Assembly (NCBI GenBank): GCA_022841665.1
Contig: JALHRB010000005.1
Span: 62,001-126,000, forward strand
Origin: Pseudolabrys sp.
GTDB taxonomy: Bacteria; Pseudomonadota; Alphaproteobacteria; Rhizobiales; Xanthobacteraceae
Reading direction: 5' to 3'
DNA length: 64,000 nt
Position 1 is the stretch's first letter; every line of letters begins with the position of its first letter. The translations under genes were made by a program, and so were the position numbers. Of the stretch, positions 1 through 64,000 are shown piece by piece. The notes under the pieces were generated by a model. That model made no database searches. It saw nothing but the letters and a program-made list of their open reading frames with translations, and was not told the DNA's origin.

Positions 1-747
1 AAGGTCAACGGCGGCTGGGTGATCAACGGCCGCAAGCAGTTCATCTCCAACGGCTACGACGCCGGCCTATACGTCGTCTATGCCAACACCAATCCCAAGG
101 TCGGGATGCTGCAGGGCACCTCCTCGTTCCTGGTGCCGCGCGACACCAAGGGCTTCACGGTGGCGCGCTGCAACGAGACGCTCGGTTGCCGCTTCATGAA
201 CAACGGCGAGATGGTGTTCGAGGACATGTTCGTACCCGACGATCACCTGCTCGCGCAGGACGACGCGCTCGGCAAGGCCGGCATCTACTTCCGTCCCGGC
301 AAGATCATCCAGGCTGCGAAGAATCTCGGCGTCGGCGTGCGCGCCTTCGAGGCGACCGCCGATTATGTGCAGAATTACGTGCAGGGCGGCCGCATCCTGA
401 TCAAGCATCAGGCGGTGGCGCTGCGGCTCGGCGACATGGCGACGCGCATCGAGGCGGTGCGCGCGCTCACCGAGCGCGCGGCGCGCGCGGTGGACGACAA
501 CGCTCCTGAGGCCGAGGTGCTGTGCAACATGGCCAAGTTGTTTGCCTCTGAGGAAATCATGAAAGTCGCGCAGCACGCGGTCGAACTGCACGGCGGCAAC
601 GGCGTCATGCTCGACTTCGGCATCGAGAAGGTTCTGCGCGATGCCATCATCTTCCTGCATATGGATGCGACGGTCGACATCTCCAAGTTCAAGATCGTTA
701 AGAACATGTTCCCGCAGACGGCGGGAAAGTATGCGGGACCGGAGTGA
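1..747 (+). CDS. Acyl-CoA dehydrogenase family protein, C-terminal part (N-terminus outside window)
   Basis: The frame is open from base 1, so the N-terminal domain lies upstream and 248 residues are visible. Seen: the middle beta domain and the C-terminal helical domain, with HGGNG followed by EKVLRDA near visible residues 197-214, the flavin and acyl-chain contact region of acyl-CoA dehydrogenases. Family role: FAD-dependent alpha,beta-desaturation of an acyl-CoA, passing electrons to ETF. Substrate chain length cannot be read. It is convergent with the next gene, one base apart. Confidence 0.9.
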   Translation, partial: KVNGGWVINGRKQFISNGYDAGLYVVYANTNPKVGMLQGTSSFLVPRDTKGFTVARCNETLGCRFMNNGEMVFEDMFVPDDHLLAQDDALGKAGIYFRPGKIIQAAKNLGVGVRAFEATADYVQNYVQGGRILIKHQAVALRLGDMATRIEAVRALTERAARAVDDNAPEAEVLCNMAKLFASEEIMKVAQHAVELHGGNGVMLDFGIEKVLRDAIIFLHMDATVDISKFKIVKNMFPQTAGKYAGPE

Positions 748-748
748 T

Positions 749-1651
749 TTACCGAACCACGAAGCGGAACCCCACCAGCACGATCGCCAGGCCGGCGAGC
801 TGCGGCCAGCTCGGAACGGCCCCGAGCGCGAGATAGCCGACGATCAACGAGAAGCCGGGAACCAGCGCCGGGAAGGTGGCGGCGCGGCCGGCCCCGAGCA
901 AGGTCACCGAGCGCGCGAACAGGTAGATCGGCAGCGCGCCGGCGAGCAGGCCCTGCACCACCGCCTGCAGCAGGTTCTCCATCACGCTCATCTTGAACAT
1001 GGTGTCGAACCCGATGAACAGAACATACATCGGCGCAAAGACCAGCACCGACAACGCGCCCACCACCGCGGCCGCGCGCGTGCCAGCAACGCGCCATTGC
1101 CGCAGCAGCGTGCCGAAGATCGCCCAGAACAGCCCGGCCATTGCAAACAACAGGTCGCCGCCGAGGCCATGGCTGCCGATGGTGCTGATCGATTCCGCGC
1201 CGAACACCACCAGGCCGGCGATGATGGTCGCGCCGCCGATCATTCGCGGCGTTGTCAGCTTCTCGTTTAACAACAGCGTGGCCAGCAACAGGCCGAACAG
1301 CGCCGCACAGGCCGGCTGGATGGTGGTGCCGTGGCCGAGCGGCACCAGCACGAAGCCGGTATAGGCGAGCATCGCCTGCACCGGTCCGGACAGTACGGTC
1401 AAGATCAAACCACGGCCCCAGCCGATGCCGCCGAGCTGGATTGCGCCGGCGCGCAGCGCCAGCGGGATCAACAGCAGCCCGGACCAATAGAAGCGGTGGA
1501 AAGCGAGATCGGCCGGCGCGAAACCCACCGACACCCCATGTTTTGCCGCGACGAATCCCGCGGCCCAGCCGAGCGCTGCGCCGGTGCCGCACAGGGCGCC
1601 GATCAACACGCCTGAGAACCTGGACGGCGCGGTTTGCGTCTTGTCGTTCAC
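749..1651 (-). CDS. DMT/EamA family membrane transporter
   Basis: About 300 aa with ten predicted hydrophobic segments arranged as two EamA-type repeats. Inner-membrane carriers of this family mostly export small metabolites or amino acids; the substrate is unknown. The frame stays open upstream to 1693, but the GTG at 1651 has an AAGG ribosome-binding site seven bases before it while the ATG at 1678 has none, so 1651 is preferred. A perfect 8-bp hairpin (1668-1688) lies just upstream. It is a single-gene unit convergent with the acyl-CoA dehydrogenase. Confidence 0.85.
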   Translation of the reverse strand: MNDKTQTAPSRFSGVLIGALCGTGAALGWAAGFVAAKHGVSVGFAPADLAFHRFYWSGLLLIPLALRAGAIQLGGIGWGRGLILTVLSGPVQAMLAYTGFVLVPLGHGTTIQPACAALFGLLLATLLLNEKLTTPRMIGGATIIAGLVVFGAESISTIGSHGLGGDLLFAMAGLFWAIFGTLLRQWRVAGTRAAAVVGALSVLVFAPMYVLFIGFDTMFKMSVMENLLQAVVQGLLAGALPIYLFARSVTLLGAGRAATFPALVPGFSLIVGYLALGAVPSWPQLAGLAIVLVGFRFVVR

Positions 1652-1804
1652 GGTTCTGCCTTGGGCGGCGTCCCGCATGTCGGGACGCTGCAAAGGCCGG
1701 ACGCAGCGGCCCGGCAGGTGACTAGCACAGGCCTGATACTCTAGGATCGCGCCCGAAGTCTATTTGCCAATCGAAAAGACAAACTACAACGGGATGGAAA
1801 GCTC

Positions 1805-2740
1805 ATGACGAAGTCGCGCAAAGTCATCATCACCTGCGCCGTAACAGGCTCGATTCACACGCCTTCGATGTCGCCGCACCTGCCGGTGACGGCGCAGGAG
1901 ATTGCAGACGCGGCAATCGGTGCAGCCGAAGCTGGCGCTGCGGTCGTCCACCTGCACGCCCGCAACCCGCAGGACGGCCGGCCCGACCAGTCGCCGGAGG
2001 CCTTCGCCCCCTTCCTCAAGGTCATCAAGCAGCGCTCCAACGTGGTGGTGAACATCACAACCGGCGGCGCGCCCACCATGACCGCGGAAGAACGCGTGAA
2101 GCCGGCCGCCACCTTCAAGCCGGAGGTGGCCTCGCTCAACATGGGCACCATGAACTTCGGGCTCTACCCGATGATCCCGCGCTACAAGGGCAAGTTCAAA
2201 TACGACTGGGAGGAACCCTATCTCGAGCGCTCGAAGGCCGGCATGTTCAAGAACACCTTCGCCGACATCGAATACATCCTCACCACCTGCTCCGAGAACG
2301 GCACGCGTTTCGAGGTCGAGTGCTACGACATCGGCCATCTCTACACGCTGCGCCATTTTCTCGACCGCGGCCTGATCAAGCCGCCGGTTTTCGTGCAGTC
2401 GGTGTTCGGCATCCTCGGCGGCATCGGCGGCCACCCGGAAGACGTGGTGATGATGAAACGCACCGCCGACCGCCTGCTCGGCGATAATTACCACTGGTCG
2501 GTGCTCGGCGCCGGGCAGAACCAGATGCGGGTGGCGGCCATCGCCGCCTCCATGGGCGGCAACGTCCGCGTCGGCATGGAGGACTCGCTCTGGATCGGGG
2601 CCGGCAAGCTCGCCGAGTCGAACGCCCAGCAGGTCATGCAGGTGCGCAAGATCCTCGAGGGCTTGGGCCTCGAAATTGCCTCGCCCGACGACGCGCGCGA
2701 GATCCTCAGCCTCAAGGGCGGAGACAAAGTGAACTTCTAG
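1805..2740 (+). CDS. BKACE family protein (3-keto-5-aminohexanoate cleavage enzyme-like, DUF849)
   Basis: A 311-aa TIM-barrel enzyme of the beta-keto acid cleavage family. Characterised members condense a beta-keto acid with acetyl-CoA and split it to acetoacetate and a new CoA ester. Visible zinc-ligand candidates are HLH at residues 49-51 and Glu259 in GMED, with the family glycine-rich stretch around residues 202-210. The exact beta-keto acid is not predictable from sequence. Divergent from the EamA gene and followed by a hairpin terminator. Confidence 0.88.
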   Translation: MTKSRKVIITCAVTGSIHTPSMSPHLPVTAQEIADAAIGAAEAGAAVVHLHARNPQDGRPDQSPEAFAPFLKVIKQRSNVVVNITTGGAPTMTAEERVKPAATFKPEVASLNMGTMNFGLYPMIPRYKGKFKYDWEEPYLERSKAGMFKNTFADIEYILTTCSENGTRFEVECYDIGHLYTLRHFLDRGLIKPPVFVQSVFGILGGIGGHPEDVVMMKRTADRLLGDNYHWSVLGAGQNQMRVAAIAASMGGNVRVGMEDSLWIGAGKLAESNAQQVMQVRKILEGLGLEIASPDDAREILSLKGGDKVNF

Positions 2741-2765
2741 AAGCGTGGCATATCGCGCGGTTACG

Positions 2766-2800
2766 AACGCCTCGCAGCCCTGTTAGGGTTGCGGGCGTTT
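2766..2800 (+). terminator. Predicted Rho-independent terminator after the BKACE gene
   Basis: An AACGCC-CGCA-CCCT / AGGG-TGCG-GGCGTT stem with a short GTT loop and small mismatches, running into a T-rich tail. It sits 26 bases past the BKACE stop codon and before the antiporter gene, so it probably separates the two transcripts. Confidence 0.6.
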
Positions 2801-2825
2801 CCCTTGAAGAGAGGTTCCCGCGCGG

Positions 2826-4529
2826 ATGCCGCATCATACGCCCCTGGTCTCGACCGTGGTTGTCGGCCTGGTGCTGGCCTTCATCCTGGGCGCGCTGGCG
2901 CAGCGCGTGCGTATCTCCCCGCTGGTCGGGTATCTGCTCGCCGGCGTGCTGATCGGCCCGGCGACCCCGGGCTTCGTCGCCGACATTCAGATCGCCAACG
3001 AGCTGGCCGAGATCGGCGTCATCCTGCTGATGTTCGGTGTCGGCCTGCACTTTTCGTTCAAGGATTTGTTGTCGGTCAAGGCCATCGCCGTGCCCGGCGC
3101 CGTCGCCCAGATCGCGGTGGCGACCGCGCTCGGTCTGGGGCTGGCCGTCGCGCTCGGCTGGACCGTGGGCGCGGGCCTGGTGTTCGGGCTCGCGCTGTCG
3201 GTTGCCTCCACCGTGGTGTTGCTACGCGCCTTGCAGGAGCGGCGGCTGATCGACACCGAGCGCGGGCGCATCGCCGTCGGCTGGCTGATCGTCGAGGACC
3301 TGGCGACTGTGCTGGCGCTCGTGCTGCTGCCGGCGCTGGCGCCGATCTTGAAAAGCGGCGTGTCGGGTTTCGATCTGCAAACGCTCATGCTCCCGATCGC
3401 GCTGACGATCGGCAAGGTCGTGGCCTTCGCCGTCCTTATGCTGGTCGTCGGCCGCCGCGTCATTCCCTGGGTACTGCATTATGTCGCCCACACCGGCTCG
3501 CGCGAGCTGTTCCGCTTGTCTGTGCTGGCGATTGCGCTCGGCTGCGCCTATGCGGCGGCGACGCTGTTCGACGTCTCCTTCGCGCTGGGCGCCTTCTTCG
3601 CCGGCATGATGATGGCCGAGTCCGAGTTGAGCCAGCGCGCCGCGTCGGAAACATTGCCGCTGCGCGACGCCTTCGCGGTGCTGTTCTTCGTCTCGGTCGG
3701 CATGCTGTTCGATCCGGCGATTCTGTTGCGCGATCCATTGCCCATCATCGCCACCCTTCTGATCATCGTGATCGGCAAAACGGTTGCGGCGTTCCTGATT
3801 GTGCGGCTGTTCCGCTATTCAAACGCGACAGCGCTGACGATTTCCGCCAGCCTCGCCCAGATTGGAGAATTCTCGTTCATCCTCGCGGGTCTCGGCGTCA
3901 GTCTGCAATTGCTGCCCGAGCGTGGCCGCGATCTCATCCTGGCGGGGGCCATCCTCTCGATCCTGCTCAACCCATTGGCCTTTGCCGCGCTCGACCGTTG
4001 GCTGGCGAAACCGGCGGCAGCGAAGCCGGCGGAGACCGGCCCCGATACCGCCGCGCCTGCGCCGGCAGAGCCCAGCCGCGAGCCGGTCCCGGCGACGGCG
4101 CTCTCGCACCACGTGGTGCTGATCGGGCACGGCCGTGTCGGACGCTTCGTTACGGCGTCGCCAAACCCGGACATCGGCCCTCTGTTGATCGTCGAGGAAA
4201 ATGCCGACCTCGCAGCGCAGGCCCGCACCGCGGGCCGGGAGGTCATCCGGGGCAACGCGGTCAATCCGGAGGTTCTCGCGGCCTGCAATCTGCCGGGCGC
4301 GCGTTTTCTGCTGGTGGCGGTGCCCGACGCCTTCGAGGGCGGCCAGATCGTTGAGCAGGCCCGCAAGCTCAATCCGGCTCTCCCGATCGCGGCCCGTGCG
4401 CATTCGGACGACGAAATCGAGCATCTGAGGAAGCACGGCGCCACCTATGTCGTCATGGGCGAGCATGAGATGGCCAAGGCCATGTTGGCGTTGATTGCGA
4501 ATGTCCCCTTCGGGAAGGTTTCCAGTTAG
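2826..4529 (+). CDS. ybaL: YbaL/KefB-type cation:proton antiporter (CPA2) with TrkA-N domain
   Basis: 567 aa. Residues about 1-395 form the multi-spanning CPA2 exchanger domain, with family-typical stretches such as LVGYLLAGVLIGP and LIVEDL. An Ala/Pro-rich linker follows, then a cytosolic Rossmann TrkA-N/RCK domain starting near residue 428 with GHGRVG as nucleotide-binding loop. Family role: K+ or Na+ efflux in exchange for H+, gated by nucleotide or redox ligands. An AGAGAGG ribosome-binding site lies about ten bases before the ATG. A second antiporter of another family follows. Confidence 0.9.
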   Translation: MPHHTPLVSTVVVGLVLAFILGALAQRVRISPLVGYLLAGVLIGPATPGFVADIQIANELAEIGVILLMFGVGLHFSFKDLLSVKAIAVPGAVAQIAVATALGLGLAVALGWTVGAGLVFGLALSVASTVVLLRALQERRLIDTERGRIAVGWLIVEDLATVLALVLLPALAPILKSGVSGFDLQTLMLPIALTIGKVVAFAVLMLVVGRRVIPWVLHYVAHTGSRELFRLSVLAIALGCAYAAATLFDVSFALGAFFAGMMMAESELSQRAASETLPLRDAFAVLFFVSVGMLFDPAILLRDPLPIIATLLIIVIGKTVAAFLIVRLFRYSNATALTISASLAQIGEFSFILAGLGVSLQLLPERGRDLILAGAILSILLNPLAFAALDRWLAKPAAAKPAETGPDTAAPAPAEPSREPVPATALSHHVVLIGHGRVGRFVTASPNPDIGPLLIVEENADLAAQARTAGREVIRGNAVNPEVLAACNLPGARFLLVAVPDAFEGGQIVEQARKLNPALPIAARAHSDDEIEHLRKHGATYVVMGEHEMAKAMLALIANVPFGKVSS

Positions 4530-4591
4530 CCTTGATAGCTATTGCGTCAACCGCGCATTGCTCTTCCGAATAAATCGGGGATAGTGCGCTT

Positions 4592-6370
4592 ATGGGCGCA
4601 CTGGATTCGGTCAGTATTGCCATCCTGCTCGGCAGCCTGCTGGTCCTGGCCGGCATCCTGTCGAGCCTGATCGCGCTGCGTTTCGGCGCCCCCTTGCTGC
4701 TGGTCTTCTTGTTGGTGGGCATGCTGGCCGGCGAGGGCGGCCCGGGCGGGTTGAAGTTCGACGACGTGGGCATGGCCTATACCGTCGGCTCGATCGCCCT
4801 GGCGCTGATCCTGTTCGACGGCGGATTGCGCACGCGGTTGACGACGTTCCGCAACGTCCTCGCGCCATCGATGCTGCTGGCGACGGTGGGCGTCATCGTC
4901 ACCGCGCTGGTGATCGCACCTGTCGCCAAGCTGACGCTCGACATCGGCTGGCTGCAATCCTTGCTGGTCGGGGCGGTGGTTGCCTCGACCGACGCGGCGG
5001 CGGTATTTTTCCTTATCAATGCCGGTGGCCTGCGCCTGCGGCCGCGCGTGCGCGCGGTGCTCGAGGTCGAATCGGGCACGAACGATCCCTTCGCCATCTT
5101 CCTGACGCTGCTGCTGATCCAGATGCTGCTGATCGGCGACGGCAGCTTCTCGACCGCAATCCTTTCGCTGTTGCGCGAAGCCGTTCTGGGCTGCGTCATC
5201 GGCTACGCCGGCGGCAAAATCATCGCCTGGGTGCTGAACCGCTTGACTTTGGCGCAAGGGATGCATGCGCCGTTCGTGGCGGTGAGCGCGCTGGTCGTTT
5301 TCGCCCTCGCCAATGCGGTGCACGGCTCGGGCTTCCTTGCCGTCTATCTCGCCGGCCTCGTTGTAGGCAACGAGAAGACGCGGGCGCATAACTCCGTCAT
5401 CGTATTTCTCGACGCCGTCACCTGGCTCGCGCAGATCGTCATGTTCGTGCTGCTCGGCCTGCTTGCCTGGCCGCACCGCCTGGCGGACAGCTTGTTAGGC
5501 GCGGTTGCCGTCGCGCTCGTGCTGATGTTCGTCGCGCGTCCGGCGGCGGTGTTCCTGTGCCTGGCCCCGTTCAAGTTCCCCTACAGGGAGAAGATCTTCA
5601 TCTCCTGGGTGGGCTTGCGTGGCGCGGTCGGAATTTTCCTCGCCTCGATTCCCATGCTGGTCGGCCTACCGACGGCTTACCTGTTTTTCGACGTCGCCTT
5701 CGTCGTGGTGCTGCTATCGCTGCTGGTGCAGGGCTGGACGGTCGCTTTTTCCGCCCGCAAGCTCAACATCTCCTTCACCCATGTCGAGCCAACGCCGAGC
5801 CGCGTCGAGCTCGACCTGCCCGGCCAGTTGGCGCGCGAGATCGTCGGTTATCCGGTATCCGCCAAAAGCCCGTTCTTGCGGCGCGGCCTGATCCCGAATT
5901 GGGCGCGGCCGACGCTGGTCATCCGCAACGAGGAAATCCTCACCCCGGCGGAAGCCGCGCCGGTGCGCGAAGGCGACTACGTCTATCTGCTGGCGCCGCC
6001 GGAGAAAGCGCAGGCGCTCGATCGTTTCTTCGTCGAGATGCCGCCGCCGGCCAAGCCCGACCCGGCGCTGCTCGGCGACTTTTTTGTGCCGGGCACGGCG
6101 ACGCTCGGCGCCCTTGCCGACATCTATGGGCTGCAGGTCGCCGCGGACCACACCGACGTGACGCTCGCCGCCTTTTTTGTCGAGTATCTCGGCCGCCCGG
6201 CCAAGCTCGGCGACATCGTCGTGCTCGGCCCCATCGCGCTGCTGGCGCACAAGGTCGACGGCACGACGGTCACCACAGTCGGCCTGCGGCTGGCCGAACC
6301 GGAAGAGCCCGCCACATGGAGCGGGCGCCTCAAGGCGTTCGTGGACCGCTGGAAGGAGAAGCTCGGCTAG
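4592..6370 (+). CDS. nhaP2: Potassium/proton antiporter, NhaP2/CvrA type (CPA1)
   Basis: 592 aa. An N-terminal CPA1 exchanger domain (about residues 1-390) is followed by a cytosolic RCK_C/TrkA_C-like region (about 400-475) and a CorC/HlyC-type transporter-associated domain (about 490-575). This arrangement is that of NhaP2 (CvrA) K+/H+ antiporters used in pH and K+ homeostasis. It lies 62 bases after the ybaL-type gene on the same strand. Its 3' end overlaps the convergent DUF6580 gene by four bases. Confidence 0.9.
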   Translation: MGALDSVSIAILLGSLLVLAGILSSLIALRFGAPLLLVFLLVGMLAGEGGPGGLKFDDVGMAYTVGSIALALILFDGGLRTRLTTFRNVLAPSMLLATVGVIVTALVIAPVAKLTLDIGWLQSLLVGAVVASTDAAAVFFLINAGGLRLRPRVRAVLEVESGTNDPFAIFLTLLLIQMLLIGDGSFSTAILSLLREAVLGCVIGYAGGKIIAWVLNRLTLAQGMHAPFVAVSALVVFALANAVHGSGFLAVYLAGLVVGNEKTRAHNSVIVFLDAVTWLAQIVMFVLLGLLAWPHRLADSLLGAVAVALVLMFVARPAAVFLCLAPFKFPYREKIFISWVGLRGAVGIFLASIPMLVGLPTAYLFFDVAFVVVLLSLLVQGWTVAFSARKLNISFTHVEPTPSRVELDLPGQLAREIVGYPVSAKSPFLRRGLIPNWARPTLVIRNEEILTPAEAAPVREGDYVYLLAPPEKAQALDRFFVEMPPPAKPDPALLGDFFVPGTATLGALADIYGLQVAADHTDVTLAAFFVEYLGRPAKLGDIVVLGPIALLAHKVDGTTVTTVGLRLAEPEEPATWSGRLKAFVDRWKEKLG

Positions 6371-6912
6371 TGCGCGCGGCGCGCCAGCGCCGGGCCGTGC
6401 TGCACCAGCCAGGCGCCGCCGAACAGCACGCCGGTCCAGAACAGGTCGCCCAACATGGTCTTCTCGAGGAACGGCAGCGCCGCGATGTAGCACTGCGTCA
6501 GGCCCTGCGCGTTGAGCGGATACATGCCGCTAAAGGCCCAGACCGCGCCGTTCGAGAAGGCGAAAAACAAGAGCGAGCCGGCGACCATGGTGCCGACGAC
6601 CGGCAGCACGCCGCGCCAGCGGCGCGTGAAGATGCCGAGCACGGCCGGGATCGCGATGGCGGCGAAGCCGACCGCCTGGATGCGCCAGTCTTCGCCCGGC
6701 AGCGCCACATCGCTCAGCACCATCGCCAGCACCGGCACGACCACGGCCAAGGCCGGGATGCGCAGCATGCGCGCGGCGAACAGGCCCGAGGCGGCGACCG
6801 GCAGGAAGCCCGGCGCGTGCGGCAGCAGGCGGGCTGCAACGCCCAAGGCGATCAGGAAGGCGATGAGGATAAGATCATTGCGGATATCGGCGCGGCTCTT
6901 GTCGGGCAGCAT
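6367..6912 (-). CDS. DUF6580 family putative membrane transport protein
   Basis: About 181 aa with five or six hydrophobic helices. ATG 6912 is chosen because AAGGA lies eight bases before it; the frame extends to a TTG at 6939. DUF6580 members are annotated as putative transport proteins, and their size and topology resemble substrate-binding (S) subunits of ECF importers. It lies downstream of, and on the same strand as, the cobalamin-binding protein gene, hinting at a role in cobalamin handling. That role is inference only. Confidence 0.75.
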   Translation of the reverse strand: MLPDKSRADIRNDLILIAFLIALGVAARLLPHAPGFLPVAASGLFAARMLRIPALAVVVPVLAMVLSDVALPGEDWRIQAVGFAAIAIPAVLGIFTRRWRGVLPVVGTMVAGSLLFFAFSNGAVWAFSGMYPLNAQGLTQCYIAALPFLEKTMLGDLFWTGVLFGGAWLVQHGPALARRAH

Positions 6913-6990
6913 TGCGGTCGGTCCTTGTGAGGTCGCCAAGTCGACCTCTTGGTAGCATGTCCGGGCAGCGGATTCGACCCGTTTTCGACC

Positions 6991-7800
6991 CTATTCAGAG
7001 GGCCGCATACCCCGGCTTTCAACCCATTCGGCAACGATTTGCGCCAGGGCGTCGAGCCCGTCGGTGAGCGCCGCCGGCCCCGGCTGGAGAATCAAGGGCG
7101 ACTTGATCTCGCGCAGCCAGCCTTCCGCTACCGCCGGAACCGCGGCGAAACCCGGCCGCGCGGCCACCTTGGCCGGCACGAACTTTTTGCCGCACCAGGA
7201 GCCGATGACGATCTCCGGCGCCGCCGCGATAACCTGCGCGGGCGTAACGATGCGGTCCTTGGCGTTCTTAGCGGCCGACAGCTCCGGGAACACCTCGATG
7301 CCGCCGGCGGCTTCGATCAGCTCCGACACCCAGCGGATACCGGAGATCATCGGCTCGTCCCATTCCTCGAAATAGACGCGGGGGCGGGCGGAGCGCCGCG
7401 CGCTTTTGGCGCGCACGGCCGCCACGCGCGCTTCGAGGGAGGCTGCCAGGGTGTCCGCCTTTGCCGCCGCGCCGACCAGCGCGCCGAGCGTGCGGATCAT
7501 GGCGAAGATGCCGGCGAGGTCGCGCTGGTTGAAGGCGTGCACGGCCACGTTGGCGCGCACCAGGTCGGCGACGATGCCGGCCTGCAGATCGGAAAAAGTC
7601 AGGACCAGGTCCGGCTCCAGCGCCAGGATCTTCGGCACGTCGGCAGAGATGAAAGCCGAGACACGCGGCTTCTCCTTGCGCACGCGGGGCGGGCGCACGG
7701 CGTAGCCCGACACGCCGACGATGCGCGCCTCCTCGCCGAGGAGATAGAGCGTCTCTACGGTCTCTTCGGTCAGGCAGACGATGCGGGCGGGTGGGAACAT
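6991..7800 (-). CDS. Cobalamin-binding (BtuF-like) protein without a signal peptide
   Basis: 269 aa with the class III periplasmic-binding-protein fold of BtuF/FepB (COG0614): an early RIV..L...E..Y.LG helix, a long central helix, and conserved EEWDEPMISG and GSWCGKKF segments seen in proteins annotated as cobalamin-binding. The mature domain begins directly at the ATG, and an in-frame stop lies close upstream, so no export signal can be added. No BtuC or BtuD gene is nearby. The DUF6580 gene follows 78 bases downstream. Confidence 0.8.
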   Translation of the reverse strand: MFPPARIVCLTEETVETLYLLGEEARIVGVSGYAVRPPRVRKEKPRVSAFISADVPKILALEPDLVLTFSDLQAGIVADLVRANVAVHAFNQRDLAGIFAMIRTLGALVGAAAKADTLAASLEARVAAVRAKSARRSARPRVYFEEWDEPMISGIRWVSELIEAAGGIEVFPELSAAKNAKDRIVTPAQVIAAAPEIVIGSWCGKKFVPAKVAARPGFAAVPAVAEGWLREIKSPLILQPGPAALTDGLDALAQIVAEWVESRGMRPSE

Positions 7801-7816
7801 GGCCGCAGTGTACCAC

Positions 7817-7915
7817 TGTCATCACTCGCGAAAGCGGGTGATCCAGTACTCAACGGTTCTCGCGAGGAATTGACGATCAGGCGTTACTGGATGTCCCGCC
7901 TGCGCGGGGCATGAC
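7817..7915. repeat. Palindromic intergenic repeat, type A (copy 1), overlapping the modC 3' end
   Basis: Two short hairpins (TCGCGAAAGCGGGTGATCCAG at one end, CCCGCCTGCGCGGGGCATGAC at the other) separated by about 40 bases that end in TTACTGGAT. Related copies are at 28319-28373 and 28890-28984. The right-hand part lies within the modC reading frame and supplies its stop codon. Confidence 0.75.
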
Positions 7916-8572
7916 GGTCGGTGGGCCCACCGCCGCCACCTTACCCGCCTCCAGCATCACCACGCGCGTGGCGATGCGTCTCACCTCGTGGGCGTCGTGG
8001 CTGACATAGATCATGGGGATGCCCGCGTCGTCGCGCAGGCGTTCGAGATACGGCAGGATTTCCTGCTTGCGCGCGGCGTCGAGCGAGGCGAGCGGCTCGT
8101 CCAGCAGCAGCAGGCGCGGGCGCGCGAGCAAGGCGCGGCCGACCGCGACGCGCTGGCGCTCGCCGCCGGACAGCTTGCCCGGCCGCCGCGCTAGCAGATG
8201 GCCGATGTCCAGCAGCTCAACCACATGCGCGAAGGCCTGGGCGTCGGCGGCATGGCCGTTCATCCAGCGGCCGTAATCGAGATTGTGTTTCACCGACAAA
8301 TGCGGAAACAGCCGGCCTTCCTGGAACACGCAGCCGATGCGCCGCTTGTGCGCCGGCACGTCGATGCGCGCGTCTGAGTCGAACAAAGTCTCGCCGTCGA
8401 GCGCGATACGCCCGCGGTCCGGCTTCATCAGCCCGGCGATCATCGCGATGAGGCTGGTCTTGCCGGTGCCCGAGGCGCCGAACAGCGCGGTGACGCCGCT
8501 CTCGCTCGTGAACGCCGCGTCGAGCGCGAAGTCCCCCAGTCTCTTTTCCACCGTGACGGTCAGCATGGTCAT
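7877..8572 (-). CDS. modC: Molybdate ABC transporter ATP-binding protein, short form lacking the Mop/TOBE domain
   Basis: 231 aa with Walker [10 protein letters not shown] (residues 32-40), ABC signature LSGGE followed by [11 protein letters not shown], Walker B LLLLDEP and the switch histidine in YVSHDAHE. ModC energises molybdate import through ModB. Most ModC proteins are about 350 aa with a C-terminal molybdate-binding Mop domain; here the chain stops right after the ATPase domain, and the last dozen or so residues are encoded by a palindromic repeat. The start overlaps the modB stop by four bases (ATGA). Confidence 0.9.
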
Positions 8573-9264
8573 TCTCCATGCAGCCGTTTGGCGGCGCGGC
8601 GCGCGAACCATTCCGACGCCATCAGTGCGCCGAGCGATATGGCGATAGAGACGATGACGAGATCGAGCGCGGCGGCGTCGCCGCCCGGTACCTGCGTCAG
8701 CGTGTAGATCGCGGCCGAAATGGTTTGCGTTTCGCCCGGGATGTTGGAGACGAAGGTGATGGTGGCGCCGAACTCGCCGAGGGCGCGCGCGAATGCCAGC
8801 ATCATGCCGGCGATGATGCCGGGCAGCGTGAGCGGCAGCGTCACCGTGGCGAACTTCCACAACGGACCGGCGCCGAGCGTCGAAGCGGCATCCTCCAGCC
8901 GGCGGTCGATGGCCTCGATCGACAGGCGGATCGCGCGCACCATCAGCGGGAAGGCCATCACGCCGCAGGCCAGCGCCGCCCCGGTCCAGCGGAACGAGAG
9001 CACGATGCCGAAAGTGTCGGCGAGGAACGCGCCCACCGGCGCCTTGCGGCCGAAGGTGACGAGCAGCAGATAGCCGGTCACCACCGGCGGCAGCACCAGC
9101 GGCAGGTGCACGACGGCGTCGAGCAGCGCCTTGCCCCAGAACTTCTTGCGCGCCAGCACATAGGCGATGGCGATGCCGAAGGGCAGCGCCACCACGGTCG
9201 ACACCAGCGCGATACGCAGCGAGAGCGCGACGGCGGTCCATTCGTCGGGGGTGAGGTCAAGCAT
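8569..9264 (-). CDS. modB: Molybdate ABC transporter permease
   Basis: 231 aa from ATG 9264, with five or six membrane segments and the binding-protein-dependent permease (EAA) loop [14 protein letters not shown], typical of ModB/CysT permeases. It forms the inner-membrane channel for molybdate. The frame is open to 9309, but the extra 15 residues are Arg-rich and arise from the upstream repeat, so the internal ATG is preferred. It overlaps modC by four bases; a repeat separates it from modA. Confidence 0.92.
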
Positions 9265-9276
9265 GAAAGGAGTCTT

Positions 9277-9395
9277 GCCCCGGACGCGGTGCAACGTGCA
9301 ACGCTGCACCGCAGATCCGGGGCCGTTCCAGATTCGGAGTTTGCGGTGGTCCCGGGTCTGCGTCGCAGCATTGCATGCTGCGCCGCGCCCGGGAC
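9277..9395. repeat. Palindromic repeat (type B) between modA and modB
   Basis: Two adjacent stem-loops fill the modA-modB gap: 9277-9323 closed by GCCCCGGA/TCCGGGGC, and 9349-9395 closed by GTCCCGGG/CCCGGGAC. Each encloses a second inner inverted repeat. In transcripts these could reduce read-through or protect the modA message. Confidence 0.7.
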
Positions 9396-9420
9396 ACGAG
9401 CGCGAAGGTGGTGTTGGTCA

Positions 9421-10194
9421 TCACGACACCGGTTTGCTCAAAAAGCTGAAGCCGTATTTCTCGAAGATCGCCTTGGCCGCCGCGCCGCGCAGGAAATCGA
9501 GATAGCGGGAGGCTGCGGCTTTGGCCGCCGCCGTCGCCGCCACCGGGTAGACCACCGGCGGGTGCGCGCCTTCCGGAAACACGCCGACGATCTTCACCTG
9601 CGGCTCGATCCTGGCGTCGGTTTCGTAGACGATGCCGACCTGCGCCTCGCCGCGCGCGACGAAGGCGAGCGTGGCGCGCACGTTCTCAGCCTGCGCCAGC
9701 TTCGGCTCGGCCGACTTCCAGGCGCCGAGCTTCTCCAGCGCGGCTTTGGCATAGATGCCGGCCGGCACCGCGCGCACGTTCGCCACCGCGACGCGGCCGC
9801 TGCCGGCGAGGGCGGCGATGTCGAAGCCGTCGACGATCTGAACATTGCCAAGCTTGGCATCGGTCGCCGCGATCAGCACGAGTTTGTTGCCGAGCAGATT
9901 GATGCGCGTTCCGGTCTTGAGCAGATTCTTTCCGGCGACATAGTCCATCCATTGCAGATCGGCCGAGATGAACACGTCCGCCGGCGCGCCCTGTTCGATC
10001 TGCTTGGCGAGCGCGGAGCTGGCGGCATAGCTCGCCGTGACCTTGATCCCGCTGGCTTTGGTGAAGGCGGCGTTGGCGTCGTCGAGCGCGTTCTTGAGCG
10101 AGGCGGCGGCAAAGACGGTCAGCGTCTCCTGCGCGGCCGCCGGGACGGCAAAGGCCAAAAGCAGGCCGAGGATGGCGGAAAGCCCGGCTAACAT
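9421..10194 (-). CDS. modA: Molybdate ABC transporter substrate-binding protein
   Basis: 257 aa. The start at 10194 has GAGGAG seven bases upstream; the first about 22 residues form a signal peptide ending AAAQ, so the protein is periplasmic. Family hallmarks: LTVFAAASLKNAL at the mature N-terminus, SSALAKQI, and GAPADVFISAD, the oxyanion-binding segments of ModA. It captures molybdate (or tungstate) for ModBC. It is the first gene of modABC. No ModE gene or convincing ModE operator was seen. Confidence 0.93.
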   Translation of the reverse strand: MLAGLSAILGLLLAFAVPAAAQETLTVFAAASLKNALDDANAAFTKASGIKVTASYAASSALAKQIEQGAPADVFISADLQWMDYVAGKNLLKTGTRINLLGNKLVLIAATDAKLGNVQIVDGFDIAALAGSGRVAVANVRAVPAGIYAKAALEKLGAWKSAEPKLAQAENVRATLAFVARGEAQVGIVYETDARIEPQVKIVGVFPEGAHPPVVYPVAATAAAKAAASRYLDFLRGAAAKAIFEKYGFSFLSKPVS

Positions 10195-10364
10195 GGCGGT
10201 TCTCCTCGGGCGCATAGGCGCGCCGATGGGGTGGCTCTAAGGGGAAGACCGATGGTCGGAACCGCCGTTCCGGCTAGCACGCGGGCGCACGCACGGTGCC
10301 CCGCGGATCGAGAGCGATAGTAGCAAGTCTGAGGCGCTCGCCGCAACTCGCCTCTGCGCGCGCA

Positions 10365-10532
10365 ACGCGAAAGATCAACATCACACTCACCGCGTGCGGC
10401 CGCGCGCTGAAGGACGACATCCTGCCTTATGCCGGCAAGATCAATCGGCGCGCGACGCGCGGCATGAGCGCCGACGAGATCGGACAACTGCGCGGGCTGC
10501 TGGCGAGGCTCATCCAGAACCTGGAGCGCTGG
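10365..10532 (+). pseudogene. MarR-family regulator remnant (C-terminal third only)
   Basis: This frame reads ITLTACGRALKDDILPYAG and then SADEIGQLRGLLARLIQNLE, which matches the end of the wing and the C-terminal dimerisation helices of MarR-family regulators. The winged-helix DNA-binding part is missing: upstream sequence shows no MarR-like residues in any forward frame and there is no ribosome-binding site. The frame runs on past the homology without a natural stop. I read it as a decayed regulator beside the TSUP gene. Confidence 0.65.
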
Positions 10533-10650
10533 ACCGCGCCCGCCCGGGCTTCGCAAAAATCGAAAGCAGGGTTGCGGCTTTGCGCATTGCCGGGCGAACG
10601 CGCTTCGCGCATGGTCTGTGCTGCTTCGTCAGCCCGCCGGGTTATTTCAC

Positions 10651-11394
10651 GTGGATTCATTGCCGATCGTTGCGGCCACAGCCGCGGCCTACCTGCTCGC
10701 CGGGCTGGTCAAAGGCGTCATCGGCCTCGGCCTGCCGACGGTCGCCATCGGGCTGCTCGGCCTGCTGATGACGCCGGCGCAGGCGGCCGCGATCCTGGTG
10801 GTGCCGTCGTTGGTCACCAATGTCTGGCAAGCGGTGGCGGGCGGCGGCGCACTGGCGCTGGCGCGGCGAATGTGGGCGCTGCTGGTTGGCATCTGCATCG
10901 GGACATGGATCGGCGCCGTGCTGCTGCCGAACGCCGCCAGCGGCGAGGCGACGCGCTGGCTCGGCGTCGCGCTGGCCGTCTACGCCGGGCTCGGCCTGTT
11001 CAACGTGCATTTTTCGGTGCAGCCCCGCGCGGAGAGCTGGGTCGGCATGATCGTCGGCATCGCCACCGGCGCCATCACGGTGGCGACCGGCGTCTTTGCG
11101 ATACCCGGCGTGCCCTACGTCCAGGCGCTCAAGTTAGAGCGCGACAAGCTGGTGCAGGCGCTCGGCCTCTCGTTCACGGTCTCGACCGTGACGCTCGCCG
11201 CCGCGCTCTCGCATGCCGGCGAGATTCATGCAGGCCTCATAATTCCTTCGATTGGCGCGCTTGTCGCGGCCGCTCTCGGCATGTGGCTCGGCCAGATCGT
11301 CCGCCGTCGCGTGAGCCCGGCCACGTTCCGCCGGTATTTTTTCATCGGCCTGCTCGTGCTCGGCGCGCACCTGGCGCTGCGCGGCCTGCTGTGA
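10651..11394 (+). CDS. TSUP family membrane permease (TauE/SafE)
   Basis: 247 aa from GTG 10651 (the frame is open to 10618), with about eight hydrophobic helices and the family patterns LAGLVKGVIGLGLP near the N-terminus and ATGAITVATGVFAIPGVPY in the middle, the two half-repeats of TSUP/DUF81 permeases. Members move sulfite, sulfonates or organic anions across the inner membrane. No strong ribosome-binding site supports any of the candidate starts. A MarR remnant precedes it and a cyclase-family gene follows. Confidence 0.82.
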   Translation: MDSLPIVAATAAAYLLAGLVKGVIGLGLPTVAIGLLGLLMTPAQAAAILVVPSLVTNVWQAVAGGGALALARRMWALLVGICIGTWIGAVLLPNAASGEATRWLGVALAVYAGLGLFNVHFSVQPRAESWVGMIVGIATGAITVATGVFAIPGVPYVQALKLERDKLVQALGLSFTVSTVTLAAALSHAGEIHAGLIIPSIGALVAAALGMWLGQIVRRRVSPATFRRYFFIGLLVLGAHLALRGLL

Positions 11395-11432
11395 TGGACT
11401 GGAACTGCTTCGAAGCGATCGGGGAATAGCCC

Positions 11433-12284
11433 ATGAAAATCGTCGACCTCTCACATGTCATGAACGTGCACACGCCCGGCTGGGTCGGCTACGCCGGCAA
11501 CAAGATGTACTACGCGCAGAACCTGCAGACGGTGCGCATCGTCGCTCAGCGCATCGACACGGCGCTGCATGTCGGCACCCATTTCGACGGCGCCATGCAC
11601 GCGACCGACAATCCGAAGGGCGACATGGCACATCTGCCGCTCGACTACCTCTGCAACCGCGGCGTCGTCGTCGACATCTCAAAGCACATGCACGACTGGG
11701 CGGTGATCACGCCCGAGATCATCGAGTCGGCGGGCGCCGACATCCGCGAAGGCGACATTCTCATCCTGCACACCGGCTGGCACCGTCACTACGAAGGCCA
11801 GCCGCAGCAGGATCTGGTGAAGTACTTCTGCTACCACCCGGGCCCCAACCTCGACACGCTGCACTGGATGCTGAAGAAGAAGATCAAGTGGTGGGCGATG
11901 GACACCGGCTCGTGCGACCACGCCATGAACACATCGATCCGCACCATGCGGCCCGACCTCGCCGAGGAGTTCACCAAGAAGCACGGCAAGACGCCGGGTG
12001 AGTTCTTCGGCACGTTCGAATACACGCACAAGCGTTCCGGGCGGAAAGTCACCGCCGACGTGTTTCCGTTCCACAACTGGGCGTTCCAGGAGGGCCTGCT
12101 GCACGCCGAGAATCTCGGCGGCGACATCGAGCTGATGCTCGGCAAGCGCTGCCTGATCGGCGCCTTCCCCTGGCGCTACGAGGGGCTGGAAGGCTGCCCC
12201 TGCCGCATCGTGTGTTTCCTCGACACCGATGACTCGGTAGAGGCAGTGGGCAACGCGGCGAAGGCGATTTTGGCGCCGCGCTGA
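11433..12284 (+). CDS. Cyclase family protein (kynurenine-formamidase-like metal hydrolase)
   Basis: 283 aa. The N-terminus carries IVDLSHVMN, and residues about 46-56 carry HVGTHFDGAMH, the HxGTHxD metal-binding motif of the cyclase/KynB family; ILHTGWH is a further conserved strand. Family members hydrolyse amide or lactone bonds using Mn or Zn. No tryptophan-catabolic genes are nearby, so kynurenine formamidase activity should not be assumed. It lies 38 bases after the TSUP gene and may share its transcript. Confidence 0.85.
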   Translation: MKIVDLSHVMNVHTPGWVGYAGNKMYYAQNLQTVRIVAQRIDTALHVGTHFDGAMHATDNPKGDMAHLPLDYLCNRGVVVDISKHMHDWAVITPEIIESAGADIREGDILILHTGWHRHYEGQPQQDLVKYFCYHPGPNLDTLHWMLKKKIKWWAMDTGSCDHAMNTSIRTMRPDLAEEFTKKHGKTPGEFFGTFEYTHKRSGRKVTADVFPFHNWAFQEGLLHAENLGGDIELMLGKRCLIGAFPWRYEGLEGCPCRIVCFLDTDDSVEAVGNAAKAILAPR

Positions 12285-12287
12285 TCC

Positions 12288-12394
12288 TGTCATTCCGGGG
12301 CGCGTACGAAGCACGCGAACCCGGAATCCAGAAAGCAGGGCAACGAGTGTGGCTGGATTCCGGGTTCCGCCCTGCGGGCGGCCCCGGAATGACA
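12288..12394. repeat. Palindromic repeat, type C (copy 1)
   Basis: The ends TGTCATTCCGGGG and CCCCGGAATGACA are perfect 13-bp inverted repeats enclosing a second pair, CCCGGAATCCAG and CTGGATTCCGGG. It fills the gap between two convergent genes, where it could also stop transcription in both directions. A larger element with the same ends is at 23256-23421. Confidence 0.8.
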
Positions 12395-12399
12395 GCGAG

Positions 12400-13191
12400 T
12401 TACCCCCGAGCTAACCTCGCATCCGCCTGCTGCGTCTGCAGCGTGAGCTGGATCGCCTCGCGCAGGGTGCCGTAATCGCGCGCGTCCCACTGCGCCACGT
12501 GGATGTCGGCGAGCAATTTCGCCGACTTGCCGAACACCGCGATGCGGTCGCCGACGGCGATGGCTTCTTCCAGTTGATGGGTGATCAGGATTGCGGTCGA
12601 GCCGCATTCGCGCGCCAGCGCCAGGAATGTATCGCGCAATTCCGCCGCCGTCACCTCGTCGAGATGGCCGAAGGCCTCGTCCGCCAGCATGATGTCGGGC
12701 TGCACCGAGAAGGCGCGCGCGATGGCGACGCGTTGGCGCATGCCGCCCGACAGCTCGTGCGGATAGGCGTTGGTGAAGGCCCCTAAGCCGAGCTTGTTGA
12801 GCCAGGTCAGGGCGCGCTCGCGCTGCTCTTCCTCCGGGAGGCCGATCAGCTCGAGCGGCAGCTTGGCGTTGTCGAGCGCGGAGCGCCAGGGCAGCAGGCG
12901 GTCCTGCTGGAACACGGTCGCCATCTTGCCGCGGAAGTAATCGAAATCGCTGGACGGGCTCTTGTCGCCGACCATGATCGAGCCCTCGGTCGGCTCCTCC
13001 AGCCCGATCATCAGGTCGAAAAAGGTGGACTTGCCACAGCCGGTCTGGCCGACAATGGCGATGACTTCCTTGGGCGCGATGGTGAGGTCGAGGCGGTCGA
13101 TGGCGACCACCGCCTGTCCGGTGGTGGTCTGCCGGAACACCTTGCGCAGGCCGCGCACATGGATGGGGGGAGGGCCGTTCTTGCCGGTCAT
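12400..13191 (-). CDS. NitT/TauT-type ABC transporter ATP-binding protein
   Basis: 263 aa. Walker A GQTGCGKST (residues 48-56), signature LSGGMRQRVAIARA, and Walker B IMLADEAFGHLD, with Glu-Ala rather than the usual Glu-Pro after the catalytic Asp. Closest to SsuB/TauB-type subunits importing sulfonates, nitrate, taurine or pyrimidine precursors. The ATG at 13191 has AGGAAAGG at good spacing; a GTG at 13200 is also possible. Downstream partner of the permease and binding-protein genes, separated from them by a repeat. Confidence 0.88.
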   Translation of the reverse strand: MTGKNGPPPIHVRGLRKVFRQTTTGQAVVAIDRLDLTIAPKEVIAIVGQTGCGKSTFFDLMIGLEEPTEGSIMVGDKSPSSDFDYFRGKMATVFQQDRLLPWRSALDNAKLPLELIGLPEEEQRERALTWLNKLGLGAFTNAYPHELSGGMRQRVAIARAFSVQPDIMLADEAFGHLDEVTAAELRDTFLALARECGSTAILITHQLEEAIAVGDRIAVFGKSAKLLADIHVAQWDARDYGTLREAIQLTLQTQQADARLARG

Positions 13192-13212
13192 GCGCGCCAC
13201 CTTTCCTTCTTA

Positions 13213-13318
13213 CCCTCCCCCCTCGTGGGGAGGGTCGACGCCCGAAGGGCGTCGGGGTGGGGGGCTCTTTTTAAAGCAAGGACCCCCACCCCCGACCCCA
13301 CCCCACAAGGGGGAGGGG
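13213..13318. repeat. Palindromic repeat, type D (copy 1), within the NitT/TauT-type operon
   Basis: Poly-C and poly-G tracts form nested inverted repeats (CCCTCCCCC...GGGGAGGG, CGACGCCC/GGGCGTCG, then CCCCCACCCC with GGGGTGGGG). It lies in the 151-base gap between permease and ATPase genes. A related element is at 45486-45602. Confidence 0.7.
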
Positions 13319-13342
13319 AGCAGAAAAGCCCAGCCTTGCTTC

Positions 13343-14116
13343 TCATGCGCGCCACCGCAGCAGGCGATGCTCGACGCGCGCGACGATGGCTTCGAGCAGG
13401 AACAGCAGCGCGACCAGCACCACGGTCCAGGCGAAGACGTCGGCGACCGAGAACAGTTCCTGCGCCACCGAAAGCTGATGGCCGATGCCGGTCACCGCGC
13501 CGACCAGTTCGGCGATGGTGACCACACGGATCGCCAGGCTGATGTTCACCTTCCAGCTCGTGAAGATGGTCGGCACGATCGCCGGCAGCATCAGCTTGAT
13601 GAAGAACTGAATGGAGGTCGGCCGGAAAGAGCGCATCATGCTGCGCAGCTCGCGCGGCACGCTGCGCATGGCGTCGAGCGTGTCGACCAGGAATACCGGC
13701 CCGCACACCACCACCAGCACGAAGCCGATGCGGAATTCGACGCCGGGAAACCACAGCACCGCGAACAGGATCCACGACACCACCGGCACCGCCATTAGGA
13801 TGCGGATCATCGGGTGCAGGTACTTTTCGAGCGTGTCCGAGCGGTACATGGCCATCGCCAGCGCGAGGCCGAGCACGAAGGACGCGATCAACGCCGCGAT
13901 GACGCGCGCCAGCGTCACCGCGATGTCGACCGGCGTGATGGTCGTGATGGCCTTTGCGATGCGCGCCAGGCTGGGAATCGCGAACGGCGGAATGCCCAAG
14001 TACGGCGCCAGATAAGACAGCGCCTCCCAGCAGACGGCAAAGACGAGCAGGGAGACGAGAGTCTGTCTCGGAAAGGTCAGGACCGGGACAGACTCTGCAT
14101 GCTCCTTAGGGGGCAT
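13343..14116 (-). CDS. NitT/TauT-type ABC transporter permease
   Basis: 257 aa with about six membrane helices; the permease (EAA-like) loop is around residues 170-190 (MRSFRPTSIQFFIKLMLPA), characteristic of SsuC/TauC permeases. The ATG at 14116 has no ribosome-binding site but overlaps the upstream binding-protein gene by 11 bases, so translation is probably coupled. It forms the inner-membrane channel for the solute bound by the 14106-15083 product. Confidence 0.88.
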   Translation of the reverse strand: MPPKEHAESVPVLTFPRQTLVSLLVFAVCWEALSYLAPYLGIPPFAIPSLARIAKAITTITPVDIAVTLARVIAALIASFVLGLALAMAMYRSDTLEKYLHPMIRILMAVPVVSWILFAVLWFPGVEFRIGFVLVVVCGPVFLVDTLDAMRSVPRELRSMMRSFRPTSIQFFIKLMLPAIVPTIFTSWKVNISLAIRVVTIAELVGAVTGIGHQLSVAQELFSVADVFAWTVVLVALLFLLEAIVARVEHRLLRWRA

Positions 14117-15083
14117 AGATGATCTTCGCGTCTGGCATCTTCTCGTAGAACCCGGCCTTCACCGCGCGCTCCATCATGTCGGTGATGGTCTTGCGGGTTT
14201 CGGGCTCCCACGCGGGCTTGATGATCATCGCCAGCCGCTTGCTCGCCAGCGCGGCGGTCAGGATGCCGGGCGGCAGCTTGAGCGTCTCGTTGGCGATCTT
14301 GTCGGCCTCGGCGGTGTTGGTCTCCATGAACTTCGCCACGTCCTGCAAGGCCGCGACCAGCATTTTGGGGGCGTTCGGGTTCTTCTGGATCGCGTCGGCG
14401 CGCATGGCGGTGACGATTTCCCAGCCGTCCTGGCCAGTGATTTCCTTCCAGCCCTGGGCTCCGTTGAAGATGATGTTCCAGTTCGGGTTCTGTTTGATGA
14501 TGATGCTGGCGAGCGGCTCGATCACCAGCGCGGCATCGACGCGGTCGGCCTCAAGCTGTGCGCGCGCGACCGCGAAGTTGGCGTTGACCACGGTGATGTC
14601 CTTGCCGAGGTCGACGCCCTTGGCGTTCAGGTAGATCTTGGTGACCTGGAATTGCGAGCCGCCCATGTCGACCGCGAGCTGCTTGCCCTTCAGGTCCATC
14701 AGCGACTTGATCTGCGGGTTCTTCGCAAAGATCACGAGGTCGGCGAGCGTGAAGCCGGTGCCGATGATGCGCACCGGCACGCCTTCCTGGTAAAGCTTCT
14801 GCAGGATGGTCGGGCCGCCGATCAGCACGTCGGTCTCGCCGGTGGCGAAGGCCGCGTAGAACGCCGAGATCGACGGATAGGGCCTGGCGTCGAGCTCGAA
14901 GCCGTTTCTGGCGTCGAAGCCCTTGGCTTTCATGATGTTCCAGACCAGCGGGTTGAACACCGGCAGCGTCAGGCTGGACACCTTGATGACCGGCTTCTGC
15001 TGCGCCTGCGCCGGGACGGCGGCAACCGCGGCAATCGCGCAGGCCGCGATGACGGCAAGAGCACGTCGGGATATCGTGAGCAT
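14106..15083 (-). CDS. NitT/TauT-type ABC transporter substrate-binding protein
   Basis: 325 aa from ATG 15083, preceded by GGGGGAGG. The first about 27 residues form a signal peptide ending PAQAQ. The mature part is an SsuA/THI5-like binding fold with FNPLVWNIMKAKGF, GGPTILQKLYQEGVPVRIIG and LKGKQLAVD at the usual places. The ligand cannot be told; members bind sulfonates, nitrate, pyrimidines or aromatic acids. It is the first gene of a three-gene importer. The 212 bases upstream are shared with the divergent hydrolase gene. Confidence 0.88.
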   Translation of the reverse strand: MLTISRRALAVIAACAIAAVAAVPAQAQQKPVIKVSSLTLPVFNPLVWNIMKAKGFDARNGFELDARPYPSISAFYAAFATGETDVLIGGPTILQKLYQEGVPVRIIGTGFTLADLVIFAKNPQIKSLMDLKGKQLAVDMGGSQFQVTKIYLNAKGVDLGKDITVVNANFAVARAQLEADRVDAALVIEPLASIIIKQNPNWNIIFNGAQGWKEITGQDGWEIVTAMRADAIQKNPNAPKMLVAALQDVAKFMETNTAEADKIANETLKLPPGILTAALASKRLAMIIKPAWEPETRKTITDMMERAVKAGFYEKMPDAKIIYAP

Positions 15084-15253
15084 GGTAGCCTCCCCCTGAT
15101 GTTCAGGCGCGGTCATTGCTCGCCGCGCCATTCGGTTTGCATTTCGCCCGGCCCCGGACGAATGCGCAATCGATTGTTGCGGACCAACGCGCGCGCGATG
15201 CCCGCGCACGTTGCGCCCGGTCGGACCGCCTTTCAGACTTTACTCCGGTTTCG

Positions 15254-15265
15254 TTTGTGTGCAAA
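15254..15265. promoter_or_regulatory. Operator-like site TTTGTGTGCAAA upstream of the hydrolase gene
   Basis: An imperfect 12-bp dyad (TTTG...CAAA) 30 bases before the hydrolase ATG. It matches 11 of 12 positions with TATGTGTGCAAA at 32289-32300 and resembles the perfect palindrome TTTGTATACAAA at 17717-17728. The pattern resembles sites of FadR-like GntR regulators (TNGTNNNACNA). No clear promoter hexamers were found around this copy. Confidence 0.45.
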
Positions 15266-15295
15266 TAATTGGCGGCCGGCCGACCGGAGCAGAAG

Positions 15296-16156
15296 ATGCC
15301 GCATATTGCCGCGCGCGATGGCACTCGGTTGTTCTACGAAGAAGTAGGGCAGGGCTCCGCCGTTGTCTTTGTGCATGAATATGCCGGCGACTATCGCACC
15401 TGGGAGCCGCAGATGCGGCATTTTGCCCGCTCCCACCGCTGCGTCACCTATAGCCAGCGCGGCTATCCGCCTTCCGACGTGCCGACCGATCCCACGCGCT
15501 ACAGCCAGGACCTCGCGGTCAGCGACGTGATCGCGCTGATGGATGGGCTCAAGATCGACAAGGCGCATGTCGTGGGCCATTCGATGGGCGCGTTGACCGC
15601 GCTGCTGGTCGGCATCCGCCATCCCGGGCGCTGCATCAGCGTGACAGCGGCCGGCTGCGGCTACGGATCGAGCCCCGACCGCGCCATCGTGGAGCAGGGC
15701 CGTGCGCAGTCGCGCGAGACGGCGGCGATGTTCGAGACCGAGGATTTCAAAACGGCGGCGGCGAAATACGCCGACGGCGCCACGCGGCAGACGCACAAGA
15801 ACAAGGACCCGCGCGGCTTTGCCGAATTCGCACGCATGCTGGCCGAGCATTCGCCGGTCGGCCACGCGCTCACCATGCGCGAGGTGCAGGCCAAGCGCCC
15901 GACGCTGTGGGACCTGGAAGCCGAGTTGAAGAAGTTCTCGCCACCGCTCTTGGTGCTGGTCGGCGACGAGGACGCCTGGTGCCTGGATGCCAGCATTTAC
16001 CTCAAGCGCACCGCGCCGACGGCGGGCCTCGTGGTCATACCGCGCTCGGGGCACACCATCACCAGCGAGGAGCCGGCCGCGTTCAACGCGGCGGTTGCCG
16101 ACCTGATCGCCGCGGCCGAGGCCGGCCGCTGGATGTCGCACAGACCGCACAGCTAA
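15296..16156 (+). CDS. Alpha/beta hydrolase
   Basis: 286 aa from ATG 15296, preceded by GGAG at good spacing (an earlier in-frame start at 15269 has none). The nucleophile elbow is GHSMG with Ser96; the acid is likely in LVGDEDAW and the base His in IPRSGHT near the C-terminus, so the triad looks complete. Cytoplasmic, with no signal peptide. Members cleave esters, lactones or C-C bonds. It heads a compact unit with an SDR gene (23 bases downstream) and a DUF1989 gene, suggesting a catabolic role. Confidence 0.85.
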   Translation: MPHIAARDGTRLFYEEVGQGSAVVFVHEYAGDYRTWEPQMRHFARSHRCVTYSQRGYPPSDVPTDPTRYSQDLAVSDVIALMDGLKIDKAHVVGHSMGALTALLVGIRHPGRCISVTAAGCGYGSSPDRAIVEQGRAQSRETAAMFETEDFKTAAAKYADGATRQTHKNKDPRGFAEFARMLAEHSPVGHALTMREVQAKRPTLWDLEAELKKFSPPLLVLVGDEDAWCLDASIYLKRTAPTAGLVVIPRSGHTITSEEPAAFNAAVADLIAAAEAGRWMSHRPHS

Positions 16157-16179
16157 TCGAATTCAACGGAGGAATTGCG

Positions 16180-16998
16180 ATGGATCTCAAACTCAAGGGC
16201 AAGACCGCGGCGGTAACCGGCGGCTCGGAAGGCATCGGCAAGGGCATCGCGCTCGCGCTCGCCAAGGAAGGCGTCGACGTCGCCATCTGCGCGCGCCGCA
16301 TGGAGCCGCTCGAGGCCGCCGCCGCCGAGATCGCCAAGGCGACCGGGCGCAAGATCGTCGCCATCCCGGCCGACCTGCGCAAGGACGCCGACGCCAAGAA
16401 CTTCATCGAGCAGGCGCACAAGGCGCTCGGCCGCATCGACATCATGGTCAACAATGCCGGCTCCGCCGCCGGCGGCGTGATCGAGCACCTGACCGAGGAT
16501 GACTGGGAAAAGGGGCTGCAGCTCAAGTTCATGGGCTACGTGCGCTGCCTGCGCTACGTGCTGCCGATCATGCGCAAGCAGGGCGGCGGCCGCGTGGTCA
16601 ACCTGATCGGCAATGACGGCGTGAAGCCGTCCTACTGGGAAATCTGCCCAGGCGCGGCCAATGCCGCGGGACAGAACCTGACGCTTTCGCTCGCCGGCCA
16701 GTACGGCAAGGACAAGATCTCCTTCGTTGCGGTCAATCCGGGCCCGGTGCGCACCGAGCGCTGGGCCGGGCTGGTCGACGCCATGGCGCGTGACATGAAA
16801 ATTCCGCGCGCGGAAGCCGACACGCTGGCGCCGGCCTCGATCCCGATGGGCCGCATCGCCGAGGTCGAGGAGGTCGCCAACCTGGTCGTCATGCTGGCGT
16901 CGCCATTGATGGAAATGGTCAACGGCACCATGATCGAAATCGACGGCGGCCAGGACAAGCCGCTGATGGACCGCTTCCGCGACAAGAACCGTTCGTGA
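16180..16998 (+). CDS. SDR-family protein lacking the YxxxK catalytic motif
   Basis: 272 aa with ribosome-binding site GGAGG before ATG 16180. The Rossmann cofactor motif TGGSEGIG (13-20) and NNAG (91-94) are intact. At the place of the catalytic Tyr-x-x-x-Lys, residues 157-161 read PGAAN, so the lysine is Asn161; the nearest Tyr is 152. The usual catalytic Ser region reads LIGNDG. It may have an altered mechanism or a non-redox role. The protein at 23433-24227 shows the same replacement at the same residue numbers. Confidence 0.87.
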   Translation: MDLKLKGKTAAVTGGSEGIGKGIALALAKEGVDVAICARRMEPLEAAAAEIAKATGRKIVAIPADLRKDADAKNFIEQAHKALGRIDIMVNNAGSAAGGVIEHLTEDDWEKGLQLKFMGYVRCLRYVLPIMRKQGGGRVVNLIGNDGVKPSYWEICPGAANAAGQNLTLSLAGQYGKDKISFVAVNPGPVRTERWAGLVDAMARDMKIPRAEADTLAPASIPMGRIAEVEEVANLVVMLASPLMEMVNGTMIEIDGGQDKPLMDRFRDKNRS

Positions 16999-17010
16999 TG
17001 GAGAGGCGCG

Positions 17011-17664
17011 ATGCAAACGATCTTTGAGAAGGTGATGCCGCCGAAGACGGGTCTCGCCGTCGAGGTGAAAGTCGGGCAACGCTTCCGCGTGACCGATCTC
17101 GAAGGCAAGCAGGTGGTGGACATGGCGATCTTCAATCTCGCCAACCTGCGTGAAAAGCTGTCGACCTCCTACTCACGCACGCGCTACGTACCGGCCCCGG
17201 GGCAGCCCTACATCCCGCGCGACAAGCTGCTCGCCGGCGATACCCTGATGTCCACCATCTGCCGTCCGATGATGAAGATCATCGAGGAGACCCCCGAGAT
17301 CAAAGGTATGCACGACACGCACAACCGGATGTGCAACCGCTTCCTCTACGAAACCTTCGGCTTCGGCCCGCGCGACGGCTGTCACGAAATCATCTCCAAG
17401 GCGATCGCGCCTTACGGCCTGCTGCCGGAGGACGTGCCGGACACGATGGACCTGTTCATGAACTACCATCACGACTGCGAGCAGGGGCGCTGGCATATCG
17501 GCGAGCCGTGCTCGAAGCCGGGCGACTACATCGAGTTCGAGGCGATGATGGACGTGCTGATCGGGCTGTCGAACTGCCCGCTCGACGTGCTCAATGCGTG
17601 CAACGGCTACAACTGCACGCCGGTCAAAGTGACTGTTTTCGCAGCAGAAAGCGCGATGGCTTGA
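17011..17664 (+). CDS. DUF1989 (urea carboxylase-associated family) protein
   Basis: 217 aa, starting 12 bases after the SDR stop with GGAGAGG before the ATG. It matches the DUF1989 family: VKVGQRFRVTDLEGKQVVDM near the N-terminus, central HDTHNRMCNR, and C-terminal NACNGYNCTPVKV, with conserved Cys and His residues likely to bind metal. Relatives lie next to urea carboxylase genes, but no urea carboxylase or allophanate hydrolase is in this window, so the role here is unknown. It is the last gene of the hydrolase-SDR unit. Confidence 0.85.
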   Translation: MQTIFEKVMPPKTGLAVEVKVGQRFRVTDLEGKQVVDMAIFNLANLREKLSTSYSRTRYVPAPGQPYIPRDKLLAGDTLMSTICRPMMKIIEETPEIKGMHDTHNRMCNRFLYETFGFGPRDGCHEIISKAIAPYGLLPEDVPDTMDLFMNYHHDCEQGRWHIGEPCSKPGDYIEFEAMMDVLIGLSNCPLDVLNACNGYNCTPVKVTVFAAESAMA

Positions 17665-17688
17665 TGATACATCGGGCAGCCGGGCAAC

Positions 17689-17717
17689 TTGACAAGCAAG
17701 AGAGTCGAACAGACTAT
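17689..17717 (+). promoter_or_regulatory. Predicted sigma-70 promoter for the ABC transporter operon
   Basis: A perfect -35 TTGACA at 17689-17694, 17-base spacer, and -10-like GACTAT at 17712-17717. The operator-like palindrome TTTGTATACAAA begins at the last base of the -10 and covers the expected transcription start, a position typical of repression. The first gene starts at 17829 with a strong GGGGGAG ribosome-binding site. Confidence 0.5.
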
Positions 17718-17728
17718 TTGTATACAAA
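17717..17728. promoter_or_regulatory. Operator-like perfect palindrome TTTGTATACAAA
   Basis: A perfect 12-bp palindrome at the predicted transcription start of the ABC transporter operon. Similar sites are at 15254-15265 and 32285-32300. The TTGTATACAA core fits FadR-like GntR operators. No GntR gene is in the window, so the regulator would be encoded elsewhere. Confidence 0.55.
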
Positions 17729-17828
17729 CTATTCGCCGCGTGTGCGGCGGAACGCAACGTTCTAAAGGGTCAACAGGCGCGTATCCGCATCGGACGCGGG
17801 TCGGCCGATACGCAGGGGGAGCTCAGTC

Positions 17829-19043
17829 ATGAACACGATGCGTCCCGTACTCTACTTGGCGATGGCCGGTGCCTTTGCACTCGGCCTTATCCGACCAGCC
17901 GACGCGCAGAACACCATCAAGATCGGCGAGCTCAACAGCTACAAGATCCAGCCGCAGTTCCTCGACCCCTACAAAAAGGGCTGGGAAATGGCGGTCGACG
18001 AGGTCAACGCCAAGGGCGGCGTGCTCGGCAAGAAGCTGGAAGTGATTTCGCGCGACGACGGCGGCAACCCCGGCGACGCTGTGCGCGCCGCCGACGAACT
18101 GGTGACGCGCGAAGGCGTCAACATAATCGCCGGCACGTTCCTGTCGCATATCGGCCTCGCGGTCACCAATTTCGCCGGTCAGAAGAAAGTGTTCTTCCTC
18201 GCCGCCGAGCCGCTGACCGACAAGATCACCTGGCAGAACGGCAACCGGTACACCTTCCGCCTGCGCCCCTCGACCTACATGCAGGTGGCGATGCTGATTC
18301 CGGACGCGGCGGCCGCCAAGAAGAAGCGCTGGGCGTTGGTCTATCCGAACTTCGAATACGGCCAGTCGGCCGCGGAAAACTTCAAGGCAATGCTGAAGAA
18401 GGCGCAGCCCGACGTCGAGTTCGTCACCGAGCAAGCGCCGCCGCTCGGCAAGGTCGATGCCGGCGCGGTGGTGCAGGCGCTCGACGATGCCAAGCCGGAC
18501 GCCATCTTCAACGTGCTGTTCGGCGCCGATCTGTCGAAGCTGGTGCGCGAGGGCAACACCCGCGGCGTGTTCAAGAACCGCACGGTGGTGAGCCTGCTGA
18601 CCGGCGAACCGGAATATCTCGATCCGCTCAAGGATGAATCCCCGGTCGGCTGGATCGTCACCGGCTATCCCTGGGACAAGATCAAGACTCCGGCGCACAC
18701 CGCCTTCGTCGACGCCTACAAGAAGAAGTTCAACGATTATCCGCGGCTCGGTTCGATCGTCGGCTATGCGACCTTCAAATCGCTCGCCGCCGGCATCGCT
18801 AAGGCCGGCTCGACCGACACCGAGAAGCTGGTCGAAGCGTTCAAGGGTCTGAAGCTCGACAGCCCGTTCGGGCCGTTCGAGTACCGCGCCAGCGACCATC
18901 AGGCCACCATGGGCGCCTATGTCGGCAAGATCGCGATGGAAGGCGGCAAGGGCACCATGGTCGACTTCAAGTATGTCGACGGCAAGGACGTGCTGCCGGG
19001 CCCCGAAGAGGTGAAGAAGCTGCGGCCGGCGTCGGCGAATTAA
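17829..19043 (+). CDS. Branched-chain-amino-acid-type ABC transporter substrate-binding protein (Liv-type)
   Basis: 404 aa. The first about 26 residues are a signal peptide ending ADAQ. The mature part is a type I periplasmic binding fold: IKIGELNSYK start, AVDEVNAKGGVLGKKLEVISRDDGG, and FLSHIGLAVTNFA as the ligand-loop region. Paralogues often bind aromatic acids, amides or urea derivatives rather than amino acids, and the catabolic setting favours that. It heads a four-gene importer; a large repeat separates it from the permease gene. Confidence 0.88.
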   Translation: MNTMRPVLYLAMAGAFALGLIRPADAQNTIKIGELNSYKIQPQFLDPYKKGWEMAVDEVNAKGGVLGKKLEVISRDDGGNPGDAVRAADELVTREGVNIIAGTFLSHIGLAVTNFAGQKKVFFLAAEPLTDKITWQNGNRYTFRLRPSTYMQVAMLIPDAAAAKKKRWALVYPNFEYGQSAAENFKAMLKKAQPDVEFVTEQAPPLGKVDAGAVVQALDDAKPDAIFNVLFGADLSKLVREGNTRGVFKNRTVVSLLTGEPEYLDPLKDESPVGWIVTGYPWDKIKTPAHTAFVDAYKKKFNDYPRLGSIVGYATFKSLAAGIAKAGSTDTEKLVEAFKGLKLDSPFGPFEYRASDHQATMGAYVGKIAMEGGKGTMVDFKYVDGKDVLPGPEEVKKLRPASAN

Positions 19044-19063
19044 ACTGAGCCTCGCCCCGAACT

Positions 19064-19237
19064 CGTTTCCCTCTCCCCATACTTATGGGGAGAGGGTGGC
19101 GAGCCGCGAAAGCGGCGAGCCGGGTGAGGGGCGTCTATTCACGTACAGGCCCCTCACCCGCCTCGTTCGCTCCGCTCACTCGGCACCCTCTCCCCGCAAG
19201 CGCGGGGCGAGGGAACGAAAGCAAGGGGAGAGGGAAA
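19064..19237. repeat. Large palindromic repeat (type E) filling the binding-protein/permease gap
   Basis: Complementary arms CCCTCTCCCC/GGGGAGAGGG, GGTGAGGGGC/GCCCCTCACC and CTCTCCCCGC/GCGGGGCGAG are nested over about 170 bases, so the whole gap can fold into a long branched structure. This could limit expression of the permease and ATPase genes relative to the binding protein. Confidence 0.75.
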
Positions 19238-19259
19238 GAGTGCAAGCGGCACTTCCCAG

Positions 19260-21143
19260 ATGACCCTCAGTGCATTCCTCTTTCAGGCGCTCAACGGGCT
19301 CGCCAGCGCCTCGGGCCTGTTCTTCATCGCCGTCGGCCTGTCGCTGATCTTCGGCGTCACCCGCATCATCAATATCGCGCATGGGTCCCTCTATATGTTG
19401 GGGACCTACATCGCCTATTCGTTCGCCACGCGGATCGGCGGCGGCCTCGGCTTCTGGGGCGGCATCGTCGCGACCGCGCTCATCGTCTGTGTGCTCGGCG
19501 CCCTGATTGAAATTCTCCTGCTGCGCCGAATCTATCGCGCGCCCGAACTGTTCCAGTTGCTGGCCACTTTCGCGCTGGTGCTGGTGATCAATGACGCGAC
19601 GCTCTGGCTGTGGGGCTCGGAGGATCTGCTGGGACCGCGCGCGCCCGGCCTGCGGGGTGCTGTCGAGATTTTCGGCCGCCAGCTGCCGAGCTACGACCTC
19701 TTCCTGATCGTGATCGGGCCGGCGGTGCTGCTGGTGCTGCACTTCGCGCTGGCCAAGACGCGCTTCGGCCGGCTGGTGCGCGCGGCGACGCAGGACCGCG
19801 AGATGGTCGGCGCGCTCGGCGTCAACCAGGCAATCCTGTTCACCTCGGTGTTCGCGCTCGGCGCCGCGCTCGCCGGCCTCGGCGGCGCGCTGCAGGTGGC
19901 GCGCGAGCCCGCGACCTTGGCCACCGATCTCATCGCCATTGGCGATGCCTTCGTGGTGGTGGTGGTCGGCGGCATGGGCTCGATCACCGGCGCCTATCTG
20001 GCCGCCGTGATCATCGCCGAGGTCAAGGCACTATGCATCGCCATCGGCGTGGTCGATTTCGGCTTTATCACGGTCAACTTCTCCAAGCTCACGCTGGTCG
20101 CCGAATTCCTGGTGATGGCCGGCGTGCTGATCGCGCGGCCTTACGGGCTGCTCGGCCGGCCGCAAGGCGCGGTGCGGTCGGTCGCCGAGGCCGAGGATCC
20201 GATCCGCCCGGCCGCACCGGGCTTGAAGGCGCTGGCGGTGGCCGTGCTGGCGCTGCTCATGGGCTTGCCGCTGCTGGCGCAGGCGTCGCCCTATCTGCTC
20301 GTGCTCGGCATCGACGTGCTGATCGCCGTGATCTTCGCGACTTCCTTGCACTTCATTATGGGTCCGGGCGGCATGCATTCGTTCGGTCATGCGGCCTATT
20401 TCGGGCTCGGCGCTTACGGCGCGGCTTTGATGGTGAAATGGCTCGCCGTGCCGATGGGGCTGGGATTGGTGGCGGCGCCGCTGATCGCGCTCGCCGGCGC
20501 GCTGCTGTTCGGCTGGTTTGCCGTGCGCTTGTCCGGCGTCTACCTCGCCATGCTGACGCTTGCCTTTGCGCAGATCGTGTGGGCGGCCATGTTTCAGTGG
20601 GAAGGCTTCACCGGCGGCTCCAACGGCGTCATCGGCGTGTGGCCGCCGCCGCCGTTCAACAGCGCGGCGGTCTACTACCTGTTGACGCTGGCGATTGCCG
20701 TTATCGCCGTGCTGCTGCTGCGCCGCTTCCTGTTCGCGCCCTTCGGCTACGCCATGCGTGCGGGCCGCGACTCACCCTTGCGCGCTGAAGCCATCGGCAT
20801 CGACGTCAAGCGCGTGCATTGGCTCGCCTTCGCCATCGCCGGCGGCATCTGCGGCATCGCCGGCGGTCTGTTCGCCTTCGCCAAAGGCTCGATTTCGCCG
20901 GAGACGATCCATGTCGGCCGCTCGATCGACGGCCTGGTGATGGTACTGCTCGGCGGCATCCAGACGCTGACCGGCCCGATCGTCGGCGCCTCCGTGTTCG
21001 CCACGTTGCAGGACACGGTGATGCGCCAGACCGAATACTGGCGCGCGCTGCTCGGCCTCATCATCCTGCTGCTGGTGCTTGCCTTCCCGCAGGGCATCGT
21101 CGGCGCGGTCGCGCAGATTTTCGGCCGGAGGCGCTCGCCATGA
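19260..21143 (+). CDS. Fused LivH-LivM-type ABC transporter permease
   Basis: 627 aa combining two permeases normally encoded separately. Residues about 1-300 match LivH (FGVTRIINIAHGSLYMLG; VVGGMGSITGAYLAAV), and about 320-620 match LivM (MGPGGMHSFGHAAYFGLGAYGAAL; LLGGIQTLTGPIVGA). A Glu/Asp/Pro-rich linker (EAEDPIRPAAPG) joins the halves. It would form the whole membrane channel of the importer. The stop overlaps the next start by four bases (ATGA). The second Liv-type system in this window has separate permeases. Confidence 0.9.
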   Translation: MTLSAFLFQALNGLASASGLFFIAVGLSLIFGVTRIINIAHGSLYMLGTYIAYSFATRIGGGLGFWGGIVATALIVCVLGALIEILLLRRIYRAPELFQLLATFALVLVINDATLWLWGSEDLLGPRAPGLRGAVEIFGRQLPSYDLFLIVIGPAVLLVLHFALAKTRFGRLVRAATQDREMVGALGVNQAILFTSVFALGAALAGLGGALQVAREPATLATDLIAIGDAFVVVVVGGMGSITGAYLAAVIIAEVKALCIAIGVVDFGFITVNFSKLTLVAEFLVMAGVLIARPYGLLGRPQGAVRSVAEAEDPIRPAAPGLKALAVAVLALLMGLPLLAQASPYLLVLGIDVLIAVIFATSLHFIMGPGGMHSFGHAAYFGLGAYGAALMVKWLAVPMGLGLVAAPLIALAGALLFGWFAVRLSGVYLAMLTLAFAQIVWAAMFQWEGFTGGSNGVIGVWPPPPFNSAAVYYLLTLAIAVIAVLLLRRFLFAPFGYAMRAGRDSPLRAEAIGIDVKRVHWLAFAIAGGICGIAGGLFAFAKGSISPETIHVGRSIDGLVMVLLGGIQTLTGPIVGASVFATLQDTVMRQTEYWRALLGLIILLLVLAFPQGIVGAVAQIFGRRRSP

Positions 21144-21913
21144 GCGTGCTCGCGGTCAAGTCATTGTCGAAGTCCTTCGGCGGCGTGCACGCCGTCAACC
21201 AGGTGAGCTTCACTGTCGCGCGCGGTGAGTTTCTCGCGCTGATCGGGCCGAACGGCGCGGGCAAGTCCACCTGCTTCAACATGATCAACGGCCAGCTCGC
21301 GCCCGACTCGGGCGAGATCCTGTTCGAGGACAAAAACATCGCCGGACTCGCGCCGCGCGACATCTGGCGGCTCGGCGTCGGGCGCACCTTCCAGGTCGCC
21401 GCCACCTTCGGCTCCATGACGGTCGTCGAGAATGTGCAGATGGCGCTGATCTCGCACGGGCGCGAAACATATGGGCTGTGGCGGCCGGCCGCGTCGCTGC
21501 ACCGCGAGCGTGCGATCGACCTGCTGGCTCAGGTCGGCATGCGCGAAGCCGCCGACCGGCCGAGCCGCGAGCTCGCTTATGGCGACGTGAAACGCATCGA
21601 GCTCGCCATCGCGCTCGCCAACGAGCCGCGCCTGCTGCTGATGGACGAGCCGACCGCCGGCATGGCGCCGCGCGAGCGCAACGACCTGATCAAGCTGGTC
21701 AAGCAGCTCGTGGTCGAGCGCGGCATTTCCGTGCTGTTCACCGAGCACTCGATGGACGTGGTGTTCGCTTATGCCGACAGGATCATCGTGCTGGCGCGCG
21801 GCCGGCTGATCGCCGACGGCGACGCCGCTGCGATCCGCGAGAACCCCCAGGTGCAGGAAGTCTATTTCGGCACCGGCAAGACCTTCGCGCACGCGCAAGG
21901 GGCGGCGCCATGA
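21140..21913 (+). CDS. Liv-type ABC transporter ATP-binding protein (LivG type)
   Basis: 257 aa. Walker A GPNGAGKST at 36-44, signature-like LAYGDVKRIELA as usual for LivG, Walker B LLLMDEPTAG, and switch His in FTEHSMDVVF. It powers uptake with the LivF-type partner. The start overlaps the permease stop by four bases and the stop overlaps the next gene by four bases, so translation is coupled throughout. Confidence 0.92.
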   Translation: MSVLAVKSLSKSFGGVHAVNQVSFTVARGEFLALIGPNGAGKSTCFNMINGQLAPDSGEILFEDKNIAGLAPRDIWRLGVGRTFQVAATFGSMTVVENVQMALISHGRETYGLWRPAASLHRERAIDLLAQVGMREAADRPSRELAYGDVKRIELAIALANEPRLLLMDEPTAGMAPRERNDLIKLVKQLVVERGISVLFTEHSMDVVFAYADRIIVLARGRLIADGDAAAIRENPQVQEVYFGTGKTFAHAQGAAP

Positions 21914-22641
21914 GTCTCAAGCCGATGCTCGCGGTCGAATCCTTGAGCGCCTGGTACGGCGCCGCGCGCATTCTCTACGACCTGAACTTCCACGTCGCGC
22001 GCGGCGAGGTGGTGGCGCTGATGGGCCGCAACGGCGCCGGCAAGTCGACCACGCTGAAGGCGATCATGGGCCTGATCGCACAGCGCCAGGGCAGTGTGCA
22101 CTTCAACGGCGAGGACGTCTCGCGCCTGAAGCCGTTCGAGATCGCGCGCCGGGGCCTCGGCTTCACGCCGGAGGACCGCCGCATCTTCGTCGACCTCACG
22201 GTGATGGAGAACCTCGACATCGGCCGCCAGCCACCGCGCACGTTCCCGGACGGCGCGGCGGCGCCATCCTGGACGCCGGAAAAACTGTTCACGCTGTTTC
22301 CCAACCTTGCTGAAATGCCGAACCGCCTGGGTGGCCGCATGAGCGGCGGCGAGCAGCAGATGCTCACTGTGGCGCGCACGCTGATGGGCAATCCGCTGCT
22401 GGTGCTGCTTGACGAGCCGTCAGAGGGCGTCGCCCCGCTGATCGTAGAGCAGATGGCCAACACCATCGTCGAGCTGAAGAAGGAGGGCTTATCGATCCTG
22501 CTCTCCGAGCAGAACATCCATTTTGCCCGTCTGGTGTCCGACCGCGTCTACGTGCTGGAGAAAGGCCAGATCCACTGGCACGGCACCATGGCACAACTCG
22601 ATACCAATCAGGACGTGCAAAGAGCGTATTTGACGGTGTAA
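21910..22641 (+). CDS. Liv-type ABC transporter ATP-binding protein (LivF type)
   Basis: 243 aa from ATG 21910. Walker A GRNGAGKST at 39-47, signature MSGGEQQML, Walker B LVLLDEPSEG and switch segment LLSEQNIHFA, with Gln where many ABC ATPases have His, as is usual in LivF. It is the second ATPase of the importer and the last gene of the operon. The MarR-family gene follows 130 bases later on the same strand. Confidence 0.92.
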   Translation: MSLKPMLAVESLSAWYGAARILYDLNFHVARGEVVALMGRNGAGKSTTLKAIMGLIAQRQGSVHFNGEDVSRLKPFEIARRGLGFTPEDRRIFVDLTVMENLDIGRQPPRTFPDGAAAPSWTPEKLFTLFPNLAEMPNRLGGRMSGGEQQMLTVARTLMGNPLLVLLDEPSEGVAPLIVEQMANTIVELKKEGLSILLSEQNIHFARLVSDRVYVLEKGQIHWHGTMAQLDTNQDVQRAYLTV

Positions 22642-22771
22642 CTCTGCGGAAAGCCGGATTTTGTTGGATTTTTCGGGCCTAAGGAAGATAGGGCTTTCGC
22701 CCGGGCGGGTTCCCGGTCATGATTTCTCACCTGATGAAACTCGGGGTAGTGTTGGCGCAGTGGGGGCAGGC

Positions 22772-23236
22772 ATGCGGCGAGACAAGTTCAGCGTCGTGAC
22801 CGCCCCGACGGAGGCCGCCGAGGCCGGCCGCTATGTGCTCGACGAGCAGGTCGGCTTCCTGATCCGCGTGGCCATGCAGCGCCACACCTCGATCTTCACC
22901 TCGCGCATGATCGAGGGGCTGACGCAGACCCAGTTCGCCGCGCTGGCCAAGCTTTACGAAGTGGGGGCGTGCTCGCAGAACCACCTCGGCCGGCTGATCT
23001 ATCTCGACGCCGCCACCATCAAGGGCGTGGTCGATCGCCTGGGCGTGCGCGGCTTCGTCAGCGCGCTCAACGATCCGAACGACCGTCGCCGCCGCGCGGT
23101 GGCGCTCACCGAACAAGGCCGCGCGGTCACCGAGGCGGCGATGAAGGTCGCCGCCGAGATCACCGCCATGACGCTGACGCCGCTGACGGCGGAAGAGCAG
23201 CGCACGGTGGCGCGGCTGTTGAAGAAGCTGGGCTGA
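22772..23236 (+). CDS. MarR-family transcriptional regulator
   Basis: 154 aa from ATG 22772, with a G-rich ribosome-binding site just upstream. Winged-helix features: LTQTQFAALAKLYEVG, then the recognition helix LIYLDAATIKGVVDRLGVRGFV, the wing NDPNDRRRRAVALTEQG and a C-terminal dimer helix. Family members bind palindromes and release DNA on binding phenolic or other small effectors. Placed after a transporter operon and before catabolic genes, it probably controls one or both. A decayed relative lies at 10365-10532. Confidence 0.9.
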   Translation: MRRDKFSVVTAPTEAAEAGRYVLDEQVGFLIRVAMQRHTSIFTSRMIEGLTQTQFAALAKLYEVGACSQNHLGRLIYLDAATIKGVVDRLGVRGFVSALNDPNDRRRRAVALTEQGRAVTEAAMKVAAEITAMTLTPLTAEEQRTVARLLKKLG

Positions 23237-23255
23237 ACCTGAATTCGATTTCAGT

Positions 23256-23421
23256 TGTCATTCCGGGGCGCGGCCGCCCAAGTCGGCTTTAGCCGACTTG
23301 GGCACCATGGCTACCGATCTCGGGTAAACCCGAGATCGGTGGCCGCGAGCCCGGAATCCATAGCCCCGGTGTTGCGGAGTATGGATTCTGGGTCCATCGC
23401 TTCGCGATGTCCCGGAATGAC
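23256..23421. repeat. Composite palindromic element with two matched 28-base hairpins
   Basis: The outer ends are TGTCATTCCGGGG and TCCCGGAATGAC, as in the 12288-12394 repeat. Inside are two perfect hairpins of equal design, each with 13-base arms and a 2-base centre: 23276-23303 (arm GCCCAAGTCGGCT) and 23313-23340 (arm ACCGATCTCGGGT), nine bases apart. A further CCGGAATCCATA/TATGGATTCTGG pair follows. It lies between convergent marR and SDR genes and could terminate both. Confidence 0.8.
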
Positions 23422-23432
23422 CGGGATGCGAT

Positions 23433-24227
23433 TTACCACAACCCCTTGAGCCGCCCGCCGTCGGTGTTGAGCGAGACGCCGGTGATGTAGCTCGCCCGCT
23501 CCGAGCACAGGAACACGGTGGCGTTGGCGAGCTCCTCCGGCTTGCCCATGCGGCCGAGCGCGTTTTTCTTGGCCGCGACCTTGCGGGCCTCGGCTTCCGA
23601 CGCCACACCGAACTCCTTCTTCATGCCCTCGGTGTTGCGCACCCACAGATCGGTCGCCACCCAGCCCGGGCAGATGGCGTTCACCAGCACGTTGTCCTCG
23701 CCGAACTCGGTCGACAGCGACTTGGTCAAGTTAAGCAGCGCGCTGTTGGTCATGCCGCTGCCGAACATGTACGGATCGGGTTCCTTGCCGGCGCCGCCGA
23801 TGGTGTTGACGATGCGGCCCCACTTCTGCGCCTTCATCATCGGATAGACGGCCCGGATCGCACGCATGAAGCCGAACAGCTTGGTGTCGAGCTGCGTCTG
23901 CATCTCCTTGTCGTCAAACGCCGCGAAGCGGCCGGAATACATCTGGCCGGCGTTGTTGACGAGAATGTCGACGCTGCCGAGCTTCTGCTTGGCGAACGCG
24001 ACCATTTTCACGATGTCGGATTCCTTCGTCATGTCTGCAACGACGCCGTGCACCTCGCCGCCGGTGCGCTTGGCCAGATCGTCGCACGCCTTCTTGAGCT
24101 TTTCTTCTTTGCGGCCGGTGATCACCACGCGCACGCCTTCTTCGAGGAACACGCGGGCGGTTTCGAAGCCGATGCCGCTCGAGCCGCCGGTGACGATCGC
24201 CCGCCGCCCTTTGATTCCCAGATCCAT
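23433..24227 (-). CDS. SDR-family protein lacking the YxxxK catalytic motif (second copy of type)
   Basis: 264 aa. Cofactor motif TGGSSGIG (13-20) and NNAG (91-94) are present. Residues 157-161 read SGMTN where Tyr-x-x-x-Lys is expected; the lysine is Asn161 as in the 16180-16998 protein, and a Tyr remains at 153. The C-terminal NTDGGRLKGLW is family-like. Divergent from the MBL-fold gene with a 96-base shared upstream region. Either a non-classical reductase or a protein that binds the cofactor without using it. Confidence 0.87.
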   Translation of the reverse strand: MDLGIKGRRAIVTGGSSGIGFETARVFLEEGVRVVITGRKEEKLKKACDDLAKRTGGEVHGVVADMTKESDIVKMVAFAKQKLGSVDILVNNAGQMYSGRFAAFDDKEMQTQLDTKLFGFMRAIRAVYPMMKAQKWGRIVNTIGGAGKEPDPYMFGSGMTNSALLNLTKSLSTEFGEDNVLVNAICPGWVATDLWVRNTEGMKKEFGVASEAEARKVAAKKNALGRMGKPEELANATVFLCSERASYITGVSLNTDGGRLKGLW

Positions 24228-24245
24228 TTGCCCACCCCCGCTGGC

Positions 24246-24270
24246 TTGACGCTCCTGTCGTGACCGTCAA
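24246..24270. promoter_or_regulatory. Inverted repeat TTGACG-N13-CGTCAA between divergent genes
   Basis: Six-base arms separated by 13 bases, centred between the SDR and MBL-fold genes, with an inner GTC-GT-GAC dyad. It could be a regulator site for both promoters; TTGACG may also serve as a -35. No convincing -10 was found at standard spacing. Confidence 0.3.
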
Positions 24271-24323
24271 GTATCTTTGATCGATCCGTCGATGGCCAGA
24301 ACGATTGCAGCAAGGAGATGCCG

Positions 24324-25202
24324 GTGTTCAAGTTCGGCGACGCGACCGTCACGCGCATCGAGGAGGTCTACGGTCCGACCTACCCGATGTTGCAGCTGTT
24401 TCCGGAAATGACGGAAGAGGATTTTGCCAAGCACGGACATTGGCTCGCCCCGCATCACTACGACGCCGAGCAGAAGCTGGCGAAGCTCTCCGTGCACAGC
24501 TGGCTCTTGCAGATCGGCGGCAAGAAGATCCTCATCGACTGCTGCTGCGGCAACAACAAGCAGAAGCCCGGCCGGCCGTTCTGGACCGACCTGAACACGC
24601 CCTATCTCGAACGGCTGGCCGCGGCCGGCGCGCGGCCGGAGGAAATCGACATCGTGATGTGCACGCACCTGCATCACGACCATGTCGGCTGGAACACGCA
24701 GCAGCGCGACGGCAAATGGGTGCCGACCTTCCCGAATGCGCGGTACGTCTTCTCCAAGCCCGACGTCGATTATTTCTCGGCGATCGACGCCGACCCGAAG
24801 CAGGGTCCGGCCGAGCTCGGCACCTTCCGCGAATGCGTGGTGCCGATCCTGGAATACGGCAAGGCCGACCTGGTGAGCGGCGGGGCGCACCGGCTCAACG
24901 ACTTCATCGAGATCGACTCGGCGCCCGGGCATTCCCCGGGCCACGTCGTGTTCAAGGTCGAGAGCAACGGCGAGAAGGCCGTGTTCATCGGCGACGTCTG
25001 GCATCACCTGATGCAGGTTTATCGCCCGGAGTGGAATTTCCCGAAGAACTCCGATCCGGAGCAGGCGCGCGCCAGCCGCCGCAAGATTCTCGATCATTGC
25101 GCGGCGAGCGGCGCGCTCGTTTGTCCCGGCCACGTCGGCCTGCCCTTCGCCGGCCGCATCGAAAAGACGCAGGACGGCTACAAGCCGGATTTCCCGGCCT
25201 AA
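24324..25202 (+). CDS. MBL-fold metallo-hydrolase
   Basis: 292 aa from GTG 24324. An ATG at 24318 is in frame, but AAGGAG directly touches it, whereas the GTG has that site at a normal six-base distance, so GTG is the likelier start. THLHHDH (HxHxDH, near residues 114-120) plus later GHSPGH, IGDVWHH and PGHVG give a complete two-metal site. Members hydrolyse lactones, thioesters or phosphodiesters. The 3' end overlaps the convergent SDR gene by four bases. In context it may open a ring-derived lactone or amide. Confidence 0.85.
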   Translation: MFKFGDATVTRIEEVYGPTYPMLQLFPEMTEEDFAKHGHWLAPHHYDAEQKLAKLSVHSWLLQIGGKKILIDCCCGNNKQKPGRPFWTDLNTPYLERLAAAGARPEEIDIVMCTHLHHDHVGWNTQQRDGKWVPTFPNARYVFSKPDVDYFSAIDADPKQGPAELGTFRECVVPILEYGKADLVSGGAHRLNDFIEIDSAPGHSPGHVVFKVESNGEKAVFIGDVWHHLMQVYRPEWNFPKNSDPEQARASRRKILDHCAASGALVCPGHVGLPFAGRIEKTQDGYKPDFPA

Positions 25203-26032
25203 CCTTTCGGCCACCATGCGGTTTGTGCGGCGAGCTCGGGCCAGCCGATGGCGCGGCGGGCGCGTTGTGCCGCTTCGTCGGCCGGCAGTGAAGCGTCCCA
25301 TGCGGCGCCGGTGAAGCGCTGGCCGGTGACGCCGTTCGAAGCCTCCGACATTAGCCAGCGGATCGGCGGGCCCATGATCTCCGGCCGCAGCATCTGCTCG
25401 CGCCGCCAGCCGGACCCATCGGCGATGAACGGTGTGTCGGTCGGCCCGCCCGGCACCAGCACATTGACGGTGATGCCGGTGTCCTTGAGCTGCTCGGCCC
25501 ACACGGCCGACATCGATTCCAGCGCCGACTTGGTGGCGCCATAGGGCAGCACGCGCAGCATGGTGCGGAAGCTGGTGGTGTTGTTGACGACGCGGCCCCA
25601 GCCTTGCTTGCGCATCGGCGCCAGCACGGCGCGCATCAGCAGCAGCGGCGCGCGCACATTGACGGCGAAGAAGCGGTCCCAGATTTCCGGCGTCAGCTCC
25701 TCGATGGTCGGGATGTTCTTCTCGGCGTCGTCACGCAGGGAACTCGGGCCGATGCTGGCATTGTTGATCAGGCCTTCGATGCGGCCGAAATGGGCGATGG
25801 TCTTGGCGACGGCTTCGGCGCATTGCGCTTCCGCCGCGAGGTCGGCCGGCATGGGAAGGAAACGATCGCGATGGCCTGCGACGGCCGCGGACAGCCTTTC
25901 CAGCGCGCCTTCGTCGCGGTCCACCGCCGCGACCGCATGGCCGGCCTCCAAGAGGGCGAGGGTCATGACCGTGCCAAGGCCGCCGGCGGCTCCGGTCAGC
26001 AGCACCACGCGGCTTTTGTCATTGGCGGCCAT
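25199..26032 (-). CDS. SDR-family oxidoreductase (classical active site)
   Basis: 277 aa from ATG 26032, with GGAGG six bases upstream (the frame opens at 26053). It has TGAAGGLG for cofactor, INNAS, and an intact YGATK catalytic motif preceded by NNTTS, so it should be an active NAD(P)-dependent dehydrogenase/reductase, unlike the SDRs at 16180 and 23433. It is the last gene of the molybdenum-hydroxylase operon, 36 bases after the second large subunit, and may oxidise the hydroxylated product. Confidence 0.87.
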   Translation of the reverse strand: MAANDKSRVVLLTGAAGGLGTVMTLALLEAGHAVAAVDRDEGALERLSAAVAGHRDRFLPMPADLAAEAQCAEAVAKTIAHFGRIEGLINNASIGPSSLRDDAEKNIPTIEELTPEIWDRFFAVNVRAPLLLMRAVLAPMRKQGWGRVVNNTTSFRTMLRVLPYGATKSALESMSAVWAEQLKDTGITVNVLVPGGPTDTPFIADGSGWRREQMLRPEIMGPPIRWLMSEASNGVTGQRFTGAAWDASLPADEAAQRARRAIGWPELAAQTAWWPKG

Positions 26033-26068
26033 GCGCGCCTCCCTGCCGGCCAAGCCTAGCAGGACAGC

Positions 26069-28294
26069 TCAGCGCCCGGCCATCAGGGCCTTCAGCCGCT
26101 GCGGGGTGACCGGCAGGCGTGTCACCGCGCCGGGGCGCTGGAGTGCGTCGTCGATGGCCGAGGCGATCACCGCACCGACCGGGTTGGCGCCGCCTTCGCC
26201 CGCGCCCTTGAGGCCGAGCGGATTGAGCGGGCTGGGCGCGTCTTCCGATATGAGCACTGAAATATCGGGCACTTCGCGCGCGGTCGGCATCAGGTAGTCG
26301 GCGAAGGTGACCGACAGTGGCTCGCCGCTCTCGTCATAGGCGAACTCCTCGAACAGCGCGCCGCCGATGCCCTGCGCCAGCCCGCCGGCGATCTGGCCTT
26401 CCACCAGCTTCGGGTTCACCGCTTTGCCGATGTCGTAGGCGATGACGTAGCGCTCGATGGTGACGCCGCCGGTCTCGGCATCGATCTTCACCGCCGCGAC
26501 ATGCACGCCGTAAGGATAGACCATGTGCGCGGCCTCGAAGGTGTCCTCGGCGCTCAAGCCCTCCGACACCTGCTGCGCCAGCGCCGCCAGCGTCATGCTC
26601 GGCCCGCCGCCGCTGCGCACGATCTCGCCGCCGACGATGTCGAGCGCGCCAGCGTTCGTCTGCATCAGCGGCGCGGCCGCCTGCAAGGCCTTTTCGCGCA
26701 GCTTGACGGCGGCGAGCCGCGTGGCCTCGCCGCACATGACGGTGACGCGCGAGGCAAAGGCGCCCATGCCTTTGGCGATGCGGTCGGTTTGGCCGTGCAC
26801 CACGTTGATGTCCTGGTAATCGACGCCGAGCGTGTCGGCGCAGATTTGCGCGATCACGGTCTCGACGCCCTGGCCGATGGAGGCGACGCCGGTGACCACC
26901 TCGACGCGGCCGTCGCGCTTGACGTCGATGCGCACGGTGTCGAAGGGACCGAGCCCGCTCTTCTCCACGAACATGCCGACGCCGCCGCCGACCTTCTCGC
27001 CTTTGGCGCGGCGCATCTTCAGCTCGGCTTGGAGTTTGTGCCAGCCGGCCGCCTGCAAGGCCTTGTCGAGCAGCAGCGCGTAGTCGCCGGAGTCGTAGAC
27101 GATGTGCGTGCCGAGCGTCTCGAGGCCGAGATTGTACGGCATCGCGCTTTTGCCGATCAGGTTGCGGCGGCGGACCTCGACCGTGTCGATGCCGACTTTC
27201 GCCGCGATGGCATCCATCAGGCGCTCGCGCACGAAAGTCGATTCATAGCGGCCCGGCGCGCGGTAGGTGCCGGCCGGCGTCTTGTGGGTGAGGCGAATGT
27301 GGCCGGCGGCGCGATAGGCCGGCACGCGGTAGGGGCCGGGCAGCATGGCGGCGGCGAGGTCCGGCACGGTGGCGGCATGCGTGCGCATGTAGGCGCCGTT
27401 GTCGTGGAAGAATTCATCGTCGATGCCGAGGATACGGCCTTGCGCGTCGATGGCGGCGCGGACGCGGTGCACCTGGTCGCGCGAGTGATTGGCGGAGATC
27501 AAATGCTCGCGGCGGTCCTCGATCCATTTGATCGGCCGCTTGAATTTGAGCGCGGCGGCGCAGACCAGCACGTCCTCCGGATAGAGCTCGCCGCGGATGC
27601 CGAAGCCGCCGCCGACATGGCCTTCGTAGAGCTGCACCGAATTGATGTCGCGGCCGAGCATCTTCGCGATCTGGTCACGATTCCAGTGCGGCACCTTGGC
27701 GGCGCCGTGCATTTCCAGCACGTCGCGCGCTTCGTCGTAGCGGGCGACGGCGCCGCGCGTCTCCATCGGTACGCCGGAGTGGCGGCCGACCGCGAGTTCC
27801 ACTTTGACGACCGCGTGCGCATCGCGGAAGGCCGCTTCAATGTCGCCGTAGGCTTTGCGCACCACGCCGGGCTCGGTGACGGCAAGCGCCAGCGGCGCGA
27901 TGTCGAGCGCAACCAGGTCGGCGGCGTCTTCGGCGAGATAGGGATCGTCGGCAAAGACGACGGCGACCGGTTCGCCGACATAGCGCACGACGCCGTCGGC
28001 CAGCACCGGCTGCTGGTAGGGCGTGAGCCCTTCGATGCGGGTGAGGCGGAAGCCGATGCGCGGGATGTGCGCGACATCCTTGTAAGTCCACACCGCATGC
28101 ACGCCGGGCAGCGCCAGCGCGGCGGCGGCATCGACCGAAATGATGTTCCCGTGCGCCACCGGCGAGCGTACCACGCGCATGTGCCACTGGCCGGGGAAAC
28201 TGACGTCCGCCGCGAAGCGCCCTTGCCCTGTCAGCAGCGGCCGGTCTTCCAGGCGCGGGACGGAACGGCCGATGAATTTCTGTTTCTCAGGCAT
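26069..28294 (-). CDS. Molybdenum hydroxylase large subunit (CoxL/xanthine-dehydrogenase-like), copy 2
   Basis: 741 aa holding the molybdopterin-cytosine-dinucleotide site. Family landmarks: IGRSVPRLEDRPLLTGQGRF at the N-terminus, HVGGGFGIR, TYRAPGRYES in the active-site loop region, and GAGEGG at 697-702 with the presumed catalytic Glu700. The CO-dehydrogenase loop (AYRCSFR) is absent, so this is not a CO oxidiser. Family role: hydroxylation of N-heterocycles, aldehydes or aromatic CoA esters using water. It follows the Fe-S subunit gene across a repeat. Confidence 0.9.
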   Translation of the reverse strand: MPEKQKFIGRSVPRLEDRPLLTGQGRFAADVSFPGQWHMRVVRSPVAHGNIISVDAAAALALPGVHAVWTYKDVAHIPRIGFRLTRIEGLTPYQQPVLADGVVRYVGEPVAVVFADDPYLAEDAADLVALDIAPLALAVTEPGVVRKAYGDIEAAFRDAHAVVKVELAVGRHSGVPMETRGAVARYDEARDVLEMHGAAKVPHWNRDQIAKMLGRDINSVQLYEGHVGGGFGIRGELYPEDVLVCAAALKFKRPIKWIEDRREHLISANHSRDQVHRVRAAIDAQGRILGIDDEFFHDNGAYMRTHAATVPDLAAAMLPGPYRVPAYRAAGHIRLTHKTPAGTYRAPGRYESTFVRERLMDAIAAKVGIDTVEVRRRNLIGKSAMPYNLGLETLGTHIVYDSGDYALLLDKALQAAGWHKLQAELKMRRAKGEKVGGGVGMFVEKSGLGPFDTVRIDVKRDGRVEVVTGVASIGQGVETVIAQICADTLGVDYQDINVVHGQTDRIAKGMGAFASRVTVMCGEATRLAAVKLREKALQAAAPLMQTNAGALDIVGGEIVRSGGGPSMTLAALAQQVSEGLSAEDTFEAAHMVYPYGVHVAAVKIDAETGGVTIERYVIAYDIGKAVNPKLVEGQIAGGLAQGIGGALFEEFAYDESGEPLSVTFADYLMPTAREVPDISVLISEDAPSPLNPLGLKGAGEGGANPVGAVIASAIDDALQRPGAVTRLPVTPQRLKALMAGR

Positions 28295-28318
28295 CGCGAG
28301 CGTCGATCTATACTCCGC

Positions 28319-28373
28319 TCATTCCCGCGCAAGCGGGAATCCAGCGCTGGGTCCCCGCTTTCGCGGGGACGAG
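28319..28373. repeat. Palindromic repeat, type A (copy 2), between Fe-S and second large-subunit genes
   Basis: Two hairpins, TTCCCGCGCAAGCGGGAA and GTCCCCGCTTTCGCGGGGAC, joined by ATCCAGCGCTGG. Same design as 28890-28984 and 7817-7915, but shorter. It occupies most of the 90-base gap between two genes of one operon. Confidence 0.75.
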
Positions 28374-28384
28374 CGGTTGAAGCC

Positions 28385-28861
28385 TCACTTCCGCATCTCC
28401 TTGGCCGCGGCGCGCACGGCCTTGATGATGTTCTGGTAGCCGGTGCAGCGGCACAGGTTCGACGACAGCACGTCGATGAGGTCGTCGTCGCTGATGTCGG
28501 GTTCGCGCTCGAGCACGCCCACCGCCAGCATCAGGAAGCCCGGCGTGCAGAAGCCGCATTGCAGGCCGTGGTGATCCATGAAGGCCTGTTGCATTGGATG
28601 CAGCGTGTCGCCCTTGGCGAGGCCTTCCACTGTGCGGATCTGCTTGCCCGCCGCCTGCGCGGCGAACATCAGGCAGGAGCGCACCGGCTCGCCGTCCACG
28701 ATCACGGTGCAGGCGCCGCAGACGCCGTGCTCGCAGCCGATATGCGTGCCGGTCTGCCCGCAGTCCTCGCGGATGGCGTCGGCCAGCGTGCGGCGCGCCT
28801 CGACCTTGATGGCGTGGTCGCGGCCGTTGATGGTGAGGGTGATAGACGATTTTTCAGTCAT
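28385..28861 (-). CDS. (2Fe-2S)-binding small subunit of molybdenum hydroxylase (CoxS-like)
   Basis: 158 aa from ATG 28861. The plant-type ferredoxin domain carries Cys43, Cys48, Cys51 and Cys63; the second domain carries Cys102, Cys105, Cys137 and Cys139 (CGFC...CRC), so both 2Fe-2S clusters are complete. It passes electrons from the molybdenum centre to the FAD subunit. It is the only small subunit between two large-subunit genes, with a type A repeat on each side. Confidence 0.93.
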   Translation of the reverse strand: MTEKSSITLTINGRDHAIKVEARRTLADAIREDCGQTGTHIGCEHGVCGACTVIVDGEPVRSCLMFAAQAAGKQIRTVEGLAKGDTLHPMQQAFMDHHGLQCGFCTPGFLMLAVGVLEREPDISDDDLIDVLSSNLCRCTGYQNIIKAVRAAAKEMRK

Positions 28862-28889
28862 CTTGGTCCGCCGTAGCCGCATGTACTGC

Positions 28890-28984
28890 TGTCATGCCCG
28901 CGAAGGCGGGCATCCAGTAAACGTAGGCGCTTGTCGTAACGAGAGCGCGGTGCGTACTGGGTCCCCGCCTTCGCGGGGACGACG
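28890..28984. repeat. Palindromic repeat, type A (copy 3), between first large-subunit and Fe-S genes
   Basis: Hairpins TGCCCGCGAAGGCGGGCA and GTCCCCGCCTTCGCGGGGAC, with CCAGTA...TACTGG as an outer inverted pair. It separates the first large-subunit gene from the Fe-S subunit gene. Confidence 0.78.
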
Positions 28985-29002
28985 TCTGAAAATGTTGCGG
29001 GC

Positions 29003-31345
29003 TCATGCGGCCCCCGCCTTGCGCAGCGCCGCACGCACGCGCTGCGGCGTCGCCGGCATCTCGTCGATGACGATGTCGAAGGGACTGAGCGCGTCGTTGA
29101 TGGCGTTCACGATCGCCGCCGGCGCGCCGATGCAGCCGCCTTCGCCCAGCCCCTTGGCCTTGGTGATCGATTCCGTGCTCGGCGTCTCGATGTGGTGCAG
29201 CTCGATCTCCGGCACCTCGCGCGCCGTCGGCGGCATGTATTCGGCGAGCGTCGCGGTCAACGGGTTGCCGCTGTCGTCGTAGACGATCTCTTCCAAGAGC
29301 GCGTTGCCGATGCCCTGCGCGATGCCGCCGTGCACCTGGCCGTCGGCGATCATGGGATTGATGATGCGGCCGGCGTCCTCGGCGACGAGAAATTTCTCGA
29401 TTCGTGTACGGCCGGTCTCGACGTCCACCTCGACGATGGCGACATGGCAGGCGTTCGAAAACGTGCCGGGCGGGTCGTAGGTGCCGCTCTCGCTCAGGCC
29501 GGGCTCGATTTCGCCCTTGAAGCGGTGCGTCTGCGTGTAGGCTTCGCGCGCCATCTTGGCGATGGATACCGTGCGGTCGGTACCGGCCACCTTGGCCTGG
29601 CCGTCCTCCAGCACGATGTCGTCCGCTGCGGCTTCCAGCATGGTGCTGGCGATCTTGATCAGCTTGGCGCGCACTTTGCGCGCCGCGATCAGCGTGGCGC
29701 CGCCGGAGATCACCAGCGAGCGGCTGGCGAAGGTGCCCCAACCGTAAGGCGCCGTGTCGGTGTCGCCGTGAATGACCTTGATCTTGTGCGGCTCGACGCC
29801 GAGCTCGTCGGCGATGATCTGCGCCAGCGTGGTGCGCAAGCCCTGGCCGTGCGGCGAGGAGCCGATGCGCGCCTCGATGAAGCCGGAGGGATCGACGCTG
29901 ACATGCACCGTCTCCCAGCCGGGCGTGATCGCCATGCCGCGCGCGGTAAAGGCCGGGCTGCCGTAGCCGGTGCGCTCGGAGAACGTCGCAAAGCCGATGC
30001 CGAGGTAGCGGCCTTGCTTGCGCGCTTCCGCCTGCCGCTTGCGGAAGGCGGGAAGGGCGGCATGCTCGACCGCCATCTCCAGCGTCTGTTTGTAGCTCGC
30101 CTCGTCGAACTTGAGGCCGGCGGCGGAGACATAGGGGAATGTCCCGATCAGGTTCTTGCGGCGGATGTCGACCGGCTCCAGGCCGAAGGCGCGCGCCGCC
30201 TTGTCCATCAATCTTTCCAGCGCGAAGGTAATGACTGGCCGCGATACGCCGCGATAGGCGGCCATGGTGCAGGTGTTGGTGATGGCGCCGCGCGCGCGGC
30301 ACTCATACTGGCGAAAATCGTAAGGCCCCGGCATTTCCGCCATCGCCATCAGCGGCTCGACGCCGGAGGTGGTGGGAAAGCAGGAATAGGCGCCGATGTT
30401 GGACAGCACGTCGGCCTTGAGCGCGAGCAGGCGGGCGTCCTTGTCGAAGGCGCCTTCCAGCGCGATGGTCTGGTCGCGCGAATGAAACGAGGCGATCAGG
30501 TTTTCGCGCCGGTCCTCGGTCCAGGCGACCGACGATTTGAGCTTGCGCGCCAGCCACACCAGCACGACGTATTCGGCGCAGAGCGACATCTTCTGGCCGA
30601 AGCCGCCGCCGACGTCGGGCGCGATCACGCGCAGGTCCGATTCCGGCATGCCGAGCACGTCGGCGATCGCGGTGCGCATCAGATGCGGCATCTGCGTGGT
30701 GCAGGTGAGCGTCACGCGGCCGGTTGCCGCGTCGTAGGCGGCATGGGCGGCGCGCGCTTCCATCGGCGTGGCGTTCTGCCGGCGCGAACGCGCGTCGACC
30801 TTGACGATCTTGTGCGCGCCCGCCCAGACGCCGTCGAAGCCGTCGGTCTTGATGCGGCCTTCGAGGATGACATTGCCGGGCGCTTCGGCGTGGATTTGCG
30901 GCGCGCCGGACGCGACCGCGGCGCGCGCATCGACCACCGGTGTGGCGTCGCCGATGACGAGCTCGACAGCGTCGGCGATGTCCTCGGCCTCTTCCTCGCT
31001 CGCCGCCACCACCGCGGCGACCGCCTCGCCGACGAAGCGCACTTCGCCGTCGGCCAAAATCTGCTGCGGCACCGGCCGGTAGCTGAACTTGTGCAGCATG
31101 GGCAGGATCGGCTTCACGCCTTTGAGATCGGTGGCCGTAATCATGGTCGCGCCTTGCGGCGCCTTGACGCTTTCGATCTTGCCGGCGGCGGACGGGCTGC
31201 GCAGGAAGCGCACCCAGTGCGCGGCGGGCAGGTCGGCGGTGAAGCGGCCCTGGCCGGTGACGAGCGCGGGGTCTTCCAGACGGCGGATGGCGCGGCCGAC
31301 CCACTTCAGGCCGGAACCTTTGGTGTGCTGTTCGCGCGCGCTCAT
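29003..31345 (-). CDS. Molybdenum hydroxylase large subunit (CoxL/xanthine-dehydrogenase-like), copy 1
   Basis: 780 aa. Landmarks: VGRAIRRLEDPALVTGQGRF, DVGGGFGQK, AAYRGVSRP at the active-site loop, and GLGEGG at 732-737 with presumed catalytic Glu735. All molybdopterin-contact motifs look intact and the CO-dehydrogenase AYRCSFR loop is absent. The protein is clearly different from the 741-aa copy, so this is not a recent duplication. The start overlaps the FAD-subunit stop by four bases. Substrate unknown; N-heteroaromatics are plausible. Confidence 0.9.
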   Translation of the reverse strand: MSAREQHTKGSGLKWVGRAIRRLEDPALVTGQGRFTADLPAAHWVRFLRSPSAAGKIESVKAPQGATMITATDLKGVKPILPMLHKFSYRPVPQQILADGEVRFVGEAVAAVVAASEEEAEDIADAVELVIGDATPVVDARAAVASGAPQIHAEAPGNVILEGRIKTDGFDGVWAGAHKIVKVDARSRRQNATPMEARAAHAAYDAATGRVTLTCTTQMPHLMRTAIADVLGMPESDLRVIAPDVGGGFGQKMSLCAEYVVLVWLARKLKSSVAWTEDRRENLIASFHSRDQTIALEGAFDKDARLLALKADVLSNIGAYSCFPTTSGVEPLMAMAEMPGPYDFRQYECRARGAITNTCTMAAYRGVSRPVITFALERLMDKAARAFGLEPVDIRRKNLIGTFPYVSAAGLKFDEASYKQTLEMAVEHAALPAFRKRQAEARKQGRYLGIGFATFSERTGYGSPAFTARGMAITPGWETVHVSVDPSGFIEARIGSSPHGQGLRTTLAQIIADELGVEPHKIKVIHGDTDTAPYGWGTFASRSLVISGGATLIAARKVRAKLIKIASTMLEAAADDIVLEDGQAKVAGTDRTVSIAKMAREAYTQTHRFKGEIEPGLSESGTYDPPGTFSNACHVAIVEVDVETGRTRIEKFLVAEDAGRIINPMIADGQVHGGIAQGIGNALLEEIVYDDSGNPLTATLAEYMPPTAREVPEIELHHIETPSTESITKAKGLGEGGCIGAPAAIVNAINDALSPFDIVIDEMPATPQRVRAALRKAGAA

Positions 31346-32199
31346 CTGTTGGAATGCTCCAGCGCCCGGCGCACCACGGCGCGCACCAGGTCGCGGCGAT
31401 ACTCGGCGCTGGTCTGATGATCCTCCATCGCCTCGACAGCGTTTGCCGCCGCTTCGGCGGCGGCGCGGAAGGCTTTATCGCCGGGCGGCTGGCCGTTGAG
31501 CGCGGCTTCGGCTTGCGCGATGCGCCTGGGGAACGGCTCGGCGCCGCCGACGCCGACGCGCGCTTCGGCGATCTTGCCGCCTTGCAGCCGGTAGGTGACC
31601 AGCGCCGCGCTCATGGCGAAGTCGCCGGCGCGGCGGCTGAACTCGTTGAAGCCGAACTTGGTATCGGGCGAAAGCAGCGGCAGGCGCACCTCCGCCAGCA
31701 GCTCGTCCTCCGCCAGTGCGGTCGACATGATGCCGGCAAAGAATTCGCGCGCCGGGATCGGCCGCTCGCCGCGCGTGCTGCGGGCGACGATGGTGGCGTC
31801 GAGCGTCGCCGCGGTGAGGCACCATTCGGAGGAGGGGTCGGCATGCGCGAGGCTGCCGCAGAAGGTGCCGCGCATGCGGATCGGGTAATGCGCGATGTGG
31901 CGCGCGACAAAAGTCAGCAGCGCGCCGAGCGGATTGCCGACCACCGACTTGTGAAACGCGCCGTGGCGCACGCACGCGCCGATCGAAAGCGTCGTGCCGT
32001 CGCTGGCGATCCGGTCGAGGCCGTCGATCTCGTTGATGTCGACCAGATGTGCGGGTTTGGCCAGCCGGAACGCCATAATCGGCACCAGGCTCTGCCCCCC
32101 GGCGAGCACGCGGCCGTCTTGCGGTGCGACTTGCGCGAGGATCTTCACCGCCTCGTCGAGGGTCTTCGGCACGTGGCGGATGAACGGCGCGGGTTTCAT
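31342..32199 (-). CDS. FAD-binding medium subunit of molybdenum hydroxylase (CoxM-like)
   Basis: 285 aa from ATG 32199 (TTG and GTG starts lie up to four codons upstream). It has the FAD-binding PF00941 domain with VLAGGQSLVPIMAFRLAKP as first flavin loop and IRMRGTFCGSLAHADPSSEW as second, then the CO-dehydrogenase flavoprotein C-terminal domain. It takes electrons from the Fe-S subunit to an acceptor. First gene of the operon FAD - large - Fe-S - large - SDR; its promoter overlaps an operator-like site. Confidence 0.92.
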   Translation of the reverse strand: MKPAPFIRHVPKTLDEAVKILAQVAPQDGRVLAGGQSLVPIMAFRLAKPAHLVDINEIDGLDRIASDGTTLSIGACVRHGAFHKSVVGNPLGALLTFVARHIAHYPIRMRGTFCGSLAHADPSSEWCLTAATLDATIVARSTRGERPIPAREFFAGIMSTALAEDELLAEVRLPLLSPDTKFGFNEFSRRAGDFAMSAALVTYRLQGGKIAEARVGVGGAEPFPRRIAQAEAALNGQPPGDKAFRAAAEAAANAVEAMEDHQTSAEYRRDLVRAVVRRALEHSNR

Positions 32200-32284
32200 G
32201 GCTTGCACCAATAGCGCGGTCGGAAAGCAGCCGGATCATGCCGTGTCGGGGTCGCGGGCGACAGCCGCACCCCGCGGGCATGAG

Positions 32285-32300
32285 TTTGTATGTGTGCAAA
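32285..32300. promoter_or_regulatory. Operator-like site upstream of the molybdenum-hydroxylase operon
   Basis: TTTGTATGTGTGCAAA, a 16-base TTTG...CAAA dyad lying directly after the -10 of the predicted promoter. It carries TATGTGTGCAAA, 11/12 identical to the site at 15254-15265, and shares TTTGTAT with 17717-17728. Its place over the transcription start suggests repression. Confidence 0.5.
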
Positions 32301-32327
32301 CGATAGCGTCCGCGCCCGGATTGTCAA
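32300..32327 (-). promoter_or_regulatory. Predicted sigma-70 promoter of the molybdenum-hydroxylase operon
   Basis: Read on the minus strand: -35 TTGACA (32327-32322), 16-base spacer, -10 TATCGT (32305-32300). Transcription would start near 32293, about 95 bases before the FAD-subunit start codon and inside the operator-like site. The rest of the 195-base gap to the next gene shows nothing else. Confidence 0.55.
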
Positions 32328-32394
32328 ACGGGGCGGGGCTAAGTGGCGCTAATGTGAGCGCCTTCTTCCAGCCGGATGCCAGCGCAATCGCGCG

Positions 32395-32742
32395 CTACCA
32401 CTTGACCTCACGCCAACGGTCGAAGCGTTCGCGAACCGCCGGCGCAAGCGCGGCCGGGCCCAGCCGCTGCATCAGCGTGTGCCAGCCGTCGGCAGCAGTG
32501 ACGAGCGTGTCCGTAACGGCGTTGCCCGGCAAGTCACGGACGAAGGCGCGGATGCCGCGCGAGTCGAACAGCGCGAAAAGCGCGAAAGCCACGAGCATGG
32601 CGACGGCGGCGCGCCGCGCCTGCACGGCGCTGTCGTCCGTGCCCGCCTCACGGGCTTGCGCGGGCGCCGGCTGCAGGCTGCGCGAGCGACGCTGCCAAAA
32701 GCTCTTCTTGCGTTCCGGATAGGCAAGCGTCTCGTCGACCAT
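32395..32742 (-). CDS. Small single-span membrane protein, partner of the MBOAT gene
   Basis: 115 aa from ATG 32742, ten bases after the MBOAT stop. A basic, Pro/Ala-rich N-terminal part (SFWQRRSRS) is followed by one hydrophobic helix near residues 50-65 (AVAMLVAFALFALF) and a C-terminal part of about 45 residues outside the membrane. Not recognised by family. The place at the end of an O-acyltransferase operon suggests an accessory role in polysaccharide acylation. The frame is open further upstream, but that region overlaps the MBOAT gene. Confidence 0.65.
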   Translation of the reverse strand: MVDETLAYPERKKSFWQRRSRSLQPAPAQAREAGTDDSAVQARRAAVAMLVAFALFALFDSRGIRAFVRDLPGNAVTDTLVTAADGWHTLMQRLGPAALAPAVRERFDRWREVKW

Positions 32743-32752
32743 GGGCTGTCCT

Positions 32753-34237
32753 CTAAAACTGGAAATAGACAAAGGGCGCGACGCCCTGCGGCCCGATGGT
32801 CTGAATCGCCAGCAAGCCACCGCCGAGCATGAGACCAAGCATCCAGGCCGGCAGATCGCGCGCCCGCTCGGCGAGCCGCTCAATGCCGTTGCCGGACAGA
32901 AATTGCACCGCCACCGCGCCGGCAACGAGCGCGAACAGGAACGGCGTCAACAACCGCGGGCCGCCTTCGAACGCGAACATCGTCGCGAAATAGGTGAAAG
33001 CGGCTTCCAATTCCGGGCTTCGGAAAAAGACGGCGGCGAGGGTGAACAGGTGGAAAGTAACGAGCCATCCCATACCGGCGGCGAACAGCGCCACGGCCGG
33101 CGTCGGCGTGGGCTGCGCGGCCGCAGCGGCGGCGCCGAGTGCGTTAAGCCGCGGCCGTGCCGTTCGCCAAGCGTGCCAGCGGCCTTTGATGAAGCGCTCG
33201 AGCCCGAGGCCGACGCCATGGATGGCGCCCCAAATCACGAAGGTCCAGTTGGCGCCGTGCCAAAGCCCGCCCAGCAGCATGGTGAGAAAAATATTGCGGT
33301 ACATGCGCCAGCCGGCGTCGCGCTTGTCGCCGCGCAGTGCCCGGTAGAGATAATCGCGCAGCCAGGTTGAGAGCGAGATGTGCCAGCGCTGCCAAAGCTG
33401 CGTCAGTGAGGTGGCGGCGAGCGGACGATCGAAATTCTTTCGGAAGCGGAAGCCGAGCAGGGCGGCGGCGCCGATGGCGATGTCGCTGTAGGCCGAAAAA
33501 TCGCAATAAACCTGCACCGCATAGCCGTAATGGGCGGCGATCAAGTCGACGCTGCTCGCCTGCTCCGGCGCGGCGAAGACCGGATCGACCAGGTCGGCGG
33601 CGAGATAGTGCGCTACCACGGTCTTCTTCAGCATGCCGTTCAGGATGAGCAGAAACCCGGTGACCACCGCGCCGCGGCTCAGCTCAGGCTCTTTGTCGAG
33701 TTGCGGCAGGAAATGCGCGGCGCGCACGATCGGTCCGGCTACGAGCTGCGGAAAGAACGAGATGTAGAGGAACAAATCGACCGGCGAACGTACCGGCCGG
33801 ATATGGCCGCGATAGACGTCGACCAAGTAGGAGACGCCTTGGAAGGTGAAGAAGGAAATGCCGATCGGAAGCACGATTTCCAGGAACGGCATGTCGCGCT
33901 GGAGTCCGAGCGCCAGCGTAAGATCGGTCAGGCTGTCGATGAAGAAGTTGTAGTACTTGAACAGGCCGAGCACGCCGAGATTGGCGGCTACCGCGGTCGC
34001 CATGATGCGGTAGCGCAGGCGCTCGCCGCGCGTGCCAGCGAGTGCGAGCCCGGCGGCATAGTTGAAGGCCGAGGAGCCGGCGAGCAGGGCGAGGAAGCGC
34101 CAGTCCCAGTAGCCGTAGAAGAAGTAACTGGCGCCGAGCAGCATCAGCTTGCGCGCGCTTGCGCTGGCGCGCAACGACCATGCCGCGACGAAGACCGCGA
34201 AGAAGAACAGCGCGAATTGCGGCGTTGGGAACAGCAT
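32753..34237 (-). CDS. MBOAT-family O-acyltransferase (AlgI/PatA-like)
   Basis: 494 aa, ATG 34237 preceded by GGAGG. Multi-pass inner-membrane protein; conserved blocks include LPIGISFFTFQGVSYLVDVYRG, SFFPQLVAGPIVRA, FRKNFDRP and LLGGLWHGANWTFVIWGAIHG with the invariant catalytic His of the MBOAT family. AlgI-type proteins carry acyl groups across the membrane to periplasmic partners that acetylate exopolysaccharide or peptidoglycan. The SGNH gene just upstream probably encodes that partner. Confidence 0.9.
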   Translation of the reverse strand: MLFPTPQFALFFFAVFVAAWSLRASASARKLMLLGASYFFYGYWDWRFLALLAGSSAFNYAAGLALAGTRGERLRYRIMATAVAANLGVLGLFKYYNFFIDSLTDLTLALGLQRDMPFLEIVLPIGISFFTFQGVSYLVDVYRGHIRPVRSPVDLFLYISFFPQLVAGPIVRAAHFLPQLDKEPELSRGAVVTGFLLILNGMLKKTVVAHYLAADLVDPVFAAPEQASSVDLIAAHYGYAVQVYCDFSAYSDIAIGAAALLGFRFRKNFDRPLAATSLTQLWQRWHISLSTWLRDYLYRALRGDKRDAGWRMYRNIFLTMLLGGLWHGANWTFVIWGAIHGVGLGLERFIKGRWHAWRTARPRLNALGAAAAAAQPTPTPAVALFAAGMGWLVTFHLFTLAAVFFRSPELEAAFTYFATMFAFEGGPRLLTPFLFALVAGAVAVQFLSGNGIERLAERARDLPAWMLGLMLGGGLLAIQTIGPQGVAPFVYFQF

Positions 34238-34267
34238 CAGAGGCCTCCGCGGGTCTCGTGTGCGGTA

Positions 34268-35017
34268 TCAGCGCAGCCCGACCGCGCGCGCGACGTGGTG
34301 GGCGAACAGGAGCCGGCCGGCCTGCGTAAAGTGCATGCCGTCGTCTTCGCGCAATTGGCGCTTCACGCCTTCCAGGCTTTGTCCGAATGAGGAATAGGCG
34401 CCATCGGGAGTGAGAAACTTGTTCCAGATGTCGACATAGGCGAAGCCGTGACGTGCGGCCTGACGCCGGTAGACGCCGTTCATCACGCGATAGGCAGCGC
34501 TCAGCTTGTCCGCGCGCACGGCCGGCAGCCCGACCCAATAGACCTTTGCGCGTGAGCGCTTCACCGTGTCCATGAAATGAGCGACGCGCCGTTCGTATTC
34601 GGCCAGCCAAGGCCGTGATAAGGGATCGAGGCGAGTTCCATTGACGCGGATCGGTTGGCGGTCGTTGCCGCCGATGACGACGACGATGGCGTCGGGATTC
34701 TGGTGTTTGAGGAAGTCGCGCACCGTGCCGTTCCAATTGAAATATTCGGTGCGCACGAGGCCGGTGGCGAAGCGCGTCTGGTCGAGCACGCGCACGTGCG
34801 GCCTGCGCTCGAACAGGTCCTGCAGGCCGCGCTTGAGATCGTTGGCGACGGAGTCGCCGATGACCGCGACGTTCATGGCCCGCGCGCGGGCCGAAAGGTC
34901 GATGACTCCGGCATCGGCTGGGGCCGACAACGCAAGCGCACTCATCAGGGCGAGCGCCCAGGCACGGATGCCGGTTGGTGTGATGCGTGCGGTGACGCGG
35001 GTAAGGTTCGGTGTCAT
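34268..35017 (-). CDS. SGNH/GDSL-fold hydrolase or acyltransferase (DUF459-like), secreted
   Basis: 249 aa. An N-terminal signal or anchor helix (about 15-36, ending APADA) places it in the periplasm. SGNH blocks: IGDSVAN with nucleophile Ser56, GGND at 116-119, and DGMH at 226-229 giving Asp226 and His229. Such proteins next to an MBOAT gene usually transfer or remove O-acetyl groups on polysaccharide. First gene of the SGNH-MBOAT-115-aa operon, 30 bases before the MBOAT start. Confidence 0.88.
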   Translation of the reverse strand: MTPNLTRVTARITPTGIRAWALALMSALALSAPADAGVIDLSARARAMNVAVIGDSVANDLKRGLQDLFERRPHVRVLDQTRFATGLVRTEYFNWNGTVRDFLKHQNPDAIVVVIGGNDRQPIRVNGTRLDPLSRPWLAEYERRVAHFMDTVKRSRAKVYWVGLPAVRADKLSAAYRVMNGVYRRQAARHGFAYVDIWNKFLTPDGAYSSFGQSLEGVKRQLREDDGMHFTQAGRLLFAHHVARAVGLR

Positions 35018-35275
35018 GCCGAAGCTTTCTCCCTCGTTGAAAACTGCAATCGAAACGTCGCCCCGACCGCACGCTACCGGCGGAAAAAACGCGGATAAAC
35101 TTAATGTCCTTGTTTAATAGCCCTATGCTTAATCGCGAGAGTGCGCGTTTTCAGCGTAAACGGGCGTCGTCGGATTGGGTGCGACATTCCGTCCGCTAAA
35201 GTTCCTTCCCCCGATGGCAAGGCCGCGCGGATCGGCTAGGCTCCTTGAAAATACGACTCAACTCGGGAGGCGACG

Positions 35276-35365
35276 ATGACGGTACTGCTCGTGGCGTTCG
35301 GCTCGCTGGCGGCAATCTGGCTGATCGTGTTGATCGGCGCGCCGATGTTCGGCTCCGACCACTAA
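35276..35365 (+). CDS. 29-residue small membrane protein
   Basis: ATG 35276 follows GGGAGG with a five-base gap, an ideal ribosome-binding site. The product starts MTVLLVAFGSLAAIWLIVLI and ends GAPMFGSDH: a single membrane helix with a short polar tail. The upstream 258-base gap holds divergent promoters for this and the SGNH gene; little else is visible. Below most annotation size cut-offs; function unknown. Confidence 0.6.
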   Translation: MTVLLVAFGSLAAIWLIVLIGAPMFGSDH

Positions 35366-35416
35366 TCCGGCACAGCGGCTTTTAACGATCGCGTTAGCGA
35401 CGCTAGGCCGGACAGC

Positions 35417-36154
35417 TCACGGCTGCTTGCGGCAGGCGTTTTGCGCGTCGATGATTTCGATCGAGGCGGCGAGCGAGAGATTCAAATAGGCGCCGGGTCC
35501 TTCGATCGGTTGAACGGCAACGATCTTGGTCGCGTCATTGGGGTCGTACAGCAGCCGGCAGGCCGGCGTCAGGATGACCTCCTGCGGATCGAGCCTGCCC
35601 GGCACCCAGCCCGGATAGCCCTCATAGACGTATTTCATGTCTTTCATGAAGACGCGGAGGTAAGCGCTGCCCTTCGCCGCCGCTACGGCGTCCGGCGTGC
35701 GCGCATCGAGCATCTGCATCGTGTGGGTCGAGACGTGCGTGAGCATCAGGTAGAAGGGACTTCGGGCGTCGGAGCGCTGCCAATCGATCACCAGGTTCGC
35801 GGTCCGCAACACGACCTGTTTGTTTTGCAGGTAGGCGGCGCACAGTCCGACCGCGAATGCCACGACGGTCAGTCCGATAATCTCGCCCGGTCTATAGAAT
35901 GTGGCGGCAAGACCGCCGGCGGCCGGCAGGGCCGCCGCGGCGCTGCCCTCATTGACCGTTTTTGCATAAAGCCGTCGCGGAACGGCGATCAGCAAGCGCC
36001 AGACATAGATATTCGCCACGGTGAAGAAGACGAGCAGGATGACGAAGTAGAATTCCGTGACCTTGGTGTCGCTGAATTCCAGAAACAGCCAGGTTGCGAT
36101 AATGCCGTGGAATACCGCGATGGTCGCTTTGAATGCTTCGGCGAACTTGTCCAT
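35417..36154 (-). CDS. Uncharacterised membrane protein with three hydrophobic helices
   Basis: 245 aa, family not recognised. Two helices lie in residues about 10-57, with a third near 90-108 followed by a soluble domain of about 135 residues (YEGYPGWVPGRLDPQEVIL; RLLYDPNDATKIVAVQP). The topology suggests the soluble part is anchored at the inner membrane. It starts 13 bases after the Cys-rich secreted protein gene on the same strand, so the two form an operon. Confidence 0.75.
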   Translation of the reverse strand: MDKFAEAFKATIAVFHGIIATWLFLEFSDTKVTEFYFVILLVFFTVANIYVWRLLIAVPRRLYAKTVNEGSAAAALPAAGGLAATFYRPGEIIGLTVVAFAVGLCAAYLQNKQVVLRTANLVIDWQRSDARSPFYLMLTHVSTHTMQMLDARTPDAVAAAKGSAYLRVFMKDMKYVYEGYPGWVPGRLDPQEVILTPACRLLYDPNDATKIVAVQPIEGPGAYLNLSLAASIEIIDAQNACRKQP

Positions 36155-36167
36155 CGCCGCGGCGCCC

Positions 36168-36461
36168 TCAATTCAGACAGCATTGCGCCGAGCAGCCGCC
36201 CGAGCCGCAGCGGCAGGCTGGCGCCGGGCAGGTGCCATAGGAATATCCGTATGGCGCGAATAATTCCGGTATCAACTTGTACTGCGAAGGCTGCTGGGCA
36301 AGCGGCGTCTTCGAGAAAACCGGTTGCCCCGTCTTGCAGAACAGCCCTGTCGCCGATTTTGGATCCGAGCAATCGAAAACCGGCGACGCGTCCTGTTGCG
36401 CGCTCGACTGGATCGGGGCAATCGACAAAAATATTAAGGCGGCGACCAACTTCCAGCGCAT
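36168..36461 (-). CDS. Small secreted cysteine-rich protein
   Basis: 97 aa. Residues 1-21 form a signal peptide ending SSA. Eight cysteines remain: 31, 42, 78, 83, 85, 90, 94 and 95, six of them in the last twenty residues (CPAPACRCGSGGC then CC). They could form four disulfides or a metal cluster in the periplasm. No family recognised. First gene of a two-gene unit with the 35417-36154 membrane protein. The 187 bases upstream show no clear regulatory signal. Confidence 0.72.
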   Translation of the reverse strand: MRWKLVAALIFLSIAPIQSSAQQDASPVFDCSDPKSATGLFCKTGQPVFSKTPLAQQPSQYKLIPELFAPYGYSYGTCPAPACRCGSGGCSAQCCLN

Positions 36462-36648
36462 GACATCCCCCGATGCACATTGAAGTCAGCGGATGGAGTA
36501 TGGCACCCGGGCGGGAGATAAACCAGGGGTTGCTGGCTTGGCGGGCGCCTTTCGTTGCGGCGCCGGTACCAGCCACCTTGCAGTGCGAGATACCGGACGG
36601 TGGGCCGCGCCATTGGCCCCGGCGCCGGGGCCGGCCTATGACTAAACC

Positions 36649-37890
36649 ATGAGCATCAGCGATACCGAAGTCGTTATCGTTGGCGGCGGCGCGGCCGGCA
36701 TTGCCGCCGGCCGTCGCCTGACCGACGCCGGAATCGACTGCGTCATCGTCGAGGCGCGCGACCGCCTGGGCGGACGGGCCTGGACCGTCGACAACGGCTT
36801 CGCGCTCGATCTTGGCTGCGGCTGGCTGCATTCCGCCGACCGCAATCCTTGGAGCATGATCGCGCAGGCGCAAGGGCGCACGATCGACAAGACGCCGCCG
36901 CCGTGGACGCGGCCCTCGCTCGAAACCGGGTTCCCGCTCGCCGACCAGCGCGCCTTCATCGCGGCGCTGCATGCTTTCCACGATCGCGTCGGCGCCGCTG
37001 CGCGGATGGAAAAAGATATCGCCGCCGCCGCCGTGCTCGAAACGGGCGGGCGCTGGAACGGGCTGATCGGCGCGGTCGGCAGCTTTATCAGCGGCGGCGA
37101 GCTCGAGCGGGTGTCGGCGCGCGATTTCGACAACTATGCCGACACCGAAGTGAACTGGCGCGTAGTGGAAGGCTACGGTGCGACGATAGCCGCGCACGCG
37201 CGCGGGGTGCCGCTCGCACTCGGCTGCGCCGTCACGCGCATCGACCATTCCGGCCGGCGCCTGCGCGTCGAGACGGCGCAAGGCGCGATCGCGGCGGACC
37301 GCGCCATCGTCACGCTGCCGAGCACGGTGATCGCTGAAACGGAGGATCTGTTCTTCCCCGCGCTGCCGCAGAAGACGGAAGCCGCCGCGGGGCTACCGCT
37401 CGGCTTGGCCGACAAGCTGTTCATCGCGCTCGACCACGCCGACGCGTTTCCGCCCGACAGCCGGCTGTTCGGCCGCACCGATACGAGCGCGACCGCGGCC
37501 TATCATCTGCGCCCTTTCGGGCGGCCAATGATCGAAGTCTTTTTCGGCGGGCGGCTCGCCGCCGGCCTGGAGCAGGAAGGCGAGCGCGCCTTCTTCGATT
37601 TTGCGCTGGCGGAACTCACCGCGCTGCTGGGCGGCGATTTCGGCAAGCGGCTGAAGCCCGGGCCGATGCATCTATGGGCCGCCGATCCGTTTGCGCGCGG
37701 CTCGTATTCGTTCGCGCTGCCGGGCAAGGCCGCGTGTCGGGAACAGCTCGCAGCGGCGGTCGACCGGCGCATCTTCTTTGCGGGCGAGGCCTGTTCCACG
37801 CACGACTTTTCGACCGCGCACGGCGCTTATTTTACGGGAATTGCCGCCGCCGAGCAGGCGATCGCGGTATCCAGTGCGGGCGCCGCATAA
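36649..37890 (+). CDS. Flavin-containing amine oxidase family protein
   Basis: 413 aa. The N-terminal Rossmann loop VVIVGGGAAGIAAGRRL and EARDRLGGRAW are the FAD-binding signature of amine-oxidase/MAO-type flavoproteins; the C-terminal IFFAGEACSTHDFSTAHGAYFTG closes the flavin site. Members oxidise amines or polyamines or desaturate ring systems. No signal peptide. Single gene, followed by a promoter for the PIG-L gene. The substrate cannot be inferred. Confidence 0.88.
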   Translation: MSISDTEVVIVGGGAAGIAAGRRLTDAGIDCVIVEARDRLGGRAWTVDNGFALDLGCGWLHSADRNPWSMIAQAQGRTIDKTPPPWTRPSLETGFPLADQRAFIAALHAFHDRVGAAARMEKDIAAAAVLETGGRWNGLIGAVGSFISGGELERVSARDFDNYADTEVNWRVVEGYGATIAAHARGVPLALGCAVTRIDHSGRRLRVETAQGAIAADRAIVTLPSTVIAETEDLFFPALPQKTEAAAGLPLGLADKLFIALDHADAFPPDSRLFGRTDTSATAAYHLRPFGRPMIEVFFGGRLAAGLEQEGERAFFDFALAELTALLGGDFGKRLKPGPMHLWAADPFARGSYSFALPGKAACREQLAAAVDRRIFFAGEACSTHDFSTAHGAYFTGIAAAEQAIAVSSAGAA

Positions 37891-37908
37891 AACAGCCATT
37901 ATTCTTTG

Positions 37909-37936
37909 TTGAAACGCGCTGCCTTTACTCTATTTT
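37909..37936 (+). promoter_or_regulatory. Predicted sigma-70 promoter of the PIG-L gene
   Basis: TTGAAA at 37909-37914, 16-base spacer, TATTTT at 37931-37936, in a locally AT-rich stretch. Transcription would begin near 37943, after the in-frame ATG at 37938, which supports the later start codon at 37974 for the downstream gene. Confidence 0.5.
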
Positions 37937-37973
37937 TATGTTGAGGAAACGCCTTGTGGCCGGGGGGACAAGG

Positions 37974-38918
37974 ATGACGGCAACGCGCTCGCTTCTGAAA
38001 ACATGTCTTGTTGCGTGCCTGATGGGCACGCTGCCGGCGATGGCCGGTGAGACTCAGCGGCCCGACAAAGTTTCATTCTATTTCGCCGCGCATGCCGACG
38101 ACTGGCAGCTCTTCATGAATCCGACCGCGTTCCAGGACGTGATCGAAGACGCGGCCAAGACGGTGTTCGTGCACGTGACCGCCGGCGATGCTGGGCTCGG
38201 CGTCGGCATGGGCGGGCGCAAGCATCCGCTGTTCCTGGCGCGCGAGAACGGCGCCGAGCAGGCGGTGCGCTTCATGGCGGACGCCGACGACAAGCCGTCC
38301 GAGAAGCTGGTCGCGGCGATGACCTTCAACGGCCACACCATCTACCGCGTCGGCTATCGCAACACGGTGAGCTATTTCCTGCGCGTGCCGGACGGGCACT
38401 GGTCGGGCGAGGGTTTTTTCGACACCGGCTACCAGTCGCTGCAGCGCCTGAACACCGGCGCCAACAACGTGCTGCGCGCGGTCGACGGCTCCGCCACCTA
38501 TCGCGGCTGGGACGATCTGGTGAAAACGCTGCGTGCGATCATGGACTATGAGCGTGGCAGCGCGGCGCAGGTGCAGATCAACATCGCCGAACTCGACACC
38601 CGCATCAACCCGCAGGACCACTCCGACCACCTGATGACGGCGAAGGCCGCGCTCGACGCCACCAAGGACCTCGCCTGCGTGCGCCGCGTGTCCTATGTGG
38701 ACTATGCGAGCTCCAAGCTGCGCGCCAATCTCGGCCCGCGCGAGCGCGACATGGAGAGCTCGGTGTTCGCGGTGACGCTTGCCGGCGTGCAGGCGCTCGA
38801 CCACCCGACCTCGTGGCAGCACTACGACAAGTCCTTCGTCGGCCGGAACTACTTCCGGGTGCGCGAGGGCAAAGGCCGTTGTACGCCGGCCAAAACGGAA
38901 ATCGCCGCCGCGCCGTAG
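37974..38918 (+). CDS. Secreted PIG-L/LmbE-family deacetylase
   Basis: 314 aa from ATG 37974, with a G-run ribosome-binding site about seven bases upstream. Residues 1-24 form a signal peptide (ending AMAGE). Zinc-site motifs of PIG-L N-acetylhydrolases: AAHADDWQ near residue 40 (HxDD) and DHSDH near 205-210. Family role: removal of acetyl from N-acetylglucosamine-type sugars; being exported, it could act on envelope polysaccharide. An earlier ATG (37938) is unlikely because the promoter overlaps it. Confidence 0.85.
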   Translation: MTATRSLLKTCLVACLMGTLPAMAGETQRPDKVSFYFAAHADDWQLFMNPTAFQDVIEDAAKTVFVHVTAGDAGLGVGMGGRKHPLFLARENGAEQAVRFMADADDKPSEKLVAAMTFNGHTIYRVGYRNTVSYFLRVPDGHWSGEGFFDTGYQSLQRLNTGANNVLRAVDGSATYRGWDDLVKTLRAIMDYERGSAAQVQINIAELDTRINPQDHSDHLMTAKAALDATKDLACVRRVSYVDYASSKLRANLGPRERDMESSVFAVTLAGVQALDHPTSWQHYDKSFVGRNYFRVREGKGRCTPAKTEIAAAP

Positions 38919-38966
38919 CGATTGGAAAATCCATAGGTTTCGCGCCTTGGCCGTGCGCCGGACCCC

Positions 38967-38980
38967 TTGACCCAAATCAA
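38967..38980. promoter_or_regulatory. FNR/FixK-like box upstream of the DUF5009 gene
   Basis: TTGACCCAAATCAA, one mismatch from TTGAT-N4-ATCAA. A -10-like TATTTT lies at 39005-39010, which would put the box about 41-43 bases before the start of transcription, the usual place for FNR/FixK activation. Suggests induction at low oxygen. Confidence 0.5.
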
Positions 38981-39072
38981 GGCTGCGGTCGTGCGCGCGG
39001 CGCATATTTTGCAACTATTTCCGTCTTTGCTGGTTTTCGTCTGCATTCATCGCGCCAACCGTGGCCGGTTTC

Positions 39073-40224
39073 ATGCGCTATGTCGAAGTTCCGCTCGCCC
39101 TTGAGACCCGCCGCGTCGTCTCGCTCGACGCGTTGCGCGGTTTCAACTTCGTTTGGATTTTGGGCGGCGAGGGCGCCATTCTCGCGCTTGCCGCCGTGCT
39201 GGACAACAAGGGCCCCGTTTTCGAGGCGCTCGGCGATCTCCTGCGCACGCAGATAACGCATGCGGAGTGGGAAGGCTTCACTTTCTACGACCTGGTCTTT
39301 CCGCTCTTCATCTTCATCACCGGCGCGGCCATCGTGCTGTCGCTGCCCAGACTGGTCGAGCGCGAGGGCCGGGCGCAGGCGCATCTGCGGGTGATCCGGC
39401 GCGCACTGCTGCTCTATGGGCTCGGCATCATCTATTACGGCGGCATCAGCCAGCACTGGGACGACATTCGTTATGTCGGCGTGCTGCAGCGCATCGCTGC
39501 CTGCTACCTGATCGCCTCGCTGCTGTTCCTGAGCGTCGGCCGGCGCGGGCTCATCGCCACTTTCGCCGCGCTGCTCGGCGGCTACTGGGCGCTGATGACT
39601 TTCGTGCCGGTGCCCGGTGTCGGCGCCGGCTCGTTCGCGCCCGACGCCAACCTCGCCAACTGGATCGACCGCAATTATCTGCCCGGCCGCCTGTGGGACG
39701 GCATGCGCGACCCTGAAGGCCTGCTCAGCACGCTGCCGGCGATCGGCACCTGCCTGCTCGGCGTCTTCGCCGGCCTTTTTCTGCAGGACGAGCGCGTGCC
39801 GCGCGAACGGAAAGCGTTGTGGCTCATCGGCGCCGGCTTCGCGCTGATTGCGGCCGGCACTCTGTGGTCGCTGCAATTCCCCATCATCAAGGCGATCTGG
39901 ACCTCGTCTTTCGTGCTGGTCGCCGGCGGCTGGAGCGCGATCCTGCTCGGCGTCGCCTATCACGTCATCGACGTGTGGGGGTACAAGGGCTGGGCCACCG
40001 TGTTCACGTGGATCGGCGCCAATGCTATCGTGCTGTATTTCATCAACGGCGTCGTCGGCTTCGTGCCGTTCGCGCAGCGCTTCGTCGGCGGCGACCTGGC
40101 GACCTGGTTCGATGATACGGTGACCGAAGGCACGGGCGGCCTCATCATGCACCTGCTGGCGCTGACCTTCGTCGTCGCGCTCGCCGGCTATCTATACCGC
40201 CGCAAGATCTTTTTGCGGGTATAG
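39073..40224 (+). CDS. DUF5009/HGSNAT-like membrane acyltransferase
   Basis: 383 aa from ATG 39073 (GTG 39061 is also in frame). About ten membrane helices with family patterns RVVSLDALRGFNF at the start, DLVFPLFIFITGAAIVLS, RYVGVLQRIAACYL and C-terminal GANAIVLYFINGV. Relatives of human heparan-alpha-glucosaminide N-acetyltransferase move acetyl groups across the membrane onto amino sugars. Next to a deacetylase gene, so acetyl-group turnover on an envelope glycan is plausible. An FNR/FixK-like box lies upstream. Confidence 0.85.
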   Translation: MRYVEVPLALETRRVVSLDALRGFNFVWILGGEGAILALAAVLDNKGPVFEALGDLLRTQITHAEWEGFTFYDLVFPLFIFITGAAIVLSLPRLVEREGRAQAHLRVIRRALLLYGLGIIYYGGISQHWDDIRYVGVLQRIAACYLIASLLFLSVGRRGLIATFAALLGGYWALMTFVPVPGVGAGSFAPDANLANWIDRNYLPGRLWDGMRDPEGLLSTLPAIGTCLLGVFAGLFLQDERVPRERKALWLIGAGFALIAAGTLWSLQFPIIKAIWTSSFVLVAGGWSAILLGVAYHVIDVWGYKGWATVFTWIGANAIVLYFINGVVGFVPFAQRFVGGDLATWFDDTVTEGTGGLIMHLLALTFVVALAGYLYRRKIFLRV

Positions 40225-40242
40225 GCTGAAGCTACCGCCAGC

Positions 40243-40256
40243 TTGATTCAGGTCAA
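40243..40256. promoter_or_regulatory. FNR/FixK-like box upstream of the 56-aa protein
   Basis: TTGATTCAGGTCAA, one mismatch from TTGAT-N4-ATCAA, 72 bases before the ATG at 40329. An AACTAT at 40279-40284 would suit an activated -10 with the box near -41. Confidence 0.5.
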
Positions 40257-40328
40257 TCCAGCGGAAAAGGGGCTCGCAAACTATCGCGAGGAAATTCGGG
40301 GTTTGTTGTTCGGCATTGGAGGTGCGAC

Positions 40329-40499
40329 ATGCGTTCGGTTGCGGCCGTCAAGCGTAAGAAAGTCCCCGAATTGTCCGCGGAGAAGCCGCGGCCCATCGAA
40401 TTGCCACGGCCTCCGCGCACGGCGGAAGCGGTCTTGCAGCGGCGCGAGTTCGCCTCGCTGATGCGTTCAATCAAGTCGCTGGTGCACCAGTTGCCTTAG
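40329..40499 (+). CDS. Small basic protein of 56 aa
   Basis: ATG 40329 follows GGAGG by six bases. The product is Lys/Arg- and Pro-rich in its first half (AVKRKKVPELSAEKPRPIEL) and ends in a likely helix (QRREFASLMRSIKSLVHQLP). No membrane segment and no recognised family. With an FNR/FixK-like box ahead, it may be a low-oxygen-induced small protein. It lies between DUF5009 and the end of the convergent catabolic operon, four bases from that stop. Confidence 0.6.
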   Translation: MRSVAAVKRKKVPELSAEKPRPIELPRPPRTAEAVLQRREFASLMRSIKSLVHQLP

Positions 40500-40503
40500 G
40501 CGA

Positions 40504-41316
40504 TCAACTCCCGACCTTCAGCGCCGACACCAGGCCGCGCAGCGCGGCGACGGTGGACGGCGCCACGCTCTTTCCCGTACGCGGGTTTTCCGACGGTACG
40601 TTCTCGATCGTCATGGTGAAGCGCATGGCGTCGGCGTCGACCGTGATGGTGTGCGTGTTGCGCGTCACCGTCGGGTCGGCCCAGATCTCCAGCCTGGTGC
40701 GGTCGGGACCGACCCCGGCGAGGCTGAGCGCGGCGGCGACATTGACGTTGGTCGGAAAGCCGCGCGCGCCCTCGCGCGCCGAGCCGTCGAACACCTTGCG
40801 CGGCTCTTTGAGGCCGGCGAGCGTGATGTTGCGCTCGCGCAGATAGGGCGCGCCTTCTAGCCCGGCCGGCGGCTTGCGCGTCACCATTTTCACCGAATGG
40901 ATGACGCCTTCGGCGGCGGCGCGTACCGCGTCGAGGCCGATCAACGCGCCGGTCGGCACCACGATGCGCGCGCTTTTCTGCTTGGCGCGTTCGATCAGGT
41001 CGCCGTGCTCCAGCAGCTGCGCCACCGACAGCGGCATGAAGATGCGGCCTTTGTCGATGGCGGCGATCGCGACCTCGCGGAACAGCGCGGGCGGCAGGCA
41101 CTCCACCACCACGTCGCAGTCGTCGGCGAGCGCCTCGGGCGTGCGCAGCGCAATCATATCGCCAATCTGCGGCAGGTTGCGCCGCGCTTTGTCGGCGTCG
41201 CGCACGGCGACCGCGGTCAGCGTCATGCCGGGCACGGCGCCGTCAATGAGCCGGCGCGCGACGTCGAGGCCGACGGCGCCGAGGCCCGCGATACCGACGC
41301 GGATTTCCTTTTTCAC
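40504..41316 (-). CDS. Aspartate-dehydrogenase-like NAD(P)-dependent protein
   Basis: 270 aa from GTG 41316, with GAGGAG six bases upstream. The N-terminal Rossmann loop is GLGAVG (11-16); the C-terminal half has FPTNVNVAAALSLAGVGPD, RNTHTI with the family active-site His, and ENVPSENPRTG, as in L-aspartate dehydrogenase (DUF108). No nadA gene is near, and it ends an operon of aromatic-type catabolic genes, so it may act on another amino or aldehyde acid. Last gene of the operon. Confidence 0.85.
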   Translation of the reverse strand: MKKEIRVGIAGLGAVGLDVARRLIDGAVPGMTLTAVAVRDADKARRNLPQIGDMIALRTPEALADDCDVVVECLPPALFREVAIAAIDKGRIFMPLSVAQLLEHGDLIERAKQKSARIVVPTGALIGLDAVRAAAEGVIHSVKMVTRKPPAGLEGAPYLRERNITLAGLKEPRKVFDGSAREGARGFPTNVNVAAALSLAGVGPDRTRLEIWADPTVTRNTHTITVDADAMRFTMTIENVPSENPRTGKSVAPSTVAALRGLVSALKVGS

Positions 41317-41332
41317 GCAACGCTCCTCATTG

Positions 41333-42253
41333 TCATTTCTTCCATTCGTCCAGTTTCCACCCGTCCGCGGTGAAGCGATAGTTCTCGCCGGCCTTCTCGA
41401 TGCGGTCGCTCGGCTTGGCGCTGATGCCCCAGTGGTCGAGCCGGCCCGCCGGCCAGGTCCATTCCTCCGGCGTGCGCGGGCGGTAGCTGTCGTCGATTTG
41501 CTGCATCTCGGCAGTGTATTCGACCGGCAGGTCCTCGGGGCCGAGGAAATAGCAGAACACATTGTTGCCGGGCCCGTGGCGGCCCGGACCCCATTCGATG
41601 GGACGGCCGTCGTCGCGCATGCGGCCGGCGCCGCGCATCACCGCGTCGAAGTCGGGCAATTCGAAGGCGATGTGGTTGAGCGTGGTCCCGCCGGAGAAGC
41701 CGAGCACCACGCTGTGGTGGTCGGCGTTGCAGGACAGGAAACGCATCTTCTTGGTGGTGTCGGTGAGGCGGAAGCCGAGCCCGTCGCGCAAGACCGCGAA
41801 GGTCGCCTCCGGGTCGCCGTTGTTGAGATTGATGTGGCTGATCTTGCGCGGGCGGTCCGGCTGGTCGGCGCCGTCGGCGTGATCCTTGACGCCGCACACC
41901 ACCGCCATGTTGCGGCCTTCCGGGTCCTTGTAGCCGAAGCCGTAGTCGCCGTGCGGCTGCTTCAGCGGGGCGGGCCTTTCGATCGTCTTGATGCCATGCG
42001 CGATCAATTGCGTATGCAGCGCATCGACGGTGGCGCGGTCGGCGGCGTCGAACACGACGCGGATGAGGGCGGTGCGCGGCGTCTGGCGGATGCTGAGAAT
42101 ATGGTGGAAGACACCAGAGCCGCGCAGGTAAGCGACGCCGCTTTCTTCGCCCACGGGCAGCAGCTTCCACGCCTCTGTGAAAAAGCGCGTCATGGCCTTG
42201 GCGTCGGTGCAGGCCAGCTCGACGCTGCGCAGCGCACGCACTCTCGCCGTCAT
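41333..42253 (-). CDS. VOC-family protein, extradiol-dioxygenase-like
   Basis: 306 aa with two tandem vicinal-oxygen-chelate domains (about 1-125 and 135-265), the arrangement of class I extradiol dioxygenases. In the second domain His140, His194 and Glu245 fit the 2-His-1-carboxylate iron site. Family role: ring cleavage of a catechol next to its hydroxyls. It overlaps the upstream amidohydrolase by one base and precedes the aspartate-dehydrogenase-like gene by 16 bases. A non-oxygenase VOC role cannot be excluded. Confidence 0.82.
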   Translation of the reverse strand: MTARVRALRSVELACTDAKAMTRFFTEAWKLLPVGEESGVAYLRGSGVFHHILSIRQTPRTALIRVVFDAADRATVDALHTQLIAHGIKTIERPAPLKQPHGDYGFGYKDPEGRNMAVVCGVKDHADGADQPDRPRKISHINLNNGDPEATFAVLRDGLGFRLTDTTKKMRFLSCNADHHSVVLGFSGGTTLNHIAFELPDFDAVMRGAGRMRDDGRPIEWGPGRHGPGNNVFCYFLGPEDLPVEYTAEMQQIDDSYRPRTPEEWTWPAGRLDHWGISAKPSDRIEKAGENYRFTADGWKLDEWKK

Positions 42254-43251
42254 CAGTCCACTCCCAGGAAACGCGCGGCGTTGTCGTGATGCAGCAGCTT
42301 CACGTCGCCGTCGGACAGGTGCAGCGCCGCCACCGCCTCGACCGGATGGCGCTCGTGGATGTCGAAAGGGAAGTCGGTGCCGAGACAGAGCTGGCGCAGG
42401 CCGAACAGCTGGATCAGCTGGTGCAGCGTCGGCGCGTCGTAGACCAGCGTGTCGTAATAGAGCCTGCGCGCGTGCTCATAAGGCGATGCGCCCATCAGCG
42501 CCGCGAAATCCTTCTTGATCGACCAGCCATGCGCCAGCCGCGGCAGGATCGAGGCGAAAGCGCCGCCGCCGTGGCTGAAGGCGAGTCTCAAACGGGGATG
42601 CCGCGTCAGCGTGCCGCCGGTGATCAGCGAGGCGATGCTGTAGGCGGTCTCCAGCGGAAAGCCGATATAGGCCATCAGCCCCGGCGGGCCGACGATGCGC
42701 TCCTTGCCGGACGGATGCAGCGCGTGCACGAACACGGCCGCGCCCAGTTCTTCCGCGGCCGCAAAGAACGGCTCGAAGCGCGCATCGCCGAGCGGAACGC
42801 CGTTGACATTGCTGCCGAGCTCGACGCCGCGGAAGCCGTCGCGCATCAAGCGTTCCAGCTCACGCGCGGCGGCCTCCGGGTCCTGCATCGGCACGCCGCC
42901 GAGGCCGATGAACTTGTCCGGCGCGCGCGCCACCATGGCGGCGATGGTGTCGTTGACGTGGCGGATGAGCGGCATGGCGTCGTCAAGCGGCAGCCAGTAC
43001 GACAAAAGCTCCGGCATCGGCGACAGCACCTGGCGCGCGATCTTCATCGCCGCCATCGCCTCGAGCCGCCGCTCGATGTCCCAGCATTCGTCGGTGACGG
43101 TGCGGAAGTTCTTGCCGTCGATCATCACGTTCTTGTGGTGGCAGTCGTGCGCCGCCGCCATCGACGGCCACTGCTGGCCGCCGTGTTTGCCGGCATAAGC
43201 GGGAAATTCCGCCGGCACGATGTGGGTATGGATGTCGATGGCGTGGGTCAT
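42253..43251 (-). CDS. Amidohydrolase-family protein, ACMSD-like (decarboxylase or hydrolase)
   Basis: 332 aa. Metal ligands IDIHTHIVP (His8, His10), FVHALHPSG, LAFSHGGGAF and LGTDFPFDIHE are the ACMSD/gamma-resorcylate-decarboxylase pattern within the amidohydrolase superfamily. Members remove CO2 from aromatic or muconate acids using Zn or Mn. The start overlaps the paaI-like stop by four bases and the stop overlaps the VOC gene by one base, so all three are tightly coupled and should act in one pathway. Confidence 0.87.
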   Translation of the reverse strand: MTHAIDIHTHIVPAEFPAYAGKHGGQQWPSMAAAHDCHHKNVMIDGKNFRTVTDECWDIERRLEAMAAMKIARQVLSPMPELLSYWLPLDDAMPLIRHVNDTIAAMVARAPDKFIGLGGVPMQDPEAAARELERLMRDGFRGVELGSNVNGVPLGDARFEPFFAAAEELGAAVFVHALHPSGKERIVGPPGLMAYIGFPLETAYSIASLITGGTLTRHPRLRLAFSHGGGAFASILPRLAHGWSIKKDFAALMGASPYEHARRLYYDTLVYDAPTLHQLIQLFGLRQLCLGTDFPFDIHERHPVEAVAALHLSDGDVKLLHHDNAARFLGVD

Positions 43252-43679
43252 GGGGCGTCGGGCAGCAAGGAGCCTTCGATCGCGCGCGCGGTGCCGCGGA
43301 ATTCAGCGATCGGCGTGCCGTCCTGCCGCGTCACGCCGATGTCGTAGATGCCCGAACGGCCGGCGCGCTGGCGTTCGGTGGCGTGCGCGCTCAGCCGGTC
43401 GCCTTTCTGCGCGGGATTGAGATAGCTGATGCTGCAATGCTGGCCCACCATGCGCTGGTTGTGCGAGTGGCAGGCATAGCCGAAGGCGGTATCGGCGAGC
43501 AGGAAGATGTAGCCGCCATGCGCGGTGCCGTGCCAGTTGGCCATCGCGTCGGTCACCGTCATTGCCAGCACGGCTTCGCCGGGCGCGACCGACACGATCT
43601 CGATTCCGGCGGCGCGGCTGGTGGCGTCCTCGGCCCACATCGCGTCGGCGCAGGCGCGGGCGAGCGACACGGCGTCCAT
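43248..43679 (-). CDS. paaI: PaaI-type hotdog thioesterase
   Basis: 143 aa, single hotdog domain. GTAHGGYIFLLADTAFGYACHSHN contains the conserved HGG and the active-site Asp region of hydroxyphenylacetyl-CoA thioesterase PaaI. It releases acids from dead-end aryl-CoA esters during phenylacetate-type catabolism. It overlaps the PaaG-like gene by one base. The rest of the paa pathway (paaABCDE, paaK, paaZ) is not in the window. Confidence 0.87.
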   Translation of the reverse strand: MDAVSLARACADAMWAEDATSRAAGIEIVSVAPGEAVLAMTVTDAMANWHGTAHGGYIFLLADTAFGYACHSHNQRMVGQHCSISYLNPAQKGDRLSAHATERQRAGRSGIYDIGVTRQDGTPIAEFRGTARAIEGSLLPDAP

Positions 43680-44479
43680 CAGGCGCGCCCCTTGCGGCCG
43701 GTGAAGTTGGGCTTACGCTTCTCCATGAAGGCGCGCACGCCCTCGGCGTAATCGGGCGTCAGGCTTGCCGCGCGCTGGAGGTCGCGCTCGAGGTCGAGCT
43801 GGGCGTCGAGCGAATTGCCGGCCGAGGCGTTGAGCGCCTGCTTGATCAGCGCCAGCCCCTGCGTCGGCGCGGCGGCGAAGTGCTCGCACAGCTTGCGCGC
43901 CTCGTCCGCCAGTGCGGCGTCGTCCACGCATTTCCAGATCAGGCCCCACTGCTCGGCCTTTTCCGCCGGCAGCGGCTCGGCCAGCAGCGCCAGCCCGCGC
44001 GCGCGCGCGTCGCCGACCAGGCGCGGCAGCGCCCAGGTGCCGCCGGAGTCGGGGACCAGCCCGATGCGGGCGAAGGCCTGCACGAAGCTCGCCGAGCGCG
44101 CCGCCAGCACGATGTCGCAGGCGAGCGCGATATTGGCGCCGGCGCCGGCGGCGACGCCGTTGACGGCGGCGACGACCGGAAAGGGGAGCGCGCGCAGCTT
44201 GCGCACCAGCGGATTGTAATGCGCCTCCAGGGTGCCGCCGAGCACGACCGTCTCGCCTGGTTTGGCCAGGCGGTCGTTGAGGTCCTGACCGGTGCAGAAG
44301 CCGCGGCCCGCGCCGGTGATCATGAGTGCGCGGCAGCTCTCGTCGGCCTCGGCGTCCTCGATCGCCTTCTTCAGCGCGGCGTGCATCGCCTCGTTGAAGG
44401 CGTTGAGCTTGTCCGGCCGGTTGAAGGTGATGACGCGGTAGCCGGGGCGTTGTTCGGAGAGGATGGGTTGGTCGGTCAT
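43679..44479 (-). CDS. paaG: Enoyl-CoA hydratase/isomerase family protein, PaaG-like
   Basis: 266 aa crotonase-fold protein. GRGFCTGQDLNDR, VVAAVNGVAAGAGANIALACDIVLAA and FARIGLVPDSGGTWALPRLVG match PaaG (epoxyphenylacetyl-CoA isomerase), including the Asp in PDSGG. Family role: ring-epoxide-to-oxepin isomerisation or double-bond shifts in CoA esters. Paired with paaI, but in an operon with an extradiol-type dioxygenase instead of the paa epoxidase, so the substrate may differ. Confidence 0.82.
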   Translation of the reverse strand: MTDQPILSEQRPGYRVITFNRPDKLNAFNEAMHAALKKAIEDAEADESCRALMITGAGRGFCTGQDLNDRLAKPGETVVLGGTLEAHYNPLVRKLRALPFPVVAAVNGVAAGAGANIALACDIVLAARSASFVQAFARIGLVPDSGGTWALPRLVGDARARGLALLAEPLPAEKAEQWGLIWKCVDDAALADEARKLCEHFAAAPTQGLALIKQALNASAGNSLDAQLDLERDLQRAASLTPDYAEGVRAFMEKRKPNFTGRKGRA

Positions 44480-44498
44480 TGCATCGTCCCCGGCGGCT

Positions 44499-44587
44499 TG
44501 TCATGGCCGGGCTTGTCCCGGCCATCCCGCTTAGTTGGGCACCGTGCTCTCCTAAGCGGGGTCGCCGGGACAAGCCCGGCAACGACA
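44499..44587. repeat. Palindromic repeat inside the catabolic operon
   Basis: The ends TGTCATGGCCGGGCTTGTC and GACAAGCCCGGCAACGACA, with CCCGCTTAG/CTAAGCGGG inside, make a near-perfect 89-base inverted repeat. It fills the gap between the DUF1932 and paaG-like genes. Confidence 0.8.
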
Positions 44588-44615
44588 GTGTTAAACGTTG
44601 TGCAGCGCGCCGCAA

Positions 44616-45455
44616 TCACCGTCCGAGAAACTTGTCCAGATCGCCGACTTCCTTTTCCTCGCCCTCGACGTCCGCCGCGATACGCTCGTACAGCCGCGCG
44701 GCCGCTTCCAGCATGGCGTGCTCGGGCTTGTCCTTCCCGACGAAGCCGGCGATCTCGTCCAGCTCCGCCACCCAGCGATAGGCCTTGGAATACATGGCCG
44801 GGATGTTGCCCGACAGGTATTTCAACAGGTCGGGCCGGCTTTCGGCGAGCTCGGCCTTGAGCGCCTCAGCCGAGCCGTTGCGCGTCGCCGCCAGCAGCAT
44901 GGCGGCGCCGAGCGCCGTGAAGCCCTTGGTGATGCCGGCATAGGACATCTTGAGCGCCGAGGCCGCGGTGACCGGCCCTTCCAGCACGCGCACGATCAGC
45001 CCGTGGTCGTTGAGCCGCGCGAGGTCGTGCGCGGCCGCGCCGGAGGCGTAGATGTGCGTATTCGTCGAGCCGGGCTTGGGCGGTGGACCGATGATGCCGG
45101 CGCCAACGAAGGGGCAGCCGGTGGTGGCGATCACCTCGGCGATGCCTTGCATGCTCGTCGGATTGACCGCGTTGCAGTCGACATAGACGGTCTTCTTGTT
45201 GGATGCGCGCAAGGTAGGCGCCAGCCGCCGCGCCAGGCCGAGCGCCTCGCCCGGCGGCACGATCGACAGGAAGAAATCGGCCTCGCTCAATTGCGTCTCG
45301 CCGACCGGCAGCATGCCGGCCTCGCGCGCGCGTAACGAAGTCGCCTCGCTGCGGCCGGCGAGCGAGGTGAGCACGGTCACCTTATTCTCGGCGAGACGGC
45401 GGCCGATGCCGGCGCCCATGCTGCCCGGCGCGACAATGGCGACGGTCGGGGTCAT
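44616..45455 (-). CDS. NAD(P)-dependent dehydrogenase with DUF1932 C-terminal domain
   Basis: 279 aa from ATG 45455, GGAG upstream. The N-terminal NAD-binding domain starts TVAIVAPGSMGAGIGRRLAE (6-phosphogluconate/3-hydroxyisobutyrate-dehydrogenase type); the C-terminal helical DUF1932 domain contains LKMSYAGITKGFTALGAAML, with the conserved active-site Lys of the superfamily. Likely reversible oxidation of a hydroxy acid. The frame is open 20 codons further upstream, but that part is encoded by a repeat and is not counted. Confidence 0.84.
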   Translation of the reverse strand: MTPTVAIVAPGSMGAGIGRRLAENKVTVLTSLAGRSEATSLRAREAGMLPVGETQLSEADFFLSIVPPGEALGLARRLAPTLRASNKKTVYVDCNAVNPTSMQGIAEVIATTGCPFVGAGIIGPPPKPGSTNTHIYASGAAAHDLARLNDHGLIVRVLEGPVTAASALKMSYAGITKGFTALGAAMLLAATRNGSAEALKAELAESRPDLLKYLSGNIPAMYSKAYRWVAELDEIAGFVGKDKPEHAMLEAAARLYERIAADVEGEEKEVGDLDKFLGR

Positions 45456-45485
45456 CAAAAACACTCCAGCACGCGCTTCTTTTTT

Positions 45486-45602
45486 CACCTCCCCCTGCAA
45501 GGGGGAGGTCGGCACGCGAAGCGTGCCGGGTGGGGGTCTATTCTATATCGCATGTCCCCCCCCCAGAACCACCCCCATTAAGGGGGGGGGTACGAAGGGG
45601 GG
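45486..45602. repeat. Palindromic repeat, type D (copy 2), with long C and G runs
   Basis: ACCTCCCCCTGCAAGGGGGAGGT is a perfect hairpin, followed by GGCACGC/GCGTGCC and then a nine-C run near 45556 and a nine-G run near 45582 that pair with each other. It fills the gap between the SDR and DUF1932 genes. Runs of this length are prone to slippage or sequencing error. Confidence 0.72.
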
Positions 45603-45616
45603 TTGCTCGTATGAAT

Positions 45617-46399
45617 TCACGATCCGGTCACGCCGCCGTCGAGGTTGATGCTCTGCCCGGTGACGAAGGCGGCCGCGTCCGAGGCCAGGAACAGCGCGGC
45701 GCCGACCAGGTCCTCCGGCACTTCCGCGCGCGGGATACACTGCATGGCGACGATGCGCTCCTTCTGCTGCGGCGTCACCGTCTTGCGCTCGATCTCGGTG
45801 AAGGTCGCGCCCGGCAGGATGGCGTTGACGGTGATGCCGTCGGGCCCGAGCTCGCGCGCCATCGACAGGCTCATGCCGGACAGCGCCGCCTTGGTGGCGA
45901 TGTAGTGCAGATAATTCGGCCGCCCGAGCCGCACCGCGCCGGAGGCGATGTTGATGATGCGGCCCCATTTGGCGCGCCGCATCGCCGGCAGCACGGCGCG
46001 CGCGCACAGGAACGGGCCGGTGAGGTTGACGCGCAGCACGCGCTCCCACTCCTCCAGCGGGATCTGATCGAAGGGGCGCATTTCCAGGGTCGAGAAGATG
46101 CCGGCATTGTTCACGAGAACGTCGATGCGGCCGTATTCGTCTTGGACGATTTCGATCATCTCTTTGATCGAAGCTTCATCGGCGACGTCGGTGGTCACCG
46201 CCAGCGCCTGGCCGCCGGCCCTCATGATTTCCGCGGCCACCGCAGCGGCCTTGCTTTCGTTCAACTCGGCGATGACGGCGCGCGCGCCGGCCGTCGCGAA
46301 GGCCTTGGCGAAGACGCGGCCGATGCCCTGGCCCGCGCCGGTGACGATCACCACGCGGTCCTTGAGCGACGGGAAGACGATATTTTGCAGGTCGGTCAT
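45617..46399 (-). CDS. SDR-family oxidoreductase (classical active site)
   Basis: 260 aa from ATG 46399, overlapping the upstream flavoprotein stop by four bases. Cofactor motif TGAGQGIG, NNAG, IINIAS and an intact YIATK catalytic motif, with LDGGVTG at the end. It should be an active NAD(P)-dependent dehydrogenase of a hydroxy or keto intermediate in the catabolic operon. Confidence 0.9.
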   Translation of the reverse strand: MTDLQNIVFPSLKDRVVIVTGAGQGIGRVFAKAFATAGARAVIAELNESKAAAVAAEIMRAGGQALAVTTDVADEASIKEMIEIVQDEYGRIDVLVNNAGIFSTLEMRPFDQIPLEEWERVLRVNLTGPFLCARAVLPAMRRAKWGRIINIASGAVRLGRPNYLHYIATKAALSGMSLSMARELGPDGITVNAILPGATFTEIERKTVTPQQKERIVAMQCIPRAEVPEDLVGAALFLASDAAAFVTGQSINLDGGVTGS

Positions 46400-48027
46400 G
46401 CGGCGTTCTTTCGTGCGTGTTCTTCCAGCGCCGACCGCGCATTCCACGGCGTCCACCAGGGCTTGATCCCGAGGTCCTCGGCGATCACGCCGGCGCTGAT
46501 ATAGCCGGCGCCGCCGGAGATGGCGCCGCCCGGATGGCCGGCCGAACCGGCGTTATAAAGGCCGTCGATCGGCGAGCGGTAGCCGAAGTGGTTGTACATC
46601 ACCTGGTCGGCGTTGAAGGCGCCCATGAAGATGTCGCCCTCGCGCATATTGGGCAATTCCTGGACGTATTCCTGTCCGGTGTAGATGTAGCGCCCGAGCA
46701 CGTTCTTCGACGTCATGTTCGGGCACACCTTGGCCCAGGTATCGAGAATCTTGTCGGCGAACTCTTCCTTGAAGTCCGCGTAGCTCTGATCGCCGATGTC
46801 GGGATCGATCGGCAGCACATGCCAGGCATAGGTCGTGTGCTTGCCTGGCGGCGCCTGCGTCGGATCGAGTAGGCTCAGGGGACCCGCACCGAACTGGATC
46901 ACCTTCGGCACGCGCCCGGCCTTGGTGTCCTCGTGCGCGGAGAACAGGTCGTCCATCGTCTCCGCGCCGATGCTCCATTTCTGCACCCGGTTGATGTTCG
47001 GATCGAATTTCTCGGCGGCGAAGCGCGGGCTCTCGTTGAGCGCGAGGTGCAGCCCGTACAAGCTCCACTTGGTGTACTGGAACTTGTCGAGCTTGGCGCG
47101 GTAGGCGGCGGGGAGCTGTTCGCGGCCGACCAGCTTCTCGAAGGTCTGGTGCACGTCGATGGTCGAGGCGACGAACTGCCGCGCCCGCACGGTGCGGCCG
47201 TCGGCAAGCTCGATGCCTGTCGCCTTGTTGTTCTCGATGATAATGCGCGCGATGTTCACCTGCGGCGCATAGGTGCCGCCGGCGGCGATGAAGCTTTCCA
47301 TCAGGCCGCGCGCCAGGTTGAACGAACCGCCCTGGCAGAGCTGATAGCCGCTCTCCAAGTCGAAGGCGCGGATGACCGAGCCCATCGGCGAAGTCTTGGA
47401 CGTCGTGTCGACCAGCCAAGTGCCGAACAGCGACACCTTGAACAGGAAGAGCAGGCGGACGTGCTCGTTCTCGAACAACTCACGCACCACTTCGAGCGGT
47501 TCGCGCGCGGCGACTTCCAGGAATTTCCGGCCGAGCGCGGTCTTGGACAGCAAAGCCTCGCGCTCCGCCTGCGGCAGCGGCTCGGAATAGCGCTCGGGCA
47601 GGAAGATTTCCGCCGTGATCTTCTCGGCAATCTCGTTCCATTCGCGGAAGGTCGCGGCGTCCTTCTTCGAGAAGCGGGCGAGGTTCGCCACCGACTCGTC
47701 GAGATTGCGGCCGAGCACCAGCGCCGAGCCGTCGGCATGCGCCTGGCCCAATTCGTAGCGCGGCGTGATGTAGGTGACGCGCTCGTCGAGCCCGAGGTCC
47801 TTGAACCAGGGGGTCTCGCTGATGTGGAAATGATTGATCGAGTGCAGGTTGTGGTAGAAGCCGGGCAGCGTCACCTCGCGTGTGCTCAAGCCCCCGCCAT
47901 AGGTCAGCCGCCGCTCCACCAGCAGGATCTTGAGGCCGGCGCGGGCCAGATAGGTTCCGAGGATGAGGCCGTGATGGCCGGCGCCGATGACGATGCCGTC
48001 ATAGGTCTTTTCGAGTGCTTTCGACAA
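46396..48027 (-). CDS. Phytoene-dehydrogenase-like FAD-dependent oxidoreductase (COG1233 type)
   Basis: 543 aa. The N-terminal FAD loop is IVIGAGHHGLILGTYLARAG with the following GGGLSTRE; the C-terminal FAD segment is YNAGSAGHPGGAISGGAGYISA. The fold is that of carotenoid desaturases and PYROXD2-like oxidoreductases. No carotenoid genes are near, so this is likely a catabolic flavoenzyme removing hydrogens from a non-carotenoid substrate. First gene of the eight-gene operon, divergent from the importer genes across a 235-base gap. Confidence 0.85.
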   Translation of the reverse strand: MSKALEKTYDGIVIGAGHHGLILGTYLARAGLKILLVERRLTYGGGLSTREVTLPGFYHNLHSINHFHISETPWFKDLGLDERVTYITPRYELGQAHADGSALVLGRNLDESVANLARFSKKDAATFREWNEIAEKITAEIFLPERYSEPLPQAEREALLSKTALGRKFLEVAAREPLEVVRELFENEHVRLLFLFKVSLFGTWLVDTTSKTSPMGSVIRAFDLESGYQLCQGGSFNLARGLMESFIAAGGTYAPQVNIARIIIENNKATGIELADGRTVRARQFVASTIDVHQTFEKLVGREQLPAAYRAKLDKFQYTKWSLYGLHLALNESPRFAAEKFDPNINRVQKWSIGAETMDDLFSAHEDTKAGRVPKVIQFGAGPLSLLDPTQAPPGKHTTYAWHVLPIDPDIGDQSYADFKEEFADKILDTWAKVCPNMTSKNVLGRYIYTGQEYVQELPNMREGDIFMGAFNADQVMYNHFGYRSPIDGLYNAGSAGHPGGAISGGAGYISAGVIAEDLGIKPWWTPWNARSALEEHARKNAA

Positions 48028-48262
48028 AGTTCTGAGTTCCTGGTGGGGGAGGCGGGGGCGGTACAGTGCCGGTCGCCCGCGCCGCCGGTCAATGGTCCAC
48101 GCGGATGGCTGGTATTCGGGTCATTTCGCGGCGTCCGCCGTTCCCGTGGAAATATAGTTCGCGCCCGCCGTGCAAGGCTGCGGATGGACCTTTTGGCGGC
48201 GATGCCGGTACAGTAGTATCCAACGCCAGGAAAAAGGCCGGAACGGCCTAGGGGAGGTTCAC

Positions 48263-49435
48263 ATGCGTAAAACTTTATTGGCGGCAGGCGCCGCACTGAT
48301 GCTCGCCGCGGTCCCGGCCGCGGCCCAGAACAAAACCGTCAAGATCGGCTTCGTTTCGACCTTCAGCGGTCCGGTTGCCGTCATCGGCAACGACATGCGC
48401 AATTCGTTCGAGCTCGCGCTCGATCATCTCGGCCGCAAGATGGGCGGCCTGCCGGTCGAAGTGATCTACGAAGATGACGGCTTCAAGCCGGAAGTCGGCA
48501 AGCAAAAGACCGAGAAGCTGATCGAGTCCGACAAGGTCGACTTCATCGTCGGCTACATCTGGTCGAACGTGCTGCTCGCTTCGGTGAAGCCGGCCTTCGA
48601 TTCCAAGACCTTCCTGATCAGCGCCAATGCCGGCCCCAACCAGCTCGCCGGTGAACTGTGCTCGCCCTATTTCTTCTCGACCTCGTGGCAGAACGACCAG
48701 ACGCCGCAGGCGATGGGCCTCTACATGAACCAGAAGGGCGTGAAGAGCGTCTTTCTGATCGGCCCGAACTACGCCGCCGGCAAGGACATGCTGGCCGGCG
48801 TCGCCTCGACTTTCAAGGGCAAGGTCGTCGGCCAGGAGCTGACCACCTGGCCGTCGCAGCTCGACTTCTCCGCCGAGCTGTCGAAGGCGAAGGCCGCCAA
48901 GCCAGACGCCATCTTCGTGTTCTATCCGGGCGCCGCGGGCGTGCAGTTCTTGAGCCAGTACGCGCAAGCCGGCCTGAAGGGCACCATCCCGCTCTACACC
49001 GCCTTCACCATCGACGAACTGTCGCTGCCGCGGCAGAAGGAGCTCGCGCTCGGCGTACCCGGCGCGCAGCAATGGGTGAACGACCTGCCGAACGAGCAGA
49101 ACAAGAAGTACGTGGCCGACTACGTGAAGAAGTATCCCGGCCTCAAGCCGTCATTCTACGGCGCGCAGTCCTATGACGCCGCGATGCTGGTCGCCTCGGC
49201 GGTGGCCGCCACCAAGGGCAACCTGTCCGACAAGCCGGCGGTGCAGGCGGCGCTGAAGAAAGCCGACTTCAAGTCGGTGCGCGGCAACTTCAAGTTCGGC
49301 AACAACCACTTCCCGATCCAGAACTTCTATCTGCAGGATGTGGTGAAGCAGGGCGACGACTACGTGCTCAAGACCGTCGCCACCATCGTCAAGGACAGCC
49401 AGGACAGCCATCACGGCAAGTGCCCGATGAAGTGA
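48263..49435 (+). CDS. Liv-type ABC transporter substrate-binding protein (second system)
   Basis: 390 aa from ATG 48263, with GGGGAGG upstream. The signal peptide covers residues 1-21 (ending PAAAQ). Type I binding fold: VKIGFVSTFSGPVAVIGNDM, VIYEDDGFKPEVGKQKTEKLIESDKVDFIVGYIWSNV, and a C-terminal DSQDSHHGKCPMK. The YEDD and VDFIVG pattern resembles binders of aromatic compounds more than of leucine. It heads the importer divergent from the catabolic operon, which it presumably feeds. A terminator-like hairpin follows. Confidence 0.88.
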   Translation: MRKTLLAAGAALMLAAVPAAAQNKTVKIGFVSTFSGPVAVIGNDMRNSFELALDHLGRKMGGLPVEVIYEDDGFKPEVGKQKTEKLIESDKVDFIVGYIWSNVLLASVKPAFDSKTFLISANAGPNQLAGELCSPYFFSTSWQNDQTPQAMGLYMNQKGVKSVFLIGPNYAAGKDMLAGVASTFKGKVVGQELTTWPSQLDFSAELSKAKAAKPDAIFVFYPGAAGVQFLSQYAQAGLKGTIPLYTAFTIDELSLPRQKELALGVPGAQQWVNDLPNEQNKKYVADYVKKYPGLKPSFYGAQSYDAAMLVASAVAATKGNLSDKPAVQAALKKADFKSVRGNFKFGNNHFPIQNFYLQDVVKQGDDYVLKTVATIVKDSQDSHHGKCPMK

Positions 49436-49453
49436 TTGGCGGGCTCGACACGG

Positions 49454-49486
49454 ACGGCGGCGGCGCGTGAGGCGCTGCCGCCGTTT
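49454..49486 (+). terminator. Hairpin between binding-protein and permease genes, probable attenuating terminator
   Basis: ACGGCGGC-GGCGC pairs with GCGC-GCCGCCGT around a GTGA-containing loop, followed by TTGCTT. It lies 18 bases after the binding-protein stop and 62 before the LivH-type start. It would give high binding-protein and lower membrane-component expression. Confidence 0.5.
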
Positions 49487-49548
49487 GCTTGTCGGGGGTT
49501 ACAGCCGCTCCTTGTGAATTGGCATGACTTTGGCATGATCGGCGCGCC

Positions 49549-50466
49549 ATGACGCTATTCATCGAGCAATGCCTGAACGGCTTGCAGTTCGGCCTGCTGC
49601 TTTTCCTGCTGGCGGCCGGGCTGACGCTCGTCTTCGGCATCATGGACCTCGTCAACCTGGCGCATGGCTCGCTCTACATGGTCGGCGCCTATTTCGCCGC
49701 CACCTTCGCCGCCTTCACCGGCAGCTTCGTGCTCGGCGCCGTGCTGGCGCTGGTCGCGACCCTGCTGGTCGGCATGGCGGTCGAGGTGATCGCGATGCGA
49801 AGGCTCTATGGACGCGACCATCTCGACCACGTGCTCGGCACCTTCGGGCTCATCCTGTTCTTCGATGAATCGGTGCGGCTGATCTGGGGGCCGGCCGGAT
49901 TGTCGCTGCCGCTGCCGCCCTGGCTCAACACGTCGGTGCAGATCCTGCCCGGCGTGCACTATTCCGCCTACCGGCTCGCCATCATCGTCGTCACGCTGGC
50001 GGTCGCGGCCTTCCTCTATTTCCTGGTGATGCGCACGCGCATCGGCATGCTGATCCGCGCCGGCGCGTCCAACCGCGAAATGGTCGGCGCGCTCGGCGTC
50101 AACATCAAGCTGCTCTACACGCTGGTGTTCGGGCTGGGCGCCGCGCTCGCCGGGCTCGCCGGCCTGATGCAGGCGCCGATCCTCACGGTCGAGATCGGCA
50201 TGGGCGAGAAGATCCTTATCCTCGCCTTCGTCATTACCGTCATCGGCGGCATTGGCTCCATCCGCGGCGCGCTGGTGGCGGCGATCTTCGTCGGCTTCAT
50301 CGACACGCTCGGCCGCGCCTTCTTTCCCGACATGCTGCGGCTGATGTTCACCAAGGAAGTGGCGGCGACCGCCGCGCCCGCGCTGTCCTCCATGCTGATC
50401 TACCTCTTGATGGCGATCGTGCTGATCGTGAAGCCGGAAGGCCTGTTTTCGGCGGGCAATCGATGA
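49549..50466 (+). CDS. Liv-type ABC transporter permease (LivH type)
   Basis: 305 aa, about eight membrane helices. LTLVFGIMDLVNLAHGSLYMVGAY at the N-terminus and LVFGLGAALAGLAGLMQAP plus FVITVIGGIGSIRGALVAA are LivH signatures. It forms half of the channel with the next product, and its stop overlaps the LivM-type start by four bases. In the importer at 17829-22641 the same two proteins are fused. Confidence 0.92.
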   Translation: MTLFIEQCLNGLQFGLLLFLLAAGLTLVFGIMDLVNLAHGSLYMVGAYFAATFAAFTGSFVLGAVLALVATLLVGMAVEVIAMRRLYGRDHLDHVLGTFGLILFFDESVRLIWGPAGLSLPLPPWLNTSVQILPGVHYSAYRLAIIVVTLAVAAFLYFLVMRTRIGMLIRAGASNREMVGALGVNIKLLYTLVFGLGAALAGLAGLMQAPILTVEIGMGEKILILAFVITVIGGIGSIRGALVAAIFVGFIDTLGRAFFPDMLRLMFTKEVAATAAPALSSMLIYLLMAIVLIVKPEGLFSAGNR

Positions 50467-51431
50467 CCGCCAAGCTCACCGTCCGCAATGTCGTGGTGGC
50501 GGCGCTGCTGATCGCGCTGGCGCTGCTGCCGGTCTATGCCGAGTTCGGCGGCAACCGCTTCGTGCTCACGCTGTTCACCCGCATCGTCATTCTCGCGATG
50601 GCGGCGGTGAGCCTCAACCTCATCCTCGGCTTCGGCGGCATGATGAGCTTCGGGCACGCCGCCTATCTCGGCATCGGCGGCTACGCCGTCGGCATATTGG
50701 CGCACGAGGGCGTCACCAGCGGCTTCGTGCAGTGGCCGGTGGCGCTCGCCGTCAGCGCGCTGTTCGCCCTGGTGATCGGCGCGCTGTCGCTGCGCACGCG
50801 CGGCGTCTACTTCATCATGATCACCTTGGCCTTCGCGCAGATGGCCTACTACATCGTGTCGGGCCTTGCCCGCTACGGCGGCGACGACGGGCTCACCATC
50901 TACAAGCGCAGCCAGTTCTTCGAGCCGCTCAATCTGTCGAGCAAGGTGCAGTTCTATTACCTCTGCCTGGCGCTGCTCTATGGCTCGGTCTATGTCGTGT
51001 ACCGGCTGATCAATTCGCGCTTCGGCCTGGTCATCCAAGGCGCGCGCTCGAACGACACCCGCATGCGCGCGATCGGCTTCCCGACTTACCGCTACAAGCT
51101 CGCCTGTTTCGTCATCGCCGGCACGATGTGCGGCCTGTCGGGCGCGCTGCTCGCCAACCACACCGACTTCGTCTCGCCGGCAATGATGTATTGGACCCGC
51201 TCCGGCGACCTCATCATCATGGTGGTGCTCGGCGGCATGGGCTCGGTCGCCGGCCCGGTGTTCGGCGCGGTGGCGCTCTTGGTGCTGGAGGAGGTGCTGT
51301 CCAGCATCACCGAATACTGGCAGATCATCCTCGGCCCGCTGCTGCTGCTGGTCGTGCTGTTCGCGCGCGGCGGCATCGACGGCCTGCTGCGGCAGGCCGG
51401 GCCGAAGCCCGAGCAAAAGGTGCACCAATGA
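50463..51431 (+). CDS. Liv-type ABC transporter permease (LivM type)
   Basis: 322 aa with LNLILGFGGMMSFGHAAYLGIGGYAVG and MVVLGGMGSVAGPVFGAVALLVLEE, the LivM hallmarks. It overlaps both neighbours by four bases. The inner-membrane channel half partners LivH. Confidence 0.92.
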   Translation: MTAKLTVRNVVVAALLIALALLPVYAEFGGNRFVLTLFTRIVILAMAAVSLNLILGFGGMMSFGHAAYLGIGGYAVGILAHEGVTSGFVQWPVALAVSALFALVIGALSLRTRGVYFIMITLAFAQMAYYIVSGLARYGGDDGLTIYKRSQFFEPLNLSSKVQFYYLCLALLYGSVYVVYRLINSRFGLVIQGARSNDTRMRAIGFPTYRYKLACFVIAGTMCGLSGALLANHTDFVSPAMMYWTRSGDLIIMVVLGGMGSVAGPVFGAVALLVLEEVLSSITEYWQIILGPLLLLVVLFARGGIDGLLRQAGPKPEQKVHQ

Positions 51432-52189
51432 GCGCGCTGCTGCAGGTCGAAAACCTGGCCAAGCGCTTCGGCGGCATCATCGCCACCGACGACATCGTGC
51501 TCAATGTCGCGGCCGGCGAACTGCACGCGGTGATCGGCCCGAACGGCGCCGGCAAGACCACGCTTATTGCCCAGCTCTCCGGCCAGTTGATGGCCGATTC
51601 CGGCCGCATCCACTTCGAAGGCCACGACATTACGCGGCTGCCGCCCTACAAGCGCAGCGCGCTCGGGCTGGCGCGCTCGTTTCAGATCACGTCCTTGTTC
51701 CTCGACTTCAGCGTGCTCGACAACGTGGCGCTGGCGGTGCAGGCCCGCGCCGGGCACTCTTTTCATTTTTGGCGGGATGCGCGCACCGAAACGGCGCTAC
51801 GCGAGCCGGCGCGCGCGGCGCTCGCCCGCGTCGGCCTCGACAAGCGTGCCGACTGGCCGGCTTCCGCGCTCAGCCACGGCGAGCACCGCCAGCTCGAGCT
51901 GGCGATGGCGCTCGCCGGCTCGCCGCGCATGCTGCTGCTTGACGAGCCGATGGCCGGTCTCGGCCCCGAGGAATCGGCGCGCATGGTCGACATGCTGCGC
52001 GCGCTCAAGAAAGAGCTGACCATTCTCCTGGTCGAGCACGACATGGAAGCCGTGTTCGCCTTGGCCGACCGCATCACCGTGCTGGTCTATGGTCGCGTCA
52101 TCGCCTCAGGCAAGCCGGACGAAATCCGCAACAACGCCGCCGTGCGCGACGCGTATCTGGGCGAGAACGAGGGCGCCGGCCATGGCTGA
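51428..52189 (+). CDS. Liv-type ABC transporter ATP-binding protein (LivG type, second system)
   Basis: 253 aa from ATG 51428. Walker A GPNGAGKTT at 37-45, signature-like LSHGEHRQLELAMALA, Walker B LLLDEPMAG, switch His in LVEHDMEAVF. It overlaps the LivM-type stop by four bases and the next start by eight. Confidence 0.92.
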   Translation: MSALLQVENLAKRFGGIIATDDIVLNVAAGELHAVIGPNGAGKTTLIAQLSGQLMADSGRIHFEGHDITRLPPYKRSALGLARSFQITSLFLDFSVLDNVALAVQARAGHSFHFWRDARTETALREPARAALARVGLDKRADWPASALSHGEHRQLELAMALAGSPRMLLLDEPMAGLGPEESARMVDMLRALKKELTILLVEHDMEAVFALADRITVLVYGRVIASGKPDEIRNNAAVRDAYLGENEGAGHG

Positions 52190-52889
52190 GCCCGTCCTCG
52201 AGGTCGGCGAAATCGAGACCTGCTATGGCCTGAGCCAGGTGCTGTTCGGCGTCTCGCTCGCCATCGCGCCGGGCGAAATGGTGACGCTGATGGGTCGCAA
52301 CGGCATGGGCAAGACCACCACCGTGCGCTCCATCATGGGGCTGACGCCGGCGCGCGCCGGCCGCATCCGCTTTCGTGGCGACGACATCCGCGGCCTGCCG
52401 GCCTACAAAATCGCGCAGCGCGGCATCGGCCTGGTGCCGGAGGGGCGCCAGATCTTCCCGAATCTGTCGGTGCGCGAGAACCTGGTGGCGACCGCGGTCG
52501 CGCGCGACGGCGGCGAGTGGACGCTGGATAAGGTCTACGCGCTGTTCCCGCGGCTGGCCGAGCGCGATAGCAGCATGGGCAACCAGCTCTCGGGCGGCGA
52601 GCAGCAGATGCTGGCGGTCGGCCGTGCGCTGATGACCAACCCGCATTTGCTCATCCTCGACGAGGCGACCGAAGGCCTGGCGCCGCTGATCCGCGCCGAG
52701 ATCTGGCGCTGCCTGGCGCGGCTGAAGGAGACCGGCCTGTCGATTTTGGTGATCGACAAGAACGTCGGCGCGCTGATGAAGGTCGCCGACCGGCATTTCT
52801 TCATCGAGCGCGGCCGCGTGGTGTGGACCGGCTCCTCGCCCGAGCTCGCCGCCGCTCCGGACGTGCAGCATCGGTATTTGGGGGTTTAG
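52182..52889 (+). CDS. Liv-type ABC transporter ATP-binding protein (LivF type, second system)
   Basis: 235 aa from ATG 52182. Walker A GRNGMGKTT at 38-46, signature LSGGEQQMLAVGRAL, Walker B LILDEATEG with Glu-Ala instead of Glu-Pro, and switch segment VIDKNVGALM where the usual His/Gln position is Asn or Lys. Last gene of the five-gene importer; convergent with the Fic gene 12 bases away. Confidence 0.9.
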   Translation: MAEPVLEVGEIETCYGLSQVLFGVSLAIAPGEMVTLMGRNGMGKTTTVRSIMGLTPARAGRIRFRGDDIRGLPAYKIAQRGIGLVPEGRQIFPNLSVRENLVATAVARDGGEWTLDKVYALFPRLAERDSSMGNQLSGGEQQMLAVGRALMTNPHLLILDEATEGLAPLIRAEIWRCLARLKETGLSILVIDKNVGALMKVADRHFFIERGRVVWTGSSPELAAAPDVQHRYLGV

Positions 52890-52901
52890 CGACGAGACTG
52901 T

Positions 52902-53486
52902 TTAGGAGCGTGCGAAGGCAATCAGACCGGCAAGGTCGTGATTGTCAGCGGCCTTAAGCGCACCGATGTAAGCGCGTCGTGTTTCGTCCGCGGTGTGGAG
53001 ACGGCCGCCGCCCCAGCTAAAACGAGGCTGCCTCTGTCTCACCGCTAAAACGTCAGCCATCAGGCGCGACCATCGGCCATTGCCGTTCGGAAATGGATGA
53101 ATGAAGACAAGCGCATGATGAAAGCGTACGGCAACTTCGTCCGCCGGAAATGTTTGTTGCTCGATCCAATAACGGACATTGTCGAAGGTTTCGTAGAGGC
53201 GCGTCCGAATGTGGTCGTGCTCGACTCCGATATTCTTGTTTGAGGTGCGATATGTCCCTGCCCAACGCCAGACATCGTCGAACATGCGGCGGTGCAGGCC
53301 ACGTGCGAAGGTTTCGTTGATTGGATCGCGCTTGCGGCTAAAAGCCCACACGTCGGCCGCGAGGATGTTCTGCTGCTCCAGTTCGTTCAGCTCGCGCCGA
53401 AGCGTGACATGAGAAGGGATGATTCCTTCTCGCTCCTCCGGGGTCAGGGGGGTCGCGTCGTCCCGTTCGTCATGAAGTCCATTCAC
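52902..53486 (-). CDS. Fic-domain protein ('mobile mystery protein B' type)
   Basis: 194 aa. The Fic motif HPFPNGNGR at residues 130-138 has the catalytic His130 and the phosphate-binding GNGR, so AMP- or nucleotide-transfer to a target protein is likely. The early EGIIPSHVTLRRELNELEQQNI is the mobile-mystery-B signature region. No clear inhibitory (S/T)xxxE(G/N) helix was spotted. GTG 53486 is chosen because it overlaps the stop of the upstream HTH gene (GTGA), giving coupled translation as in toxin-antitoxin pairs. A TTG at 53498 is an alternative. Confidence 0.85.
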   Translation of the reverse strand: MNGLHDERDDATPLTPEEREGIIPSHVTLRRELNELEQQNILAADVWAFSRKRDPINETFARGLHRRMFDDVWRWAGTYRTSNKNIGVEHDHIRTRLYETFDNVRYWIEQQTFPADEVAVRFHHALVFIHPFPNGNGRWSRLMADVLAVRQRQPRFSWGGGRLHTADETRRAYIGALKAADNHDLAGLIAFARS

Positions 53487-53935
53487 GGCTCGTCCCAAAG
53501 GCGCGCCGGCCGGCGAAGCAGTTCTTCGACGAGACGTCGCTCTGCTTCCTTCCGCGAAGCCGGGTGCTGAACTTCCTGATCTTCCAGCCGCATGGTCTGT
53601 TCGACGGCGGCGAGCTTTTCTCGGGCAATCTGAGAAGCGCGTTCTTCGATGGTCCGGGTGAGAGGTTTAACCGGAACGAGGGCGTAGACGAGCCGGCAGC
53701 CTAGAGCTTCCGCCACGCGCTCCAGGCTCTTTAGGGTGATGTTGCCCGCGGCTTCGCTTTTCTCCAATTCGGTGAGGCTTGGTTGCTGCATACCCAGGCG
53801 CTTGGCCAGCTGCCGCGTAGTCATGCCAAGGGCGTCGCGAATGACTCGAATCCAGCCGCGAGGTGGTCGGGGCACATCGGAAAGCGGCTTAAGCTCTGCA
53901 AAGCGTAGCGATAGTTGTTGGGCAGGGGTGTGCAT
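53483..53935 (-). CDS. HTH protein ('mobile mystery protein A' type), Fic partner
   Basis: 150 aa. An XRE-type helix-turn-helix spans about residues 30-75 (RDALGMTTRQLAKRLGMQQPSLTELEKSE, shown in part: TTRQLAKRLG / QQPSLTELE), and the tail after 90 is a charged, probably helical arm. It matches mobile mystery protein A, always found with a Fic partner. Probable repressor of its own operon and possible antitoxin. The ATG lies seven bases after the predicted -10, so the mRNA is likely leaderless. Confidence 0.85.
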   Translation of the reverse strand: MHTPAQQLSLRFAELKPLSDVPRPPRGWIRVIRDALGMTTRQLAKRLGMQQPSLTELEKSEAAGNITLKSLERVAEALGCRLVYALVPVKPLTRTIEERASQIAREKLAAVEQTMRLEDQEVQHPASRKEAERRLVEELLRRPARLWDEP

Positions 53936-53936
53936 A

Positions 53937-53956
53937 TGATAGAATATATCCTATCA
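53937..53956. promoter_or_regulatory. Operator palindrome over the -10 of the Fic/HTH operon
   Basis: TGATAGAATATATCCTATCA is a near-perfect 20-bp palindrome covering the predicted -10 and start of transcription. Its TGATAG/CTATCA arms recur at 54001-54024, so both are probably bound by the operon's own HTH protein. Confidence 0.6.
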
Positions 53957-53972
53957 ATACCAATAATGTCAA
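53943..53972 (-). promoter_or_regulatory. Predicted promoter of the Fic/HTH operon
   Basis: On the minus strand: -35 TTGACA (53972-53967), 18-base spacer, -10 TATATT (53948-53943). The A of the start codon is eight bases after the -10 and no ribosome-binding site fits between, predicting a leaderless message. Confidence 0.6.
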
Positions 53973-54024
53973 TAGCCTATACCCTATTAACTTAGGCTAT
54001 TTTGATAGGATATAAGCTATCAAA
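53971..54024. promoter_or_regulatory. Two further inverted repeats upstream of the Fic/HTH promoter
   Basis: First AATAGCCTA-N13-TAGGCTATT (53971-54001), perfect 9-bp arms starting at the -35. Then TTTGATAG-N8-CTATCAAA (54001-54024), perfect 8-bp arms. The whole 53937-54024 stretch is strongly AT-rich against a 67% GC background and ends eight bases from the RND pump stop codon. Confidence 0.55.
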
Positions 54025-54031
54025 TTTTATC

Positions 54032-57000
54032 TCACTCCGCCGGCTGCGCTGCCGGCGGCCGCCGCACGAAGCTCGGCGTGGCGCCGCCCAGTTTCCGGTG
54101 CAGCTTGTCAAGCAGCAGGTAGATCACCGGCGTCGTGTAGAGCGTCAGGATCTGCGACACCAAGAGCCCGCCGATGATGGTGATGCCGAGAGGCCGCCGT
54201 AGCTCGGAGCCGGGGCCGATCGCGATCACCAGCGGCAGCGCGCCGAGCATCGCGGCAAGCGTCGTCATCAGGATAGGCCGGAAGCGCTCCAGGCAGGCTT
54301 CGTGGATCGCGCGCTCCGGCGACAGGCCGCGCCGCCGTTCGCCTTCGAGCGCGAAGTCCACCATCATGATGCCGTTCTTCTTCACGATGCCGATCAGGAG
54401 AATGATGCCGATGAAGGCGATCACCGTCAGCTCGGTGTTGAACAGTTGCAGCGCCAGCAGCGCGCCCAGCCCCGCCGACGGCAGCGTCGAGATGATGGTG
54501 AGCGGGTGCGCCAGGCTCTCGTACAGCACGCCGAGCACGATATAGACCGCGATCAGCGCCGCCAGCAGCAGCAGCGGCTGCGCGCCGGCGCTCTGCTTGA
54601 AGGCCTGGATGTCGCCGGAGAAATCGGCGCGGATGGCGTCCGGCATGTGCAGTTCGGCCACCGCCTGCGAGATCGCCGCGGTCGCGGCCTCGAGCGTGGT
54701 GCCGGGCGCGATGTTGTAGGTGATGGTGGTGGAGGGGAACTGGCCCTGATGGTTCACCACCAGCGGTGCGATGCCGCGCTCGACCTTCGCCACCGCCGAC
54801 AACGGAATCTGTTCGCCGCCGTTGCCCGGCACATAGATGTGGCTGAGGTCGGTCGGGTCGCGCTGGAACGGCCGGTCAACCTCCAGCACCACGCGGTATT
54901 GGTTGCGCGCCGCGTAGATGGTCGAGATCTGCCGCTGCGAGAATGAATTGTTGAGTGCGCTGTCGATATCCTGCACGCGCACGCCGAGCCGCGCCGCCGC
55001 CGGCCGGTCGATGCTGATGCTCGCCTGCAGGCCGCCTTGCTCGCGGTCGGTGGTGACGTCGACGATGCCGGGCAACTGCTTGACGCGGTCGACCACGCGC
55101 GGCACCCAGGTTTGCAACGCGTCGATATCGGCGCTCCAGAGCGTGAACTGGTACTGCGAGTCGCTCTGCCGCCCACCCATGCGCAGTTCCTGCGCCGGGA
55201 ACATGAAAACGCGGATGCCGGGTATGGTGTTGAGCCGATTGCGCAGGCGCGCCACCACGACCTGCGTGCTGAGATTGTTGCGCTCGGCGAGCGGCTTCAG
55301 GCTGATAAACAGCCGGCCGCGGTTGATCGAGCCGCCGCCCGGGCCGCTGCTGCCGACCGAGGAACCCAGGCCCGCCACCGCCGGGTCGGCGAGCACGATG
55401 TCCATCGCCTGAAGCTGCAGTTTTTGCATGGCCTCGAAAGAGATGTCGGTGGAGGCCTGCGTGCCGCCGAAGATCAGCCCGGTGTCGTCCTGCGGGAAGT
55501 AGCCCTTCGGCGTGTTGATGTAGAGGCCGACGGTGAGCGCGATGGTGGCGACGAACACGATCATCGCCGCCGCCCGCTGCTCGATCACGAAGGAAAGCGT
55601 GCGGCCGTAGAAACGTATCATGCGCGAGAGCACGCCTTCGACGCGGCGGTCGAGCCACGTCTCATCCTTGCTCGGCGGCCGGCGTACGAAATAGGCGCAG
55701 ATCATCGGTGTCACCGACAGCGACACGAAGGTCGAGACGGCGATGGCGAAGGCGAGCGTCACCGAGAACTCGCGGAACATGCGGCCGACCACGCCGCCCA
55801 TAAACAGGAGCGGAATGAAGGCGGCGATCAGCGACACCGAGATCGAGATCACCGTGAAGCCGATCTGCCGCGCGCCGGCGAGCGCCGCGCGCAGCGGCGA
55901 CAGACCCTTCTCCAGATTGCGGAACATGTTTTCGATCATGACGATGGCGTCGTCGACCACGAAGCCGACCGAGACGGCGAGCGCCATCAGCGACAGGTTG
56001 TCGATCGAGAATCCGGCCGCCCACATCGCCGCGCAGGTGCCGGCGAGCGACAGCGGCACGGTGACGCCGGCCGCCGCCGTCGGCGCGCCGCGGCGCAGGA
56101 ACAGGAACACCACCAGCATCACCAGCAAGATGGTGGCGGCGAGCGTGAGCTGCATGTCGCGCACGCTGGCGCGGATGGTCTGCGTGCGGTCGGTCAGTAC
56201 CGAGATGTCGAGCCCGGCCGGCACCCACTGCTTGAGTTCGGGCAGCAGGTCGTAGATGCGGTCGACCGTCTCGATGACGTTGGCGTCGCCCTGCTTGGTG
56301 ATGATCAGCAGCACCGAGGGCTCGCGGTTGAACCAGCCGGCGGAGCGGCTGTTGCGCACGCTCGGGCGGATCGAGGCCACGCTCGACAGCCGGATCACGG
56401 TGCCGTCCACCGTCCTCACAACGACGGGGTCGTATTCGGCAGCGGTGCGCAGCTGGTCGTTGAGGCCGATGGTGACCGCCCGCTGAGCGCCGTCGAACGT
56501 GCCGACCGGCCCGGTAGCGTTGGTATTGGCGATGGCGGCGCGGACGTCCTCCATCGACACGCCCATATTGGCGATGCGGGTGGGATCGACGCGCACGCGG
56601 ATCGCCGGCTGCTCGGAGCCGGCGACGGTGACGTCGGCGACGCCTTCCACCTGGGAGAGGCGCTGCGCGATCACGCTGTCGGCGGCGTCGTAGATGGCGC
56701 TGGCCTGCATGGTCTTGGAGGTGAGCGCCAGGATCAGGATCGGCGCGGCCGCCGGGTTGAACTTGCGGAAGCTCGGCAGCGTCGGCATGTCGCCGGGCAG
56801 ATCGCTGAGCGCCGCGTTGAGCGCGGCCTGCACGTCGCGGGCGGCGCCGTCGATGTTGCGCGAGAGGTCGAACTGCACGGTGATGCGGCTGGAGCCGAGC
56901 GAGGAGGTCGAGGTCAGTTCGGTGACGCCTGAGATTTCACCCAGGCGCCGCTCCAGCGGCGCGGCCACGGTCGCCGCCATCACGGCCGGGTCGGCGCCCG

Positions 57001-57154
57001 GCCGGCTGGCAGAAACGCTGATGGTTGGGATCTCGACGCTCGGCAGGCTGGCCACCGGCAGGAAGCCGTAGGCGACCGCGCCGACCAGGAACAGGCCGAC
57101 CGCCATCAGCGTGGTGCCGATCGGGCGCGCGATGAACGGCCGCGAGAAATTCAT
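54032..57154 (-). CDS. mdtC: RND efflux pump, MdtC-like
   Basis: 1040 aa HAE1-type RND transporter: N-terminal FIARPIGTTLMAVGLFLVG, two large periplasmic domains and twelve membrane helices. Proton relay: Asp-Asp in SVGFVVDDAIVMIEN and Lys in GIVKKNGIMMVDF are present. It exports drugs or bile-salt-like compounds with the adaptor and outer-membrane factor encoded upstream. Last gene of the operon, four bases after the second RND gene, as mdtC follows mdtB in enterobacteria, where the two form a mixed trimer. Confidence 0.9.
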   Translation of the reverse strand: MNFSRPFIARPIGTTLMAVGLFLVGAVAYGFLPVASLPSVEIPTISVSASRPGADPAVMAATVAAPLERRLGEISGVTELTSTSSLGSSRITVQFDLSRNIDGAARDVQAALNAALSDLPGDMPTLPSFRKFNPAAAPILILALTSKTMQASAIYDAADSVIAQRLSQVEGVADVTVAGSEQPAIRVRVDPTRIANMGVSMEDVRAAIANTNATGPVGTFDGAQRAVTIGLNDQLRTAAEYDPVVVRTVDGTVIRLSSVASIRPSVRNSRSAGWFNREPSVLLIITKQGDANVIETVDRIYDLLPELKQWVPAGLDISVLTDRTQTIRASVRDMQLTLAATILLVMLVVFLFLRRGAPTAAAGVTVPLSLAGTCAAMWAAGFSIDNLSLMALAVSVGFVVDDAIVMIENMFRNLEKGLSPLRAALAGARQIGFTVISISVSLIAAFIPLLFMGGVVGRMFREFSVTLAFAIAVSTFVSLSVTPMICAYFVRRPPSKDETWLDRRVEGVLSRMIRFYGRTLSFVIEQRAAAMIVFVATIALTVGLYINTPKGYFPQDDTGLIFGGTQASTDISFEAMQKLQLQAMDIVLADPAVAGLGSSVGSSGPGGGSINRGRLFISLKPLAERNNLSTQVVVARLRNRLNTIPGIRVFMFPAQELRMGGRQSDSQYQFTLWSADIDALQTWVPRVVDRVKQLPGIVDVTTDREQGGLQASISIDRPAAARLGVRVQDIDSALNNSFSQRQISTIYAARNQYRVVLEVDRPFQRDPTDLSHIYVPGNGGEQIPLSAVAKVERGIAPLVVNHQGQFPSTTITYNIAPGTTLEAATAAISQAVAELHMPDAIRADFSGDIQAFKQSAGAQPLLLLAALIAVYIVLGVLYESLAHPLTIISTLPSAGLGALLALQLFNTELTVIAFIGIILLIGIVKKNGIMMVDFALEGERRRGLSPERAIHEACLERFRPILMTTLAAMLGALPLVIAIGPGSELRRPLGITIIGGLLVSQILTLYTTPVIYLLLDKLHRKLGGATPSFVRRPPAAQPAE

Positions 57155-57157
57155 GGC

Positions 57158-60100
57158 CTACTCCGCGGGGCCGGGGAGGACGCGCGGCGAGGGGGCCAGC
57201 CGCGCGCGCAGGCGCTCCATGTAGAGGTAGATCACCGGCGTGGTGTAAAGCGTGAGCAACTGGGACAGCAAAAGCCCGCCGACGATGGTAATGCCGAGCG
57301 GGTTGCGCAGCTCCGAGCCGGTGCCGCTTTCGAGCGCCAGCGGCAGCGCGCCGAACAGCGCGGCCAGCGTGGTCATCATGATCGGGCGGAAGCGCAGCAG
57401 CGCCGCCTGCACGATCGACTCCTCCGGCGACAGGCCCTGCTTGCGCTCGGCCTCGATGGCGAAGTCGATCATCAGGATCGCGTTCTTCTTCACGATACCC
57501 ATCAGCAGCACGATGCCGATCAGCGCGATCACCGACAGGTCATGGCCGAACAGCATCAGCGCCAGCAACGCGCCGACGCCGGCGGAGGGTAGTGTCGAGA
57601 GAATGGTGAGCGGGTGGATGAAGCTCTCGTACAGCACGCCGAGCACGATGTAGATCGCGATCACCGCGGCCAGGATCAGCCACGGCTCGCCGGCGAGCGA
57701 CTTGGCGAACTCGGCCGCCTCGCCCGAATAGGTGCCGGTCACCGAGGCGGGCATGCCGATCTCGCGCTGCGCCGCGTCGATCAGTTTGACGGCGTCGGAC
57801 AGCGCATAGCCCTGCGCAAGGTCGAAGCTGATGGTGACGGAGGGAAACTGCTCCTGGTGCGCGATCGCGAGCGGCGCCGAGGTCGGCACGAATTTCGCGA
57901 AGGCCGAGAGCGGCACCTGATTGGAGCCGGTCACGGCGTTGGGCGTCGCGCTGACGTTGGTGTTGGTCGTGCCGGCCGCGGTGTTGCCGGCGGTCGCCGC
58001 CGTGCCGGTCGAGGTGCGCGCGCCGGTGACGTAGAGCTGCGACAGCGACGCCGGGTCCTGCTGGTAGCGCGGCTGCGCCTCCAGGATGACGCGATACTGG
58101 TTGGCCTGGCCGTAGATGGTGGACACCTGGCGCTGGCCGAAGGCGTCGTTGAGCGTGTCGGTTACGCTCTGCATCGACACGCCGAGCCGCCCGGCGCGCT
58201 CGCGGTCGACGTCGACGCGCACGCGCGGTCCGCCTTCCTGCGCCTCGGAGGCGACCTCCTGCAGCGCGCCGTCGTTGCGAAGACGCGCCACGAGCTTGTC
58301 CGCCCACTGCACCACCTCGGCGCGGTCGGTGCCGACCAGCGTGTACTGGTACTGCGCGCGCGACACGCGCGTCGAAATCTGGATGTCCTGCACAGCCTGG
58401 AAATAGACCGTCATGCCGGGGATGGGCGCGACCGCCTGCTTCAGGCGCGCGACGATCTCCTCGACATGGGCGTCGCGATCGTTGCGCGGCTTGAGCGCGA
58501 TTTGCAGCCGCCCGGCATTGGGCGTCGCGTTGAGCGGGCTGACGCCGATGACCGAGACGACGCCGGCCACGTCGGGATCGGCGCGCACGGCCGCTTCCAC
58601 CTGCTGCTGGCGCCGCCGCATCTCGCCGAAGGACACGTCGGTGCCGGCCTCCGTCACCGCGACGATCAGGCCGGTGTCCTGCAGGGGCAGGAAGCCCTTC
58701 GGCATGGCCACGTAGAGCAGGACGGTCACGGCGAGCGTGACCAGCGTCACGATCAGAGTGGCAAATTGCCGCCGCAGCACCCAGCGCAGGCTGCGGTCGT
58801 AAAATTCCACGGCCCACTCGACCAGAGCGGTGAAGCGCTGCAGCAGCGGGTGGGGCATGCGGGAGCCGGCCTCGGCGTCGCGCTGGCGCAACAGGCGCGC
58901 GCACATCATCGGCGTCAGGGTCAGCGACACGACGGCCGAGGCCACCACCGCGATGGTCAGCGTCAGCGCGAACTCGCGGAACATGCGGCCGACCAGACCC
59001 GTCATGAACAACAGGGGAATGAACACCGCAATCAGCGACAGCGTCAGCGAAATGATGGTGAAGCTGATTTCCTTGGCGCCGCGCAGGGCCGCCTGCATCG
59101 GGCTCTCGCCTTTCTCCATGTGGCGCACGATGTTCTCGATCATCACGATGGCGTCGTCGACCACGAAGCCGGTGCCGATGGTGAGCGCCATCAGCGACAG
59201 GTTGTCGAGCGAGAAGCCGGCAAACCACATCACGCCGAAGGTCGCGATCAGCGACAGCGGCAGCGCCACGCCGGCGATGATGGTGGCGCGGATGGTGCGC
59301 AGGAAAATCAGCACCACCAGCACCACCAGCGCGATCGACAAAACGAGCGTGAACTGCACGTCGTTGATCGAGGCGCGGATGGTGTCGGTGCGGTCGTTGA
59401 CGATAATGAGTTGCGCCGCCGCCGGCATCGCGCGCTGCAGGCGCGGCAGTTCGGCGCGCAGGCGCCTGACCGTGTCGATGACGTTGGCGCCGGGCTGGCG
59501 CTGCACGTCGAGCACCACGGCGGGCTCGCCCTTGTACCAGGCGCCGACCTTGCTGTTCTCGAGGCCCTCGACCACGTCGGCGACGTCGGAGAGCAGCACC
59601 GGCGCGTTGTTGCGGAAAGCGATGGTGATCGCCTTGTAGGCCGCCGCGCTGGCGAGCTGGTCGTTGGCGGCGATGCTGTAGGACTGATGCGCGCCGTCGA
59701 GCGAGCCTTTCGGCCCGGCGACGTTGGCGCCGACGATGGCCGTGCGCAGGTCCTCCAGCGCGATGCCGTAGGCGGCCAACCGCGACAGGTCGGCCTGGAT
59801 GCGGATCGCGGGGCGGATGCCGCCCTGCACCGACACGTGGCCGACGCCGCTCACTTCCGACAGCCGCGGCACCATGATGGTGTCGGCGATGTCGCTCAGC
59901 TCGCGCAGCGGCACCGTCTTGGAGGTCAGCGCCAGCGTGATGACCGGCACGTCGGCCGGGTTCACCTTGGAATAGAGCGGCGGGTAAGGGAGGTTTCTCG
60001 GCAGCGACGAGCCGGCGGCGTTGATCGCCGACTGCACGTCCTGCGCGGCGGCGTCGATGTCGCGGTTGAGGTCGAATTGCAGCGTGATCTGGCTGATGCC

Positions 60101-60358
60101 GAACGAGCTCGACGAGATCATCGCCGTCAGCGACGGAATCTTGCCGAACTGGCCTTCGAGCGGCGAGGTCACCAGCGCCGCCATGGTGTCGGGGTTGGCG
60201 CCGGGAAGCTGCGTGGTGACCTGGATGGTCGGAAAATCCACCTGCGGCAGCGCCGACACTGGCAGCCACAGATAGCCGAGCAGGCCGCCCAGCATCGTCG
60301 CGACGCCGAGCAGAGAAGTGGCGATCGGGCGATGAATGAATGGCGAGGAGACGCTCAT
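57158..60358 (-). CDS. mdtB: RND efflux pump, MdtB-like
   Basis: 1066 aa from ATG 60358, overlapping the adaptor stop by four bases (ATGA). Proton relay residues are intact (TGFVVDDAIVMIEN; GIVKKNAILMIDF). A low-complexity insertion rich in Thr, Ala, Asn and Gly lies in the second periplasmic domain between YVTGA and SNQVPLSAF, about 35 residues, absent from enterobacterial MdtB. It partners the MdtC-like protein. Confidence 0.9.
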   Translation of the reverse strand: MSVSSPFIHRPIATSLLGVATMLGGLLGYLWLPVSALPQVDFPTIQVTTQLPGANPDTMAALVTSPLEGQFGKIPSLTAMISSSSFGISQITLQFDLNRDIDAAAQDVQSAINAAGSSLPRNLPYPPLYSKVNPADVPVITLALTSKTVPLRELSDIADTIMVPRLSEVSGVGHVSVQGGIRPAIRIQADLSRLAAYGIALEDLRTAIVGANVAGPKGSLDGAHQSYSIAANDQLASAAAYKAITIAFRNNAPVLLSDVADVVEGLENSKVGAWYKGEPAVVLDVQRQPGANVIDTVRRLRAELPRLQRAMPAAAQLIIVNDRTDTIRASINDVQFTLVLSIALVVLVVLIFLRTIRATIIAGVALPLSLIATFGVMWFAGFSLDNLSLMALTIGTGFVVDDAIVMIENIVRHMEKGESPMQAALRGAKEISFTIISLTLSLIAVFIPLLFMTGLVGRMFREFALTLTIAVVASAVVSLTLTPMMCARLLRQRDAEAGSRMPHPLLQRFTALVEWAVEFYDRSLRWVLRRQFATLIVTLVTLAVTVLLYVAMPKGFLPLQDTGLIVAVTEAGTDVSFGEMRRRQQQVEAAVRADPDVAGVVSVIGVSPLNATPNAGRLQIALKPRNDRDAHVEEIVARLKQAVAPIPGMTVYFQAVQDIQISTRVSRAQYQYTLVGTDRAEVVQWADKLVARLRNDGALQEVASEAQEGGPRVRVDVDRERAGRLGVSMQSVTDTLNDAFGQRQVSTIYGQANQYRVILEAQPRYQQDPASLSQLYVTGARTSTGTAATAGNTAAGTTNTNVSATPNAVTGSNQVPLSAFAKFVPTSAPLAIAHQEQFPSVTISFDLAQGYALSDAVKLIDAAQREIGMPASVTGTYSGEAAEFAKSLAGEPWLILAAVIAIYIVLGVLYESFIHPLTILSTLPSAGVGALLALMLFGHDLSVIALIGIVLLMGIVKKNAILMIDFAIEAERKQGLSPEESIVQAALLRFRPIMMTTLAALFGALPLALESGTGSELRNPLGITIVGGLLLSQLLTLYTTPVIYLYMERLRARLAPSPRVLPGPAE

Positions 60359-61623
60359 TGGCCCGCGTTCGGCCGCCGCCGCTGGCCGCCTTCGCCGTTC
60401 TGGCGCGGTCCGCCTTGCCGCGCGCCTTGCGGACGCGCCGCCGGCGCGCCTTCGGCGCCGCCCACGGTGACCTTGGCGCCGTCGGTGAGGCGGGCAAAGC
60501 CGGTGGTCACCACGCGCTCGGGCGGCGTCACGCCGCTTGCCACCACCGTCTGCGTCTCGTCCTGCTTCTGCACCTGGACCGGGCGCATGACGACGCCGTT
60601 GTCGTCCTGCACCACGTAGACGAAGGTGCCGTTCGGCCCGCGCTGCACCGCGCCGGTCGGGATCGTGACTACCTGCTGCAGTGTGTTGATCAAAAGCCGC
60701 ACGTTGACGAACTGGCCGGGCCACAGCTTGAGGTCCGCGTTCGGGAAATCGGCCTTCAGCCGCACCGTGCCGGTCGAGGCGTCAACTTGGTTGTCGACCA
60801 CCACTAACGTGCCGCTGTCGATCACCTCGCCGGTGTCGGAGCGCATGGCGTCGACGGAAAGCGGCCCCTTGGCGAAGGCGGCGTTCACTTCGATGATGTC
60901 CTGCTGCGGCAGGTTGAACAGCACCGAGATCGGCTTGAGCTGGGTGATGACGACGATGCCGGCCGTGTCGGACGCGCGCACGATGTTGCCTTCGTCGACC
61001 TGGCGGATGCCGGTGCGGCCGTCGATGGGCGCGCGAATAGTGGTGTAATTGAGCGTCGCCTGCGCGCTCTCGACCGCGGCCTGGTCGGCCTGCACCTGCG
61101 CGGTGTATTGCGCCACCAGCGCGCGCTGGGTGTCGAACTGCTGGCGGTTGATGGCGTTGCTGGCGGCGAGCTTCTCGTAGCGGTCGAGGTCGTTCCTGGC
61201 ATTGGCGAGCAGCGCCTCGTCCTGCGCCTTCTTGGCCGCCGCCTGGTCGTAGGCCGCCTTGAAGGTGGCCGGATCGATGCGCGCCAGCACGTCGCCCTTC
61301 TTGACGTCCTGGCCTTCCTTGAAGGCGACCTCGATCAGCTTGCCTTCGACCTGCGGGCGCACCGTCACGGTGTTGAGCGCGCGCACGGTGCCGACCGCGT
61401 TGATGTAGACCGGCACGTCGGCGCGGGCGGCGTTGGCGGCGAGCACCGGCACCGGGCCGGTCGCGCCGGCAAAGCGTCCGCGAGGTTGTTGCGGCGCCGG
61501 GCTGCCGCCGAACACGTAATAAAGCGCCGCCGCGGCGCCGATCAGCACCACGCCGATGGCGACGGCGCGGCGCCTGCGCGTGCCGGTCGTCTGGCGCAGC
61601 TTTTGCGGCAGCTCACCGTGCAT
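60355..61623 (-). CDS. mdtA: RND efflux periplasmic adaptor, MdtA-like
   Basis: 422 aa. One N-terminal membrane anchor (about 20-40) is followed by barrel-sandwich, alpha-hairpin and beta-barrel domains: NAVGTVRALNTVTVRPQVEGKL, FKEGQDVKKGDVLARIDP, IRAPIDGRTGIRQVDEGN. The C-terminus is a long Gly/Gln/Arg-rich tail (EGAPAARPQGARQGGPRQ onward), predicted disordered. It bridges pump and outer-membrane channel. The start overlaps the outer-membrane factor stop by 11 bases. Confidence 0.92.
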   Translation of the reverse strand: MHGELPQKLRQTTGTRRRRAVAIGVVLIGAAAALYYVFGGSPAPQQPRGRFAGATGPVPVLAANAARADVPVYINAVGTVRALNTVTVRPQVEGKLIEVAFKEGQDVKKGDVLARIDPATFKAAYDQAAAKKAQDEALLANARNDLDRYEKLAASNAINRQQFDTQRALVAQYTAQVQADQAAVESAQATLNYTTIRAPIDGRTGIRQVDEGNIVRASDTAGIVVITQLKPISVLFNLPQQDIIEVNAAFAKGPLSVDAMRSDTGEVIDSGTLVVVDNQVDASTGTVRLKADFPNADLKLWPGQFVNVRLLINTLQQVVTIPTGAVQRGPNGTFVYVVQDDNGVVMRPVQVQKQDETQTVVASGVTPPERVVTTGFARLTDGAKVTVGGAEGAPAARPQGARQGGPRQNGEGGQRRRPNAGQ

Positions 61624-63106
61624 TCGACGCCTCCACCGGCAGAGGCCGCCAGCCGCCGCCGAGCGCCTGATAGAGGCTCACCACCGCCTGCAGATGCGCG
61701 AGCCGCGCCTGCACCAGCGTGTCGAGCGCCTGATACAGCGTTTGCTGCGTTTGCAGCACGGTAACCAGGTCGATGGTGCCTTCGCTCAAGCGCTGCTCGG
61801 AAATGTCGAAGGCGCGGCGCGAGCTCGCCACCACGTCGCGCTGCAGGCGCTCGCGCAGCGCGGTCTGCCGAATGGCGTCGAGCGCGTTCTCCACGTCGGC
61901 GAAGCCGGAGATCACCGCCTTGCGATAGGTTTGCAGCAGCTCGTCCTGCCGGCCCTTCTGCAAATCGAGATTGCCGAGCAGGCGGCCGCCTTCGAAGATC
62001 GGCTGCGTCAGGCCGGCGGCGGCGTTGTAAAACATCGATTCAGGCCGCAGCAGCGTCTTGAGCACCGCGCTCTGATAGCCGCCCTCGCCGGTGAGCGTGA
62101 TGCTCGGCAGGAATTGCGCGCGCGCGTTCTCCACGTTGGCATTGGCGGAGGCGAGGTTGGCTTCGGCCTGGCGGATGTCCGGCCGCTGCGTCAGCAGTTC
62201 AGACGGCAGGCCCGGCGTCACGCGCGGCACGGCGATGCTGTTGAGCGAGCCGCCGCGCACGCGCACGCTTTCCGGCGAGCGCGCCATCAGCACGGCGAGC
62301 GCATTACGGTTCTGCGTCAGGGTCTGCTCGAGCGGCGGAATCGCCGCGCGCAAGGTGGCAACCACGCTCTCCTGCTGCGAGGTTTCGAGCGCGGAGGCGG
62401 TGCCGGCGTTCACCCGCTGCTGGATCAGGTTGAGCACGCGGCTCGCGCTTTGCAGGTTGTCGCGCGCGACGCGCAGGCGGTCCTGCGACGACAGCACCAG
62501 GAAGTAGGCATTGGCCGCGCTCACGACGGTGGTCAGCCCGACCACCTCGCGGTCGAAGCGGCTCGCCACCGCAAGCTCTTCAGACGCGCGCAGCGCGGAG
62601 CGGTTCTTGCCCCAAAAGTCGATCTCGTAGCTCGCCGACAGCGAGGCCGAGAGATTGTCGCGCTCGGAGCTGCCCGACGACGTCCCGCTGCCGCCCAGCG
62701 TCTGCGAGGAGCGCGAGCGCGCCGCGCTGCCGTCGAGATCGACCGCCGGCAGCAGAGCCGCGCCGGTGATGCGCGCCTGCGCGTCGGCCTGCACGATGCG
62801 GGCGACCGCGGCCGCGACGTCGAGATTGGCCTCGCGCGTCTGCTCTATGATGTCGGTCAGTTCGCGCGAGCGGAAGCCGCGCCACCAGTCGAGCGGCGGC
62901 GTCGCGATTTCTGCCGCGCGCGGATTTTTCGGCCCGTTGCGGTAGGCCTGCGGAATGTCGAGCCCGGGCTCGGGGGGATCGCCGGAAAGCAGGCAGCCGC
63001 CGAGCGGCAGCGTCAGGCAAAGCGCTTGCAGCATGGTCAAAAACGGGCGTCCTTGGCGTTTCGTTCCCGCCCCCGCGGCGCCCCGCGCCCTCGATCCGCA
63101 ACGCAT
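61613..63106 (-). CDS. Outer-membrane efflux lipoprotein, NodT/OprM type
   Basis: Up to 497 aa. LTLPLGGCLLSG is a lipobox, so mature protein begins at that Cys and is lipidated. The rest is the TolC/OprM repeat of two outer-membrane-efflux domains (WWRGFRSRELTDIIEQT; IRQAEANLASANANVENARAQFLPSITLTG). Start uncertain: ATG 63106 gives an Arg-rich leader, and ATG 63034 begins just before the lipobox. First gene of the efflux operon OMF-adaptor-RND-RND. Confidence 0.88.
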   Translation of the reverse strand: MRCGSRARGAAGAGTKRQGRPFLTMLQALCLTLPLGGCLLSGDPPEPGLDIPQAYRNGPKNPRAAEIATPPLDWWRGFRSRELTDIIEQTREANLDVAAAVARIVQADAQARITGAALLPAVDLDGSAARSRSSQTLGGSGTSSGSSERDNLSASLSASYEIDFWGKNRSALRASEELAVASRFDREVVGLTTVVSAANAYFLVLSSQDRLRVARDNLQSASRVLNLIQQRVNAGTASALETSQQESVVATLRAAIPPLEQTLTQNRNALAVLMARSPESVRVRGGSLNSIAVPRVTPGLPSELLTQRPDIRQAEANLASANANVENARAQFLPSITLTGEGGYQSAVLKTLLRPESMFYNAAAGLTQPIFEGGRLLGNLDLQKGRQDELLQTYRKAVISGFADVENALDAIRQTALRERLQRDVVASSRRAFDISEQRLSEGTIDLVTVLQTQQTLYQALDTLVQARLAHLQAVVSLYQALGGGWRPLPVEASNAR

Positions 63107-63150
63107 ACGAAAAACTTTCTGGCTTACTGAAAACCCGGGACTTACCCGGA

Positions 63151-63633
63151 CTACCTTGGTGTGCTTGCGGTTCGCCGTCCCGGCGGCCAGTCGGCCACCG
63201 CCTTGCGGCCCGCCGGCGACATCTTGGCCGTCGCGTCGGCGAACACGTCTTGCAGGATCTGGTCGAAGCTCTGCCGCGCCGCGCGCGTCTTCGCCATCGC
63301 CGCGCGCGTAGCCTCCGGATTGTAAGGCTCGGCCCGCATCGAGGCACGGATCTCGTCCTGGGCGCCGCGGTATTGTGTTTGCGCGCCTTCCAGCGCGCCG
63401 CGCTTGCCGTCGAGCTCGGCGCGCAGGATGGCGGCGTCGGCCGCCGGCAGGCTGGCCGCCAGCCGCTCGACGCGCACGAACACGTTGCGGTCCCAGGTTG
63501 GCGCCGGCGCTGGACGTATTGCCATTGCGATCGCGATGCCGATGAAGAACAAATTGAGCGCGAGCGATCCCAGCAGCAGCCAGCGCATGCCGCTGCGTGC
63601 GCGCGCCGCCGGAACGAAATGGGTGGCGCTCAT
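63151..63633 (-). CDS. Periplasmic heavy-metal-sensor-like protein (Spy/CpxP/ZraP-type helical protein)
   Basis: 160 aa. One N-terminal membrane helix (about 16-38, MRWLLLGSLALNLFFIGIAIAM) is followed by an Ala/Arg-rich, all-helical domain, the layout of the heavy-metal resistance family PF13801. Such proteins bind misfolded proteins or metals in the periplasm and often modulate ECF sigma systems. It overlaps the next gene upstream (63630-63971) by four bases. Confidence 0.75.
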   Translation of the reverse strand: MSATHFVPAARARSGMRWLLLGSLALNLFFIGIAIAMAIRPAPAPTWDRNVFVRVERLAASLPAADAAILRAELDGKRGALEGAQTQYRGAQDEIRASMRAEPYNPEATRAAMAKTRAARQSFDQILQDVFADATAKMSPAGRKAVADWPPGRRTASTPR

Positions 63634-63971
63634 TGGCGTGCTCCGCCGAAAGGTTCGGCCTCGAAGATCGAGCCGAAATCCCGGCTCGCCGACATGAAGG
63701 GCGCGTCGAGCTGGTCGAACGGCCGGTCGAGCCCGGCGATGCCGACCATGAAGCCGGCGGCGGCGCAGCAGGCGAGCGCGGCCATGCGCGGCCAGGATGG
63801 CGCGAAGTCCCACTTGAGCAGAATGCCAGGAAGCTGGCGCAGCGACATCTTCTGCCGCGGCAGCGGGCCGGCCAGCCGCTTGAGCACGCGCGCGGCCGCT
63901 TCCGCGTCCGCCTGCGAAGGCTCGCGCTTCAAGGCGCCTTTGAGAAGTGTTTCGAACTGCTCGTTGTTCAT
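63630..63971 (-). CDS. Small membrane protein, anti-sigma-factor-like
   Basis: 113 aa. An N-terminal cytosolic helical part (MNNEQFETLLKGALKREP) is followed by one membrane segment near residues 62-80 (RMAALACCAAAGFMVGIAGL) and a short outer tail. The layout fits a membrane anti-sigma factor, between a periplasmic sensor-like gene and an upstream gene ending one base before this ATG. The name is inferred from layout only; no zinc-finger HxxxCxxC is present. Confidence 0.55.
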   Translation of the reverse strand: MNNEQFETLLKGALKREPSQADAEAAARVLKRLAGPLPRQKMSLRQLPGILLKWDFAPSWPRMAALACCAAAGFMVGIAGLDRPFDQLDAPFMSASRDFGSIFEAEPFGGARQ

Positions 63972-64000
63972 CTAGCTATCCTCATCCAGTACATCGCCCA
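63972..64000 (-). CDS. C-terminal end of an upstream gene, possibly an ECF sigma factor (partial)
   Basis: The last eight whole codons, read from the window edge, are GDVLDEDS followed by TAG, touching the start of the anti-sigma-like gene. Too short to identify. The neighbourhood (membrane anti-sigma-like protein, periplasmic sensor-like protein) makes an ECF sigma factor the best guess. Confidence 0.3.

Follow-up and report, generated by a model that had tools for sequence, protein, structure and literature searches.

The window, by which we mean the whole 64-kb stretch of Pseudolabrys sp. DNA that was analyzed, carries a catabolic cluster of three transcription units. On the plus strand, the first unit comprises an alpha/beta hydrolase (15296–16156; Pfam Abhydrolase_1, with the esterase 5egn as best PDB chain), the short-chain dehydrogenase SDR1 (16180–16998; Pfam) and a DUF1989 protein (17011–17664; Pfam PF09347); among 42 annotated loci, just the window and L134 have the DUF1989 gene at this position. 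Divergent from this unit, on the minus strand, is the gene for an NMT1-type binding protein of a second importer (14106–15083; Pfam NMT1, start codon inferred). The second unit, also on the plus strand, encodes a branched-chain-type ABC importer (17829–22641; Pfam, frames checked) made up of LivK (17829–19043), a fused LivHM (19260–21143), LivG (21140–21913) and LivF (21910–22641), and its last gene (22772–23236) encodes a MarR-family regulator of 154 amino acids. The third is a four-gene molybdenum-hydroxylase (cox) operon on the minus strand (26069–32199; Pfam), with CoxM (31342–32199), CoxL_b (29003–31345), CoxS (28385–28870) and CoxL_a (26069–28294); CoxL_b has quinoline 2-oxidoreductase (1t3q) as its top PDB chain. 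Pfam thus returned the unit contents given in a first-pass annotation of this DNA, namely hydrolase-SDR-DUF1989, a Liv-type importer and a four-gene molybdenum hydroxylase. Of 391 genomes in the family, 94 gave a match to SDR1 at E 1e-60, the best being only 43–46% identical in 9 of the 94; by genus rows, 40 of the 43 genomes searched have one. An Rfam scan of positions 11000–34000 gave no families.

A shared motif had been placed upstream of these units, at 15254, 17717 and 32285, and was present at all three, twice as an exact copy of TTTGYRYRCAAA and once with a single mismatch. Predicted operator 1, TTTGTGTGCAAA (15254–15265, plus strand, exact), lies in the divergent region between the NMT1-type gene (minus) and the hydrolase unit (plus). 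Predicted operator 2, TTTGTATACAAA (17717–17728, plus strand, exact), has as its first base the last base of the importer-unit −10 box. Predicted operator 3 is read on the minus strand as TTTGCACACATA (32289–32300, one mismatch; TATGTGTGCAAA in the plus-strand reading of the 12-mer core) and starts on the last base of the cox −10 box. A 16-base form, TTTGTATGTGTGCAAA, is present at 32285–32300; it was set aside as the operator of site 3 because the 12-mer is what relatives conserve, the kept core of their cox promoters being the minus-strand 12-mer, as TTTGCGCACATA, TTTGCATACATA or TTAGCATACAAG. Three relatives (L121, L124 and L131) nevertheless have a 16-base form of this kind, TTTG-N8-CAAA, at their LivK promoter.

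For the frequency of the motif, exact and one-mismatch copies were counted. TTTGYRYRCAAA has two exact matches in the window against 0.05 expected, and none of 100 shuffles reached two. These two places, 15254 and 17717, are also the only exact matches in the whole 3.85-Mb genome, and the same sequence read backwards, used as a control, has none. With one mismatch allowed, TTTGYRYRCAAA occurs at 42 genome places and the backwards control at 25. Scaling up the window expectation gives roughly three exact sites per genome, from which the exact count would be about that of chance, so that the motif is not clearly above chance frequency genome-wide. Genome-wide enrichment, put forward in the first-pass annotation as a check, was therefore not seen in the number of exact sites, though both of them lie within this cluster. 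What is not due to chance is the location of the motif and its conservation.

The TTGACA promoters previously described at sites 2 and 3 could be read from the sequence, and the two are built alike, with TTGACA, a spacer of 17 or 16 bp and a −10 box ending on the first base of the 12-mer. The importer-unit promoter, TTGACA-N17-GACTAT, spans 17689–17717 on the plus strand (TTGACA 17689–17694, GACTAT 17712–17717); the cox promoter, TTGACA-N16-TATCGT, spans 32300–32327 on the minus strand (TTGACA 32327–32322, TATCGT 32305–32300). Site 1 is without TTGACA. Here TTTACT (15239–15244) and AATAAT (15264–15269) may, as a weak guess, form a putative hydrolase-unit promoter (15239–15269, plus strand) with operator 1 inside its spacer; some of the relatives also show CTTTAC and TATAAT-like elements here. 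With the window included, a TTGACA matching in at least five of six positions stands 28–29 bases ahead of the operator in 17 of 27 importer promoters scored, and upstream of the operator in 29 of 30 cox promoters scored. The distance from the −35 box to the 12-mer at CoxM varies among lineages (21, 23, 27 and once 32 bases). The bases three positions outside the 12-mer complement each other in 32 of 33 distinct hydrolase sites, 26 of 28 CoxM sites and 3 of 22 LivK sites; at LivK sites, the flank in which complementarity drops is occupied by the −10 box.

Conservation was examined in 62 loci, consisting of the window, 60 regions from SDR1-bearing genomes and L046. For each gene, the 160 bp upstream were scanned with the first-pass pattern unchanged, and the best-scoring 12-mer was taken. 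In MarR-holding genomes, a match of at least 10 of 12 precedes 102 of 112 target genes (hydrolase, LivK and CoxM), compared with 8 of 297 control promoters, the rows being related and the counts thus not independent trials. The conservation across relatives expected in the first-pass annotation was borne out in these counts. By gene, with the window included, matches of at least 11 of 12 were found at hydrolase in 37 of 40 loci, at LivK in 27 of 40 and at CoxM in 6 of 32, and matches of at least 10 at 40 of 40, 32 of 40 and 30 of 32, respectively; the lower cut-off, which matters for CoxM, was adopted after the higher one had given 6 of 32. The controls were eight promoters of the same loci (SDR1, LivHM, LivG, LivF, MarR, CoxL_a, CoxS and CoxL_b), of which 1 of 297 reached at least 11; shuffled upstream regions did so in 20 of 6150 cases. 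Three rows were kept outside the control count: NMT1_SBP (18 of 24), cyclase (1 of 3) and abcATPase_NMT (0 of 2). For the first of these, the matches of at least 11 of 12 within 160 bp upstream in MarR-holding loci lie mostly in the same divergent region, and the NMT1-type binding protein is possibly also under operator 1. The absence of a site of at least 11 at LivK in 13 of 40 MarR-holding loci could be explained in part only. G758 contains MarR, and the two of its promoters that were scored reach 10 and 9 of 12; G558 and G467 were counted as MarR-holding on matches of only 51–54% identity and contribute no target promoter.

A relocated cox operon was found in G514. One contig there carries the operon at 0.85 Mb and, 1.23 Mb away at 2.08 Mb, the hydrolase-SDR1-MarR unit, with no importer between SDR1 and MarR. 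Both operators are exact, TTTGTATACAAA at the hydrolase and TTTGTATGCAAA, within ATATCGTTTGTATGCAAACGATAT, at cox, where the first base is 39 bp before the coxM ATG. Together with the controlled conservation at orthologous promoters, this arrangement supports the earlier proposal of one repressor for the three units.

With regard to the identity of that repressor, the first-pass annotation had stated that no such regulator lies in the window. This holds for the GntR family, but the MarR-family gene at 22772–23236 ends the importer unit. Its assignment draws on Pfam MarR, PDB matches, predicted fold and co-occurrence with the motif. The best solved relatives by sequence are PDB 2nnn (6e-35) and then BpsR 6pcp (1.3e-22); with the predicted fold (mean pLDDT 83.7), 2nnn ranks first, BpsR 6pco next and PcaV third, the structural matches being 49% identical to 2nnn and 39% to 6pco_A. 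The closest of these, 2nnn, is a probable regulator of Pseudomonas aeruginosa with no function in its record. The Pseudolabrys genome itself has one match to the MarR protein at E 1e-20, with 9 of the 16 candidates from the first look scored. The gene follows LivF in the window and in those relatives keeping both, and in the window and relatives alike it is linked to the catabolic operons that it is proposed to control.

BpsR of Bordetella (PDB 6pco, 6pcp), a NicR homologue, is described as repressing nicotinic acid catabolism with 6-hydroxynicotinate (6HNA) as inducer, which it contacts through Y15, H23, R26 and H32 (PMC6837509). When protein features were compared, the window protein resembled it in its MarR fold, in the identity to 6pco_A given above and in three of the four ligand contacts, Y15, R26 and H32 being kept as Y21, R32 and H38; it differs in that H23 is F29 here. 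Of 70 homologues, 57 share this Y, F, R, H set with the window protein, and 68 combine Y, R and H. NicR of Pseudomonas putida is presented in PMC10269826 as a MarR-type repressor of the nicC and nicX operons, and it differs in turn from BpsR, the 6HNA contacts of which are stated in PMC6837509 not to be conserved in NicR. For PicR of Alcaligenes faecalis, the title of its report likewise names a MarR-family repressor, here acting on a cluster for picolinic acid degradation. In a further difference from BpsR, no nicC, nicX, nicD, nicF or nicE came to light in Pfam or NCBIfam scans of window proteins; for this reason, the name NicR is not applied to the protein here. In the literature, six 12-mers of the motif used as text led to no bacterial operator paper recognisable from titles and abstract starts, nor was an operator of this sequence found in the excerpts of the literature around NicR, BpsR, PicR, MarR and Pseudolabrys.

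The motif was then compared between loci with and without the regulator. Of the 62 loci, 19 come from genomes in which no MarR match at E 1e-20 was obtained, 7 of them with a scorable target promoter and 11 such promoters in total. Of these 11, one reached at least 11 of 12 and three at least 10 of 12; compared with MarR-holding loci, Fisher p values are 7.7e-4 (at least 11) and 5.5e-6 (at least 10) for rows that are related, and four of the seven genomes (G488, G519, G547 and G605) are assemblies 69 to 90% complete. The 11-of-12 match is at the hydrolase of G547, which has no MarR match in an assembly 69% complete. In G399, also MarR-less, CoxL_a closely follows LivF and the cox promoter reads TTGACT...CGCTAGCATGCCCC, compared with TTGACT...CGTTAGCATACAAG in MarR-holding relatives such as L116; the boxes TTGACT and TAGCAT are kept, the half site ACAAG is gone, and the genome has no exact sites. 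MarR matches were likewise absent from G665, G695, G687, G422 and G584, which lie outside the wide-region set.

Distant homologues were sampled as 40 hand-picked regions of up to 20 kb from 39 genomes of the order, with MarR proteins 43 to 73% identical to that of the window. These regions hold 13 exact sites in 758,473 bp, where 0.38 would be expected from the 104 sites of those genomes and 0.6 from a first-order simulation; without the orthologous L046, 11 sites remain against 0.37 expected. The 13 sites fall in 11 of the 40 regions. Outside L046, 7 of the 11 are no more than 150 bp from the mapped start of CoxS, CoxM or MarR, and in L082 the exact site begins 48 bp ahead of the mapped MarR match.

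On these grounds we consider it very likely that the three sites are operators of one NicR/BpsR-type MarR repressor encoded by 22772–23236. Sites, conservation, linkage, MarR co-occurrence and fold were computed; binding, repression, autoregulation and ligand are inferred. Without inducer, a MarR dimer would sit on the palindrome TTTGYRYRCAAA. At sites 2 and 3 it would cover the start point together with the end of the −10 box, at site 1 the spacer, and RNA polymerase would be kept off all three promoters, including that of MarR itself (autoregulation). Repression through overlap with the −10 box is suggested by the operator position. A substrate or early intermediate, probably an N-heteroaromatic carboxylate, would bind between the helices and cause the repressor to leave the DNA, and the importer, hydroxylase and hydrolase/dehydrogenase genes would then be induced together. 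The catabolic cluster, the SDR gene of which occurs in 40 of the 43 genus genomes searched, would on this reading gain a regulator together with its operator and regulon.

The repressor had been envisaged in the first-pass annotation as a FadR-like GntR protein encoded elsewhere, and FadR-type GntR regulators do recognise a similar palindrome, their operators resembling TTTGTATACAAA. Four matches to the GntR family (PF00392) are indeed found in the genome; none is on the contig bearing the only exact sites, so that no GntR gene is linked to them, and the motif tracks the MarR gene instead. We regard this proposal as highly improbable; the earlier claim is partly supported, with the single regulator retained and the GntR protein replaced by the MarR gene of the window. 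A slim chance is left for another unlinked regulator, neither GntR nor the protein of 22772–23236, that reads the sites and shares the pathway. DNA conservation by itself cannot name a protein, exact sites occur also away from MarR genes, and 29 of the 40 MarR-homologue regions are without one; against this, the motif is found at distant MarR homologues with other neighbours, as in L082, and is rarer where MarR is missing.

That the MarR protein of 22772–23236 acts as an activator would have precedent in BhbR2, a MarR protein reported as such in PMC12016517, which shows that some members of the family activate. The sites overlap a −10 box or a spacer, which the same source gives as a usual position for repression, and both BpsR (PMC6837509) and NicR (PMC10269826) are described as repressors, making activation very unlikely here. 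Lastly, the palindrome touches promoter boxes at sites 2 and 3 and its genome-wide frequency is near chance, as would be the case if it were a promoter element or a coincidence and no operator. This is hardly credible given that the −35 box and the 12-mer at CoxM are differently spaced in different lineages, that the G399 cox promoter has its boxes without the palindrome, and that a match of at least 11 is missing from 296 of the 297 control promoters.

The preferred MarR operator also points to further targets, such as a nadC-like gene in relatives. This gene was found in 9 of 16 genomes searched and is absent from the Pseudolabrys genome itself. In four relatives (G426, G641, G542 and G514), it is followed by phnN, and an exact site starts 58 to 71 bp upstream; against TIGR00078, the protein of G426 reaches 323.7 bits, with the cut-off at 198.4. 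Combined with the BpsR-like pocket, an operator at this gene in some relatives hints at an inducer resembling a pyridine carboxylate. Such a ligand, for which the BpsR-like contacts, the proximity of CoxL_b to quinoline 2-oxidoreductase and the presence of nadC in the regulon of some relatives all speak, is a guess that would narrow the inducer to a small class. More tentatively, and with considerable doubt, the cluster may represent a molybdenum-hydroxylase pathway, as yet undescribed, that acts on a pyridine or quinoline carboxylate. Its repressor would be NicR-like, with a regulon that in relatives takes in a nadC-like phosphoribosyltransferase and phnN; if so, a single signal would induce ring breakdown and, at the same time, capture of the ring for NAD. 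Before the nadC-like gene of G617 and G566, 11 of 12 positions match. The gene precedes coxM in G566 and G589, which have the only two CoxM promoters below 10 of 12; in G589, the only candidate is a weak 11-of-12 match further up, within the 5′ end of a long open reading frame, and in G566, coxM is without a site of its own because the 11-of-12 match stands before the preceding nadC-like gene.

At the promoter of LivK, the first gene of the branched-chain-type importer, the operator was found in altered form in several relatives. The 12-mer is replaced at three of these loci (L121, L124 and L131) by a longer TTTG-N8-CAAA form, which resembles the 16-base form at site 3 of the window (32285-32300). 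At the LivK promoter of L130, the outer arms GGACTATTT and AAATAGTCC are kept and the centre of the site is gone. Upstream of the importer, a DUF1989 gene (17011-17664 in the window) follows the short-chain dehydrogenase SDR1; among the 42 loci compared, it occupies this position only in the window and in L134, and is perhaps a lineage-specific insert.

The genome of one relative, G461, encodes a second MarR-family regulator of the same type (53% identical). Because this protein also has an exact match to the 12-mer pattern ~0.95 kb away (C1:2928722; L273 2023), MarR paralogues may read one and the same operator.

The operator was also observed in relatives at a nadC-like gene accompanied by phnN (L256, 1887-3465; L258; L259; L260; L293, 9887), from which a gene for a TAXI-type TRAP binding protein diverges in four genomes. 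A search of the window's own genome did not find the nadC-like gene.

Elsewhere in the window, a second catabolic stretch (40504-50466) encodes aspartate dehydrogenase-like, amidohydrolase and enoyl-CoA hydratase proteins, together with a further branched-chain-type importer. At 52902-53935, a Fic/DOC-family protein adjoins a Cro-type HTH protein, with which it perhaps forms a toxin-antitoxin pair.
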